Source: Siphonodentalium dalli | Taxonomy: Eukaryota > Mollusca > Scaphopoda > Gadilida > Siphonodentaliidae | Assembly (NCBI GenBank): GCA_032622095.1 | Contig: CP136064.1 | Span: forward strand, 252,590,484-252,654,483 | Reading direction: 5' to 3' | DNA length: 64,000 bases | Part shown: piece after piece, positions 1-64,000 of the stretch | How the letters are laid out: each line of letters starts with the position of its first letter | How positions within the stretch are numbered: position 1 is the stretch's first letter | Made by a program: the position numbers and the translations under genes | The notes under the pieces: generated by a model | Seen by the model: only the letters and a program-made list of their open reading frames with translations | Told to the model about the DNA's origin: nothing | Database searches by the model: none

Positions 1-42
1 GCGACCTGAACGCAGCGCCTTAGACCACTCGGCCATCCTGAC
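1..42 (-). tRNA. tRNA-Leu(CAG), cut by window start
   Basis: The 5' 42 nt of the gene, identical to the complete copies; the 3' part lies outside the window. Confidence 0.93.
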
Positions 43-311
43 TACAGAAAGACTGCAACAGTATCCTGCTCAAAGTGAGACAATGGTATTGTGGATATAT
101 TTTAGTTCCCTTCTGGCTGTCGTTGCATTCTTAACGCACACATCCGATTGCTGATTTTTTAATGGGTATATGATAAATGTACGTGATTCTATATAGTTAT
201 ATTATGGCTATTAAGTTTTCATAAACAGGCCTTCTTGGACATAAAACATAATTTTATATTTTGTTTTCAAATCAGCGAAAATGCGTTATAACGAGCACTG
301 TTTTCATTACT

Positions 312-392
312 GTCCCAGTAGCTCAGCGAGTCAGCGGATAGAGCGCTGGACTTCTAATCCAGAGGCCGTGGGTTCGATCCCCACCTGGGATG
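312..392 (+). tRNA. tRNA-Arg(TCT) with 8-nt D-loop insertion
   Basis: Acceptor GTCCCAG pairs with CTGGGAT (one G-T wobble), discriminator G; the anticodon loop carries TCT and the T arm is GTGGG-TTCGATC-CCCAC. It is 81 nt instead of 73 because TCAGCGAG is tandemly near-duplicated in the D loop, which moves the conserved GG away from the A box. It may be a pseudogene or be processed poorly. Confidence 0.85.
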
Positions 393-400
393 CACAGATA

Positions 401-405
401 TTTTT
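401..405 (+). terminator. Pol III T5 terminator after tRNA-Arg
   Basis: Five Ts 8 nt after the mature 3' end; present after every Arg copy in the array. Confidence 0.8.
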
Positions 406-516
406 AAATCTTGGAATCAAAATTCGGTCGTCGTGCCTTGCTGACCTGCAAAGCGATTGTTGACAAACTGTTGAATAACGAATATAATGTCTTATAAAAT
501 GGTGTATTTATCGTAA

Positions 517-587
517 GCGACGCTGGTGTAGTGGTATCATGCAAGATTCCCATTCTTGCGACCCGGGTTCGATTCCCGGGCGGCGCA
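517..587 (+). tRNA. tRNA-Gly(CCC), acceptor-stem mismatch
   Basis: 71 nt; anticodon stem CAAGA/TCTTG encloses TTCCCAT, anticodon CCC; T arm CCGGG-TTCGATT-CCCGG. This copy alone has A at acceptor position 4 (GCGACGC against GCGGCGC), so one stem pair is lost. Confidence 0.92.
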
Positions 588-594
588 TATCTAC

Positions 595-599
595 TTTTT
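595..599 (+). terminator. Pol III T5 terminator after tRNA-Gly(CCC)
   Basis: Five Ts in CTACTTTTTCAG, 7 nt after the gene. Deleted in the units whose Gly(CCC) starts at 41491, 46772, 48063 and 50677. Confidence 0.8.
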
Positions 600-697
600 C
601 AGTTAAATATGACAGGCCATAATTTAGCTGACATTTCTAATGGATTCAATTTTTAACAGAGGAATGTCATTTTAGAAAACCACCATTATTACCATGG

Positions 698-769
698 AGC
701 AGAGTGGCGCAGTGGTAGCGTGCTGGGCCCATAACCCAGAGGTCCGAGGATCGAAACCTCGCTCTGCTA
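698..769 (+). tRNA. Initiator tRNA-Met(CAT)
   Basis: 72 nt. Eukaryotic initiator hallmarks: A1-T72 acceptor end (AGCAGAG/CTCTGCT), a GGG:CCC anticodon stem around CCCATAA, and T loop ATCGAAA in place of TTCGA. This is the gene type that the giant element splits downstream. Confidence 0.97.
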
Positions 770-772
770 ATA

Positions 773-776
773 TTTT
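773..776 (+). terminator. Pol III T4 terminator after initiator tRNA-Met
   Basis: Minimal four-T run in TATTTTCG, 3 nt after the gene; constant through the array. Confidence 0.7.
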
Positions 777-1057
777 CGTCAAGGGGAGAGGAAGGAAGAA
801 TTATCACTTTGTTTGAAAGTAAATACAGTAAGAATGTGCGTGTGTGTTTTAATGTTTATATTAAAATATGGTTTTATTTATTATTGCTAGCAAATTAAAA
901 AAAACGCTTCTTAAATGAATCGTGCACATGCATTTCAAGGGAGACTCGAAATGCATGACTTGTCCAGTCTATCGTTATAAAGTTCAAAGTCGCGTTGACT
1001 TCTCGACAACAAATGTGCTAGCTGCTCAAGAAGCTAAATTTGCGTTCATATCTCGCC

Positions 1058-1128
1058 GCATCGGTGGTTCAGTGGTAGAATGCTCGCCTGCCACGCGGGC
1101 GACCCGGGTTCGATTCCCGGCCGATGCA
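1058..1128 (+). tRNA. tRNA-Gly(GCC)
   Basis: 71 nt; acceptor GCATCGG/CCGATGC, discriminator A, anticodon GCC in loop CTGCCAC, canonical B box GGTTCGATTCC. Followed by a seven-T terminator. Convergent with the Leu gene 162 bp downstream. Confidence 0.97.
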
Positions 1129-1135
1129 AAATAAG

Positions 1136-1142
1136 TTTTTTT
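1136..1142 (+). terminator. Pol III T7 terminator after tRNA-Gly(GCC)
   Basis: Seven Ts, 7 nt after the gene; the strongest terminator of the unit. Confidence 0.85.
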
Positions 1143-1278
1143 CACTGATTTTGTTTGTGGATATCCACCTCATTTTGGACTATGCAGTTTAATTGGGAAC
1201 TTGAGAAAAACAAATTTCATTGGCACATAAATTTGTTTAAAGAAAACGGACGGACTTGCGATTCGCATTTCATCGAGC

Positions 1279-1282
1279 AAAA
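1279..1282 (-). terminator. Pol III T4 terminator after tRNA-Leu
   Basis: AAAA on the plus strand is a four-T run on the Leu transcript, 8 nt past its 3' end. Confidence 0.65.
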
Positions 1283-1290
1283 TTACTGTT

Positions 1291-1373
1291 GTCAGAAGTG
1301 GGATTCGAACCCACGCCGGGAAGACCCGACTGCGACCTGAACGCAGCGCCTTAGACCACTCGGCCATCCTGAC
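1291..1373 (-). tRNA. tRNA-Leu(CAG)
   Basis: 83-nt class II tRNA read on the minus strand: GTCAGGATGGCCGAGTGGTC start, anticodon loop TTCAGGT (CAG), variable arm TCGGGTCTTCCCGG, T arm GTGGG-TTCGAAT-CCCAC, acceptor end CTTCTGAC. Confidence 0.97.
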
Positions 1374-1642
1374 TACAGAAAGACTGCAACAGTATCCTGC
1401 TCAAAGTGAGACAATGGTATTGTGGATATATTTTAGTTCCCTTCTGGCTGTCGTTGCATTCTTAACGCACACATCCGATTGCTGATTTTTTGGTGGGTAT
1501 ATGATAAATGTACGTGATTCTATATAGTTATATTATGGCTATTAAGTTTTCATAAACAGGCCTTCTTGGACATAAAACATAATTTTATATTTTGTTTTCA
1601 AATCAGCGAAAATGCGTTATGAAGAGCACTGTTTTCATTACT

Positions 1643-1723
1643 GTCCCAGTAGCTCAGCGAGTCAGCGGATAGAGCGCTGGACTTCTAATCCAGAGGCCGT
1701 GGGTTCGATCCCCACCTGGGATG
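1643..1723 (+). tRNA. tRNA-Arg(TCT) with 8-nt D-loop insertion
   Basis: Same 81-nt insertion form as the copy at 312. Confidence 0.85.
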
Positions 1724-1847
1724 CACAGATATTTTTAAATCTTGGAATCAAAATTCGGTCGTCGTGCCTTGCTGACCTGCAAAGCGATTGTTGACAAACT
1801 GTTGAATAACGAATATAATGTCTTATAAAATGGTGTATTTATCGTAA

Positions 1848-1918
1848 GCGCCGCTGGTGTAGTGGTATCATGCAAGATTCCCATTCTTGCGACCCGGGTT
1901 CGATTCCCGGGCGGCGCA
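1848..1918 (+). tRNA. tRNA-Gly(CCC)
   Basis: Consensus form with a fully paired GCGCCGC/GCGGCGC acceptor. Confidence 0.96.
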
Positions 1919-2028
1919 TATCTACTTTTTCAGTTAAATATGACAGGCCATAATTTAGCTGACATTTCTAATGGATTCAATTTTTAACAGAGGAATGTCA
2001 TTTTAGAAAACCACCATTATTACCATGG

Positions 2029-2100
2029 AGCAGAGTGGCGCAGTGGTAGCGTGCTGGGCCCATAACCCAGAGGTCCGAGGATCGAAACCTCGCTCTGCTA
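2029..2100 (+). tRNA. Initiator tRNA-Met(CAT)
   Basis: Consensus copy; the trailer reads CAAGTGGAG where other units have CAAGGGGAG. Confidence 0.97.
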
Positions 2101-2388
2101 ATATTTTCGTCAAGTGGAGAGGAAGGAAGAATTATCACTTTGTTTGAAAGTAAATACAGTAAGAATGTGCGTGTGTGTTTTAATGTTTATATTAAAATAT
2201 GGTTTTATTTATTATTGCTAGCAAATTAAAAAAAACGCTTCTTAAATGAATCGTGCACATGCATTTCAAGGGAGACTCGAAATGCATGACTTGTCCAGTC
2301 TATCGTTATAAAGTTCAAAGTCGCGTTGACTTCTCGACAACAAATGTGCTAGCTGCTCAAGAAGCTAAATTTGCGTTCATATCTCGCC

Positions 2389-2459
2389 GCATCGGTGGTT
2401 CAGTGGTAGAATGCTCGCCTGCCACGCGGGCGACCCGGGTTCGATTCCCGGCCGATGCA
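2389..2459 (+). tRNA. tRNA-Gly(GCC)
   Basis: Consensus copy. Confidence 0.97.
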
Positions 2460-2621
2460 AAATAAGTTTTTTTCACTGATTTTGTTTGTGGATATCCACC
2501 TCATTTTGGACTATGCAGTTTAATTGGGAACTTGAGAAAAACAAATTTCATTGGCACATAAATTTGTTTAAAGAAAACGGACGGACTTGCGATTCGCATT
2601 TCATCGAGCAAAATTACTGTT

Positions 2622-2704
2622 GTCAGAAGTGGGATTCGAACCCACGCCGGGAAGACCCGACTGCGACCTGAACGCAGCGCCTTAGACCACTCGGCCATCC
2701 TGAC
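2622..2704 (-). tRNA. tRNA-Leu(CAG)
   Basis: Consensus copy. Confidence 0.97.
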
Positions 2705-2973
2705 TACAGAAAGACTGCAACAGTATCCTGCTCAAAGTGAGACAATGGTATTGTGGATATATTTTAGTTCCCTTCTGGCTGTCGTTGCATTCTTAACGCA
2801 CACATCCGATTGCTGATTTTTTGGTGGGTATATGATAAATGTACGTGATTCTATATAGTTATATTATGGCTATTAAGTTTTCATAAACAGGCCTTCTTGG
2901 ACATAAAACATAATTTTATATTTTGTTTTCAAATCAGCGAAAATGCGTTATGAAGAGCACTGTTTTCATTACT

Positions 2974-3054
2974 GTCCCAGTAGCTCAGCGAGTCAGCGGA
3001 TAGAGCGCTGGACTTCTAATCCAGAGGCCGTGGGTTCGATCCCCACCTGGGATG
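2974..3054 (+). tRNA. tRNA-Arg(TCT) with 8-nt D-loop insertion
   Basis: Insertion form, 81 nt; last Arg before the giant element. Confidence 0.85.
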
Positions 3055-3178
3055 CACAGATATTTTTAAATCTTGGAATCAAAATTCGGTCGTCGTGCCT
3101 TGCTGACCTGCAAAGCGATTGTTGACAAACTGTTGAATAACGAATATAATGTCTTATAAAATGGTGTATTTATCGTAA

Positions 3179-3249
3179 GCGCCGCTGGTGTAGTGGTATC
3201 ATGCAAGATTCCCATTCTTGCGACCCGGGTTCGATTCCCGGGCGGCGCA
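3179..3249 (+). tRNA. tRNA-Gly(CCC)
   Basis: Consensus copy. Confidence 0.96.
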
Positions 3250-3359
3250 TATCTACTTTTTCAGTTAAATATGACAGGCCATAATTTAGCTGACATTTCT
3301 AATGGATTCAATTTTTAACAGAGGAATGTCATTTTAGAAAACCACCATTATTACCATGG

Positions 3360-3393
3360 AGCAGAGTGGCGCAGTGGTAGCGTGCTGGGCCCA
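3360..3393 (+). pseudogene. 5' half of initiator tRNA-Met, split by insertion
   Basis: The first 34 nt match intact copies exactly and stop after the CA of anticodon CAT. The 3' half lies at 39050-39089, with the CA duplicated at both edges. Confidence 0.97.
3392..3393. other. Left copy of 2-bp target-site duplication (CA)
   Basis: The intact gene reads GGGCCCATAACC. Here CA precedes the left terminal repeat, and CA recurs at 39050-39051 after the right one. Confidence 0.85.
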
Positions 3394-3415
3394 CACTCTT
3401 ATAAGTAATGTGTAG
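3394..3415 (+). repeat. Left terminal inverted repeat
   Basis: 22 bp starting CACTCTTATAAG and ending TGTGTAG; differs from the right copy at two positions. Confidence 0.93.
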
Positions 3416-3546
3416 AAACGATTACACATCAAATGTGTAAACCCGGTTTATACACATAGCAATGTGTAGTTTTACATATGAATGCATGGACCAATAGCCG
3501 TTTACACATTTTGTGTATATTTTGGTACACAAAATTGTGTAAAGAT
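3408..3546. repeat. Left subterminal ACACA/TGTGT motif array
   Basis: At least seven TACACA or TGTGTA motifs in both orientations, several as paired palindromes such as TTACACATCAAATGTGTAA and TACACAAAATTGTGTA. These are likely binding sites for an element-encoded protein, as the TnpA motifs at En/Spm ends are. Confidence 0.85.
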
Positions 3547-3684
3547 GTCGCGTGCATGTCGCGTGCGGCGGCAAAAAGCGCATTGCATTGTGGTTTTATA
3601 GCGTCTGTCCGACAGACGCCATATTAATTTAATATTATAAAAGTTAAAAATGTGTACAATCTATTGGGATCAGAGCCAAGAAAT
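3545..3684 (+). promoter_or_regulatory. Candidate element promoter and non-coding first exon
   Basis: Just inside the left array is a CpG-rich stretch: an 11-bp direct repeat ATGTCGCGTGC (3545-3555, 3556-3566), then GCGG, then a 19-bp palindrome centred at 3610 (GCGTCTGTC-C-GACAGACGC). A TA-rich segment follows, and a consensus donor AAAT|GTAAGT at 3685. The transposase ATG follows an acceptor at 12068-12069, so a leader exon here spliced over 8.4 kb is plausible. No transcript evidence is available. Confidence 0.35.
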
Positions 3685-3685
3685 G

Positions 3686-4859
3686 TAAGTTCAGAATTCC
3701 GACTTGTGGGTATAGTATAAGTAATACACGATGATTCATTTGTTAAACTTCCTTGGCGATTACTGACCTTAAGACTCTTTTTATGGCCGTTATTATAAAA
3801 CTAATATTCAATTATAGTCTATCAGTATCACTCTATGGAACCACGCCGCGTTCCTGATTTATAATTGTTCAGTTTCTAAAAGAATACTCACACAAATAAA
3901 ATACTACATACATAGTCTATATACCGATACATGATACATATAAATTATAATCAAATATATAAATATATGGTACATTATACCGGTTGTTAATGTTATTGTT
4001 AACAATCAAAATTAATTTACCCGGCCTGACTCTGGTAACGACTAAATCAATCTCACAGTCACAGACACAAAAGACAATACTCTTATACTGCGCCTCGTCG
4101 ATGTTGTTATTAACAATTTACAGAGTGGTTCAAACTAGGAAACTATCCCAAATGTTTGCCCAAATTTCGACGAGCAGTCGTTGTATTTTTCATCATATAT
4201 AATATCGATATAAAGTCAAAGTGAAAAACCTTCCCAATCCCATTGATCACGATTGAGTGAATGAGTCTGTTGCAAAGTTGTTTTCGACTAATCGCGCAGA
4301 TAGTTGCCTTCATATCGTTCAGCAAAACAGTAAATGCAGACTGACCCTGTAACGTTAAAAATGCCAACTTGAATGCCATCTGATTCGAAGTAAACGTCAT
4401 CGGTATGGATCACGTGATCAAAGCACGATACTGACGTCACATATAAACATTAAAAATATAAATAAACACAACAGCACGTGGCACGCAATCAATAAAAATA
4501 CTAATACTGTAATACTAATAGGGAATGTCACAGACAAGAGTCCAACCACCCACCTAACACAAATAATACAAACACAATGTAAACATCCGCCAGTACTAGT
4601 AGATCTACTTGATACATTTTATTTTTAGTATTTTTACTACAAATACTATTACGCCAGTCAAAAGTACAGTTGCAAGCAAAACAATGCAAACAATTGCTGA
4701 TATATTACAATACAAACTGTGAATATGTCTTCATTTAGGTCATCTATATAGTCACAGTTGTCAGGGGTTTTGTGTCATATATTACATATGGTGACAACTG
4801 GTTGACTTAGGATCCATACTTGTGACTTAGGCACATATATATATTATTAGAAGGGATTT
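3686..4859. other. AT-rich non-coding stretch inside the element
   Basis: No convincing gene or repeat seen; only short chance open frames such as 4143-4400 on the minus strand. If a leader exon ends at 3684, this is intron. Confidence 0.5.
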
Positions 4860-5945
4860 TGGGCTTAGTGTAGGGAAATATGTTTTTTAAATATAAGAAT
4901 TGGTACATTTAACTTGAATTGGGCACTGTAACCATTATAGTTTTTATTCCCATCCCTGTTGGTGTTTTTAGATAGCGGGTCTGCATCTATATAAGAGATA
5001 TTCTTGGGCTCCCCAGCATTTTTTAAGGGTATGGAGCTTAATTGGCCTACAAAAATGCCCTACTAGTTAGTACATCCACCGTGGCAGCACCCATGATAAA
5101 ACTATACAGCACCGTGCCACGCATCTAAAATATTTTTTTGGAATCATTGTTTTCTCTGACAGAGTGTATAACCATTCTGAAAATTATTCAACATATGACT
5201 TTATAATTTAGGTAGTCAATGAACAAAAATGGTTTGGGCACCTGGAGGCTGGAAGGGTTTAGGGCTCAATGTAGCTAGGGCAATATTTGTGTTTTTAATA
5301 GCCAAATTGATATTTCATTCAACTTGAATGGGCCCTGTATTAAACCACTATAGGTGCTTCATTCCAGCACTTTTAGTGTTGTTTGATATGCCAGCATCTC
5401 TAGAAAAGATTTGCAAAAGGCTCAGTTGGGATTTAATGGTAAGGGGGCGTCCCAATAACCCATACGCTACCACCCGTGATAAAACAGTACAGCAGCCATG
5501 CATGCATACAAACTCATATTTTGAAGTCAGCTTTCTATCAGACTATACTCATTATTAAAATAATTCCACAATTATTTACTTTAGAATATAGGCAGGCAAT
5601 GAACAAAAATACTTGGGCACCTGGATGGGGTTTTGGGATCAAGGGGAGGGGAATATTTGCTTATTAACAGTAAAATTAGTAGTTTTAACTTTCATTGGGC
5701 CCTGTAACACATTATACATGTAGGTGTTTAGCAAGAACTGAAAGCGTTTTTGGATATGTCTGAATCGATACATAAGACTTGTAAAAGTTTGGGCTCCTCG
5801 GTGGGATTTAAGGGCAAAAAGCTGACCTGAAAACCCACACCACCCATGATAAATCATACAGAACCGTACCTTAATATCATATTTAGGAGTCACTGTTCTC
5901 TCAGACTGTACTCATTATGGAAATTATTCCACATTTGACTTTATA
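4860..5945. repeat. Degenerate ~370-400 bp tandem repeats
   Basis: Three diverged copies share the order TTGGGCTCA...GGGCCCTGTAA...CACCCATGATAAA...ACTGTTCTCTCAGACTGTA...TTCCACATTTGACTTTA...AGGCAGGCAAT. Landmarks recur at 4860/5260/5630 and 5139/5522/5885. Further copies at 7141-7265 and 7855-8225 lie beyond inserted elements. Confidence 0.75.
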
Positions 5946-5947
5946 AG

Positions 5948-7690
5948 TACTCTTCGGCTCCAAATAAAAGTGCAGGCCCAAATAATAGTGCAGGGGGGAA
6001 ATTCCATTGAAATTTAATAAACAAGCAGACCCAAATAATAGTGCAGGGTGAACTCTGAACAAAACATCAACATATTAAAGGTGGTTAAACAAAGTATTTT
6101 TATAATGTAGGAATAAGTATTTCAAGTATAGGAATCAACATAGTATGTGTCATGTGGTGTTTTATTCAATATTTAAAGGTACTCAATCCAATAAAACTCC
6201 TCTCAATTACTATTTCAATGGCTTCGGGGGTCAAAAATATTTGATTCGAGTCGAGGAAGTCACCCATCAAAGCTCAGATTTGTTAGATATCAATTTTAGA
6301 AATCTATTATTTTTCATTATCGGGAATACTTTCTGGCCCAGAATTTTAACTCTATCAAAATTGCGTTATTATTACCACTTGATTTTAGAGTTATCAATCC
6401 TTGTCTGTTCAGCCCTTTTAATTCAGATTGTCTGGCTTCGGCAATCTGCTACGGCAACCATTTACCGTGGCCTAGTTTGCTTCAGCAAATGGCTTCGGCA
6501 TTGCCGATTGCCGTAGCCAATTATGAAGGCTGTCTGTTGGAATATTGTTTTGGTGTACACATCTCGCGCAGGTTACAAAACTGACGGCAATTATTAGTAC
6601 TCATCTCGAGAAACTAACAAATTTCAAAAATCAATATCTAATAACTCTGAGCTTTGTTTAATGGGTTCGACTCGACTCGAATCAAATATTTTTTACCCCC
6701 AAAGCCAAAGAAATAGTAATATAGGACCCTCTGATCGGATTGTTGTTGTTGGAATCTGTTGAGATGGCAGCCCTCTTAATTCAGATTGTTTGGCTTCGGC
6801 AATCCGCTATGGCAACAGTATGCCATGGCCCAGTTTGCTTCAGCAAATTGCTTTGGCAATGCTGATTGCCGTAGCTAATTATGAAGGCTGAGATGGGGAC
6901 CCTCTGTTCGGATTGAGTACCTTTAAATGTTCACATGTATGCCATACATATACAAAGGTACATGTATAAAGTTATACCTGTAAGCTCACCATTTTTATAT
7001 CAGAGTCATATACATTTAGAAATCTAGAGTTTGTGCTGATTTCAATTTATATAGCCTCAAATGTGCAGACCCAAATAAGCACTGTGTAAGGAGAAAATTA
7101 TCCAATACAATAATAAAGGTGCATGCATGTTTATTTGGAGCCCAAGAGTATAGGCAGGCAATCAAAAAACATATCTGGTCACCCTGGGATGTATTTTGGG
7201 CTCAGGGTGGGGACTATTTGGGCTTTTTAATAATCAAATTGCTATCTTTAACTGGGCCCTGTAAGACAACAAAAAAGATACTAAGTTTCCGCACATCGAC
7301 CGACCCGAAAACTAACCCGCCGACCCTACTCATGGACTCCAAATAAACATGCATGCACGTTTATTATTTTTTTGGGAAATCCCCCCCCCTGCACAGTACT
7401 TATAATCCTTATTTCCAATTTTGGGTCTGCATGTTTATTGATTTTGAAGCTATGAAAATTGAAATCAGCACAAACTCAAGATTTCTATATGATTCAGATA
7501 CCGAAATGATGAGCTTATAACTTTATGCATGTACATATTCAAGTACATGTATATATGGTGTACATGTGAACATTTAAATATTCATATTGAATAAAACACC
7601 ACTTGACAAATACTATGTTGATTCCTTATACATATACTATAAAAATAATTTGTTTAACCACAGTATCAAGTAATACTTTCCCCAAATCAC
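5948..7690. repeat. Foldback element with long inverted arms
   Basis: The left arm (5948-6176 plus 6923-7135) and right arm (about 7335-7690) are diverged inverted copies; both contain GGAATCAACATAGTAT...GTGGTGTTTTATTCAATA and AGTTTGTGCTGATTTCAAT. Their outer ends carry TTTATTTGGAG/CTCCAAATAAA, also seen near 17300. The left arm is interrupted by a TTAA-flanked MITE; the right arm preserves the empty site. Confidence 0.75.
6177..6922. mobile_element. TTAA-flanked MITE (746 bp)
   Basis: Ends AGGTACTCAATCC...GGATTGAGTACCT flanked by TTAA at 6173-6176 and 6923-6926. The uninterrupted right arm of the host foldback has ATTTAAATG here, which proves the TTAA duplication. TTAA targets are used by piggyBac and Kolobok elements. 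Contains AT-rich inverted internal sequence and no coding capacity. Confidence 0.88.
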
Positions 7691-7854
7691 TAGTTGGCAT
7701 TTTATGTCACTTTGGTCGAGATAATTCAATATTCCTGCAGCTGGATACAAAATATCAAAATAAAATAAAACAAAAAATTTCCTGCCTACCTATACCCTAA
7801 TTTTTTCGCTCCATTAGCGGAAACATACAATCTTTTTTTTTGGCCTAACCCATC

Positions 7855-8225
7855 ATGTGGATACCAGTCCAGATCTTTTAGTGTTTTTGGATAGGTATGC
7901 ATCTATACAAATGGTTTGCACAAAGATTAGGCTCCTCAGTGGGTTGTAACTTGTAAGGGTATGGAGACAGCCCAACACCCACAGGCCACAGCACCTATGA
8001 TATAATCATACAGAACCCTGCCTTAAAATTATATTTTGGAGTCACTGTTCTCTCAGGCTGTACTCATTCTGGATTATTCCACATTTGACTTTTAGGAATA
8101 TAGGCAGGCAATCAACAAAACATATCTGGTCACCTGGGATGGATTTTGGGCTCATGGTGGGGACTATTTGGGTTTGTTAAAAGTCAAATTGCTATTTTTA
8201 ACTTCAATTGGGACCTGCAATAGTA
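7855..8225. repeat. Further copy of the ~370-bp degenerate repeat
   Basis: Shares GGAGTCACTGTTCTCTCAG, TTCCACATTTGACTTTTAG and AGGCAGGCAATCAACAAAA with the copies at 4860-5945. Confidence 0.7.
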
Positions 8226-8573
8226 TCACCTTCTGTTTTAGTTGGAGCGACTCGTGATAGCATTATATTATCTTCGGTATATATTAGTTGGGGCTACTTT
8301 CTGTATTAGTTGGGGCGACATTGATTTTCTTCAATTTTCGAGTATACAGGCACACCATATGAGGGAAGCAAGCCCTCGGTGACACCACATTCACACTATA
8401 TGATCATGGAAATACTATAGATTTGTGCAAGAGATGCTGATTTAATAAGAAAAACTAGAGCTCCAGGACTGAGACACCAAAGCTCCAGTAATTACACACC
8501 ATTTTTTGGACAGGGATGCTGATAATATGAAAATAGGGTTTTTTCCCCCTGATTTAAGTCAATAAGTAAACCA

Positions 8574-8787
8574 TACAGTAATGCTCTAATTAATCGACTC
8601 CTTAACCACAGCAGAATTATGGATAACTTTTCAGGATTTAGTAGGAAATATGGCTTGTTGCCATCCATCGGAAAGCTCTCTAGAGCTTTTCGATGAATGG
8701 CAACAAGCCATATTTCCGACTAAATCCTGAAAAGTTACCCATAATTCTGCTGTGGTTAAGAAGTCGATTAATTAGAGCATTACTGTA
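8574..8787. mobile_element. Palindromic mariner-like MITE (TA duplication)
   Basis: An almost perfect ~214-bp hairpin, TA|CAGTAATGCTC...GAGCATTACTG|TA, with a short loop around GAAAGCTCTCTAGAGCTTTTC. A second copy is at 28073-28289 and a damaged one near 35476. The TA-CAGT ends fit Tc1/mariner non-autonomous elements. Confidence 0.85.
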
Positions 8788-9102
8788 TGAGGTAAGAAAG
8801 CCCTCATGCAATGACACAGCATGCATGTATAGGATATTACCATAGTAAAGGCTAAAATCTGTGCAAAAATACATTAAAAACATCATACAAAAAATTACTA
8901 GAGTTCCGGGAAGGCGACATCAATTCTTTGGATAGAGGGATGCTGATAATATGTAATTAGGGATTCTCCTTGTTGAACACATACTCACAGTTGACTGTTG
9001 AGTACAGGTCAAAATTAGCCCAATGCTCATCTTGTGTTGCTAGGAGATACACCAGGTCATGCTAATAGTTTATGGGTAGGTTAGATAGTAGTCACAATTA
9101 CG

Positions 9103-9258
9103 CTTAAGCGCAATTGATTGCGCTTAAGCACAATTGATTGCGCTTAAGCGCAATTAATTGCGCTTAAGCGTAATTAATTACACTTAAGGGTAAATGCCCT
9201 ATTTGCGCTTAAGCACAATATGTGGTATTTGCGCTTAAGCGCAATTAATTGCGCAATT
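9103..9258. repeat. Palindromic minisatellite GCGCTTAAGCGCAATT
   Basis: About seven units of a ~20-bp self-complementary motif (GCGCTTAAGCGCAATTGATT and variants), the last ones spaced further apart. Can form cruciforms. Confidence 0.85.
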
Positions 9259-9276
9259 CATTATTTGGGAACATGT

Positions 9277-10655
9277 CTCTATTCCGAAGGTTCACTACTC
9301 CGAAGGTTCTCTATTCCGAAGGTTCTCTTTTCCGAAGGTTCGTTATTCCGAAGATTTTTTTTTTTTAAAGGTTAATTCTATATTCAAGTATTGAGAAGGT
9401 TCTTTATCACGAAGACTCTTTTTTTTATGAAGGAAATAACTTAAACATTGAAACAATAAATGTTATTTTTTATATTTTCGCGGGTTTCCTTGAGATTTAA
9501 TGTCATTACGTATGACGTTATTTTCCAATACATATTCACACAATTGCTCTTTCCATGCGATTTAATGTCATCGCGCATGGCGTTATATCTCAATAATCTT
9601 ACAAGCAACAATACGCCAGCTAAAGGCGGGATTAAAACAGCGGGACTATAACTCTTAAGGAATACTGCGAAGCAGAATGTCGTTGAATAGACGGGTATGA
9701 GTTGAACCTAACTGCAATTGTGAATTTGTATTGAATTGTAAGGCCCACTTAATTTTCGAGTCATCGGCTATTTTTTATAGTGCCTTGATATCAGGTTTTA
9801 AACACAATCTGTGCCATAAAATATGATTAAAACACTATATATAGTTCATCACCATTCCAAACGTCTGTATCAGAATATGCCCCTAGAGAAATAGAAAACA
9901 TCTTAAATCATAAAAAGATTCCCCCGTTACATGTTGCTCTCAAAATGCAACAGAATTAAACCTAATGTATTTTCAATTGAAGGGGAATAAAATTTTCTTT
10001 AAAATATAGAGTTACCCCCCCTCCATTGAAAATAATACACTTTACTTTGCGCAACAAAACCAGATGAACCTTAAGCACAAAAACAAGTCGTTAACCCTGC
10101 GTTAACTCAACAAAAACAACATGTTCACCGATTATTACACTGGATAAGCTGATAATACAGTGTTAGATAGCTTCATATTTCAAATGGTATATATTGTGGC
10201 ATATATTTTATATATGTGATCTGGGGGTTCGAAAATTAAGTGGGCCTTGAATGTTGATGTTTTTTTTTAAATACAGATTGACAGTTCGGAAAAACTATAT
10301 CTCTTACATGTGGTTTATTTCAGTCATCGTGTTTTTAACTTTCCATAATGAACGATAAACTGATACTCTTTTCTTGCTATTATTAACCGATATTTAGGAC
10401 AATTTGGGAATTAGCAGTGGATATATAAATGTACTATATATGAGTACTAGCGTAATCGTATTTTTCATTCCTCGTGTAGTTTTTTGTGGTGGGGTGGAAA
10501 TTTTGATTCATTTCTGGTTAAATACGCCCAGAATAGAAAACCTTCGGAATAGCGAACCTTCGGAATAATGAACCTTCGGAATAGGGAACCTTCGGAATAA
10601 TGAACCTTCGGAATAGCAAACCTTCGGAATAATGAACCTTCGGAATAGAGAACCC
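9277..10655. mobile_element. Foldback element with CCGAAGGTT minisatellite arms
   Basis: The left arm (9277-9350) is five copies of ATTCCGAAGGTTC; the right arm (about 10545-10655) is the same motif inverted, nine or so copies of GAACCTTCGGAAT. A separate MITE (9740-10248) sits inside. An open frame across the right arm (10465-10701, minus) is only the translated minisatellite. Confidence 0.75.
9740..10248. mobile_element. Nested MITE with 20-bp inverted repeats
   Basis: AAGGCCCACTTAATTTTCGA at the left is exactly inverted at 10229-10248. The interior shares ATCTGTGCCATAAAATATGATTAAAA with a second copy at 32958-33383. No clear target duplication at this copy. Confidence 0.8.
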
Positions 10656-12069
10656 TACCCTCATTATTTAATGTGAATTTGGCCTCCCATAAAATACACA
10701 ATCTTTTTGTTTGACCTTGTCAGGCCTTGTCGCAATTTAAAAAAAAAATTTAACCAGTCAGTGAAAAATCTAGGATTTTTGGGGACACCTGTTTTTGGGC
10801 AATGATATTCCGAAGGCATATCCTGAAGGCCTGAGCTGAGGAAGGTTTGGGAGGGGTTGACCCAAGCTGATGGTGGGGGTACGTTCTCCCCCTGGTAGTT
10901 TTTGAAAATCCATTGCATTGAGAGCTAATCTAGGGCTCTTTGAGTCAGTATTTTGAATTTTACTGAGAGGTCAATTTGATCAAGTTTCTTAAGCATAACT
11001 TTGGAATTTTTTTTATATATGTATGGATTGGAAATGCTTATAAGTTATTGTAAGATATCTTTTGGTTCAATGGATTATGCTTATCCTGCTTGAAATGAGA
11101 CTTACCATTATCACTCTAATTTATATAATACCGGCAGGCTATTTTCTAAAATGCACTTATGCAAGTGAGACTGTGAGAGACACATACATAATAAATTGGT
11201 ACAGAAAAAATGTCTATTAAGTTAGTAATTACTATTTAGTACTAATCTATTTGGTGTTATGAGATCCCACTTGATAAATAGGTTGATTTGATCAAATTGT
11301 CACTGTTCATGTACTGTATTTGATTGAAATACTGAAGTCTGAAGGCTGAATGATAACAAACCTCTGAACCCAAACTATTTGAAGCTAGATAAAGCCAAAC
11401 ATACTTTAAATTACAGTATGATTCCAACTATTAAACTTAAATCTTTTTGTAAACTTAAATGTGTTATGTCAATATATATATATAAATTTATAAATTTTTT
11501 GCATCTTGTTATGATATGAATTGGGACCTATTAAAATTGAAAAAAAGTATAAAAAAAACAAAATAATGTTTGGTCCAATTTTTTTTGAGGCGCCTGAAGT
11601 TTGGGCACCCAAACCGGTAAACAGTATGAAAAACGGCCTGGATATGTCCCTGCGGCAGTCTATACTTACCGGCCTAGCGAAAACCCTGCATGACCAAAAT
11701 CTTTAAATTATCTCAATAAAAGTTAAATACTAGTAAGGCGACATGTACTGACAAAGTACTTCAAGTAACATACAAGTTCCAAGTTTACCTCATTACAATC
11801 AACTATATTAATTAAACTACATGACCCCATTTGAAAGAGTTTATATGTAATGCACAACAATCTTTAACTTCTCATACGACGTTTGTATAATATTAGACGT
11901 AAACTTAAAAATAAAAAAGTTTTCCAAATATACAATAAAATGTGTAGGGTCGTGGTTCAGAATAGGGTCGGTCGGTTTAATGAAACCAAAGCTATTATTT
12001 TTATTAGGACTCTAAATGAATAAATACACATAAATGAGAGCAAACTAATTATTTTATTGTAATTTTCAG
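10656..12069. other. Non-coding stretch upstream of the transposase
   Basis: 10730-10920 resembles part of the repeat inside the 18.8-19.9 kb foldback (GGTTTGGGAGGGGTTGACCC, GGGGGTACGTTCTCCCCCTGG). The rest is AT-rich with no recognisable gene. It ends in a good splice acceptor, TAATTTTCAG, at 12060-12069, 42 bp before the transposase ATG. Confidence 0.55.
12060..12069 (+). other. Splice acceptor of the transposase 5' leader
   Basis: TAATTTTCAG followed by a 42-nt untranslated segment and the ATG at 12112. Confidence 0.6.
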
Positions 12070-12111
12070 GTTATTTCAAAGAATTAACTGGATAAATCGA
12101 GTATAGCAAAA

Positions 12112-14529
12112 ATGATAACATGCTTCATATGCCGGAAAGAGTTTTCATTAATAAAATCTCTGAGAAATCATCTTAACCTCCATCAATTTTCTGGCGAGCT
12201 TAAATACCCTATAGAATGCAGACAGGATATATGCAGCAGCACATTCGTGAATGTTTCAAATCTCATCAGGCATATAAAATCATTCCATCCAGCTGATTTA
12301 TCAGCAGCAGATATATCGACCCCAAACATAAACACCGAAGATGAAGTAAATTCTCTTTCAGAGAGTGATGTGAACCCCGTTCATTCTGACATAAACAGGG
12401 AGTCCGTTCTTGAACAATGTACCGAAAACATACGCGGCGAAGGAATTTCATTAACATCTCGTCTGAGAGCAAACAGTTCCGTGCCATATTATATAATTCC
12501 GGAAATTATAAAGGCATGCAACAGAATGATAAACATTACAGTGGAAAATGTCATTGAATCAAGCCCTAATACGGAAGAATTAGAATGCCTGAAAGATCCA
12601 TTAATTTTTCTTGACAGTGAGTACAAGCAGCAGAAGTTTTTTAGTGAGAATTCAAATTTTGTGAAACCTGAGAGCTGTTTTCTTGGAACACGTTTTGAGA
12701 ATAAATGGGACAAAAAATCGAGCAGTATGAAGCCAGTTATGACCCCTGATTCATTTTGGTATGTTCCAATCATAAAGACGCTTGAAGCTTTACTGAAGAA
12801 CCCAGTTTTCCTTGAATGTGTAAATTTAAACCAACGTTCGCAAACTGAGATGATAAAAGATTTCTGTGATGGTACAAAGTATCAAAATAATGAATTCTTC
12901 AGTAATGGAAACTCACTCATGCTTCAACTGTTTTTTGATGAAATGGGTACTACAAACCCTCTTAGAGGTAAACAGTCAATCCACAAAATTGGTGTTGTAT
13001 ACTTTGTGATAAAAAACCTACCTCCCAAATTCAACTCATCATTTGGAAATATTCATCTAGTAGCTCTTTTCCATTCCCTTGATTTGAAGAAGTATGGTTT
13101 CAATCGAATACTCGAGCGAATTGTTCTTGACATTCGAGTACTGGAAGAGCTTGGTGTCTGCGTGAATGATTCAAAAATAAAAGGTGCAATATGTCAGGTC
13201 ACGTGTGACAATCTAGGTTTAAACTCTATCTTTGGGTTTATTGAGTGTTTCAGTGCAGATTCATTTTGTGTGTTGTGTTATGCGAGTCGCGAGGAAATTC
13301 AAACCAAATTCTTGGAAGAGGAATTCGTATTAAGAAATAGAGACCTGTATGCCAAGGATGTGAGTGAGGCAATTCAGAATGGGAGGCATGAGAAAGGAGT
13401 TAAACGAGAGTGTGAGTTAAATAAAATGAAACATTTCCACATTATGGAGAACCATACCAATGATGCAATGCATACACTTTTGGAGGGGGTTGTGCCATTG
13501 GAACTGGGAATGATACTGCACAGACTCATAAATATTGAGGCACATTTTTCTTTGGAGACATTAAATAGTCAAATCAATGATTTCTTCACTAAACTGATTG
13601 TTGGTAAAAAAAACAAACCATGTGAAATCAACAAATTAGCAGAAAACACTCATCTAACTGGTCAAACTGCCACACAAACATGGAATCTGCTTCGATTTCT
13701 GCCTCTAATGGTTGGTGGTTATGTTGATTATGACAACAAGTATTGGGAATTACTGCTCAAACTTTCGGAGCTCGTTGACATCTGTTTTGCACAGTCATTC
13801 ACTGAGGGCATGTTAGTATATCTTACAGATTTGATAGTTGAGCATCATAGCTTATTTGCTGAACTATTTCCAAACAAATACTTGATTCCAAAGCATCACT
13901 TCATTGTGCACTTCCCCAATATTATCCGGAAAACCGGACCTCTTATTAACTCATGGTGCATGAGGTATGAGTTAAAAAATAGTTTTTTCAAAAGGAGTGC
14001 CCACATTGTTTGTAATTTCAAAGACATTTGCAAGACTTTGGCATTTCGACATCAATATGCAGCTGTTCATCTCCAAATGGCTGGTCGGCACATTAAAGAA
14101 TACTATCATCCTGGAAATACAAACACAATAATGGCAGACTCTCTGGCTAATGCTGAATTAATTTGTAATAGTCTCAACATTCAAATGACAGATTTCGTTT
14201 CCCAGGCATACAAGATTGAATATTGTGGAACACTATATCGACGCAATTGTGGTGTGGTTATCAAATTTGACAATGAGTTGCCATTATTTGGCAGAATAAT
14301 TGATTTCATAAAATCAGATATGGAAGGAAATTGGTTTGCTAGACTACACATCCTTGAAACTGCTGAGTATAACAATCATTTGAATGCATATGAAGTGAGA
14401 GACTCATCAAACAACAGTATGATCCTGATTTCAGTTAAACACTTTCTTGATTACCAACCACTTGACATTGTTAAAACAAATGAATGTAGATTATTTGTTA
14501 GACTGAAGTATCACATTGTAGATGAATAA
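12112..14529 (+). CDS. C2H2-finger DDE transposase, CACTA/CMC-Plavaka-like (805 aa)
   Basis: The long intact gene of the element, a single coding exon. Two C2H2 fingers open the protein (C4-C7-H20-H24; C36-C41-H54-H59), probably for DNA recognition. The core has the layout of RNase H-fold CMC/Plavaka-type transposases: FFDEMGTTNPL with candidate first Asp D276; CDN with D366, followed by a CVLC zinc-knuckle pair (C386, C389); NDAMHTLLEGV (residues 450-460); PKHHFIVHFPN (593-603); and WCMRYELKN with candidate Glu E620. The catalytic triad is my reading from motif spacing. The start is the first ATG, 42 bp after a splice acceptor, and the reading frame is undamaged, so the element may be autonomous. 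AATAAA overlaps the stop. The family name is tentative; KDZ-type transposases share similar motifs but usually make longer target duplications. Confidence 0.85.
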   Translation: MITCFICRKEFSLIKSLRNHLNLHQFSGELKYPIECRQDICSSTFVNVSNLIRHIKSFHPADLSAADISTPNINTEDEVNSLSESDVNPVHSDINRESVLEQCTENIRGEGISLTSRLRANSSVPYYIIPEIIKACNRMINITVENVIESSPNTEELECLKDPLIFLDSEYKQQKFFSENSNFVKPESCFLGTRFENKWDKKSSSMKPVMTPDSFWYVPIIKTLEALLKNPVFLECVNLNQRSQTEMIKDFCDGTKYQNNEFFSNGNSLMLQLFFDEMGTTNPLRGKQSIHKIGVVYFVIKNLPPKFNSSFGNIHLVALFHSLDLKKYGFNRILERIVLDIRVLEELGVCVNDSKIKGAICQVTCDNLGLNSIFGFIECFSADSFCVLCYASREEIQTKFLEEEFVLRNRDLYAKDVSEAIQNGRHEKGVKRECELNKMKHFHIMENHTNDAMHTLLEGVVPLELGMILHRLINIEAHFSLETLNSQINDFFTKLIVGKKNKPCEINKLAENTHLTGQTATQTWNLLRFLPLMVGGYVDYDNKYWELLLKLSELVDICFAQSFTEGMLVYLTDLIVEHHSLFAELFPNKYLIPKHHFIVHFPNIIRKTGPLINSWCMRYELKNSFFKRSAHIVCNFKDICKTLAFRHQYAAVHLQMAGRHIKEYYHPGNTNTIMADSLANAELICNSLNIQMTDFVSQAYKIEYCGTLYRRNCGVVIKFDNELPLFGRIIDFIKSDMEGNWFARLHILETAEYNNHLNAYEVRDSSNNSMILISVKHFLDYQPLDIVKTNECRLFVRLKYHIVDE

Positions 14530-15400
14530 ATTAAGGGGGCGCATATTTTGCATAAATCCGGCCAAAAATTACAAGAGATTTTCAACAAAGAATATCTCTG
14601 GATCTTTCTGGCGAAAATTCTAGAATTTCACATATGTGACCCGTCATATTAAAACCAGTCGTAAGTCGAAAAATATTTTATTTGAGTTATGTATTGCATG
14701 CTATAGAGTATGATAAGAGCTTTACATAGGTCACACACTTTAATAAGGGGATACCTTGTTGTGGTCCAAAGCAATATGATTTTGAATGTCAGTGTCATCA
14801 TGAACCGATTTCAGAGATAATATCGTTTAAAGACAATCAAATTAGTTAAATTCTGAATAAATATACACCAATATATGTCCAAATTTCAGAACTGCAAAAA
14901 TGGACACAAACTTCACTTTATGCTGCTCTATGTGACTTTGTCTAAAACTAAAATCATAATCTTTCGCATTTCTAATTTTCTATCATAATTTAGGTATTTA
15001 CTCAGTGTTAGCAAACCCATCTTACGACTGGTTTTGATATTGTGGGTCACATATCATCTTTGTTGTATATAGAAACTGAGACATTATTAAGAGACAACAA
15101 CAACAATGGATTGTAACTCATTTGAGAGGTTGAAAATATTATTTTATTTTCTGTCCATTTTCGGTACCAAGAACTGCTAGAATAATTAATAAATTTTACA
15201 CGTCTCTCCAATCACAAAATAGCTCTTTGTCTTGGTTCTATGAGAGGAGGCTTCATTTGTACCATAATGTTGAGTAATTTTTTTAATTGCATAAAATAGC
15301 ATCATACCCCCCCAGCTATTATATATTTTGGAACTTCTGTCTGCCTGTGCATGTATGTATGAGTGTTATAGACTGGAAAACTGCTCGACCAATCAGTTTT
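14530..15400. other. Non-coding DNA after the transposase
   Basis: AT-rich, with no gene or clear repeat. AATAAA at 14525-14530 overlaps the stop codon and may serve polyadenylation. Confidence 0.5.
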
Positions 15401-15416
15401 CTAATTGGTATGTAGG

Positions 15417-15660
15417 CCTACTTTGATCCGGGAAACAATATGGGCAGGTCCAATTTCACATGCAACTGTGTCCTTGACCTCACTCATATACGCTCATATA
15501 TAGGCATGTTTCTGGACCTCGACCGATCCGACTCAAATTTAGTATTAAGCCTACTTTGATCCCGGGATCAATATAGGTTCTGCAATATCACGTGTGACCG
15601 TGTCCTTGACCTCGCTCATATATGCTCATATAGGCATGCTTCTGGACCTCGACCGATCCG
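15417..15660. repeat. Two-copy ~128-bp tandem repeat
   Basis: Copies at 15417-15533 and 15546-15660 share CCTACTTTGATCC, TGTCCTTGACCTC, CTCATATA and TCTGGACCTCGACCGATCCG. Confidence 0.8.
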
Positions 15661-16833
15661 AAAAATATTATTTTTCTTTCTCCTGATGGAGGCAATCACA
15701 AATAAATCCCTAGATAACCTGGACGAAGTCGGGCACATCAGCTACATGTAGTATATAATATAATGAAGCATACAGCAGTCACAAATGTTGATATGCAGTG
15801 TGGTCCACTCAAGCAGGGAACAATCAACTAGAATTAAACCACAGTGTTAAGAGATCTGGTGTCAGCTTTAAATTGGTTATGAACCCATGACCCACAACTA
15901 ATCTCAGCCCAATCATGCATTGATTAGGTATGACAGGAAAATTCTCAACTATACAGTGAACTATAGAAAATCGTTGCCTTTCTAAATGAAAGTAATCATT
16001 AAATTTCATGGATCAAGAATAATTAAGTCTCTTCTCATGATCTTATGGATATTATGAATTGCACTTTTGAAAACAAACTGTTTTTATATCTTGGTACCTG
16101 AAAACAGTGAAATTTTAAGTAATTGAGTTTAATATAGTTTTCTACTGGTTGATGGTTCTTAAATATTGTGTCAGAATAATCTGACCGATAATGGGAAAAT
16201 CCATTTTGAATTCCAGAAAAGTTTGACAAAATGTGCGTCTGACCCTTATTGTTCAGTAATTATGAATATATACAACTTATTTCCAGTGATTTCAGTGTTG
16301 GGTTCGCTAAATAACTTGGGAATCTCAGTTTTATATTAGTACATGTACGTGTAAACTAGTACTCTCACCTGGCTACTATTAATAATAGAGATGACATGAA
16401 TATTCATTCTCAAAGAAAAATCCCATAATCACTATTATTTGGAAGTGAGTCAAAGAGCGAAAATGCCATCACTCACTAGTTTAAGTAAATAATCCAGCCA
16501 ACCACTATTATTCAGCCATCACTATTATTATTATGCAGGTGAGAGTACTGCACAAATTCAAATATGAGTAAGGTACGGCCATGGTTTATTAATTTTATTT
16601 TTAGCATCAATTGCCACATTTCCTTTTTTGGCAGAAAATAATAATGAATTTTATGAATTATCAGCACAATTCCGAAGATTGTCCCTTGTTAAAATTCAGA
16701 TAGGAACATTTACTGATAGTCCCTTGACAGATGCTTCATTCACATACTAGTAAAATGAATATAATAAAGATTGGTATCAATATAAATGTTATATTACTCT
16801 TATGACTCATATAAACACACGGGTACACTTATT
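15661..16833. other. AT-rich stretch without recognisable features
   Basis: Only short chance open frames (15824-16009 and 16035-16229, minus) without motifs; no gene supported. Confidence 0.45.
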
Positions 16834-17056
16834 AACCCTTTGATGACTAAAGCTTCCTGAATTTTTGCGAAAACCCTATGCCAATACATTCTCTTATACC
16901 ATAGGGCACTCGCATAAGAGAATGCATTGGTCTAAAAATACCTTGGAACTTGTAAAGCCAGTGCATTTTCATAAATAAAAAAAATTGTCAGACTCACTAT
17001 TGGAGACTCGCATATAAGAGAGTGCAATGGGCAATGGCACATACACCAGCGCAGCT
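16834..17056. repeat. Foldback repeat with TGCATTCTCTTATA arms, copy 1
   Basis: Starts AACCCTTTGATG and contains inverted CATTCTCTTATA/TAAGAGAATGCA pairs; related to the copy at 21247-21505. Confidence 0.6.
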
Positions 17057-18800
17057 CTGATCATGACAGAGTTAAATTACAAGTAAAAACCCCCTTGTAT
17101 CAGCCTGTATGCGACTTATTTTAGTCCCTATAATTATTTTCACTTGATTCCAAATGACTGATTTTCATATAAAAACACATCAATTTGATGTATAAAGATT
17201 ATGAAGAATAAGACAAAGGCTAACACAGATTCTCTTGGACCTTATAGCACTAAAAAAAATATGTTGACCTCCCCCTTGTACCACTATTCCGCCCCGTATG
17301 TTTATTTGGAGTCCAAGAGTATCATTATAATGTATATTCACATGTAGTACAAAATAAAGTTCTATAATAAGAAACCTATAGACTCCATATCGAGAATAAT
17401 TAATAATAAAAAATCACCTCATTTCGCATTTAATTCAGATTTTCTCAGAATCCTGGATGACTCTAAACATAAACTTAATTAACCATGACTAAGCCAAGAA
17501 TATATGGATAAAAAATTTCAAATAGACCACTTTAATATTGTTTGCACATCTTGTTTTGCATGGAGGCCCTAAAGATTCCCACTCCTATTCATCGGTCCCT
17601 GTTATCAAGTAAGATTCAAGTTTCCACATAAAAAAATGTTTTTGAAGATATGTTGTTACTTGATAATATGGGGGTCATCTGATCGGATTGAGTACCTTTA
17701 AGTAAGTGACCTGTTTAATTTTGAATGTTCTCAATCTAGTCCAGTGCATTTATGGTTTCACCTCAAACTGATTGCAACGCAAAGTTTCTTAGTGGGAATA
17801 AGTACTTTAACCCATCACAAACAACTAAAATCAAAAGGAATCAAGAAAGGCAAAATTGATGAATTTTGTGAAATAAATTTGTAAAAATTTGGTAAAATAC
17901 TCAATTTATGGCTTTTCAAGAATGTTTATAAAAACAATTGTTTCACGAGGCCTTCCATTTATATATCCATTTTGTAGTGTACACAGCTCTGATTACAGAA
18001 CAGAAAACATTTCCCAGATATGTTGAGTAGTTTTTGAGTTATGTGCCTCCAAATTATGGAGTTTATCTAATTTCGGAGCCTCAATTTCTCAAAATTAGTT
18101 TAAATCCATTTTTTATGTGCGTGTATTTTAAAAACTAAAGACAAATAAAGAGATTTCTTGTTGTTTTAGTCATTTCCTCACTTGGTTGAGCAGAAAATAT
18201 GATTTCTTTATGCATCTATGATTGAGATGACAAAAATATTCTTAAACAGAATGTGTGTATAATCACTTATTAAAGTAATGTGAAATGCTCCGGTAGGGTG
18301 ATCAAATATAAATTGAGATTAATCTTGCTCAAAGTACATGTTGTTATTTTTTATTATTACAGTCATTCTTATATATTAATTAAATGCAATGACTCTCGAT
18401 GGCGAAATCATTTGTGTTGCATCCCGAATCGAGGTGTAAATATTTATAATTGGGCGTAGTTCAGACGATGTTTTCTATGGAGTGGTTTCAGTGGTATGGT
18501 TGAAATTTTCAGCGATGTTAGTAGAATGCTACATTACCCAGGTTGGCATAGCGCCTGAGTACTAACTTATCAATTTCACGCATCCGAACAAGTCCATAAT
18601 ATGTCTTTAAGTATACATGGTTAAACACACTGTGGAGGAATTTCCAAAATCATGGTGTAGAAAATCAGATTATGGCCCTATGAACCTAAGAATGGACTCT
18701 TTTATAAAAATGCCATTTTGGGCATTTTTTTTCAATTTTCAAAGGTTACAAATGTGTATAAACAATAAAAAACAATGTTCGTTTAATGTGTAAAATTGGT
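17057..18800. other. Non-coding DNA with repeat fragments
   Basis: Holds a TTTATTTGGAGTCCAAGAGTA fragment (17300-17322, end of the 5948 foldback family) and a solo end ATCGGATTGAGTACCTTTAA (about 17682-17701) of the TTAA MITE family. The rest has no recognisable gene. Confidence 0.5.
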
Positions 18801-18804
18801 GTCA

Positions 18805-19930
18805 GACCGATTCTCCGAAGACCTATTACTACGAAGGCCCACAACTCCGAAGACCCGATTCTCCGACGGCCCACAACTCCGAAGACCCGATTCTCCGACG
18901 GCCCATAACTCTGAAGATCCGATTCTACGAAAGCCCATAAGTCCGAAGGGCCGATTCTCCGAAGACCTATAACTCCGAAGGGCCGATTCTCCGAAGACCC
19001 ATAACTACGAAGGCCTGATTCCCCGACGGCCCATAACTCCGAAGGTCCGATTCTCCGAAGGTCCGATTCTCCGAAGATTTTGTTTTATCGGGGTATTATC
19101 GTTTACTAAATAGTGTACAGTCCAGTGGCGAAGCCAAGGGGTCCCAAAATTCCTACTGCCCCCATTAAACCTCTACTTGCTATTTCAGACAATATGGGCC
19201 CCTACCAAAACATGTCCAATATCATGTAAACGCCCGGAAATTGTTCATGGGGCATCAAAATATTCAAACTTTTCCTACTGCCCCCACCTAATTGGGAATC
19301 CTGGCCCGCCATTTCTTTGAAGTATTTTCAGTCGCCAGAAAAAAAGGGCGAGTTCTGCCCCTTTGGCCCCCGTTCGCCCCTGTCGTGTTAGGCTACTCTG
19401 ACATTCTTGCAGCATTTCGTTATAATATACCCGGTGCACACCAGTGGCAAAGCCAGGGTTCCTATTTAGGGGTGCACATTAATTATCATATGTGGGGGAT
19501 ATATCATGCATATGATATGCCGAAAGCCTGATTTGGGGAACGCATGCATGGGAGGGGTCGCCCCAATCGTTGGTCCGGGGGCTCCCCTGGGCAGGAACAC
19601 TGTGAATATTTGAATGCCTAGGACGGATTTCCGGACGTTTACATGACATTTGACATGTTTTTTGGGGGGCGGTCTTCCCTAGGGCCCCATTGACTCCGCC
19701 ACTGGACTGTACACTATTTAATAAGCGATAAAACATGATCTTCCGAGAATCGGCCCTTCGGAGAATTGGCCCTTCGGAGTTATAGTCCTTCAGAGTTATG
19801 GGCTTTCAGAGTTATAGGCCTTCGGAGTTATGGGCTTTCGGAGAATAGGGACTTCGGAGTTATGGGCTTTCAGAGAATCGGGGCGTAGGAGAATCGGACC
19901 TTCGGAGTTATGGGTCTTCAGAAAATCGCT
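18805..19930. mobile_element. Foldback element with CCGAAG minisatellite arms
   Basis: The left arm (18805-19080) repeats CCGATTCTCCGAAGACC and CATAACTCCGAAGG; the right arm (19738-19925) is the same motif inverted. Inside them TAGTGTACAGTCCAGTGGCG (from about 19111) is inverted at 19696-19720. The CAGTGGCG ends resemble hAT termini but no direct duplication is evident. Confidence 0.75.
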
Positions 19931-21246
19931 ACGTAACCGTAAAATTATTTGAACTTTCCCCTTAAAACACTTTAGTGTTGAAATAATAGCCTTATATTGG
20001 ATATGTTAATGAATGTCACTGAATTTCACTCACTTTTCTGGAAACTGACGTGAAATTTGAATATCTGAAAATTGGCGTAGGGGAAACCATATTGACAAAA
20101 TTTCAGAAAACATGTTGATACATAAAACTTTACCATCACCAGCTCCTACAATCATTATTCTTTGATACAGAGTATACTGCTTCCTATTGTGATGTTCATA
20201 TTTAGAGCTACAATCCTTTTTGTTGCAACTCGATGGCAAAATGGTGAATCATTAAAAAACATTGTGTTGCAATTAGTTTGAGGTCTGGAACTTTTTTCTC
20301 ATAAATGCACTGGACTAATAATCCTTTCATTATTTTGTACAAACTATATTGCTATTGATTGACTATCAATATTATATATGTGTGTGCTTTTTAATTTGCT
20401 TATTGTAATGTGAGCAATTTTCAGAGAGTGAAACTGAACTTCTGAAGTACATGTGTTGCCAGGTAAGTACACACCAGATTAGCTTTTTTCAGGGATACAG
20501 CTGTTGGTCTGTCTGTCCATTTATCTGTCCATATGTCCATCCATCCATTGAGTATTTAACTAAAAAATTGGGCTCCATCTGTGCATATATCTCAACCAAA
20601 TAGAATGGTTGTAGGATCTAATTGAAATTTTATGTGGAGGTTCACAATCATGACTGCTTTCAAAATTTGCTAAATGAAACTATTAGAACACAATTTAATA
20701 GCATGCAGATAACAGACTTGGAATTTATTCCAGGACTGATATATTATCACAAAGGTCCATGAGTGGTTCTCCAGCTGATGTATGGGACAAAAAACACTTT
20801 TCAAACCCACTGTTTGCTGGCAATGGACAGATTTTGCAAAGTGATGTGTTCTACCAAGACCACATCTAACATGCAGTCATGAGCAGTTACAATTGATCTT
20901 TGTTCTCAGACATCCCCAATCCCCTCAGTGAATGTCCTTAGAGACTGATTCGTAAGCATTGAGTATGGCACGTAATCTGAAATATACATGTATCTTGTCC
21001 ATGCTAAATTAATAAATTTGAATTACTGGAGCTTTCATATAGTGAGTGCCATGTGCGGGTCATGTACCAGGTTCAGATTGTAGATCCAAGTATAGTTAAA
21101 TTAAAAATAGTCGTATAATTTGGCTTTGCATGGCATGTGGTATATGACAATAACATCCTCACCATTCGAATGTTAAGGAATACTATCGCTTATCTCTTGG
21201 CATTCGAATGGTAATAAAGTATTAAGGAACATGGTCTTTAGTCTTT
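19931..21246. other. Non-coding DNA; possible non-coding exon
   Basis: A 38-nt segment at 20425-20462 has a consensus acceptor (CAATTTTCAG) and donor (CAG|GTAAGT). All its frames clash with the next SAM-gene exon, so if used it is a 5' untranslated exon. The rest shows no gene. Confidence 0.35.
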
Positions 21247-21505
21247 AACCCTTTCATGTCGGGATCTGCGCTTGTGCAGCATTAAAGATCCTGTGCCAGT
21301 GCATTCTCTTATTTATGAGTCTCCCATTCGGAGAATTTCATATATAAGAGAATGCACTTGCTTACAAGGTCAATGTAGATATTGTTAGTCAATGTATCCT
21401 CTTATATATATACGAGGTGCCCAATGGATGACTCACATATATTGGAGAATACATTGGCAGAGGTTTTCGCAAAATTTCAGGAAACTCCAGTCATGGAAGG
21501 AATCA
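21247..21505. repeat. Foldback repeat with TGCATTCTCTTATA arms, copy 2
   Basis: Starts AACCCTTTCATG and ends near CATGGAAGG; contains GTGCATTCTCTTAT and its inverse. Confidence 0.6.
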
Positions 21506-21744
21506 AATGACATCTCTAAGCAGTTGAATGCTAAGAATTGCATCTCTTAGATGGTTGAACATCAGCACATTGTACACGTATGCCAGCACCACCAATGCAA
21601 TCTCGTGTTTTAGGCTAACAATAATATATTTGTCTAATATAGTCAAAATTGTGATCTGATTTGTGGTCTGTCATTCCAATTTTAAGGGGGAGGGGTATCC
21701 GGTTGAAAATATATACATGTAGTTCTTTTAACCTACCAGGTGTG

Positions 21745-24700
21745 ATGAAACTTCAAAATAAATACATATTCAACCACTTCAGGTCTTCTCAAGAGGAAAT
21801 ACCATTAAAGGTATCATCACCTCAAAATGAGGTTCAACCCGGACCCAGCGACCAATTGATTACCATGATAACTACAATTATCCCTTCAATGGATGATGGT
21901 ATCAAGCAGAAAATCAGAGGTAAGCCATTTGTAAATAAATTGCCAAAAAAATATATTTACATGTAAATGTACATAATTATGCTGGGATTTTCTTGGTGCT
22001 TCTGTGATCTAAGAGAGAAATACCATATACTGATTGTATCAATTATGTTAAATTTAAACAGAGATAAAAAGTAAGTTCATACTTTGATGTAATATGCATG
22101 AAATAATTTGGTATCCATTTATTATTTCATTATACAATGATATGTGCCAATATATTATGCCATACTCATACAATTTAAAATTTTCTATCTTATTATGACT
22201 AAAATAATTTCAGTGAAAAATACCTCTTGAGTATTCAACTTTTAAATGTTTCGACACTTGTGATGCAGACCAGACCGCTTTGGACCGGTCCGGTCCGCGG
22301 TCCAGTCCAGACCGGGTGTCACTGGACCGGACCGCTTTTTGCCACCGGTCTGGTACTCTCCGGTCCGGTCCACTATTTTTCTTCAGTTATAATAAACTAT
22401 CGCGAATATTATTGCGTATTTGCCGTCATATCAATTAGCAACGATTTATTGATACATTCAAGTGGTTAATATCTATGTAGCACCCTATCAATGCGACAAA
22501 CATGCACCTGAATGAATATGGAACTATGTGTTATAAACAGTGTAACATGGGATCAACTAATCAATTTGGATGGATATCGAATCGAGTATTCTATTGTTTT
22601 TCACAGTTATATTTATCGAAGAAACATGCAAACCACATTACATAGTACATACACAAGACAGTCACATTAATCCAATAGTAGTTGTACTTAGGTATATAAC
22701 TGTAATTGTCAGGACTATACAATCAGCCATCACAATCTCCAAGACTCCAATATTAATGTAGTAGTCATATTAGTACACATTAATTTTGTATAATTGTCAT
22801 CAGTATAGTTATTTCGTTTAAATTTCAATTTAATGAAAATATGTATGATACGAATCATGCATATGATCAGTTGAGTGCCATGTTAGATTGGTTATAACAC
22901 ATTCTGGCCCTATCTACTAGTATATATCTGTCCAATACATTTAATCAGTGCATGTTCGCATTACTAGACATACTATTATCGTGCATCGTTCCCAGTATAT
23001 CCCACTAGAGACAGACAATGATGCATACAATCGGCAAACAATGCAAGTTTTAACATATACAACTGTATGGACTCATTGCAATGCACAGAACTCAGTAACC
23101 TTATAGTTTGTACTATACAGAGTAAAAACTTTGAGAAAACAGAGAATTCATTAACATATAGCCTATTACAGGTGGACCGGACCGTTTTGGACCGGTCCAG
23201 GCATATGTACCGGACCGGAATGGACTGGACCGCATCACTATTCTACACAGTTGGAATCGGTGATAACTTCATGCGCTGTATTGAACATAGTCAAATGGCA
23301 AACTTCACAGATTTACTTGTACCCATTGCCTTTGAGCATGTACCCCAAGCTCACTATTAAAGAAAGTTGCCATGTTAATTGAATATGATAGAAACGTACT
23401 GTATATATCCTTTCTTTTCCAACAGACGAAGATCTAGATTTAGAAAGCTTCCGACGACTAACCGAAGAAGATCTGATTGAACTTGGTTTCAAGATGGGGC
23501 CTCGGAGGATGTTGAGAGACCTACAAGCCTCATCCACTCGATCCCCCAGCAACAGTGCAATCACCAGTGACTGTGTGTCAGATCCAGTATCTGATGTTCA
23601 GACTATGGAGATAAAGGCAAGTTTTATGAAAAATATTCAAACAATTATCTTATGTCTTAGGGTCGTTGACATTGGTGTAGATCTGTATACATATCTGTGT
23701 GAAGTATATACATGTCGCAGATTACTCTGGTTACTGATAAGTGAATGAGCACTAATCAGTACTCTGGTAATTGACAATCCACTATGTCAGTTTAGTACAG
23801 ACCAAAAAAAATTAATCAAACAAAATTGATTTGATGTTGCGTCAGACCGAAGTATGTCTACAAGTTCTTTTTCGCCTCACGCGTCTTGGTGTAACTTATG
23901 CTCTTTAGTTTTCAGAGTGATTCCCATGTTGGCAATTCCTCCGTCAGTCTACATTATTATTAGAAAAATAATAGGCAGAAACTATAGCAATGATATTAAA
24001 CCCACATGAAAATTGATAACCTCACCAACAGGTTACTTCATCTATGACCCCTATCACAGAAAATGTACAAAATTTCCCATCTATTAAATCACAAATTTGT
24101 TAGAATATAACCACCACAAGGCACATGACCTAGATTATATGCTGCGCTAGTCAACGTCAGATTATATGTTATTAATTGGCTGTTTCCATATAGACCGAGG
24201 CCTCATAACTTGGTCAATGCGTGCAACAATGTAATAATTGCTTCATATGATGAATATATTAACAGATATTAACAGATACCTGTACCATTGTGTGTTTTAT
24301 TAAATTAACAATTATTCCAGCAATTTTTATTCTTGTGAATTTTGCGAAGAACTTGCAGCAATTTCACAGTACTGTCTGTTTCCACTGGTAACGATATTTA
24401 TACACATACATGTAGTTCATCCATATGATTTTTGCTCTCACAAATGAATACTATTTTCTTTCTGTGTGCATTTCTATATCAACCCGTTCATACTAGTATG
24501 CGTGTAGAATTGTATACAGATCTACAGCAATGTAAATGCATCCCTACAAGTGGGATGTAAAACTATTACTAGTAGTTTACAGAATCACCTCATTTGTAAA
24601 ACCATGTATTATCTTATTGGTTTGTCCAATCACTTTTTTCATTTCTTGTCTGAACTGAAGTTTGCTATGTGTGTTTACTGGCACTAAAGTTGAAGTTGAA

Positions 24701-27700
24701 GTTTTAATTCAGGTTCTGATTGCTAATTTTCGCCAGAGTTACAACCCTTCAAAGTTTTTGTTGGAATTTGAACTTAATTTTAATTTCCAGATGATAACAT
24801 TGGTAAATCTGAATTGAATAGAATGCAATATAATATGGTCAAGTTCAAGTTTGGGTGCCCCACCAATTTCCACCACCGTTAAGGTCTTTTGTTGAAATTG
24901 CCATATTTTGCCACATCCTGCTTTAACATAAATTAATACATTCATTATGGAAAGCAAAATACTTTTATTTTGTAAAATAGCCCTTTCAACTCAAAATGTT
25001 TGGCAACCCTTTTCTTAAGCACTATTGTTGTAGCCAAATATTAGGGTTGTAGAATGCACCCCAAAATGTATCTTATTCCCAACTGGCCACCTCACAATGT
25101 AGCTTTCATAAAATTAAATAGTGGATAACCAAAGTTTTTTTCAATTTCAGTATGACATTCAAGGCATTCTCTCATCAACCAAAGCAGGGAGAGATCTCTA
25201 CCATCTATTTTCAAGGCCCGGGGACTTCAAAACAGAAAACAGAAGATCGATGGTCCGAATCCTGGGGAAACACCTGATGAACAATGCAAACAAGTAAATA
25301 ATGAGCATTCAATTATCATACTATTCGCTATACGCAGACAATTGAATTAAAATTAATTGGCAAAACAGAAATTGGTCTATCTGTAGAATTTTTTTTAAAA
25401 GTATTTACCTTACCACATTCACTGCTGAAAACGAATGGGTAATTCCATCTCATATGCCACTATGGGACTGCATGTTTTTACAATAGTATATTACGTATGC
25501 GGGAGTGATCATTCCACCACTATCGAGTTATATGTTGGTGAAAGAGAACCATAAGGCTTCTACGAGATATCTCGTAGTGGGCACCTGGGACAGAATTTAC
25601 CAGTGTGCCAAATGTTGCTGGTTCCAGCTATGAGTTTTCTTGTAGGTAAATACATATTACACTTTTGATGACTTATATAATGTAAGTGAGCAATCCATAT
25701 TAGGGATCTGCGAATCGGGGATTTTGCATCGAATCGAATCTCAATATCGAATCTCCTTCCTGATATCGAATCTCGAATCGAATTAGCTAGAGTATCATCA
25801 TTGTTTTCCCTCATGACAAAATAACTTGCAAAATTCACTGTGAATTTGGAACTTGTGTTTTTTTTATAGTAATATTATGACATAGGCAAATAACTCTCAA
25901 TATCATGGAGGGTTTGGGATATATTGCATTGAATTTCTATCTAGCTATATATCATGACAAACAAGACACACGAAATGACAGTAATTAGACACTTAAAGAC
26001 TGTTCAATCAACGTATCACAAACACAATGGAATGAAACTCACTTCTCTCCATTATTTAATAACGATAATAAAGATTTAAAACAAATTGACATGGATACAC
26101 CATTCAGCAATATAATTGTTGTAGTCACTGAACCAGTCAATTAAAATTAATATAATACAATGTTTTATATGAAATTTATATTAAACAGAAAAAACAGTCC
26201 CACAAGAGATGAAAAGAATGCGATGGGCTATGCAATAGTATCAGCTTTTCCTAAACTGAAGATGCTGGGAACAAAAAATCTACCAGATGGAACAAGAACA
26301 AAAGAGTGGGTAAGTATAAATTATAGCATTTTGTCACATATGTGACACATTCTTATGTCATAGTAGAAATCAGAACTTTAAATTGTGTCATATGTAAATA
26401 TATTAGGTGGCAATTACAAGACCAGTTCTGAAATTCTTTGATTTTCTAAATCCGGCATAAATGGAAACATCAACAAGAGGTGTGCACTCGAGTGCTTAGC
26501 ATACCCCCACCGTGGCAAATTCAACCTGCATTATCCGTAAACTCAACAAAAAAGATTTTTAACTTTAAAGAAAATTTCGGACTAATGATATCAATATGGT
26601 GTCACAAGAAGCTTGTGCATAAAAAATTCAAATCGGTTCATATTTGTTAAAATTATTAAGTCAGACAGAATTTTCTAAGTCAAAATAAGTCGAAAATGAA
26701 GTGTAATATTACGAAAAACAGTCTGAGCCAATCCCTAGCCGCATCATGTAGAGAGGGTATTGTGAGAAGCATGTATACCAAAAATTATTGAAATCGGCTC
26801 ATATTTGTTAAAGTTATTAAGTCGGACAGAATTTTCTAAGTCAAAATTTAGCATCATGCGGAGAGACCGTCCTAAGGAGATTGCACACAAAAAATTATTG
26901 AAATCGGTTCATAGTTGTTCGAGTTATGAGGTCGGACGGACACACGGAGGGAGAAAGCGTGATGGGCGGACGGACAGACGGACGGACGCAGTCAATCCAG
27001 TATACCCCCCATTTTCCTCGAAAGTGGGGGTATAATATATGGCTTACCACCTTCATAACAAAACATCATGATAATATGAGGGTCGTCCAAGGAACATGCT
27101 TCCAAAAAGAGCCAGTGGAGTCTGGTGTTTCTCCGGGTACGTACTGTAGAGATGGCGGTATTGAAATTTCAATCTCGGTACCGGTAAATTTTCATCGATT
27201 TACCTCGGTATCAGTACGGTAATCGGTATTGCTATTAAATTATAAGACCAAAGCAGATATTCCCAGTAAATAATTTTAATTCAAGTTTGTAGCTGAACAA
27301 TATACATGTATATATGACCACGGTCAACAGATTTACTACATTCTTGACAATACCTAAATTAGGCAACAAAATTACCTTCGCAATTAAGTAATATTCTCAC
27401 ATCTTTTTGATGATTTACACGTTGACCATTCCCGTGGAATTTGAGCTCGATCCGACCAGCCGTTTACGATTCTATGAAGTACCCACACACATATATACAC
27501 ACATATATACAGAGTTCTCAAATTATATAGTAGAATACATGTATTACCGACTTGTTACACAGAGTTATCATAATTATCCGATTCTCGTTGCTTACGGTTC
27601 CATGACCGGTCATACAAGTCATGCATGTCACGGCAGCGGTGATGCATATATGTTGGCAACACATGAATAATTTTATTAGTGAAAATATGGTATTTTTAGT

Positions 27701-30700
27701 TTTGATTCGGTAGGTAAATTGGTTTTATGCTGATACCGATACCGCCCGGTAAATACCCAGTACCGCCCATCTCTAACGTACTGTCCTCTATCGAATGATA
27801 ACATGAAAAAGGGACATGCACAAAGTAATCCAGCAAGATCTTAAACATCTAGAACAATTGGTAGATGACTGGGGTATGCGCTTTAATGCCAAAAAATTAT
27901 TTGTGATATGTCAATAGAATCACCACCCATTCGTAAACCCAAATGTTTAAAATAATCGAAAAGAGTAAAGTCCCAACAAAAAATTATGAGTGCCACTCTA
28001 TAATTTAGGCAGGGATGAGTGGATATGTGTTTGTGAGTTAAACCCTACTATATTTTACACCACCACAGAATATACAGTAATGTTTTAAGTAATCGACTTC
28101 TTAGCCACAGCATAATTATGGGTAACTTTTCAGGATTTAGTCGGAAATACGGTTTGTTGCCATCCATAGGAAAGCTCTCGCGGAGAGCTTTCCGATGTAT
28201 GGCAACAGACCATATTTCTGAATAAATCCTGAAAAGTTACCCATAATTCTGCTGTGGTTAAGAAGTCGATTATTTAGAGCATTACTGTAGATTTAAAATG
28301 AGTTACTTGTCAATCATATAAAACACAGCCTCTAGTTGTCTGGATACCTTTTTAGCCCAAAGGTATCACTGAAGATTCAGAAGATGAGAGCTTCTGAATA
28401 TTAAACTATTTCTGAATATTTACGTATTATCTCCCCATCAAACAGGCACATTTCTATGATGAAAAGGCTCATACAGGGTTCTTGGAGTTCTACATCCGAA
28501 ATAGGAAGACTAACAGCACAGAGATCGATACACGAGAATGGAAACGAGCAAAGAGAAGCTTGTCGCCAGAATATATGCAACTCGATCCAGAGTCAGCGGA
28601 TGAAATCTTCATGAGAACATCGGTTCCAAATGCGGCTAACCATCAACGTATTTTGGAGCTGATGGAGAAGACTAGAGAAAAGAGGCAAAGATGGATAAAA
28701 AGCCATTCTCCATCACCAGGGGAGATTTTAGCTCGGTGGCCTCGACTGATAGATACAACTGGAGCAGTAAGTGACCTGTATATACCGTATACACATCTTC
28801 TAAGTACTGTGGGCTAAGTTTAGCCTAAGATTTAGAGACATCATCATGTTAAGGGAAGCAATTCATTGCATCTAAATGTATATTCAGTAACTGAAAGATG
28901 CTTCACAAAAAGTGAAAGAGGTTCACCTAATTGAATTTGGAAATGAATTTATATATGTCGCCAAGATAACATCTGTCATACTCCTATGTTGTTAAATTTC
29001 TCACAGAGTATCATTGATGAGAATCTCGGAGGAAAGCAGTTTATACACGGATTGCCTATTATAGTCACTCGTCAATCTATATCATACACAAGTTACTGCA
29101 CCTAATCTTTCGGTATAGCAATTTAATATATACCTTTCTATAAAAAAGCAGAAATTTACCAAATTATATTGTCGTATCTATCCCTTCGGAGCTACATGTA
29201 CAGTGCATTTACGCTGTCCACTAGCCAATCAAATGCAAATAATGTATGACACCACCATTGCTGAAACAGTTGACCTATTTTTGTAGCCGGTTAACCATGA
29301 GGGGTAACCGGTTGACAACCAGATATCTGCTATTATCAACCATGGCCTTTACACTCATTGTCTACAATATAAAATGAGCAACAACCTCGCCATAATCTGG
29401 TCAAATAACTGTTTGGCGAACTCACTTAATGTTTATACATACAAAGCTTGTATTAAACAAATGTGAATCAGAAAACGCGAATGATAATAAGCTAATAGGC
29501 CAGTAAAGCCATGTGTTGAGCTGCATGAAACAGTTAACTAAAACTTGCAGTGTTTAATAAATATAGACATGTCATATGTGACCAGTTTGTATATTGTAGT
29601 CACAACTATCTAATCCTGACTTGTCATCATTCGTGTTTGGTGATAAATAAACTGCATCACCCAATTTCATGTTCTAAGTGTATGTATTTTATGTATACGC
29701 TTAGAACAATATGGAACTCAGGTCCTGAGGGTATTATTTGGCCTAGGACGATTGATGACAGTTAGACACAATTGTGAAGTTTCAACTTTCATGAATTTTA
29801 TGTATAATGAAAATAAAAATCAGCCAAGACAGTGTTTATGTTCGAAAAATTGAACAATCAAATGAGCCCTTGGTCATAAACATTAAACAAAACTCGATGC
29901 GAGTTCAACCAGTTCATTGGAACATAACTTTATCCACTGAGATTAATTATTACTCAAAGTTTAAAGGTACTCAATCCGATAAAACTCCTCTCAATTACTA
30001 TTTCAATGGCTTCAGGGGTCAAAAATATTTGATTTGAGTCGAGGAAGTCACCCATCAAAGCTCAGATTTGTTAGATATCGATTTTAGAAATCTATTATTT
30101 TTCATTATCGGGAATACTTTCTGGCCCAGATCTCAGTCAAAATTGCGTTATTATTACCACTTGATTTTAGAGTTATCCATCCTTGTCTGTTTGAATAGAG
30201 TTTTGGTGTACAAATCTCGAACAGGAAACGAAATTGATGGCAATTATTAGTACTCATGTCCAGAACATAACAAATTTCCAAAAATCAATATCTAATAACT
30301 CTGAGCTTTGTTTGATGGGTTCCTCGACTCGAATCAAATATATTTACCCCAAAGTCAAAGAAATAGTAATATAGGACCCTCTGATCGGATTGTTGTTGTT
30401 GGAATCTGTTGAGATGGGGACCCTCTGTTCGGATTGAGTACCTTTAAACTCGGGAAGGGTCGGTCGCTAGTACTGGCAATAGCAGAGCTGGTCTGTTGGT
30501 TATGGATTTTTGGTTTATACATCTAGCGACCGACCCTTCCCGAGTTTAAACTTTGAGTAATAATTAATATCAGAGCTGGTCTGTTAGTTATGGATTTTTG
30601 GTTTATACATCTCTATGTATTAAAACCCAATTGTCGTCTTTTATGTTTTGATGCCAATTAAAATATTTTTTTTTAAAGTTAAGTTCAATGTACGATTAAA

Positions 30701-33700
30701 CAAATGAATGATACACTGTTGTAAATCAATTAATAAATACTTCTTTATTGTGGGATGATCAATCACGATAAACATTTATGATATTGACGTTTTGTGATGC
30801 CATTTGGATATACAATTTATGAGAATAGGTGTAACACTTTGAGCAAGAATATCCTCCATTCACATAAAATGCCCACTTCAGAGGGTCTCACATCTCTTTA
30901 ACCTGGGCAACGCCGGGTAACCCTGCTTGATTATATATTTTCAATGTTGCTATAAAAACATTAGTGTTAACTCCACTCCAATTCAAACGATCTGATTGGG
31001 CAAAAGAAACATTATTACATATGTTAGTTTTGATTTGAAGACTTCTATCTAGTGAAATCAAACTGAATCTTAGGTTTCATCAGACCCACTGAGGGGGTCG
31101 GTAACATATGCCAGTTTTAGGAGTGTACGATCTATTACAATAGAAATCCCTTGTAAAAATTAATATAGAAAATATAATTTGCTATTGTTCTTAAACTGAT
31201 ACAGTCTCTATAAATAATTGTCTTTTATTAATCATCAGATGGAAGATGAATACAATTCAATAATGGTGACGGAAGCATCTCTGGCACAGAAACTAAAAGA
31301 TATTCAGGAGGGAATCATTTTCCGAGCAAGGAAGAATTACTGGGGTATCAGTGACATAAGGGAAATGCTTGACAGAGACGATGACAATGGAGGTGAGACA
31401 GTTCATATGAGTGATCACAGTTCAAGTAAACAAATTCTTGGAACTGAGCAGTACTATTGCCCACTTTTTCCCTTGCTGGGTGTACATGTATATATCTATT
31501 TATAATAAATATGTATCAAGACACCAACACAATTCTGTTTGGCGTTTTACACACTTATTGGTCTGTGATGTCAACAGTAAATGGTGTCTTTTACCTGTTT
31601 CAAAAAAGGCTTTCTTTCAATACTGTTCTTTTATGAATCATTTATTACCAAAATAAAACCTGATATGTAGATTTGAAATAAAATTTGTGCAACAATATCA
31701 TAATTAGCACCTGTGCATTCTTTACTTCCGGAATGACATAACATATTTGCGGAAGGATATCCAAACAAAGAAACAAATCTGGACAGACTGAAAACATTAA
31801 TTGCGTCCAACATAGAGTGGTGTATGTTATAACAAGTTTGAAGTCAATTGAAGGGTCAGTGATATGTGTAGGATACTAGTTACCGTCTGAATCTGACATT
31901 TTCTGGAAATATTGTTTCATTTATTAATCGCAAAATTAACTATAGGTTTCTTTGTTGACATGCTGTGGATCATTTGAAAAAAAGTCTATTATATATTGTT
32001 TCAAGCTCAAATGTAATGATATATCTAAATATTAAAATTTCAATACTTTCATTAACAGGGCTCAAAGACAAGAATACTTTAATGCTGTTGCCATATTTCT
32101 TGCCGGCATCCAAAAAATCAGTGAAAGAAGGGCCAAAATATAGAGGGTCTCTACTGATGATGGAATTTTGGGTAAGTATACAGCTGGTAACATTATTTAA
32201 ATTTTCATTTGTAAGCTTAGGTTAAAACCTACTTTTCAGGTACTACTGGTATTTAAGACTGGCAAAAATATTTTATTAAGATGACACATAGTCGTAGCAG
32301 CAATAGCTGTTTGTCAGATTACTATTATGTCCAAGTAACCTGTCCATTCCCAGATAATATTGGAGACAAGTCCCGACATTGCAATTGAAATGTTAATGAC
32401 TGATTCAAGATCACATTATCATTTCTATATTAGCAACGGATTGGTCAGGCGCATGGGAACACTTTATTGAACTAAAACTGTATTTCGTACCCCCACCCTA
32501 CCCCATGTATATGCATGCAAATTTGGAAGGCAACAAAATCAACTGTTACTTTATTACTCTGTTTAGTAACTGAAACAGACTCCATTTGGTTGGGGGCATT
32601 TATTCAGCAGCAGAGGAGCCTGTAGGCCCTTTGTGCCCTATGCACCTATGGCTCGGGAGCACTTTATTTCACTGAAAAACTTTATTTTCTACCACCACCC
32701 ACATATATGCATAAACATACGGAATGCAACAACATCAACTTATATAACTTATATTAACCGAAACAGACCTTTATTCGATGATGGAGTGGCCGACAGCCCC
32801 TCGGTGTGCGAAGCGCACACGCATTATAATCTTCAACAGGCTCTCTTCGGGAGCTTTTGTTCAGCAGCGTATATAGGGCCACAGGCACTTGCACTGTGGC
32901 CTATATAATAGGAGACTATTTCAAATAAATATGGATCACCATGACTGACATACCATTTAAATGCACACTTATTTTCCCGAGTCTCTGATTATTTTTTTTA
33001 TAGTGACTTGATATACAGTTTTAATAACAATCTATGCCATAAAATATGATTAAAATACTATAATTCATCACTTTTTGAAACATCTGTGTCTCAGAAGATG
33101 AACACAGAAAAAATTGAAAACTGCTGAAACCCCCCCCCCCCATCTCTTCAATATATAGAGTATTCCCCCCTGCATTAAAAGTAATACTGATTTTTACTTC
33201 AATGTTGAAAAACGCATTGGCAACTCAACAAAAACAACATGTTCACATTTGATTACACCGGATAAATTAATAATACAATGTTTTGGAGCTTCCTCTTTCA
33301 AATTGTATATAACTAGCAGGTTAGCCCGCCATATATTTTATAAAAAGAAATCTGGGGGTTCGAAAATTAAGTGGGCCTTTAAATATTGTAAGCAGGGAGG
33401 GAATGTTTCTTTGCACCTGTCAATAAGAAGTTATTTCAATATTTTCAGAATGAATCACCTGAAGAATGCATCCGCTTAGCAGAAAAAGGAGGCATGAAGC
33501 AGCCAGGAATAATTCACATCAATGATCTCTACTTCTGTTCTGTGGATAGAAACATTATTCCCATCCACAGTGAGGACCTTTTCAAGGCTGTGGAATTTGT
33601 TCTTGGAACATACTTTGTTTTCAATTTATCGTATCCGCAGGAACTCACCACAATATATAACTTTTTTGAGCAACTTGTAGGTCTTAAAGGCAGTAAGGGA

Positions 33701-33742
33701 AGACCATGTGTGACTGAACTTATAAACTTGATGCAAAACTGA
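21745..33742 (+). CDS. SAMD3-like SAM-domain protein, eight exons (503 aa)
   Basis: Exons: 21745-21919, 23426-23616, 25151-25293, 26189-26309, 28446-28766, 31239-31392, 32059-32171, 33449-33742. All junctions fit consensus sites (the second intron has a GC donor, AAG|GCAAGT) and keep one frame, giving 503 residues. Residues ~35-90 look like the second half of a SAM domain (LTEEDLIELGFKMGPRRML). Then come RDLYHLFS...ENRRSMVRILGKHL (exon 3), DEKNAMGYAIVSAFPKLK (exon 4), AHFYDEKAHTGFLEFYIRN (exon 5), and a C-terminal HSEDLFKAVEFVLGTYFVFN block. This order matches animal SAMD3-like proteins, a family often multi-copy in fish and marine invertebrates. The ATG at 21745 follows an acceptor at 21739, so a short untranslated exon upstream is likely, but further 5' coding exons cannot be excluded. 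It lies wholly inside the transposon on the transposase strand. Molecular role unknown; SAM domains usually mediate oligomerisation. Confidence 0.8.
22260..23238. mobile_element. MITE with GGACCGG-rich ends, in intron 1
   Basis: Ends GTGATGC.../...GCATCAC, each followed inward by clustered GGACCGGTCC/GGTCCGGTCC motifs. The GC-rich ends contrast with an AT-rich middle. 979 bp, no coding capacity. Confidence 0.7.
23617..25150. other. Intron 2 of the SAM-domain gene
   Basis: GC-AG intron (donor GCAAGT, acceptor TCAATTTCAG). No nested element recognised; AT-rich. Confidence 0.6.
25690..25790. repeat. CGAATC-type short repeat in intron 3
   Basis: GAATC/CGAATCGAATCTC motifs recur about eight times within 100 bp. 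Confidence 0.6.
26479..27035. repeat. Interspersed repeat with GTGGGGGTATA end
   Basis: Begins near GTGTGCACTCGAGTGC and CATACCCCCACCGTGG, ends AAAGTGGGGGTATAAT. Contains three ~100-bp direct repeats (TTGAAATCGGTTCATATTTGTTAAAGTTATTAAGTCGGACAG type, near 26620, 26790 and 26900) and a GGACGGACAGACGGAC tract. Lies in intron 4. Confidence 0.7.
27147..27775. mobile_element. hAT-type MITE (629 bp) with 8-bp target duplication
   Basis: Ends TAGAGATGGCGGTA.../...TACCGCCCATCTCTA, flanked by ACGTACTG at 27139-27146 and 27776-27783. The 8-bp duplication and TAGAGATG-like ends are typical of hAT elements. Inside intron 4; no transposase. Confidence 0.9.
28073..28289. mobile_element. Palindromic mariner-like MITE, second copy
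   Basis: TA|CAGTAATG...CATTACTG|TA hairpin closely related to 8574-8787, ending about 150 bp before exon 5. Confidence 0.85.
28767..29942. other. Intron 5, first part
   Basis: No gene; AT-rich. Contains GCCGGTTAACCATGAGGGGTAACCGG, an imperfect inverted repeat near 29286. Confidence 0.5.
29943..30568. repeat. Foldback element interrupted by a TTAA MITE
   Basis: Left arm TTAATTATTACTCAAAGTTTAA (29943-29964) continues at 30444 as ACTCGGGAAGGGTCGGTCGCTAG; the right arm 30523-30568 is its inverse without interruption. The ~55-bp loop is TACTGGCAATAGCAG...TTTATACAT, partly repeated just downstream at 30570-30612. Confidence 0.8.
29965..30443. mobile_element. TTAA-flanked MITE (479 bp)
   Basis: AGGTACTCAATCC...GGATTGAGTACCT with TTAA at 29961-29964 and 30444-30447. 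Same family as 6177-6922 but ~270 bp shorter inside. Confidence 0.88.
32444..32890. repeat. Two-copy ~200-bp tandem repeat in intron 7
   Basis: ACTTTATT...TATATGCAT...AACATCAACT...ACTGAAACAGAC recurs at a 200-bp offset (32461 and 32661), with diverged flanks. Confidence 0.7.
32958..33383. mobile_element. Second copy of the AAGGCCCACTTAATTTTCGA MITE
   Basis: Shares CTATGCCATAAAATATGATTAAAA and TCGAAAATTAAGTGGGCCTT with 9740-10248; the left end is eroded. TTTAAAT on both sides may be its target duplication. Ends ~65 bp before the last SAM-gene exon. Confidence 0.75.
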
Positions 33743-33826
33743 ATTGATAAGATGGCCAATATGAGTAAATTTAGCAATTTATTTATATTGGCCTCATCAA
33801 TTAAGTTTTGCATCAAGTTTATAAAT
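33719..33826 (+). other. ~40-bp hairpin spanning the SAM-gene stop codon
   Basis: TTATAAACTTGATGCAAAAC (33719-33738) and the following GGCCAATAT are inverted at 33785-33825 (ATATTGGCC, then GTTTTGCATCAAGTTTATAA). The TGA stop (33740-33742) lies in the left arm. The loop is ~25 nt. Confidence 0.85.
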
Positions 33827-33829
33827 TAG

Positions 33830-34333
33830 GCCAATTTAAGTAAATTGCTAGATTTACATCCAACTTTTTCAGAAAAAAGGGGCGGGAGACTGCGAGAGGT
33901 CAATTTTATTTTTTTAAACTGTGCATTGATATTGTAAACAAACTTTTCTCAAGTGTCGTTTTGGTCCAACTACATGTATCACTTTTTCGACGGGGAGAGC
34001 TGATCCGAATAATAGCTAAGATGTATTTAGATAGAATTATCGAAAGAATTTGACCGATTAGGGTGCATTTAAGAGAACCGAGTGGAGAAAACTTGGTAAC
34101 TTTTTCATCAGAAACACTGTTTGACAGTGTATCGAAGAATATGTTTCTATATGATGTAAGCGATCTAACTCTAAAATTTGGGCAAGTATTTAACCCATCA
34201 ATTCCAATGATGGTGGCTATATATAAAAAATTGAAGAGAGACTACAAATATGGTTGGAAGGGGATGTAAATCAAGCATTTTTTTTATATTGGCTTTAATA
34301 TACATAATTGGCATGTATTGTGTTCTATATGGA
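33830..34333. other. Non-coding DNA after the SAM-domain gene
   Basis: Open frame 34063-34269 has no recognisable motif and I do not call it a gene. Confidence 0.4.
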
Positions 34334-35280
34334 AAGCCAAACAACGCCAAAACGACAACTTTAGGAAAAATAATGGTACTTTTTTTTGTAACAGCATCAG
34401 TTTGCCCTACCAGCACCATACCAATTCATCAGGATCACCAACATCATAGCAGACTAGCAGGACCACTTGACCAGGGGTGATATATCTATTTGTAAATACT
34501 TTACTGATATTTGGGGGGGGGGGGGCTACATAATACATAATATTATTGGATTAAAATTAAAGGGAGACTATCTAAATTCAGCCATTTATTGAGCCATTTC
34601 CTACTACACACAGAGAAACACGTATAACGACCTGAAAATTGTAATGAAAATGAGTGAAAGGCTTAAAGGTACTCAATACAATTAAACATCCCAAAAGTAC
34701 TATTTCTTTGGCTATGGTGGTAAAAAATATTGTATCCGAGTCGAGGAACCCACCCTTCAAAGCTCAGAGTGTTCAGATATAAATTTGTTATATTTTTTAG
34801 ATGTGGTACACTTTCACGTGCTCAAATGGACAAATTGCGGGTGTAAGATGGATAACTCGAAAATCAAGTGGTTACTATTAACAATAATAAACATTTGATT
34901 TTTGACACCCACAATTTGTCCTTTTCAGCACGTGGAAGTGGACCACATCTGAACAAAAATAAAAAATTTATATCTGAACACTCTGAGCTTTGAAGGGTGG
35001 GTTCCTCGACTAAAATCAAATATTTTTTACCCCCCGAAGCCAAAGAAATAGTAATTTAAGGGTGCGTAATCGTATTGAGTACCTTTAAGCCTTTTGCTCA
35101 TTTTCATTATAATTACCATGTTGTTTTACATCCTTCATGTTACATTTAGTGTTTTGTGCACTCATCCCATACTCAAATTTGTTTATTTGTTGCATATTTT
35201 CCATTGAATAGAGTGTGAGATGGCTTATATAATGGCTGGATGTAGACAGTCAGCTTTCAATATGTTGATGCTTTTTGACA
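34334..35280. repeat. Duplicated segment, copy 1
   Basis: Its first part (AAGCCAAACAACGCCAAAACGACAACTTTA to the TTAA MITE) recurs at 35938-36290, and its last part (GCCTTTTGCTCATTTTC to TGTAGACAGTCAGC) recurs at 38212-38395. The second copy has been split by later insertions. Confidence 0.8.
34667..35084. mobile_element. TTAA-flanked MITE (418 bp)
   Basis: AGGTACTCAATACAATTAAAC...ATCGTATTGAGTACCT with TTAA at 34663-34666 and 35085-35088. It sits at the centre of a palindrome (GAAAATGAGTGAAAGGC / GCCTTTTGCTCATTTTC). Confidence 0.88.
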
Positions 35281-35475
35281 TAATTGTTCTCTATTGTCAG
35301 CTGTATGGAAAGTCATAATTGAACATCTTGAAATATCCTTTATTTTGGTGTATAACACACAAATAAAGGCCTAAATGTGTAATTAATATTATTCTCTGAA
35401 CTTGTTATGAATTATTTTGGTAATTTGATGTGTATATTATATATCTACCCTACTCAAGTAGTCCTGCTAATGTGC

Positions 35476-35618
35476 TACAGTAATGCCCTAAATAACCACT
35501 GAGAGCTTTCCGGTGAATGGCAGCAAGCCATATTTGGCAACAAGCCATATTTCTGACTAAATCCCGAAAAAAAAACCATCATTCTGCTGTGGTTAAGGAG
35601 TCGATTACTTAGGGAAAT
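35476..35618. mobile_element. Rearranged third copy of the mariner-like palindrome
   Basis: Starts TA|CAGTAATGCCCTAA and ends ATTCTGCTGTGGTTAAGGAGTCGATTACTTAGGG; most of the left arm is deleted and GGCAACAAGCCATATTT is duplicated. Confidence 0.75.
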
Positions 35619-35937
35619 ACCATATGATGCTAGTGACTGCTGAATTGCTGTGCTGCTGTTTGGTCAAACTGATGCCTTTAAGAAAAAGTACCTTTATTTT
35701 TTTCTAAACTTTATGTTCGAGGTGTTCCAATAATCTGAACATAATTGTATCAAACATTCAAAATCATATATTTTACAAAATATTTCAATACTGGCTGTAT
35801 TAGTTGTGATTTGACTATTATAAGATGGCTATTCATGTTGTTTTGCAATCAATAGCACAACCCTTGTTGAGGTTTTTTTTTTTAAATTGTTCTTGAATTT
35901 TTCATAGACACTGGCATTTTTCTCAAATCGTTCTGTT

Positions 35938-36300
35938 TAGCCAAACCACGCCAAAACGACAACTTTAGCATCGGTTTGCCCTACCAGCACCATACCAATT
36001 CATCAGAATCACCAACATCATAGCAGACTAGCAGGACCACTTGACCAGGGGTGATATATCTATTTGTAAATACTTTACTGATATTTGGGGGGGCTACATA
36101 TAAATACATAATATTATTGGATTAAAATTAAAGGGAGACTATTTAAATTCAGCCACTTATTGAGCCATCTCCTAATACACACAGAGAAACACGTATAACG
36201 ACCTGAAAATTGTAATGAAAATGAGTGAAAGGCTTAAAGGTACTCAATACGATTAAACACCCCAAAAGTACTATTTCTTTGGCTTCGGGTGGGGGGGGGG
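35938..36300. repeat. Duplicated segment, copy 2 (5' part)
   Basis: Over 90% similar by eye to 34334-34720, including the G-run and the start of the TTAA MITE; breaks off in a poly-G tract near 36290. Confidence 0.8.
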
Positions 36301-36627
36301 GGGGTTGCACAAAAGTTTTATCATACAGGGCTGGGGTGGGTAGGTCCGAAGAGGCCCGAAAAAATGAATTTGTGCAAAAAAATTTCTATTCACATTTTTG
36401 CCCTTGTTTTAAGTTGTTTTCAAATATATTCATTAATAATTGTGTTCTAAGGCAGGTTGTGGCCTTTACAGACACTTAGGAACAGGGTAGATATAAGTTA
36501 TAACTTATAGGTAATACAGGGGAGATCTTCCAAAAACATACCTATACCGGGCGGGGTGCATCTCAGAGGCCTGAAAAAAACTGTTTGTGCAAATTTTTTT
36601 CAACCCACATTATGGACATTGTTTTAA

Positions 36628-37076
36628 AGGTACTCAATCCGATCAGAGGGTCCTATATTACTATTTCTTTGGCTTTGGGGGTAAAAAATAATTGATACGA
36701 GTCGAGGAACCTACCATTCAATGCTCAGGGTGATCAGATATCGATATATGAAGTTTCGTTATTTCTATTCTTTCTGTCCCAGATCACAGTCAAAATTGTG
36801 TTAATATTATTACCACTTGATTTTAGAGTTATCCATCCTTGTCTGTTTGATTAGTGTTTTGGTGTACACATCTCGAGCAGATTATGAAATTAAAGGCAAT
36901 TATTAGTACTCATCTTGAGAAAATAACAAATTTCAAAAATCAATATCTAATAACTCTTGAGCTTTGTTTGATGGGTTCCTCGACTCGAATCAAATATTTT
37001 TTACCCCCAAAGCCAAAGATATAGTAATATAGGACCCTCTGATCGGATTGTTGTTGTTGGAATCTGTTGAGATGGG
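36628..37076. mobile_element. TTAA-type MITE, right end truncated
   Basis: Starts after TTAA with AGGTACTCAATCCGATCAGAGGG; the right part stops at GAGATGGG against the next element, whose insertion or an associated deletion removed the end. Confidence 0.75.
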
Positions 37077-37682
37077 GCACAGTTACTGGACATAAAGTCC
37101 CAAAAATAAGGTTTTAATCGAGTTTAGAAATCGGTATCCTTATATAACGAAGTCAAGTAATCACTGGTAATGCATGAATTAATTTTTGAAAATTCACCCC
37201 CGAGAAACATGTCTCAAATAAAAGCACTAAACGCAAAATACCGGCCATAAAGTCGCTTGTTTCCTATAAATAACATACTCACCTACAACTATGCAGCGAT
37301 AAAATCATTCCGGACGCCAAATTAACGGAGTTTTAAACATTTTTCGCCGTGATCGTCCAGTGGCTCGACACCATCATTGAATTCAAAACCGAAACCAATC
37401 GAATGCAGAAATAAACTGGCGAATAAAAAATGCCAACCCACTAAAACGGAACAATTGAGAGATCGCAATTTTTCGTTTTGGACGTCGGAAGGAAAAGTTA
37501 ATCTGCCTATATCTTTATCGGAGGCCGGTCAGTTTGTGAATTATTACAACGAATTATTCAAAAGTTGTAGTTAATTGGTTTTAATAGGTGTTGGCTATAG
37601 AATTAGATGAGATTATGCATGGTCATCGTCAAATAACTCGATTAAAACCTTATTTTTGGGACTTTATGTCCAGTAACTGTGC
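37077..37682. mobile_element. 606-bp element with ~47-bp inverted repeats
   Basis: GCACAGTTACTGGACATAAA (37077 on) is inverted at the right end, and pairing runs to TTTTAATCGAGTT. The interior has a 65-codon open frame (37377-37574) without recognised motifs. Superfamily not identified; no target duplication found. Confidence 0.8.
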
Positions 37683-37714
37683 ACAATGTAACGTTTCACG
37701 ACCCCCCCCCCCCT

Positions 37715-38117
37715 CGCTTCGGGGGTGAAAATATTGGATTTGGGTCGAGGAACCCACCCTTCAAAGCTCGGAGTGATCAGTTATTGATTTTTGAAGTTTG
37801 TTATTTTTTTTAGATGTGGCCCACTTCCACGGGCTCAAATGGACAAATTGCGGGTGTAAGATGGATAACTCGAAAATCAAGTGGTTACTATTAACAATAA
37901 TAACCATTATTTTTTAGTTATCCACCTTACACCCGCAATTTGTTCATTTGAGCACGTGGAAGTGGACCACATCTAAAAAATATAACAAACATCAAAAATC
38001 AATAACTGATCACTCTGAGCTTTGAATGGTGGGTTCCTCGACTCGAATACAATATTTTTGACCCCCGAAGCCAAAGAAATAGTAATTTAGGGGTGTTTAA
38101 TCGTATTGAGTACCTTT
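37715..38117. mobile_element. TTAA-type MITE, left end truncated
   Basis: Interior and right end of the AGGTACTCAATCC family (GGTCGAGGAACCCACC...CGTATTGAGTACCTTTA), next to a second right-end fragment at 38135-38212. A poly-C tract at 37689 replaces the left end. Confidence 0.75.
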
Positions 38118-38211
38118 ATGGCTTTCAGTTCCTCGACTCGAATCAAATATTGTTTACCCCCGAAGCCAAAGAATAGTAATTTAAGGGTGCGTAATCGGAT
38201 TAAGTTCCTTT

Positions 38212-38395
38212 AAGCCTTTTACTCATTTTCATTATAATTACCATGTTGTTTTACATCCTTCATGTTACATTTAGTGTTTTGTGCAATCATCCCAGACTCA
38301 AATTTGTTTATTTGTTGCATATTTTCCGTTGAATAGAGTGCGAAATGGCCTATATAATGGCTGGATGTAGACAGTCACCTTTCATTATGTTGATA
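38212..38395. repeat. Duplicated segment, copy 2 (3' part)
   Basis: Matches 35086-35275 closely, including ATTACCATGTTGTTTTACAT and GGCTGGATGTAGACAGTCA. Confidence 0.8.
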
Positions 38396-38702
38396 TGAAA
38401 TGAAATCTAACAATAAATTATGAAATATGTATGTAGTCGTGTTTTCAATGGTTGACCCATGTTTTATTTTGCCCTCATGCAACACTATATTAGTATATAC
38501 TTGCTATTTTTATGTAAATAGCCCACATGAACAGTCATGTTTCTGACGGCGACCCATCAGGACTGGAAGGATTGGGGTATATACAAAATATTGGCACAGA
38601 ATAGTGTACATTTCATGAGTTCCAGATACTGCAGCTATCCGAATGTCTGAAGTGAAGGTGTAGAGAGTACGTTAGTCATATTGATTCATGGTCCTGATTT
38701 TT

Positions 38703-39048
38703 ATACACCATTATGTGTATAATTTAACACAATAATGTGTATAATTTAACACAAAAATGTGTGAAATTGTGCACATTTTTGTGTAAATAGTATGTGTAAA
38801 AACATACACTGTAATGTGTAAGAAAGTACACAAAATGTGTAAGGGGTATGTGTATATTTTATACACATCATTGTGTATAAATGTGTAGAAATTTACCCAT
38901 TTATTGTGTAAAAATTCTTACACAATTTGTGTACTTCGATGAAACTACACATTTACTACACAAATATGTTTAAGATCAAAAATGAATAATGATTGTGTAG
39001 CAGGGCTACACATTTTGTGTAGAAAAACTACACATTAGTAATAAGAGT
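38703..39048. repeat. Right subterminal ACACA/TGTGT motif array
   Basis: More than twenty TGTGTA/TACACA motifs in both orientations over ~345 bp, e.g. TGCACATTTTTGTGTAAA, TACACAAAATGTGTAAG, CTACACATTTTGTGTAG. Twice as long as, and denser than, the left array. Confidence 0.88.
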
Positions 39049-39049
39049 G
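39028..39049 (-). repeat. Right terminal inverted repeat
   Basis: Reverse complement starts CACTCTTATTACTAATGTGT; 20 of 22 positions match the left end. Confidence 0.93.
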
Positions 39050-39051
39050 CA
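39050..39051. other. Right copy of 2-bp target-site duplication (CA)
   Basis: Followed by TAACCCAGAGG, the continuation of the split tRNA. Confidence 0.85.
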
Positions 39052-39089
39052 TAACCCAGAGGTCCGAGGATCGAAACCTCGCTCTGCTA
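39050..39089 (+). pseudogene. 3' half of initiator tRNA-Met, split by insertion
   Basis: 40 nt identical to positions 33-72 of the intact copies, starting at the duplicated CA; keeps the B-box region but no A box. Confidence 0.97.
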
Positions 39090-39377
39090 ATATTTTCGTC
39101 AAGGGGAGAGGAAGGAAGAATTATCACTTTGTTTGAAAGTAAATACAGTAAGAATGTGCGTGTGTGTTTTAATGTTTATATTAAAATATGGTTTTATTTA
39201 TTATTGCTAGCAAATTAAAAAAAACGCTTCTTAAATGAATCGTGCACATGCATTTCAAGGGAGACTCGAAATGCATGACTTGTCCAGTCTATCGTTATAA
39301 AGTTCAAAGTCGCGTTGACTTCTCGACAACAAATGTGCTAGCTGCTCAAGAAGCTAAATTTGCGTTCATATCTCGCC

Positions 39378-39448
39378 GCATCGGTGGTTCAGTGGTAGAA
39401 TGCTCGCCTGCCACGCGGGCGACCCGGGTTCGATTCCCGGCCGATGCA
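39378..39448 (+). tRNA. tRNA-Gly(GCC)
   Basis: Consensus copy; first intact tRNA after the giant element. Confidence 0.97.
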
Positions 39449-39610
39449 AAATAAGTTTTTTTCACTGATTTTGTTTGTGGATATCCACCTCATTTTGGAC
39501 TATGCAGTTTAATTGGGAACTTGAGAAAAACAAATTTCATTGGCACATAAATTTGTTTAAAGAAAACGGACGGACTTGCGATTCGCATTTCATCGAGCAA
39601 AATTACTGTT

Positions 39611-39693
39611 GTCAGAAGTGGGATTCGAACCCACGCCGGGAAGACCCGACTGCGACCTGAACGCAGCGCCTTAGACCACTCGGCCATCCTGAC
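39611..39693 (-). tRNA. tRNA-Leu(CAG)
   Basis: Consensus copy. Confidence 0.97.
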
Positions 39694-39962
39694 TACAGAA
39701 AGACTGCAACAGTATCCTGCTCAAAGTGAGACAATGGTATTGTGGATATATTTTAGTTCCCTTCTGGCTGTCGTTGCATTCTTAACGCACACATCCGATT
39801 GCTGATTTTTTGGTGGGTATATGATAAATGTACGTGATTCTATATAGTTATATTATGGCTATTAAGTTTTCATAAACAGGCCTTCTTGGACATAAAACAT
39901 AATTTTATATTTTGTTTTCAAATCAGCGAAAATGCGTTATGAAGAGCACTGTTTTCATTACT

Positions 39963-40043
39963 GTCCCAGTAGCTCAGCGAGTCAGCGGATAGAGCGCTGG
40001 ACTTCTAATCCAGAGGCCGTGGGTTCGATCCCCACCTGGGATG
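39963..40043 (+). tRNA. tRNA-Arg(TCT) with 8-nt D-loop insertion
   Basis: Insertion form, 81 nt. Confidence 0.85.
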
Positions 40044-40167
40044 CACAGATATTTTTAAATCTTGGAATCAAAATTCGGTCGTCGTGCCTTGCTGACCTGC
40101 AAAGCGATTGTTGACAAACTGTTGAATAACGAATATAATGTCTTATAAAATGGTGTATTTATCGTAA

Positions 40168-40238
40168 GCGCCGCTGGTGTAGTGGTATCATGCAAGATTC
40201 CCATTCTTGCGACCCGGGTTCGATTCCCGGGCGGCGCA
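40168..40238 (+). tRNA. tRNA-Gly(CCC)
   Basis: Consensus copy. Confidence 0.96.
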
Positions 40239-40348
40239 TATCTACTTTTTCAGTTAAATATGACAGGCCATAATTTAGCTGACATTTCTAATGGATTCAA
40301 TTTTTAACAGAGGAATGTCATTTTAGAAAACCACCATTATTACCATGG

Positions 40349-40420
40349 AGCAGAGTGGCGCAGTGGTAGCGTGCTGGGCCCATAACCCAGAGGTCCGAGG
40401 ATCGAAACCTCGCTCTGCTA
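40349..40420 (+). tRNA. Initiator tRNA-Met(CAT)
   Basis: Consensus copy. Confidence 0.97.
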
Positions 40421-40708
40421 ATATTTTCGTCAAGGGGAGAGGAAGGAAGAATTATCACTTTGTTTGAAAGTAAATACAGTAAGAATGTGCGTGTGTGTTT
40501 TAATGTTTATATTAAAATATGGTTTTATTTATTATTGCTAGCAAATTAAAAAAAACGCTTCTTAAATGAATCGTGCACATGCATTTCAAGGGAGACTCGA
40601 AATGCATGACTTGTCCAGTCTATCGTTATAAAGTTCAAAGTCGCGTTGACTTCTCGACAACAAATGTGCTAGCTGCTCAAGAAGCTAAATTTGCGTTCAT
40701 ATCTCGCC

Positions 40709-40779
40709 GCATCGGTGGTTCAGTGGTAGAATGCTCGCCTGCCACGCGGGCGACCCGGGTTCGATTCCCGGCCGATGCA
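40709..40779 (+). tRNA. tRNA-Gly(GCC)
   Basis: Consensus copy. Confidence 0.97.
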
Positions 40780-40941
40780 AAATAAGTTTTTTTCACTGAT
40801 TTTGTTTGTGGATATCCACCTCATTTTGGACTATGCAGTTTAATTGGGAACTTGAGAAAAACAAATTTCATTGGCACATAAATTTGTTTAAAGAAAACGG
40901 ACGGACTTGCGATTCGCATTTCATCGAGCAAAATTACTGTT

Positions 40942-41024
40942 GTCAGAAGTGGGATTCGAACCCACGCCGGGAAGACCCGACTGCGACCTGAACGCAGCGC
41001 CTTAGACCACTCGGCCATCCTGAC
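40942..41024 (-). tRNA. tRNA-Leu(CAG)
   Basis: Consensus copy. Confidence 0.97.
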
Positions 41025-41293
41025 TACAGAAAGACTGCAACAGTATCCTGCTCAAAGTGAGACAATGGTATTGTGGATATATTTTAGTTCCCTTCTGGCT
41101 GTCGTTGCATTCTTAACGCACACATCCGATTGCTGATTTTTTGGTGGGTATATGATAAATGTACGTGATTCTATATAGTTATATTATGGCTATTAAGTTT
41201 TCATAAACAGGCCTTCTTGGACATAAAACATAATTTTATATTTTGTTTTCAAATCAGCGAAAATGCGTTATGAAGAGCACTGTTTTCATTACT

Positions 41294-41366
41294 GTCCCAG
41301 TAGCTCAGCGGATAGAGCGCTGGACTTCTAATCCAGAGGCCGTGGGTTCGATCCACACCTGGGATG
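41294..41366 (+). tRNA. tRNA-Arg(TCT), normal D loop, T-stem mismatch
   Basis: 73-nt form without the insertion (AGCTCAGCGGATAG). C-to-A in the T arm (GATCCACACC) breaks one T-stem pair. Confidence 0.9.
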
Positions 41367-41490
41367 CACAGATATTTTTAAATCTTGGAATCAAAATTCG
41401 GTCGTCGTGCCTTGCTGACCTGCAAAGCGATTGTTGACAAACTGTTGAATAACGAATATAATGTCTTATAAAATGGTGTATTTATCGTAA

Positions 41491-41561
41491 GCGCCGCTGG
41501 TGTAGTGGTATCATGCAAGATTCCCATTCTTGCGACCCGGGTTCGATTCCCGGGCGGCGCA
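41491..41561 (+). tRNA. tRNA-Gly(CCC), terminator deleted downstream
   Basis: Gene intact; a 32-bp deletion right after it removes the CTTTTTC terminator. Confidence 0.93.
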
Positions 41562-41639
41562 TAATTTAGCTGACATTTCTAATGGATTCAATTTTTAACA
41601 GAGGAATGTCATTTTAGAAAACCACCATTATTACCATGG

Positions 41640-41711
41640 AGCAGAGTGGCGCAGTGGTAGCGTGTTGGGCCCATAACCCAGAGGTCCGAGGATCGAAACC
41701 TCGCTCTGCTA
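41640..41711 (+). tRNA. Initiator tRNA-Met(CAT)
   Basis: One C-to-T change makes a T-G wobble at the first anticodon-stem pair; otherwise consensus. Confidence 0.95.
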
Positions 41712-41999
41712 ATATTTTCGTCAAGGGGAGAGGAAGGAAGAATTATCACTTTGTTTGAAAGTAAATACAGTAAGAATGTGCGTGTGTGTTTTAATGTTTA
41801 TATTAAAATATGGTTTTATTTATTATTGCTAGCAAATTAAAAAAAACGCTTCTTAAATGAATCGTGCACATGCATTTCAAGGGAGACTCGAAATGCATGA
41901 CTTGTCCAGTCTATCGTTATAAAGTTCAAAGTCGCGTTGACTTCTCGACAACAAATGTGCTAGCTGCTCAAGAAGCTAAATTTGCGTTCATATCTCGCC

Positions 42000-42070
42000 G
42001 CATCGGTGGTTCAGTGGTAGAATGCTCGCCTGCCACGCGGGCGACCCGGGTTCGATTCCCGGCCGATGCA
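42000..42070 (+). tRNA. tRNA-Gly(GCC)
   Basis: Consensus copy. Confidence 0.97.
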
Positions 42071-42232
42071 AAATAAGTTTTTTTCACTGATTTTGTTTGT
42101 GGATATCCACCTCATTTTGGACTATGCAGTTTAATTGGGAACTTGAGAAAAACAAATTTCATTGGCACATAAATTTGTTTAAAGAAAACGGACGGACTTG
42201 CGATTCGCATTTCATCGAGCAAAATTACTGTT

Positions 42233-42315
42233 GTCAGAAGTGGGATTCGAACCCACGCCGGGAAGACCCGACTGCGACCTGAACGCAGCGCCTTAGACCA
42301 CTCGGCCATCCTGAC
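42233..42315 (-). tRNA. tRNA-Leu(CAG)
   Basis: Consensus copy. Confidence 0.97.
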
Positions 42316-42584
42316 TACAGAAAGACTGCAACAGTATCCTGCTCAAAGTGAGACAATGGTATTGTGGATATATTTTAGTTCCCTTCTGGCTGTCGTTGCA
42401 TTCTTAACGCACACATCCGATTGCTGATTTTTTGGTGGGTATATGATAAATGTACGTGATTCTATATAGTTATATTATGGCTATTAAGTTTTCATAAACA
42501 GGCCTTCTTGGACATAAAACATAATTTTATATTTTGTTTTCAAATCAGCGAAAATGCGTTATGAAGAGCACTGTTTTCATTACT

Positions 42585-42665
42585 GTCCCAGTAGCTCAGC
42601 GAGTCAGCGGATAGAGCGCTGGACTTCTAATCCAGAGGCCGTGGGTTCGATCCCCACCTGGGATG
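42585..42665 (+). tRNA. tRNA-Arg(TCT) with 8-nt D-loop insertion
   Basis: Insertion form, 81 nt. Confidence 0.85.
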
Positions 42666-42789
42666 CACAGATATTTTTAAATCTTGGAATCAAAATTCGG
42701 TCGTCGTGCCTTGCTGACCTGCACAGCGATTGTTGACAAACTGTTGAATAACGAATATAATGTCTTATAAAATGGTGTATTTATCGTAA

Positions 42790-42860
42790 GCGCCGCTGGT
42801 GTAGTGGTATCATGCAAGATTCCCATTCTTGCGACCCGGGTTCGATTCCCGGGCGGCGCA
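42790..42860 (+). tRNA. tRNA-Gly(CCC)
   Basis: Consensus copy. Confidence 0.96.
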
Positions 42861-42970
42861 TATCTACTTTTTCAGTTAAATATGACAGGCCATAATTTAG
42901 CTGACATTTCTAATGGATTCAATTTTTAACAGAGGAATGTCATTTTAGAAAACCACCATTATTACCATGG

Positions 42971-43042
42971 AGCAGAGTGGCGCAGTGGTAGCGTGTTGGC
43001 CCCATAACCCAGAGGTCCGAGGATCGAAACCTCGCTCTGCTA
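42971..43042 (+). tRNA. Initiator tRNA-Met(CAT) with damaged anticodon stem
   Basis: TTGGC instead of CTGGG opposite CCCAG: a wobble at the first pair and a C-C mismatch next to the loop, which destroys the initiator-specific triple G-C stem. Possibly non-functional. Confidence 0.85.
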
Positions 43043-43336
43043 ATATTTTCGTCAAGGGGAGAGGAAGGAAGAATTATCACTTTGTTTGAAAGTAAATACA
43101 GTAAGAATGTGCGTGTGTGTTTTAATGTTTATATTAAAATATGGTTTTATTTATTATTGCTAGCAAATTAAAAAAAACGCTTCTTAAATGAATCGTGCAC
43201 ATGCATTTCAAGGGAGACTCGAAATGCATGACTTGTCCAGTCTATCGTTATAAAGTTCAAAGTCGCGTTGACTTCTCGACAACAAATGTGCTATATATAG
43301 CTGCTCAAGAAGCTAAATTTGCGTTCATATCTCGCC

Positions 43337-43407
43337 GCATCGGTGGTTCAGTGGTAGAATGCTCGCCTGCCACGCGGGCGACCCGGGTTCGATTCCCGGC
43401 CGATGCA
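43337..43407 (+). tRNA. tRNA-Gly(GCC)
   Basis: Gene consensus; 6-bp TATATA insertion in the spacer ~45 bp upstream. Confidence 0.97.
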
Positions 43408-43569
43408 AAATAAGTTTTTTTCACTGATTTTGTTTGTGGATATCCACCTCATTTTGGACTATGCAGTTTAATTGGGAACTTGAGAAAAACAAATTTCATT
43501 GGCACATAAATTTGTTTAAAGAAAACGGACGGACTTGCGATTCGCATTTCATCGAGCAAAATTACTGTT

Positions 43570-43652
43570 GTCAGAAGTGGGATTCGAACCCACGCCGGGA
43601 AGACCCGACTGCGACCTGAACGCAGCGCCTTAGACCACTCGGCCATCCTGAC
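43570..43652 (-). tRNA. tRNA-Leu(CAG)
   Basis: Consensus copy. Confidence 0.97.
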
Positions 43653-43921
43653 TACAGAAAGACTGCAACAGTATCCTGCTCAAAGTGAGACAATGGTATT
43701 GTGGATATATTTTAGTTCCCTTCTGGCTGTCGTTGCATTCTTAACGCACACATCCGATTGCTGATTTTTTGGTGGGTATATGATAAATGTACGTGATTCT
43801 ATATAGTTATATTATGGCTATTAAGTTTTCATAAACAGGCCTTCTTGGACATAAAACATAATTTTATATTTTGTTTTCAAATCAGCGAAAATGCGTTATG
43901 AAGAGCACTGTTTTCATTACT

Positions 43922-44002
43922 GTCCCAGTAGCTCAGCGAGTCAGCGGATAGAGCGCTGGACTTCTAATCCAGAGGCCGTGGGTTCGATCCCCACCTGGGA
44001 TG
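43922..44002 (+). tRNA. tRNA-Arg(TCT) with 8-nt D-loop insertion
   Basis: Insertion form, 81 nt. Confidence 0.85.
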
Positions 44003-44126
44003 CACAGATATTTTTAAATCTTGGAATCAAAATTCGGTCGTCGTGCCTTGCTGACCTGCAAAGCGATTGTTGACAAACTGTTGAATAACGAATATAATGT
44101 CTTATAAAATGGTGTATTTATCGTAA

Positions 44127-44197
44127 GCGCCGCTGGTGTAGTGGTATCATGCAAGATTCCCATTCTTGCGACCCGGGTTCGATTCCCGGGCGGCGCA
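44127..44197 (+). tRNA. tRNA-Gly(CCC)
   Basis: Consensus copy. Confidence 0.96.
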
Positions 44198-44307
44198 TAT
44201 CTACTTTTTCAGTTAAATATGACAGGCCATAATTTAGCTGACATTTCTAATGGATTCAATTTTTAACAGAGGAATGTCATTTTAGAAAACCACCATTATT
44301 ACCATGG

Positions 44308-44379
44308 AGCAGAGTGGCGCAGTGGTAGCGTGCTGGGCCCATAACCCAGAGGTCCGAGGATCGAAACCTCGCTCTGCTA
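44308..44379 (+). tRNA. Initiator tRNA-Met(CAT)
   Basis: Consensus copy. Confidence 0.97.
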
Positions 44380-44666
44380 ATATTTTCGTCAAGGGGAGAG
44401 GAAGGAAGAATTATCACTTTGTTTGAAAGTAAATACAGTAAGAATGTGCGTGTGTGTTTTAATGTTTATATTAAAATATGGTTTTATTTATTATTGCTAG
44501 CAAATTAAAAAAAACGCTTCTTAAATGAATCGTGCACATGCATTTCAAGGGAGACTCGAAATGCATGACTTGTCCAGTCTATCGTTATAAAGTTCAAAGT
44601 CGCGTTGATTCTCGACAACAAATGTGCTAGCTGCTCAAGAAGCTAAATTTGCGTTCATATCTCGCC

Positions 44667-44737
44667 GCATCGGTGGTTCAGTGGTAGAATGCTCGCCTTC
44701 CACGCGGGCGACCCGGGTTCGATTCCCGGCCGATGCA
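44667..44737 (+). tRNA. tRNA-Gly(TCC), anticodon-switched copy
   Basis: A single G-to-T change turns loop CTGCCAC into CTTCCAC, so the anticodon is TCC instead of GCC. The body is unchanged, so it would still be charged with glycine but read GGA/GGG. One C is also missing ~57 bp upstream in the spacer. Confidence 0.93.
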
Positions 44738-44899
44738 AAATAAGTTTTTTTCACTGATTTTGTTTGTGGATATCCACCTCATTTTGGACTATGCAGTTTA
44801 ATTGGGAACTTGAGAAAAACAAATTTCATTGGCACATAAATTTGTTTAAAGAAAACGGACGGACTTGCGATTCGCATTTCATCGAGCAAAATTACTGTT

Positions 44900-44982
44900 G
44901 TCAGAAGTGGGATTCGAACCCACGCCGGGAAGACCCGACTGCGACCTGAACGCAGCGCCTTAGACCACTCGGCCATCCTGAC
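44900..44982 (-). tRNA. tRNA-Leu(CAG)
   Basis: Consensus copy. Confidence 0.97.
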
Positions 44983-45251
44983 TACAGAAAGACTGCAACA
45001 GTATCCTGCTCAAAGTGAGACAATGGTATTGTGGATATATTTTAGTTCCCTTCTGGCTGTCGTTGCATTCTTAACGCACACATCCGATTGCTGATTTTTT
45101 GGTGGGTATATGATAAATGTACGTGATTCTATATAGTTATATTATGGCTATTAAGTTTTCATAAACAGGCCTTCTTGGACATAAAACATAATTTTATATT
45201 TTGTTTTCAAATCAGCGAAAATGCGTTATGAAGAGCACTGTTTTCATTACT

Positions 45252-45324
45252 GTCCCAGTAGCTCAGCGGATAGAGCGCTGGACTTCTAATCCAGAGGCCG
45301 TGGGTTCGATCCCCACCTGGGATG
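45252..45324 (+). tRNA. tRNA-Arg(TCT), normal D loop
   Basis: 73-nt form, AGCGG variant. Confidence 0.95.
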
Positions 45325-45448
45325 CACAGATATTTTTAAATCTTGGAATCAAAATTCGGTCGTCGTGCCTTGCTGACCTGCAAAGCGATTGTTGACAAAC
45401 TGTTGAATAACGAATATAATGTCTTATAAAATGGTGTATTTATCGTAA

Positions 45449-45519
45449 GCGCCGCTGGTGTAGTGGTATCATGCAAGATTCCCATTCTTGCGACCCGGGT
45501 TCGATTCCCGGGCGGCGCA
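45449..45519 (+). tRNA. tRNA-Gly(CCC)
   Basis: Consensus copy. Confidence 0.96.
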
Positions 45520-45629
45520 TATCTACTTTTTCAGTTAAATATGACAGGCCATAATTTAGCTGACATTTCTAATGGATTCAATTTTTAACAGAGGAATGTC
45601 ATTTTAGAAAACCACCATTATTACCATGG

Positions 45630-45701
45630 AGCAGAGTGGCGCAGTGGTAGCGTGCTGGGCCCATAACCCAGAGGTCCGAGGATCGAAACCTCGCTCTGCT
45701 A
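45630..45701 (+). tRNA. Initiator tRNA-Met(CAT)
   Basis: Consensus copy. Confidence 0.97.
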
Positions 45702-45989
45702 ATATTTTCGTCAAGGGGAGAGGAAGGAAGAATTATCACTTTGTTTGAAAGTAAATACAGTAAGAATGTGCGTGTGTGTTTTAATGTTTATATTAAAATA
45801 TGGTTTTATTTATTATTGCTAGCAAATTAAAAAAAACGCTTCTTAAATGAATCGTGCACATGCATTTCAAGGGAGACTCGAAATGCATGACTTGTCCAGT
45901 CTATCGTTATAAAGTTCAAAGTCGCGTTGACTTCTCGACAACAAATGTGCTAGCTGCTCAAGAAGCTAAATTTGCGTTCATATCTCGCC

Positions 45990-46060
45990 GCATCGGTGGT
46001 TCAGTGGTAGAATGCTCGCCTGCCACGCGGGCGACCCGGGTTCGATTCCCGGCCGATGCA
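45990..46060 (+). tRNA. tRNA-Gly(GCC)
   Basis: Consensus copy. Confidence 0.97.
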
Positions 46061-46222
46061 AAATAAGTTTTTTTCACTGATTTTGTTTGTGGATATCCAC
46101 CTCATTTTGGACTATGCAGTTTAATTGGGAACTTGAGAAAAACAAATTTCATTGGCACATAAATTTGTTTAAAGAAAACGGACGGACTTGCGATTCGCAT
46201 TTCATCGAGCAAAATTACTGTT

Positions 46223-46305
46223 GTCAGAAGTGGGATTCGAACCCACGCCGGGAAGACCCGACTGCGACCTGAACGCAGCGCCTTAGACCACTCGGCCATC
46301 CTGAC
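46223..46305 (-). tRNA. tRNA-Leu(CAG)
   Basis: Consensus copy. Confidence 0.97.
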
Positions 46306-46574
46306 TACAGAAAGACTGCAACAGTATCCTGCTCAAAGTGAGACAATGGTATTGTGGATATATTTTAGTTCCCTTCTGGCTGTCGTTGCATTCTTAACGC
46401 ACACATCCGATTGCTGATTTTTTGGTGGGTATATGATAAATGTACGTGATTCTATATAGTTATATTATGGCTATTAAGTTTTCATAAACAGGCCTTCTTG
46501 GACATAAAACATAATTTTATATTTTGTTTTCAAATCAGCGAAAATGCGTTATGAAGAGCACTGTTTTCATTACT

Positions 46575-46647
46575 GTCCCAGTAGCTCAGTGGATAGAGCG
46601 CTGGACTTCTAATCCAGAGGCCGTGGGTTCGATCCCCACCTGGGATG
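46575..46647 (+). tRNA. tRNA-Arg(TCT), normal D loop
   Basis: 73-nt form, AGTGG variant. Confidence 0.95.
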
Positions 46648-46771
46648 CACAGATATTTTTAAATCTTGGAATCAAAATTCGGTCGTCGTGCCTTGCTGAC
46701 CTGCAAAGCGATTGTTGACAAACTGTTGAATAACGAATATAATGTCTTATAAAATGGTGTATTTATCGTAA

Positions 46772-46842
46772 GCGCCGCTGGTGTAGTGGTATCATGCAAG
46801 ATTCCCATTCTTGCGACCCGGGTTCGATTCCCGGGCGGCGCA
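46772..46842 (+). tRNA. tRNA-Gly(CCC), terminator deleted downstream
   Basis: Gene consensus; 32-bp downstream deletion. Confidence 0.93.
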
Positions 46843-46920
46843 TAATTTAGCTGACATTTCTAATGGATTCAATTTTTAACAGAGGAATGTCATTTTAGAA
46901 AACCACCATTATTACCATGG

Positions 46921-46992
46921 AGCAGAGTGGCGCAGTGGTAGCGTGCTGGGCCCATAACCCAGAGGTCCGAGGATCGAAACCTCGCTCTGCTA
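46921..46992 (+). tRNA. Initiator tRNA-Met(CAT)
   Basis: Consensus copy. Confidence 0.97.
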
Positions 46993-47280
46993 ATATTTTC
47001 GTCAAGGGGAGAGGAAGGAAGAATTATCACTTTGTTTGAAAGTAAGTACAGTAAGAATGTGCGTGTGTGTTTTAATGTTTATATTAAAATATGGTTTTAT
47101 TTATTATTGCTAGCAAATTAAAAAAAACGCTTCTTAAATGAATCGTGCACATGCATTTCAAGGGAGACTCGAAATGCATGACTTGTCCAGTCTATCGTTA
47201 TAAAGTTCAAAGTCGCGTTGACTTCTCGACAACAAATGTGCTAGCTGCTCAAGAAGCTAAATTTGCGTTCATATCTCGCC

Positions 47281-47351
47281 GCATCGGTGGTTCAGTGGTA
47301 GAATGCTCGCCTGCCACGCGGGCGACCCGGGTTCGATTCCCGGCCGATGCA
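47281..47351 (+). tRNA. tRNA-Gly(GCC)
   Basis: Consensus copy. Confidence 0.97.
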
Positions 47352-47513
47352 AAATAAGTTTTTTTCACTGATTTTGTTTGTGGATATCCACCTCATTTTG
47401 GACTATGCAGTTTAATTGGGAACTTGAGAAAAACAAATTTCATTGGCACATAAATTTGTTTAAAGAAAACGGACGGACTTGCGATTCGCATTTCATCGAG
47501 CAAAATTACTGTT

Positions 47514-47596
47514 GTCAGAAGTGGGATTCGAACCCACGCCGGGAAGACCCGACTGCGACCTGAACGCAGCGCCTTAGACCACTCGGCCATCCTGAC
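47514..47596 (-). tRNA. tRNA-Leu(CAG)
   Basis: Consensus copy. Confidence 0.97.
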
Positions 47597-47865
47597 TACA
47601 GAAAGACTGCAACAGTATCCTGCTCAAAGTGAGACAATGGTATTGTGGATATATTTTAGTTCCCTTCTGGCTGTCGTTGCATTCTTAACGCACACATCCG
47701 ATTGCTGATTTTTTGGTGGGTATATGATAAATGTACGTGATTCTATATAGTTATATTATGGCTATTAAGTTTTCATAAACAGGCCTTCTTGGACATAAAA
47801 CATAATTTTATATTTTGTTTTCAAATCAGCGAAAATGCGTTATGAAGAGCACTGTTTTCATTACT

Positions 47866-47938
47866 GTCCCAGTAGCTCAGTGGATAGAGCGCTGGACTTC
47901 TAATCCAGAGGCCGTGGGTTCGATCCCCACCTGGGATG
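47866..47938 (+). tRNA. tRNA-Arg(TCT), normal D loop
   Basis: 73-nt form, AGTGG variant. Confidence 0.95.
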
Positions 47939-48062
47939 CACAGATATTTTTAAATCTTGGAATCAAAATTCGGTCGTCGTGCCTTGCTGACCTGCAAAGC
48001 GATTGTTGACAAACTGTTGAATAACGAATATAATGTCTTATAAAATGGTGTATTTATCGTAA

Positions 48063-48133
48063 GCGCCGCTGGTGTAGTGGTATCATGCAAGATTCCCATT
48101 CTTGCGACCCGGGTTCGATTCCCGGGCGGCGCA
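48063..48133 (+). tRNA. tRNA-Gly(CCC), terminator deleted downstream
   Basis: Gene consensus; 32-bp downstream deletion. Confidence 0.93.
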
Positions 48134-48211
48134 TAATTTAGCTGACATTTCTAATGGATTCAATTTTTAACAGAGGAATGTCATTTTAGAAAACCACCAT
48201 TATTACCATGG

Positions 48212-48283
48212 AGCAGAGTGGCGCAGTGGTAGCGTGCTGGGCCCATAACCCAGAGGTCCGAGGATCGAAACCTCGCTCTGCTA
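48212..48283 (+). tRNA. Initiator tRNA-Met(CAT)
   Basis: Consensus copy. Confidence 0.97.
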
Positions 48284-48571
48284 ATATTTTCGTCAAGGGG
48301 AGAGGAAGGAAGAATTATCACTTTGTTTGAAAGTAAGTACAGTAAGAATGTGCGTGTGTGTTTTAATGTTTATATTAAAATATGGTTTTATTTATTATTG
48401 CTAGCAAATTAAAAAAAACGCTTCTTAAATGAATCGTGCACATGCATTTCAAGGGAGACTCGAAATGCATGACTTGTCCAGTCTATCGTTATAAAGTTCA
48501 AAGTCGCGTTGACTTCTCGACAACAAATGTGCTAGCTGCTCAAGAAGCTAAATTTGCGTTCATATCTCGCC

Positions 48572-48642
48572 GCATCGGTGGTTCAGTGGTAGAATGCTCG
48601 CCTGCCACGCGGGCGACCCGGGTTCGATTCCCGGCCGATGCA
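48572..48642 (+). tRNA. tRNA-Gly(GCC)
   Basis: Consensus copy. Confidence 0.97.
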
Positions 48643-48804
48643 AAATAAGTTTTTTTCACTGATTTTGTTTGTGGATATCCACCTCATTTTGGACTATGCA
48701 GTTTAATTGGGAACTTGAGAAAAACAAATTTCATTGCCACATAAATTTGTTTAAAGAAAACGGACGGACTTGCGATTCGCATTTCATCGAGCAAAATTAC
48801 TGTT

Positions 48805-48887
48805 GTCAGAAGTGGGATTCGAACCCACGCCGGGAAGACCCGACTGCGACCTGAACGCAGCGCCTTAGACCACTCGGCCATCCTGAC
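48805..48887 (-). tRNA. tRNA-Leu(CAG)
   Basis: Consensus copy. Confidence 0.97.
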
Positions 48888-49156
48888 TACAGAAAGACTG
48901 CAACAGTATCCTGCTCAAAGTGAGACAATGGTATTGTGGATATATTTTAGTTCCCTTCTGGCTGTCGTTGCATTCTTAACGCACACATCCGATTGCTGAT
49001 TTTTTGGTGGGTATATGATAAATGTACGTGATACTATATAGTTATATTATGGCTATTAAGTTTTCATAAACAGGCCTTCTTGGACATAAAACATAATTTT
49101 ATATTTTGTTTTCAAATCAGCGAAAATGCGTTATGAAGAGCACTGTTTTCATTACT

Positions 49157-49229
49157 GTCCCAGTAGCTCAGCGGATAGAGCGCTGGACTTCTAATCCAGA
49201 GGCCGTTGGTTCGATCCCCACCTGGGATG
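49157..49229 (+). tRNA. tRNA-Arg(TCT), normal D loop, T-stem mismatch
   Basis: AGCGG variant; GTGGG became GTTGG in the T stem, losing one pair. Confidence 0.9.
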
Positions 49230-49353
49230 CACAGATATTTTTAAATCTTGGAATCAAAATTCGGTCGTCGTGCCTTGCTGACCTGCAAAGCGATTGTTGA
49301 CAAACTGTTGAATAACGAATATAATGTCTTATAAAATGGTGTATTTATCGTAA

Positions 49354-49424
49354 GCGCCGCTGGTGTAGTGGTATCATGCAAGATTCCCATTCTTGCGACC
49401 CGGGTTCGATTCCCGGGCGGCGCA
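49354..49424 (+). tRNA. tRNA-Gly(CCC)
   Basis: Consensus copy. Confidence 0.96.
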
Positions 49425-49534
49425 TATCTACTTTTTCAGTTAAATATGACAGGCCATAATTTAGCTGACATTTCTAATGGATTCAATTTTTAACAGAGGA
49501 ATGTCATTTTAGAAAACCACCATTATTACCATGG

Positions 49535-49606
49535 AGCAGAGTGGCGCAGTGGTAGCGTGCTGGGCCCATAACCCAGAGGTCCGAGGATCGAAACCTCGCT
49601 CTGCTA
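49535..49606 (+). tRNA. Initiator tRNA-Met(CAT)
   Basis: Consensus copy. Confidence 0.97.
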
Positions 49607-49894
49607 ATATTTTCGTCAAGGGGAGAGGAAGGAAGAATTATCACTTTGTTTGAAAGTAAATACAGTAAGAATGTGCGTGTGTGTTTTAATGTTTATATTA
49701 AAATATGGTTTTATTTATTATTGCTAGCAAATTAAAAAAAACGCTTCTTAAATGAATCGTGCACATGCATTTCAAGGGAGACTCGAAATGCATGACTTGT
49801 CCAGTCTATCGTTATAAAGTTCAAAGTCGCGTTGACTTCTCGACAACAAATGTGCTAGCTGCTCAAGAAGCTAAATTTGCGTTCATATCTCGCC

Positions 49895-49965
49895 GCATCG
49901 GTGGTTCAGTGGTAGAATGCTCGCCTGCCACGCGGGCGACCCGGGTTCGATTCCCGGCCGATGAA
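49895..49965 (+). tRNA. tRNA-Gly(GCC), terminal acceptor pair lost
   Basis: Ends CCGATGA instead of CCGATGC, so G1 faces A72. Confidence 0.93.
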
Positions 49966-50127
49966 AAATAAGTTTTTTTCACTGATTTTGTTTGTGGATA
50001 TCCACCTCATTTTGGACTATGCAGTTTAATTGGGAACTTGAGAAAAACAAATTTCATTGGCACATAAATTTGTTTAAAGAAAACGGACGGACTTGCGATT
50101 TGCATTTCATCGAGCAAAATTACTGTT

Positions 50128-50210
50128 GTCAGAAGTGGGATTCGAACCCACGCCGGGAAGACCCGACTGCGACCTGAACGCAGCGCCTTAGACCACTCGG
50201 CCATCCTGAC
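50128..50210 (-). tRNA. tRNA-Leu(CAG)
   Basis: Consensus copy. Confidence 0.97.
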
Positions 50211-50479
50211 TACATAAAGACTGCAACAGTATCCTGCTCAAAGTGAGACAATGGTATTGTGGATATATTTTAGTTCCCTTCTGGCTGTCGTTGCATTCTT
50301 AACGCACACATCCGATTGCTGATTTTTTGGTGGGTATATGATAAATGTACGTGATTCTATATAGTTATATTATGGCTATTAAGTTTTCATAAACAGGCCT
50401 TCTTGGACATAAAACATAATTTTATATTTTGTTTTCAAATCAGCGAAAATGCGTTATGAAGAGCACTGTTTTCATTACT

Positions 50480-50552
50480 GTCCCAGTAGCTCAGCGGATA
50501 GAGCGCTGGACTTCTAATCCAGAGGCCGTGGGTTCGATCCCCACCTGGGATG
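50480..50552 (+). tRNA. tRNA-Arg(TCT), normal D loop
   Basis: 73-nt form, AGCGG variant. Confidence 0.95.
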
Positions 50553-50676
50553 CACAGATATTTTTAAATCTTGGAATCAAAATTCGGTCGTCGTGCCTTG
50601 CTGACCTGCAAAGCGATTGTTGACAAACTGTTGAATAACGAATATAATGTCTTATAAAATGGTGTATTTATCGTAA

Positions 50677-50747
50677 GCGCCGCTGGTGTAGTGGTATCAT
50701 GCAAGATTCCCATTCTTGCGACCCGGGTTCGATTCCCGGGCGGCGCA
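50677..50747 (+). tRNA. tRNA-Gly(CCC), terminator deleted downstream
   Basis: Gene consensus; 32-bp downstream deletion. Confidence 0.93.
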
Positions 50748-50825
50748 TAATTTAGCTGACATTTCTAATGGATTCAATTTTTAACAGAGGAATGTCATTT
50801 TAGAAAACCACCATTATTACCATGG

Positions 50826-50897
50826 AGCAGAGTGGCGCAGTGGTAGCGTGCTGGGCCCATAACCCAGAGGTCCGAGGATCGAAACCTCGCTCTGCTA
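50826..50897 (+). tRNA. Initiator tRNA-Met(CAT)
   Basis: Consensus copy. Confidence 0.97.
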
Positions 50898-51185
50898 ATA
50901 TTTTCGTCAAGGGGAGAGGAAGGAAGAATTATCACTTTGTTTGAAAGTAAATACAGTAAGAATGTGCGTGTGTGTTTTAATGTTTATATTAAAATATGGT
51001 TTTATTTATTATTGCTAGCAAATTAAAAAAAACGCTTCTTAAATGAATCGTGCACATGCATTTCAAGGGAGACTCGAAATGCATGACTTGTCCAGTCTAT
51101 CGTTATAAAGTTCAAAGTCGCGTTGACTTCTCGACAACAAATGTGCTAGCTGCTCAAGAAGCTAAATTTGCGTTCATATCTCGCC

Positions 51186-51256
51186 GCATCGGTGGTTCAG
51201 TGGTAGAATGCTCGCCTGCCACGCGGGCGACCCGGGTTCGATTCCCGGCCGATGCA
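51186..51256 (+). tRNA. tRNA-Gly(GCC)
   Basis: Consensus copy. Confidence 0.97.
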
Positions 51257-51418
51257 AAATAAGTTTTTTTCACTGATTTTGTTTGTGGATATCCACCTCA
51301 TTTTGGACTATGCAGTTTAATTGGGAACTTGAGAAAAACAAATTTCATTGGCACATAAATTTGTTTAAAGAAAACGGACGGACTTGCGATTCGCATTTCA
51401 TCGAGCAAAATTACTGTT

Positions 51419-51501
51419 GTCAGAAGTGGGATTCGAACCCACGCCGGGAAGACCCGACTGCGACCTGAACGCAGCGCCTTAGACCACTCGGCCATCCTGA
51501 C
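51419..51501 (-). tRNA. tRNA-Leu(CAG)
   Basis: Consensus copy. Confidence 0.97.
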
Positions 51502-51770
51502 TACAGAAAGACTGCAACAGTATCCTGCTCAAAGTGAGACAATGGTATTGTGGATATATTTTAGTTCCCTTCTGGCTGTCGTTGCATTCTTAACGCACAC
51601 ATCCGATTGCTGATTTTTTGGTGGGTATATGATAAATGTACGTGATTCTATATAGTTATATTATGGCTATTAAGTTTTCATAAACAGGCCTTCTTGGACA
51701 TAAAACATAATTTTATATTTTGTTTTCAAATCAGCGAAAATGCGTTATGAAGAGCACTGTTTTCATTACT

Positions 51771-51843
51771 GTCCCAGTAGCTCAGTGGATAGAGCGCTGG
51801 ACTTCTAATCCAGAGGCCGTGGGTTCGATCCCCACCTGGGATG
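51771..51843 (+). tRNA. tRNA-Arg(TCT), normal D loop
   Basis: 73-nt form, AGTGG variant. Confidence 0.95.
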
Positions 51844-51967
51844 CACAGATATTTTTAAATCTTGGAATCAAAATTCGGTCGTCGTGCCTTGCTGACCTGC
51901 AAAGCGATTGTTGACAAACTGTTGAATAACGAATATAATGTCTTATAAAATGGTGTATTTATCGTAA

Positions 51968-52038
51968 GCGCCGCTGGTGTAGTGGTATCATGCACGATTC
52001 CCATTCTTGCGACCCGGGTTCGATTCCCGGGCGGCGCA
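51968..52038 (+). tRNA. tRNA-Gly(CCC), anticodon-stem mismatch
   Basis: CAAGA became CACGA, losing the central anticodon-stem pair. Confidence 0.92.
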
Positions 52039-52148
52039 TATCTACTTTTTCAGTTAAATATGACAGGCCATAATTTAGCTGACATTTCTAATGGATTCAA
52101 TTTTTAACAGAGGAATGTCATTTTAGAAAACCACCATTATTACCATGG

Positions 52149-52220
52149 AGCAGAGTGGCGCAGTGGTAGCGTGCTGGGCCCATAACCCAGAGGTCCGAGG
52201 ATCGAAACCTCGCTCTGCTA
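52149..52220 (+). tRNA. Initiator tRNA-Met(CAT)
   Basis: Consensus copy. Confidence 0.97.
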
Positions 52221-52508
52221 ATATTTTCGTCAAGGGGAGAGGAAGGAAGAATTATCACTTTGTTTGAAAGTAAATACAGTAAGAATGTGCGTGTGTGTTT
52301 TAATGTTTATATTAAAATATGGTTTTATTTATTATTGCTAGCAAATTAAAAAAAACGCTTCTTAAATGAATCGTGCACATGCATTTCAAGGGAGACTCGA
52401 AATGCATGACTTGTCCAGTCTATCGTTATAAAGTTCAAAGTCGCGTTGACTTCTCGACAACAAATGTGCTAGCTGCTCAAGAAGCTAAATTTGCGTTCAT
52501 ATCTCGCC

Positions 52509-52579
52509 GCATCGGTGGTTCAGTGGTAGAATGCTCGCCTGCCACGCGGGCGACCCGGGCTCGATTCCCGGCCGATGCA
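52509..52579 (+). tRNA. tRNA-Gly(GCC), B-box variant
   Basis: GGGTTCGA became GGGCTCGA, changing the conserved T54 of the T loop and B box; may weaken transcription. Confidence 0.92.
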
Positions 52580-52741
52580 AAATAAGTTTTTTTCACTGAT
52601 TTTGTTTGTGGATATCCACCTCATTTTGGACTATGCAGTTTAATTGGGAACTTGAGAAAAACAAATTTCATTGGCACATAAATTTGTTTAAAGAAAACGG
52701 ACGGACTTGCGATTCGCATTTCATCGAGCAAAATTACTGTT

Positions 52742-52824
52742 GTCAGAAGTGGGATTCGAACCCACGCCGGGAAGACCCGACTGCGACCTGAACGCAGCGC
52801 CTTAGACCACTCGGCCATCCTGAC
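52742..52824 (-). tRNA. tRNA-Leu(CAG)
   Basis: Consensus copy. Confidence 0.97.
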
Positions 52825-53093
52825 TACAGAAAGACTGCAACAGTATCCTGCTCAAAGTGAGACAATGGTATTGTGGATATATTTTAGTTCCCTTCTGGCT
52901 GTCGTTGCATTCTTAACGCACACATCCGATTGCTGATTTTTTGGTGGGTATATGATAAATGTACGTGATTCTATATAGTTATATTATGGCTATTAAGTTT
53001 TCATAAACAGGCCTTCTTGGACATAAAACATAATTTTATATTTTGTTTTCAAATCAGCGAAAATGCGTTATGAAGAGCACTGTTTTCATTACT

Positions 53094-53166
53094 GTCCCAG
53101 TAGCTCAGTGGATAGAGCGCTGGACTTCTAATCCAGAGGCCGTGGGTTCGATCCCCACCTGGGATG
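53094..53166 (+). tRNA. tRNA-Arg(TCT), normal D loop
   Basis: 73-nt form, AGTGG variant. Confidence 0.95.
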
Positions 53167-53290
53167 CACAGATATTTTTAAATCTTGGAATCAAAATTCG
53201 GTCGTCGTGCCTTGCTGACCTGCAAAGCGATTGTTGACAAACTGTTGAATAACGAATATAATGTCTTATAAAATGGTGTATTTATCGTAA

Positions 53291-53361
53291 GCGCCGCTGG
53301 TGTAGTGGTATCATGCAAGATTCCCATTCTTGCGACCCGGGTTCGATTCCCGGGCGGCGCA
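53291..53361 (+). tRNA. tRNA-Gly(CCC)
   Basis: Consensus copy. Confidence 0.96.
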
Positions 53362-53471
53362 TATCTACTTTTTCAGTTAAATATGACAGGCCATAATTTA
53401 GCTGACATTTCTAATGGATTCAATTTTTAACAGAGGAATGTCATTTTAGAAAACCACCATTATTACCATGG

Positions 53472-53543
53472 AGCAGAGTGGCGCAGTGGTAGCGTGCTGG
53501 GCCCATAACCCAGAGGTCCGAGGATCGAAACCTCGCTCTGCTA
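53472..53543 (+). tRNA. Initiator tRNA-Met(CAT)
   Basis: Gene consensus; trailer CTAGTATTTTC shared only with the next unit. Confidence 0.97.
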
Positions 53544-53831
53544 GTATTTTCGTCAAGGGGAGAGGAAGGAAGAATTATCATTTTGTTTGAAAGTAAATAC
53601 AGTAAGAATGTGCGTGTGTGTTTTAATGTTTATATTAAAATATGGTTTTATTTATTATTGCTAGCAAATTAAAAAAAACGCTTCTTAAATGAATCGTGCA
53701 CATGCATTTCAAGGGAGACTCGAAATGCATGACTTGTCCAGTCTATCGTTATAAAGTTCAAAGTCGCGTTGACTTCTCGACAACAAATGTGCTAGCTGCT
53801 CAAGAAGCTAAATTTGCGTTCATATCTCGCC

Positions 53832-53902
53832 GCATCGGTGGTTCAGTGGTAGAATGCTCGCCTGCCACGCGGGCGACCCGGGCTCGATTCCCGGCCGATG
53901 CA
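53832..53902 (+). tRNA. tRNA-Gly(GCC), B-box variant
   Basis: Same T54-to-C change as the copy at 52509, evidence of recent duplication of neighbouring units. Confidence 0.92.
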
Positions 53903-54064
53903 AAATAAGTTTTTTTCACTGATTTTGTTTGTGGATATCCACCTCATTTTGGACTATGCAGTTTAATTGGGAACTTGAGAAAAACAAATTTCATTGGCAC
54001 ATAAATTTGTTTAAAGAAAACGGACGGACTTGCGATTCGCATTTCATCGAGCAAAATTACTGTT

Positions 54065-54147
54065 GTCAGAAGTGGGATTCGAACCCACGCCGGGAAGACC
54101 CGACTGCGACCTGAACGCAGCGCCTTAGACCACTCGGCCATCCTGAC
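54065..54147 (-). tRNA. tRNA-Leu(CAG)
   Basis: Consensus copy. Confidence 0.97.
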
Positions 54148-54416
54148 TACAGAAAGACTGCAACAGTATCCTGCTCAAAGTGAGACAATGGTATTGTGGA
54201 TATATTTTAGTTCCCTTCTGGCTGTCGTTGCATTCTTAACGCACACATCCGATTGCTGATTTTTTGGTGGGTATATGATAAATGTACGTGATTCTATATA
54301 GTTATATTATGGCTATTAAGTTTTCATAAACAGGCCTTCTTGGACATAAAACATAATTTTATATTTTGTTTTCAAATCAGCGAAAATGCGTTATGAAGAG
54401 CACTGTTTTCATTACT

Positions 54417-54489
54417 GTCCCAGTAGCTCAGTGGATAGAGCGCTGGACTTCTAATCCAGAGGCCGTGGGTTCGATCCCCACCTGGGATG
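54417..54489 (+). tRNA. tRNA-Arg(TCT), normal D loop
   Basis: 73-nt form, AGTGG variant. Confidence 0.95.
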
Positions 54490-54613
54490 CACAGATATTT
54501 TTAAATCTTGGAATCAAAATTCGGTCGTCGTGCCTTGCTGACCTGCAAAGCGATTGTTGACAAACTGTTGAATAACGAATATAATGTCTTATAAAATGGT
54601 GTATTTATCGTAA

Positions 54614-54684
54614 GCGCCGCTGGTGTAGTGGTATCATGCAAGATTCCCATTCTTGCGACCCGGGTTCGATTCCCGGGCGGCGCA
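54614..54684 (+). tRNA. tRNA-Gly(CCC)
   Basis: Consensus copy. Confidence 0.96.
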
Positions 54685-54794
54685 TATCTACTTTTTCAGT
54701 TAAATATGACAGGCCATAATTTAGCTGACATTTCTAATGGATTCAATTTTTAACAGAGGAATGTCATTTTAGAAAACCACCATTATTACCATGG

Positions 54795-54866
54795 AGCAGA
54801 GTGGCGCAGTGGTAGCGTGCTGGGCCCATAACCCAGAGGTCCGAGGATCGAAACCTCGCTCTGCTA
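54795..54866 (+). tRNA. Initiator tRNA-Met(CAT)
   Basis: Gene consensus; CTAGTATTTTC trailer as at 53472. Confidence 0.97.
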
Positions 54867-55154
54867 GTATTTTCGTCAAGGGGAGAGGAAGGAAGAATTA
54901 TCATTTTGTTTGAAAGTAAATACAGTAAGAATGTGCGTGTGTGTTTTAATGTTTATATTAAAATATGGTTTTATTTATTATTGCTAGCAAATTAAAAAAA
55001 ACGCTTCTTAAATGAATCGTGCACATGCATTTCAAGGGAGACTCGAAATGCATGACTTGTCCAGTCTATCGTTATAAAGTTCAAAGTCGCGTTGACTTCT
55101 CGACAACAAATGTGCTAGCTGCTCAAGAAGCTAAATTTGCGTTCATATCTCGCC

Positions 55155-55225
55155 GCATCGGTGGTTCAGTGGTAGAATGCTCGCCTGCCACGCGGGCGAC
55201 CCGGGTTCGATTCCCGGCCGATGCA
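55155..55225 (+). tRNA. tRNA-Gly(GCC)
   Basis: Consensus copy. Confidence 0.97.
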
Positions 55226-55387
55226 AAATAAGTTTTTTTCACTGATTTTGTTTGTGGATATCCACCTCATTTTGGACTATGCAGTTTAATTGGGAACTTG
55301 AGAAAAACAAATTTCATTGCCACATAAATTTGTTTAAAGAAAACGGACGGACTTGCGATTCGCATTTCATCGAGCAAAATTACTGTT

Positions 55388-55470
55388 GTCAGAAGTGGGA
55401 TTCGAACCCACGCCGGGAAGACCCGACTGCGACCTGAACGCAGCGCCTTAGACCACTCGGCCATTCTGAC
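55388..55470 (-). tRNA. tRNA-Leu(CAG)
   Basis: One change turns the G6-T67 acceptor wobble into a normal A-T pair (GTCAGAATGG). Confidence 0.96.
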
Positions 55471-55739
55471 TACAGAAAGACTGCAACAGTATCCTGCTCA
55501 AAGTGAGACAATGGTATTGTGGATATATTTTAGTTCCCTTCTGGCTGTCGTTGCATTCTTAACGCACACATCCGATTGCTGATTTTTTGGTGGGTATATG
55601 ATAAATGTACGTGATTCTATATAGTTATATTATGGCTATTAAGTTTTCATAAACAGGCCTTCTTGGACATAAAACATAATTTTATATTTTGTTTTCAAAT
55701 CAGCGAAAATGCGTTATGAAGAGCACTGTTTTCATTACT

Positions 55740-55820
55740 GTCCCAGTAGCTCAGCGAGTCAGCGGATAGAGCGCTGGACTTCTAATCCAGAGGCCGTGGG
55801 TTCGATCCCCACCTGGGATG
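55740..55820 (+). tRNA. tRNA-Arg(TCT) with 8-nt D-loop insertion
   Basis: Insertion form, 81 nt; the last Arg before the short-unit block. Confidence 0.85.
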
Positions 55821-55944
55821 CACAGATATTTTTAAATCTTGGAATCAAAATTCGGTCGTCGTGCCTTGCTGACCTGCAAAGCGATTGTTGACAAACTGTT
55901 GAATAACGAATATAATGTCTTATAAAATGGTGTATTTATCGTAA

Positions 55945-56015
55945 GCGCCGCTGGTGTAGTGGTATCATGCAAGATTCCCATTCTTGCGACCCGGGTTCGA
56001 TTCCCGGGCGGCGCA
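55945..56015 (+). tRNA. tRNA-Gly(CCC)
   Basis: Consensus copy. Confidence 0.96.
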
Positions 56016-56125
56016 TATCTACTTTTTCAGTTAAATATGACAGGCCATAATTTAGCTGACATTTCTAATGGATTCAATTTTTAACAGAGGAATGTCATTT
56101 TAGAAAACCACCATTATTACCATGG

Positions 56126-56197
56126 AGCAGAGTGGCGCAGTGGTAGCGTGCTGGGCCCATAACCCAGAGGTCCGAGGATCGAAACCTCGCTCTGCTA
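56126..56197 (+). tRNA. Initiator tRNA-Met(CAT)
   Basis: Consensus copy. Confidence 0.97.
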
Positions 56198-56485
56198 ATA
56201 TTTTCGTCAAGGGGAGAGGAAGGAAGAATTATAACTTTGTTTGAAAGTAAATACAGTAAGAATGTGCGTGTGTGTTTTAATGTTTATATTAAAATATGGT
56301 TTTATTTATTATTGCTAGCAAATTAAAAAAAACGCTTCTTAAATGAATCGTGCACATGCATTTCAAGGGAGACTCGAAATGCATGACTTGTCCAGTCTAT
56401 CGTTATAAAGTTCAAAGTCGCGTTGACTTCTCGACAACAAATGTGCTAGCTGCTCAAGAAGCTAAATTTGCGTTCATATCTCGCC

Positions 56486-56556
56486 GCATCGGTGGTTCAG
56501 TGGTAGAATGCTCGCCTGCCACGCGGGCGACCCGGGTTCGATTCCCGGCCGATGCA
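56486..56556 (+). tRNA. tRNA-Gly(GCC)
   Basis: Consensus copy. Confidence 0.97.
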
Positions 56557-56718
56557 AAATAAGTTTTTTTCACTGATTTTGTTTGTGGATATCCACCTCA
56601 TTTTGGACTATGCAGTTTAATTGGGAACTTGAGAAAAACAAATTTCATTGGCACATAAATTTGTTTAAAGAAAACGGACGGACTTGCGATTCGCATTTCA
56701 TCGAGCAAAATTACTGTT

Positions 56719-56801
56719 GTCAGAAGTGGGATTCGAACCCACGCCGGGAAGACCCGACTGCGACCTGAACGCAGCGCCTTAGACCACTCGGCCATCCTGA
56801 C
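56719..56801 (-). tRNA. tRNA-Leu(CAG)
   Basis: Consensus copy. Confidence 0.97.
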
Positions 56802-56960
56802 TACAGAAAGACTGCAACAGTATCCTGCTCAAAGTGAGACAATGGTATTGTGGATATATTTTAGTTCCCTTCTGGCTGTCGTTGCATTCTTAACGCACAC
56901 ATCCGATTGCTGATTTTTTGGTGGGTATATGATAAATGTACGTGATTCTATATAGTTATA

Positions 56961-57013
56961 TATCATGCAAGATTCCCATTCTTGCGACCCGGGTTCGATT
57001 CCCGGGCGGCGCA
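56961..57013 (+). pseudogene. tRNA-Gly(CCC) 3' fragment (53 nt)
   Basis: Lacks the first 18 nt (5' acceptor strand and A box); the deletion joint is TATATATCATGC. Confidence 0.93.
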
Positions 57014-57123
57014 TATCTACTTTTTCAGTTAAATATGACAGGCCATAATTTAGCTGACATTTCTAATGGATTCAATTTTTAACAGAGGAATGTCATTTTA
57101 GAAAACCACCATTATTACCATGG

Positions 57124-57195
57124 AGCAGAGTGGCGCAGTGGTAGCGTGCTGGGCCCATAACCCAGAGGTCCGAGGATCGAAACCTCGCTCTGCTA
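57124..57195 (+). tRNA. Initiator tRNA-Met(CAT)
   Basis: Consensus copy. Confidence 0.97.
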
Positions 57196-57483
57196 ATATT
57201 TTCGTCAAGGGGAGAGGAAGGAAGAATTATCACTTTGTTTGAAAGTAAATACAGTAAGAATGTGCGTGTGTGTTTTAATGTTTATATTAAAATATGGTTT
57301 TATTTATTATTGCTAGCAAATTAAAAAAAACGCTTCTTAAATGAATCGTGCACATGCATTTCAAGGGAGACTCGAAATGCATGACTTGTCCAGTCTATCG
57401 TTATAAAGTTCAAAGTCGCGTTGACTTCTCGACAACAAATGTGCTAGCTGCTCAAGAAGCTAAATTTGCGTTCATATCTCGCC

Positions 57484-57554
57484 GCATCGGTGGTTCAGTG
57501 GTAGAATGCTCGCCTGCCACGCGGGCGACCCGGGTTCGATTCCCGGCCGATGCA
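57484..57554 (+). tRNA. tRNA-Gly(GCC)
   Basis: Consensus copy. Confidence 0.97.
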
Positions 57555-57716
57555 AAATAAGTTTTTTTCACTGATTTTGTTTGTGGATATCCACCTCATT
57601 TTGGACTATGCAGTTTAATTGGGAACTTGAGAAAAACAAATTTTATTGGCACATAAATTTGTTTAAAGAAAACGGACGGACTTGCGATTCGCATTTCATC
57701 GAGCAAAATTACTGTT

Positions 57717-57799
57717 GTCAGAAGTGGGATTCGAACCCACGCCGGGAAGACCCGACTGCGACCTGAACGCAGCGCCTTAGATCACTCGGCCATCCTGAC
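57717..57799 (-). tRNA. tRNA-Leu(CAG), D-loop variant
   Basis: GAGTGGTC became GAGTGATC, altering one of the conserved D-loop Gs within the A box. Confidence 0.93.
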
Positions 57800-57958
57800 T
57801 ACAGAAAGACTGCAACAGTATCCTGCTCAAAGTGAGACAATGGTATTGTGGATATATTTTAGTTCCCTTCTGGCTGTCGTTGCATTCTTAACGCACACAT
57901 CCGATTGCTGATTATTTGGTGGGTATATGATAAATGTACGTGATTCTATATAGTTATA

Positions 57959-58011
57959 TATCATGCAAGATTCCCATTCCTGCGACCCGGGTTCGATTCC
58001 CGGGCGGCGCA
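57959..58011 (+). pseudogene. tRNA-Gly(CCC) 3' fragment
   Basis: Same truncation; TCTTG has also become TCCTG. Confidence 0.93.
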
Positions 58012-58112
58012 TATCTACTTTTTCAGTTAAATATGACAGGCCATAATTTAGCTGACATTTCAAATGGATTCAATTTTTAACAGAGGAATGTCATTTTAGA
58101 AAACCAGAGTGG

Positions 58113-58184
58113 AGCAGAGTGGCGCAGTGGTAGCGTGCTGGGCCCATAACCCAGAGGTCCGAGGATCGAAACCTCGCTCTGCTA
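58113..58184 (+). tRNA. Initiator tRNA-Met(CAT)
   Basis: Gene consensus; shortened spacer AGAGTGG upstream. Confidence 0.97.
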
Positions 58185-58472
58185 ATATTTTCGTCAAGGG
58201 GAGAGGAAGGAAGAATTATCACTTTGTTTGAAAGTAAATACAGTAAGAATGTGCGTGTGTGTTTTAATGTTTATATTAAAATATGGTTTTATTTATTATT
58301 GCTAGCAAATTAAAAAAAACGCTTCTTAAATGAATCGTGCACATGCATTTCAAGGGAGACTCGAAATGCATGACTTGTCCAGTCTATCGTTATAAAGTTC
58401 AAAGTCGCGTTGACTTCTCGACAACAAATGTGCTAGCTGCTCAAGAAGCTAAATTTGCGTTCATATCTCGCC

Positions 58473-58543
58473 GCATCGGTGGTTCAGTGGTAGAATGCTC
58501 GCCTGCCACGCGGGCGACCCGGGTTCGAATCCCGGCCGATGCA
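58473..58543 (+). tRNA. tRNA-Gly(GCC)
   Basis: T loop TTCGAAT instead of TTCGATT; compatible with function. Confidence 0.96.
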
Positions 58544-58705
58544 AAATAAGTTTTTTTCACTGATTTTGTTTGTGGATATCCACCTCATTTTGGACTATGC
58601 AGTTTAATTGGGAACTTGAGAAAAACAAATTTCATTGGCACATAAATTTGTTTAAAGAAAACGGACGGACTTGCGATTCGCATTTCATCGAGCAAAATTA
58701 CTGTT

Positions 58706-58788
58706 GTCAGAAGTGGGATTCGAACCCACGCCGGGAAGACCCGACTGCGACCTGAACGCAGCGCCTTAGACCACTCGGCCATCCTGAC
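58706..58788 (-). tRNA. tRNA-Leu(CAG)
   Basis: Consensus copy. Confidence 0.97.
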
Positions 58789-58947
58789 TACAGAAAGACT
58801 GCAACAGTATCTTGCTCAAAGTGAGACAATGGTATTGTGGATATATTTTAGTTCCCTTCTGGCTGTCGTTGCATTCTTAACGCACACATCCGATTGCTGA
58901 TTTTTTGGTGGGTATATGATAAATGTACGTGATTCTATATAGTTATA

Positions 58948-59000
58948 TATCATGCAAGATTCCCATTCTTGCGACTCGGGTTCGATTCCCGGGCGGCGCA
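58948..59000 (+). pseudogene. tRNA-Gly(CCC) 3' fragment
   Basis: Same truncation; GACCCGGG is GACTCGGG here. Confidence 0.93.
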
Positions 59001-59110
59001 TATCTACTTTTTCAGTTAAATATGACAGGCCATAATTTAGCTGACATTTCTAATGGATTCAATTTTTAACAGAGGAATGTCATTTTAGAAAACCACCATT
59101 ATTACCATGG

Positions 59111-59182
59111 AGCAGAGTGGCGCAGTGGTAGCGTGCTGGGCCCATAACCCAGAGGTCCGAGGATCGAAACCTCGCTCTGCTA
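59111..59182 (+). tRNA. Initiator tRNA-Met(CAT)
   Basis: Consensus copy. Confidence 0.97.
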
Positions 59183-59470
59183 ATATTTTCGTCAAGGGGA
59201 GAGGAAGGAAGAATTATCACTTTGTTTGAAAGTAAATACAGTAAGAATGTGCGTGTGTGTTTTAATGTTTATATTAAAATATGGTTTTATTTATTATTGC
59301 TAGCAAATTAAAAAAAACGCTTCTTAAATGAATCGTGCACATGCATTTCAAGGGAGACTCGAAATGCATGACTTGTCCAGTCTATCGTTATAAAGTTCAA
59401 AGTCGCGTTGACTTCTCGACAACAAATGTGCTAGCTGCTCAAGAAGCTAAATTTGCGTTCATATCTCGCC

Positions 59471-59541
59471 GCATCGGTGGTTCAGTGGTAGAATGCTCGC
59501 CTGCCACGCGGGCGACCCGGGTTCGATTCCCGGCCGATGCA
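59471..59541 (+). tRNA. tRNA-Gly(GCC)
   Basis: Consensus copy. Confidence 0.97.
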
Positions 59542-59703
59542 AAATAAGTTTTTTTCACTGATTTTGTTTGTGGATATCCACCTCATTTTGGACTATGCAG
59601 TTTAATTGGGAACTTGAGAAAAACAAATTTCATTGGCACATAAATTTGTTTAAAGAAAACGGACGGACTTGCGATTCGCATTTCATCGAGCAAAATTACT
59701 GTT

Positions 59704-59786
59704 GTCAGAAGTGGGATTCGAACCCACGCCGGGAAGACCCGACTGCGACCTGAACGCAGCGCCTTAGACCACTCGGCCATCCTGAC
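59704..59786 (-). tRNA. tRNA-Leu(CAG)
   Basis: Consensus copy. Confidence 0.97.
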
Positions 59787-59945
59787 TACAGAAAGACTGC
59801 AACAGTATCCTGCTCAAAGTGAGACAATGGTATTGTGGATATATTTTAGTTCCCTTCTGGCTGTCGTTGCATTCTTAACGCACACATCCGATTGCTGATT
59901 ATTTGGTGGGTATATGATAAATGTACGTGATTCTATATAGTTATA

Positions 59946-59998
59946 TATCATGCAAGATTCCCATTCCTGCGACCCGGGTTCGATTCCCGGGCGGCGCA
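59946..59998 (+). pseudogene. tRNA-Gly(CCC) 3' fragment
   Basis: Same truncation, TCCTG variant. Confidence 0.93.
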
Positions 59999-60098
59999 TA
60001 TCTACTTTTTCAGTTAAATATGACAGGCCATAATTTAGCTGACATTTCTAATGGATTCAATTTTTAACAGAGGAATGTCATTTTAGATATCAGAGTGG

Positions 60099-60170
60099 AG
60101 CAGAGTGGCGCAGTGGTAGCGTGCTGGGCCCATAACCCAGAGGTCCGAGGATCGAAACCTCGCTCTGCTA
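60099..60170 (+). tRNA. Initiator tRNA-Met(CAT)
   Basis: Gene consensus; spacer variant AGATATCAGAGTGG upstream. Confidence 0.97.
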
Positions 60171-60458
60171 ATATTTTCGTCAAGGGGAGAGGAAGGAAGA
60201 ATTATCACTTTGTTTGAAAGTAAATACAGTAAGAATGTGCGTGTGTGTTTTAATGTTTATATTAAAATATGGTTTTATTTATTATTGCTAGCAAATTAAA
60301 AAAAACGCTTCTTAAATGAATCGTGCACATGCATTTCAAGGGAGACTCGAAATGCATGACTTGTCCAGTCTATCGTTATAAAGTTCAAAGTCGCGTTGAC
60401 TTCTCGACAACAAATGTGCTAGCTGCTCAAGAAGCTAAATTTGCGTTCATATCTCGCC

Positions 60459-60529
60459 GCATCGGTGGTTCAGTGGTAGAATGCTCGCCTGCCACGCGGG
60501 CGACCCGGGTTCGATTCCCGGCCGATGCA
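60459..60529 (+). tRNA. tRNA-Gly(GCC)
   Basis: Consensus copy. Confidence 0.97.
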
Positions 60530-60691
60530 AAATAAGTTTTTTTCACTGATTTTGTTTGTGGATATCCACCTCATTTTGGACTATGCAGTTTAATTGGGAA
60601 CTTGAGAAAAACAAATTTCATTGGCACATAAATTTGTTTAAAGAAAACGGACGGACTTGCGATTCGCATTTCATCGAGCAAAATTACTGTT

Positions 60692-60774
60692 GTCAGAAGT
60701 GGGATTCGAACCCACGCCGGGAAGACCCGACTGCGACCTGAACGCAGCGCCTTAGACCACTCGGCCATCCTGAC
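60692..60774 (-). tRNA. tRNA-Leu(CAG)
   Basis: Consensus copy. Confidence 0.97.
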
Positions 60775-60933
60775 TACAGAAAGACTGCAACAGTATCCTG
60801 CTCAAAGTGAGACAATGGTATTGTGGATATATTTTAGTTCCCTTCTGGCTGTCGTTGCATTCTTAACGCACACATCCGATTGCTGATTATTTGGTGGGTA
60901 TATGATAAATGTACGTGATTCTATATAGTTATA

Positions 60934-60986
60934 TATCATGCAAGATTCCCATTCCTGCGACCCGGGTTCGATTCCCGGGCGGCGCA
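60934..60986 (+). pseudogene. tRNA-Gly(CCC) 3' fragment
   Basis: Same truncation, TCCTG variant. Confidence 0.93.
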
Positions 60987-61086
60987 TATCTACTTTTTCA
61001 GTTAAATATGACAGGCCATAATTTAGCTGACATTTCTAATGGATTCAATTTTTAACAGAGGAATGTCATTTTAGATATCAGAGTGG

Positions 61087-61158
61087 AGCAGAGTGGCGCA
61101 GTGGTAGCGTGCTGGGCCCATAACCCAGAGGTCCGAGGATCGAAACCTCGCTCTGCTA
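61087..61158 (+). tRNA. Initiator tRNA-Met(CAT)
   Basis: Gene consensus; AGATATCAGAGTGG spacer as in the preceding unit. Confidence 0.97.
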
Positions 61159-61446
61159 ATATTTTCGTCAAGGGGAGAGGAAGGAAGAATTATCACTTTG
61201 TTTGAAAGTAAATACAGTAAGAATGTGCGTGTGTGTTTTAATGTTTATATTAAAATATGGTTTTATTTATTATTGCTAGCAAATTAAAAAAAACGCTTCT
61301 TAAATGAATCGTGCACATGCATTTCAAGGGAGACTCGAAATGCATGACTTGTCCAGTCTATCGTTATAAAGTTCAAAGTCGCGTTGACTTCTCGACAACA
61401 AATGTGCTAGCTGCTCAAGAAGCTAAATTTGCGTTCATATCTCGCC

Positions 61447-61517
61447 GCATCGGTGGTTCAGTGGTAGAATGCTCGCCTGCCACGCGGGCGACCCGGGTTC
61501 GATTCCCGGCCGATGCA
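61447..61517 (+). tRNA. tRNA-Gly(GCC)
   Basis: Consensus copy. Confidence 0.97.
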
Positions 61518-61679
61518 AAATAAGTTTTTTTCACTGATTTTGTTTGTGGATATCCACCTCATTTTGGACTATGCAGTTTAATTGGGAACTTGAGAAAAAC
61601 AAATTTCATTGGCACATAAATTTGTTTAAAGAAAACGGACGGACTTGCGATTCGCATTTCATCGAGCAAAATTACTGTT

Positions 61680-61762
61680 GTCAGAAGTGGGATTCGAACC
61701 CACGCCGGGAAGACCCGACTGCGACCTGAACGCAGCGCCTTAGACCACTCGGCCATCCTGAC
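61680..61762 (-). tRNA. tRNA-Leu(CAG)
   Basis: Consensus copy. Confidence 0.97.
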
Positions 61763-61921
61763 TACAGAAAGACTGCAACAGTATCCTGCTCAAAGTGAGA
61801 CAATGGTATTGTGGATATATTTTAGTTCCCTTCTGGCTGTCGTTGCATTCTTAACGCACACATCCGATTGCTGATTATTTGGTGGGTATATGATAAATGT
61901 ACGTGATTCTATATAGTTATA

Positions 61922-61974
61922 TATCATGCAAGATTCCCATTACTGCGACCCGGGTTCGATTCCCGGGCGGCGCA
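61922..61974 (+). pseudogene. tRNA-Gly(CCC) 3' fragment
   Basis: Same truncation; TCTTG is TACTG here. Confidence 0.93.
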
Positions 61975-62075
61975 TATCTACTTTTTCAGTTAAATATGAC
62001 AGGCCATAATTTAGCTGACATTTCAAATGGATTCAATTTTTAACAGAGGAATGTCATTTTAGAAAACCAGAGTGG

Positions 62076-62147
62076 AGCAGAGTGGCGCAGTGGTAGCGTG
62101 CTGGGCCCATAACCCAGAGGTCCGAGGATCGAAACCTCGCTCTGCTA
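62076..62147 (+). tRNA. Initiator tRNA-Met(CAT)
   Basis: Gene consensus; short AGAGTGG spacer. Confidence 0.97.
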
Positions 62148-62435
62148 ATATTTTCGTCAAGGGGAGAGGAAGGAAGAATTATCACTTTGTTTGAAAGTAA
62201 ATACAGTAAGAATGTGCGTGTGTGTTTTAATGTTTATATTAAAATATGGTTTTATTTATTATTGCTAGCAAATTAAAAAAAACGCTTCTTAAATGAATCG
62301 TGCACATGCATTTCAAGGGAGACTCGAAATGCATGACTTGTCCAGTCTATCGTTATAAAGTTCAAAGTCGCGTTGACTTCTCGACAACAAATGTGCTAGC
62401 TGCTCAAGAAGCTAAATTTGCGTTCATATCTCGCC

Positions 62436-62506
62436 GCATCGGTGGTTCAGTGGTAGAATGCTCGCCTGCCACGCGGGCGACCCGGGTTCGATTCCCGGCC
62501 GATGCA
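62436..62506 (+). tRNA. tRNA-Gly(GCC)
   Basis: Consensus copy. Confidence 0.97.
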
Positions 62507-62668
62507 AAATAAGTTTTTTTCACTGATTTTGTTTGTGGATATCCACCTCATTTTGGACTATGCAGTTTAATTGGGAACTTGAGAAAAACAAATTTCATTG
62601 GCACATAAATTTGTTTAAAGAAAACGGACGGACTTGCGATTCGTATTTCATCGAGCAAAATTACTGTT

Positions 62669-62751
62669 GTCAGAAGTGGGATTCGAACCCACGCCGGGAA
62701 GACCCGACTGCGACCTGAACGCAGCGCCTTAGACCACTCGGCCATCCTGAC
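62669..62751 (-). tRNA. tRNA-Leu(CAG)
   Basis: Consensus copy. Confidence 0.97.
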
Positions 62752-63020
62752 TACAGAAAGACTGCAACAGTATCCTGCTCAAAGTGAGACAATGGTATTG
62801 TGGATATATTTTAGTTCCCTTCTGGCTGTCGTTGCATTCTTAACGCACACATCCGATTGCTGATTTTTTGGTGGGTATATGATAAATGTACGTGATTCTA
62901 TATAGTTATATTATGGCTATTAAGTTTTCATAAACAGGCCTTCTTGGACATAAAACATAATTTTATATTTTGTTTTCAAATCAGCGAAAATGCGTTATGA
63001 AGAGCACTGTTTTCATTACT

Positions 63021-63093
63021 GTCCCAGTAGCTCAGTGGATAGAGCGCTGGACTTCTAATCCAGAGGCCGTGGGTTCGATCCCCACCTGGGATG
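63021..63093 (+). tRNA. tRNA-Arg(TCT), normal D loop
   Basis: 73-nt form, AGTGG variant; full-length units resume here. Confidence 0.95.
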
Positions 63094-63217
63094 CACAGAT
63101 ATTTTTAAATCTTGGAATCAAAATTCGGTCGTCGTGCCTTGCTGACCTGCAAAGCGATTGTTGACAAACTGTTGAATAACGAATATAATGTCTTATAAAA
63201 TGGTGTATTTATCGTAA

Positions 63218-63288
63218 GCGCCGCTGGTGTAGTGGTATCATGCAAGATTCCCATTCTTGCGACCCGGGTTCGATTCCCGGGCGGCGCA
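63218..63288 (+). tRNA. tRNA-Gly(CCC)
   Basis: Consensus copy. Confidence 0.96.
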
Positions 63289-63398
63289 TATCTACTTTTT
63301 CAGTTAAATATGACAGGCCATAATTTAGCTGACATTTCTAATGGATTCAATTTTTAACAGAGGAATGTCATTTTAGAAAACCACCATTATTACCATGG

Positions 63399-63470
63399 AG
63401 CAGAGTGGCGCAGTGGTAGCGTGCTGGGCCCATAACCCAGAGGTCCGAGGATCGAAACCTCGCTCTGCTA
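63399..63470 (+). tRNA. Initiator tRNA-Met(CAT)
   Basis: Consensus copy. Confidence 0.97.
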
Positions 63471-63758
63471 ATATTTTCGTCAAGGGGAGAGGAAGGAAGA
63501 ATTATCATTTTGTTTGAAAGTAAATACAGTAAGAATGTGCGTGTGTGTTTTAATGTTTATATTAAAATATGGTTTTATTTATTATTGCTAGCAAATTAAA
63601 AAAACCGCTTCTTAAATGAATCGTGCACATGCATTTCAAGGGAGACTCGAAATGCATGACTTGTCCAGTCTATCGTTATAAAGTTCAAAGTCGCGTTGAC
63701 TTCTCGACAACAAATGTGCTAGCTGCTCAAGAAGCTAAATTTGCGTTCATATCTCGCC

Positions 63759-63829
63759 GCATCGGTGGTTCAGTGGTAGAATGCTCGCCTGCCACGCGGG
63801 CGACCCGGGTTCGATTCCCGGCCGATGCA
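63759..63829 (+). tRNA. tRNA-Gly(GCC)
   Basis: Consensus copy. Confidence 0.97.
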
Positions 63830-63991
63830 AAATAAGTTTTTTTCACTGATTTTGTTTGTGGATATCCACCTCATTTTGGACTATGCAGTTTAATTGGGAA
63901 CTTGAGAAAAACAAATTTCATTGCCACATAAATTTGTTTAAAGAAAACGGACGGACTTGCGATTCGCATTTCATCGAGCAAAATTACTGTT

Positions 63992-64000
63992 GTCAGAAGT
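63992..64000 (-). tRNA. tRNA-Leu(CAG), cut by window end
   Basis: Only the 3'-terminal 9 nt of the gene are in the window. Confidence 0.85.

Follow-up and report, generated by a model that had tools for sequence, protein, structure and literature searches.

We asked whether the 35.7-kb stretch that interrupts a tRNA gene in the window (the whole stretch of 64,000 nucleotides analysed here, G000:C4:252590484-252654483, from an assembly of 2.23 Gb in 9 contigs) is one transposon that moved with everything it carries. Very probably it is, as the results point to a giant, non-viral, RAG1/Transib-like cut-and-paste transposon of the CMC group (EnSpm-like), 35.7 kb long and with two genes, that moved as a loaded unit. 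The element is several times the usual size of a cut-and-paste transposon. Its interest lies in a 35.7-kb unit, with no viral genome seen in it, that would have moved with its passengers, and in nested elements whose presence or absence gives the order of events. The system also opens tests of what lets long elements move, of the need for a second protein and of BAH-like guidance of a RAG1-like transposase.

Insertion into a tRNA-Met gene

The window sits within a tandem tRNA array, with 101 tRNA genes detected, and the element splits one tRNA-Met gene after GGGCCCA. The original prediction had given the unit as 3392-39051; the insertion stands, and both CA copies had been counted in, so that the element proper is 3394-39049 (35,656 bp). 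Its left end, CACTCTTATAAGTAATGTGTAG, starts at 3394, and its right end, the reverse complement of CACTCTTATTACTAATGTGTAG, terminates at 39049.

3392..3393, no strand: target-site duplication CA, left copy (single CA in uninterrupted array units)
3394..3415, forward strand: left terminal inverted repeat (TIR), 22 bp, same end in the C6 and C2 copies
3394..3600, forward strand: subterminal region at the left end, with TGTGTA/TACACA repeats; its first ~150 bp are the part best shared by ~0.8-kb derivatives
38700..39049, forward strand: right subterminal repeats, last ~236 bp common to ~0.8-kb derivatives
39028..39049, reverse strand: right terminal inverted repeat, 22 bp
39050..39051, no strand: target-site duplication CA, right copy

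The two 22-bp ends, described before as inverted, are identical at 20 of 22 positions, a level reached by 5 among 2.25 million random 22-mer pairs from the element interior, and neither TIR has a further match within 5 mismatches in the window. TGTGTA/TACACA occurs 9 times in the left 207 bp, 20 times in the right 350 bp, 29 times in the 35,099 bp of interior and 0 times outside.

Rejoining the flanks does restore the tRNA gene: the joined 400-bp site is identical at 400/400 positions to 5 of the 21 array units, which were chosen by their uninterrupted tRNA core. The absence of substitutions in the tRNA halves was also borne out, with 0 differences over the 72-nt tRNA to 20 of these units and 1 to the other. 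All 22 uninterrupted tRNA-Met genes in the window (ARAGORN) have one CA at the site, including the 22nd (42971-43042), which has substitutions beside it; therefore, the second CA is a real duplication. Rfam gave 0 matches at gathering scores in 3300-39150. We consider it next to incredible that the junctions were made by assembly error or by gene conversion in the tRNA array. An array with 101 tRNA genes in the window is highly repetitive and conversion can erase substitutions, but the CA duplication is placed precisely at the TIR ends, and the same ends are found with TA at two other sites.

A transposase with a predicted RAG1/Transib-like fold

The gene had been claimed to be intact, and its frame is indeed unbroken over 805 aa from the ATG at 12112.

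12112..14529, forward strand: transposase gene, 805 aa, single open frame with zinc fingers, DDE core (D276, D366, E458) and C-terminal BAH-like domain

Across 44 aligned sequences D276, D366 and E458 are invariant, and we call them the triad by position and motif. C386 and C389, between the second D and the E, are invariant in the same alignment and form C(2)C; H443 and H454 are nearly invariant and 11 apart, compared with H(3-4)H of CMCT, and N447 is invariant. The modelled transposase matches the RAG1/Transib fold and, at its C-terminus, a BAH domain. At E<=1, Pfam returned no transposase family for the window protein except a weak DUF4218 (E 0.11), and solved structures searched by sequence returned zinc fingers and one chance-level row, nothing else. 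Of 9 relatives scanned, 3 show Transposase_21 at E 0.0032-0.026, under the Pfam cut-off; the window protein has no such match at E<=1. Relatives of the transposase include uncharacterised animal proteins from Hydra, sea urchin, sea cucumber and cichlids, the best of which align over 96-100% of its length at 32-39% identity; judged by these, the genome would be that of an animal.

We also searched the genome for this transposase, scoring the best 56 of 1088 candidates, so that the number of matches is a lower bound. Among these 56, an intact transposase of this kind is found in the window copy alone. Two decayed (fossil) relatives match 11656-15752 as one block at 93-94%.

Relation to known transposons

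The sequence features would place the element near the CMC/EnSpm (CMCT) transposons, and a canonical EnSpm is not claimed. The placement is by clade features described in PMC12730594. The CMCT group comprises EnSpm-CACTA, Mirage, Chapaev, Transib, Plavaka and ESTA. The clade is described as having CA..TG ends, target duplications of 2-5 bp, the C(2)C motif and a resemblance to RAG1 (PMC12730594). The same source gives EnSpm a duplication of 3 bp, against the 2-bp TA or CA of our element. As in CMCT so described (PMC12730594), the element has CA..TG termini (CACTC..GAGTG at three long copies), a short duplication, a DDE core whose last E is preceded by C(2)C and, in the model, a RAG1/Transib-like fold. 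Unlike CMCT, it has a length of 35.7 kb, a BAH-like C-terminus and a second gene. Set beside canonical EnSpm/CACTA, its duplication is of 2 bp instead of 3 and its TIR starts with CACTC instead of CACTA. A canonical EnSpm TIR may also start with CACTG.

No viral or polymerase family scored above its own cut-off in the 8 frames scanned. Polinton/Maverick elements have a 6-bp duplication and a protein-primed PolB; a Polinton/Maverick or a virus fusion was rejected on the 2-bp duplication and on finding no PolB or viral match in those frames.

Several known systems share single features with the element. SmTRC1 of Schistosoma (PMC1636069) is likewise animal and CACTA-related, and 7 of 14 copies show direct repeats of 2 bp, whereas its TIR is of 54 bp and starts with CCC, and it is smaller than the 8.3-kb Spm/En. 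In the red alga Chondrus, En/Spm families are also enlarged and hold extra genes (PMC6431247), but they measure 16-20 kb, with 4-5 ORFs, and the present element is longer. Teratorn (PMC10175614) is likewise a DNA transposon of giant size and, as proposed here, is mobilised through its TIRs by a transposase, but it is a piggyBac fused with a herpesvirus genome, of ~180 kb. Among the titles listed in the literature searches, none announced a comparable giant animal EnSpm, from which absence from print is not claimed.

A second, multi-exon gene

The second multi-exon gene that had been predicted (gene 2) was recovered as six exons with GT/AG borders between 25151 and 33742, which are found again elsewhere in unchanged order; the exons at its 5' end are uncertain.

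23426..23617, forward strand: probable exon of gene 2, containing half of a SAM-like motif (Pfam SAM_1, E 0.075, under the cut-off); uncertain at its 3' border
25151..25293, forward strand: gene 2 exon
26189..26309, forward strand: gene 2 exon
28446..28766, forward strand: gene 2 exon
31239..31392, forward strand: gene 2 exon
32059..32171, forward strand: gene 2 exon
33449..33742, forward strand: final exon of gene 2, with the stop codon; 5' border set by the splice signal and the start of many paralogue matches

Codon changes show gene 2 to be under constraint. The six exons have no indels in the C2 copy, and a comparison of 380 codons counts 13 synonymous changes and 11 nonsynonymous ones between the two versions, giving dN/dS of ~0.22 (P 0.00035 against no constraint); slightly different exon borders give 14 synonymous and 12 nonsynonymous changes in 398 codons. 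Homologues were absent at E<=0.001 for the 538-aa exon concatenation, and a 465-aa version had no Pfam match at E<=1. Gene 2 may resemble a fish SAM-domain protein family.

We also looked for gene-2 exons elsewhere, with all 92 of 92 candidates scored. Matches lie downstream of a transposase, on the same strand, at 7 loci: the window, C2:100.97M, C2:112.0M, C4:207.35M (one exon), C3:299.58M, C3:299.69M and C4:17.05M. About 5 of the 7 are independent, because the two C2 loci, and perhaps the two C3 loci, look like duplicates. Most transposase matches among the best 56 of 1088 have no gene-2 match nearby, and gene-2 matches without a scored transposase match close by are found for example at C3:51.77M, C3:26.2M, C3:26.5M, C6:191.03M, C4:93.65M and C7:181.88M.

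Two further long copies with the same ends

We searched the assembly with each end of the element, scoring the best 40 of 1121 candidates for the left and the best 40 of 1420 for the right, so that both match counts are lower bounds. Among the scored matches, those extending past the part shared with short derivatives fall in the same three places with either end, namely the window, C6 and C2. The C6 copy (C6:115978264-115992917, 14,654 bp, TA flanks) is made up of window positions 3394-9904 and 33303-34339, 2,378 bp absent from the window, and 34335-39049. The C2 copy (C2:220859122-220887837, 28,716 bp, TA flanks) spans window 3394-6328 and 24941-39049, the latter interrupted by a small gap at 34234-34334, and has extra stretches of 871, 1,702, 4,257, 4,467 and 449 bp, the second partly common to C6. 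Those at 36.4 and 37.5 kb have their own short duplications and look like later insertions. The 2,378 bp of C6 (partly in C2) were most plausibly lost by the window copy.

34335..34339, no strand: site of the 2,378 bp present in C6, partly shared by C2, missing from the window copy

Further full-length copies of 30-40 kb had been named as support and none was found among the scored matches, the others being internally deleted, at 28.7 and 14.7 kb. The 2-bp duplications looked for at other copies are present, TA at both C6 and C2. Both copies also carry the nested MITEs in the parts they retain, between the same ends, which upholds the view that the large unit, MITEs included, moved as one piece. 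Measured against the window copy, C6 has a K2P distance of 0.00147 (12,247 sites) and C2 one of 0.01134 (16,797 sites). That the move was recent is thus supported by the 0.0015 to C6, while the argument from identity within the array is weakened by concerted evolution.

C6 lacks 9905-33302 and C2 lacks 6329-24940; these gaps overlap, both include the transposase, and they have different breakpoints, at which homology is slight or absent. Of the three copies with ends, the window copy alone therefore has the stretch 9905-24940, which holds the transposase. A late insertion of this stretch would need both deletions to end coincidentally at its borders, so loss in C6 and C2 is the better account, and the joint movement of the transposase stretch with the rest of the unit is a matter of parsimony, not of observation. 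It is very unlikely that later insertions, transposase included, built up a short element with the same ends at this locus, and that 35.7 kb never moved as a unit. Such a history would agree with 9905-24940 being in the window alone and with ~0.8-kb same-end copies being common; the long copies, however, are not a small core with MITEs private to this locus. C6 and C2 share 12-17 kb including MITEs, on other chromosomes and with their own TA duplications, their overlapping gaps have no common breakpoints, and in a fossil the transposase is likewise followed by gene 2, over ~27 kb.

Nested elements and order of events

The arms of the nested MITEs had been described as diverged, and the palindrome arms are in fact 80-95% matched. 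We compared these elements between the copies and the fossil C2:100964437-100991879.

5472..33739, forward strand: backbone aligned piecewise to this fossil, same order and strand
6178..6921, no strand: nested MITE composite, duplication TTTAAA; without it in the fossil, whole in C6, first part only in C2
8572..8789, no strand: nested MITE, palindromic with 95% complementarity between its arms; also in C6
18798..19938, no strand: nested foldback element, 16-bp minisatellite arms, duplication GTAAAATT; without it in the fossil
34393..38394, no strand: cluster of nested MITEs and palindromes, common to the C6 and C2 copies

The fossil aligns in nine pieces (86-97%), on the left to window 5472-6180, 6922-7294 and 7708-8220, in the middle to 11656-15752, 15749-17639 and 17717-18797, and on the right to 19939-20254, 20253-21184 and 21192-21886; it has extra sequence of its own in places, and its gene-2 exon matches reach 33.7 kb of the window. 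At the composite the fossil has an empty site, CAATATTTAAATG, with TTTAAA doubled in the window, and at the foldback it has a single GTAAAATT, also doubled in the window. Its transposase and gene 2 span ~27 kb between outermost matches, with two parts (100966501-100969218 and 100983901-100991999) left unread, and element ends were not found in the flanks read (L049, L050). Barring exact excision from the relative, the empty sites mean that the backbone was large before composite and foldback arrived, and the size of the element is not mainly from MITEs, because the fossil without these two keeps both genes over ~27 kb. The composite is found whole in C6 and in part in C2, so it entered before the C6, C2 and window copies separated. 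The foldback falls in the stretch that is missing from C6 and C2 alike.

We also considered whether the transposase is part of a smaller element nested in an unrelated outer one, which appears most improbable. The two fossils do match 11656-15752 as one block at 93-94%, and some inverted pairs bracket the gene (among 25 of 44 listed), these being arms of dispersed MITE copies. But one fossil match runs on, at 91% through 15749-17639, to 21.9 kb and the gene-2 exons, and the outer TIR has no internal match within 5 mismatches.

Proposed mechanism and short derivatives

For the loaded two-gene transposon we propose the following course. The transposase, with zinc fingers, DDE core and BAH-like C-terminus, would bind the ends and the TGTGTA repeats, excise the unit, which also carries the multi-exon gene 2, and insert it with a 2-bp TA or CA duplication. 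The backbone would have been large already (~27 kb in the fossil) when the MITE composite and the foldback entered, and the loaded unit would then have reached at least three chromosomes. Aborted gap repair may have removed the overlapping internal stretches from the sister copies, at breakpoints where homology is slight or absent. Of the sources of this transposase found in the assembly, the window copy would be the one left complete, alongside a pool of ~0.8-kb derivatives with the same ends. Rather doubtful, and offered tentatively, is the wider proposal of a non-viral giant two-gene lineage in which a RAG1-like transposase carries a BAH histone-reading module, a co-conserved partner joins the far-apart ends or guides them to chromatin, and a single intact master serves the ~0.8-kb pool.

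Ends and duplications were read at three long and four short copies, and all 7 of 7 have a 2-bp target duplication, TA or CA; L004, with no right end within its locus, was left out of this count. The remaining 37 of 40 scored matches in each end search show the derivative-shared end parts alone, their full lengths being mostly left unread. The four short copies (L005-L008) measure 797-810 bp from end to end, with ends of this kind; TA is duplicated in three and CA in one. The one derivative compared, L008, consists of the left ~415 bp and the right ~240 bp of the giant element, at 77% and 90%.

Variation among copies of the giant transposon

The breakpoints of the deletion in the C6 copy (9904 and 33303) are close to 2 related nested stretches, 9740-10251 and 32960-33382, which are 75-77% alike; at the breakpoint, no alignment of one stretch with the other was found. 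We also observed 2 foldback elements in the giant:

9247-10680, foldback element, inverted 16-bp minisatellites with CCTTCGG motif
18798-19938, foldback element, inverted 16-bp minisatellites with CCTTCGG motif

The CCTTCGG motif is common to both. Private to the C2 copy is a 4,257-bp insertion between window positions 36412 and 36408, whose inverted ends start CACGCCCGATAACCC and whose duplication is TTTAA-type.

Related loci and the tRNA array

At L004, a locus on contig C8 of the same assembly (G000:C8:158514063), a left end of the giant's type was present and no right end was found within 1.5 kb, so the element there is either broken or longer than that. The last exon of gene 2, the second gene of the giant, recurs as repeated fragments at 2 sites on contig C3:

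G000:C3:26233327-26236525, gene-2 last-exon fragments, tandem-like
G000:C3:26504150-26507061, gene-2 last-exon fragments, tandem-like

Within the tRNA array, the tRNA-Gly of one unit (44667-44737) carries the anticodon TCC, versus GCC in all the other units, and several units have tRNA-Arg(TCT) at the place of tRNA-Leu(TAG) in others.
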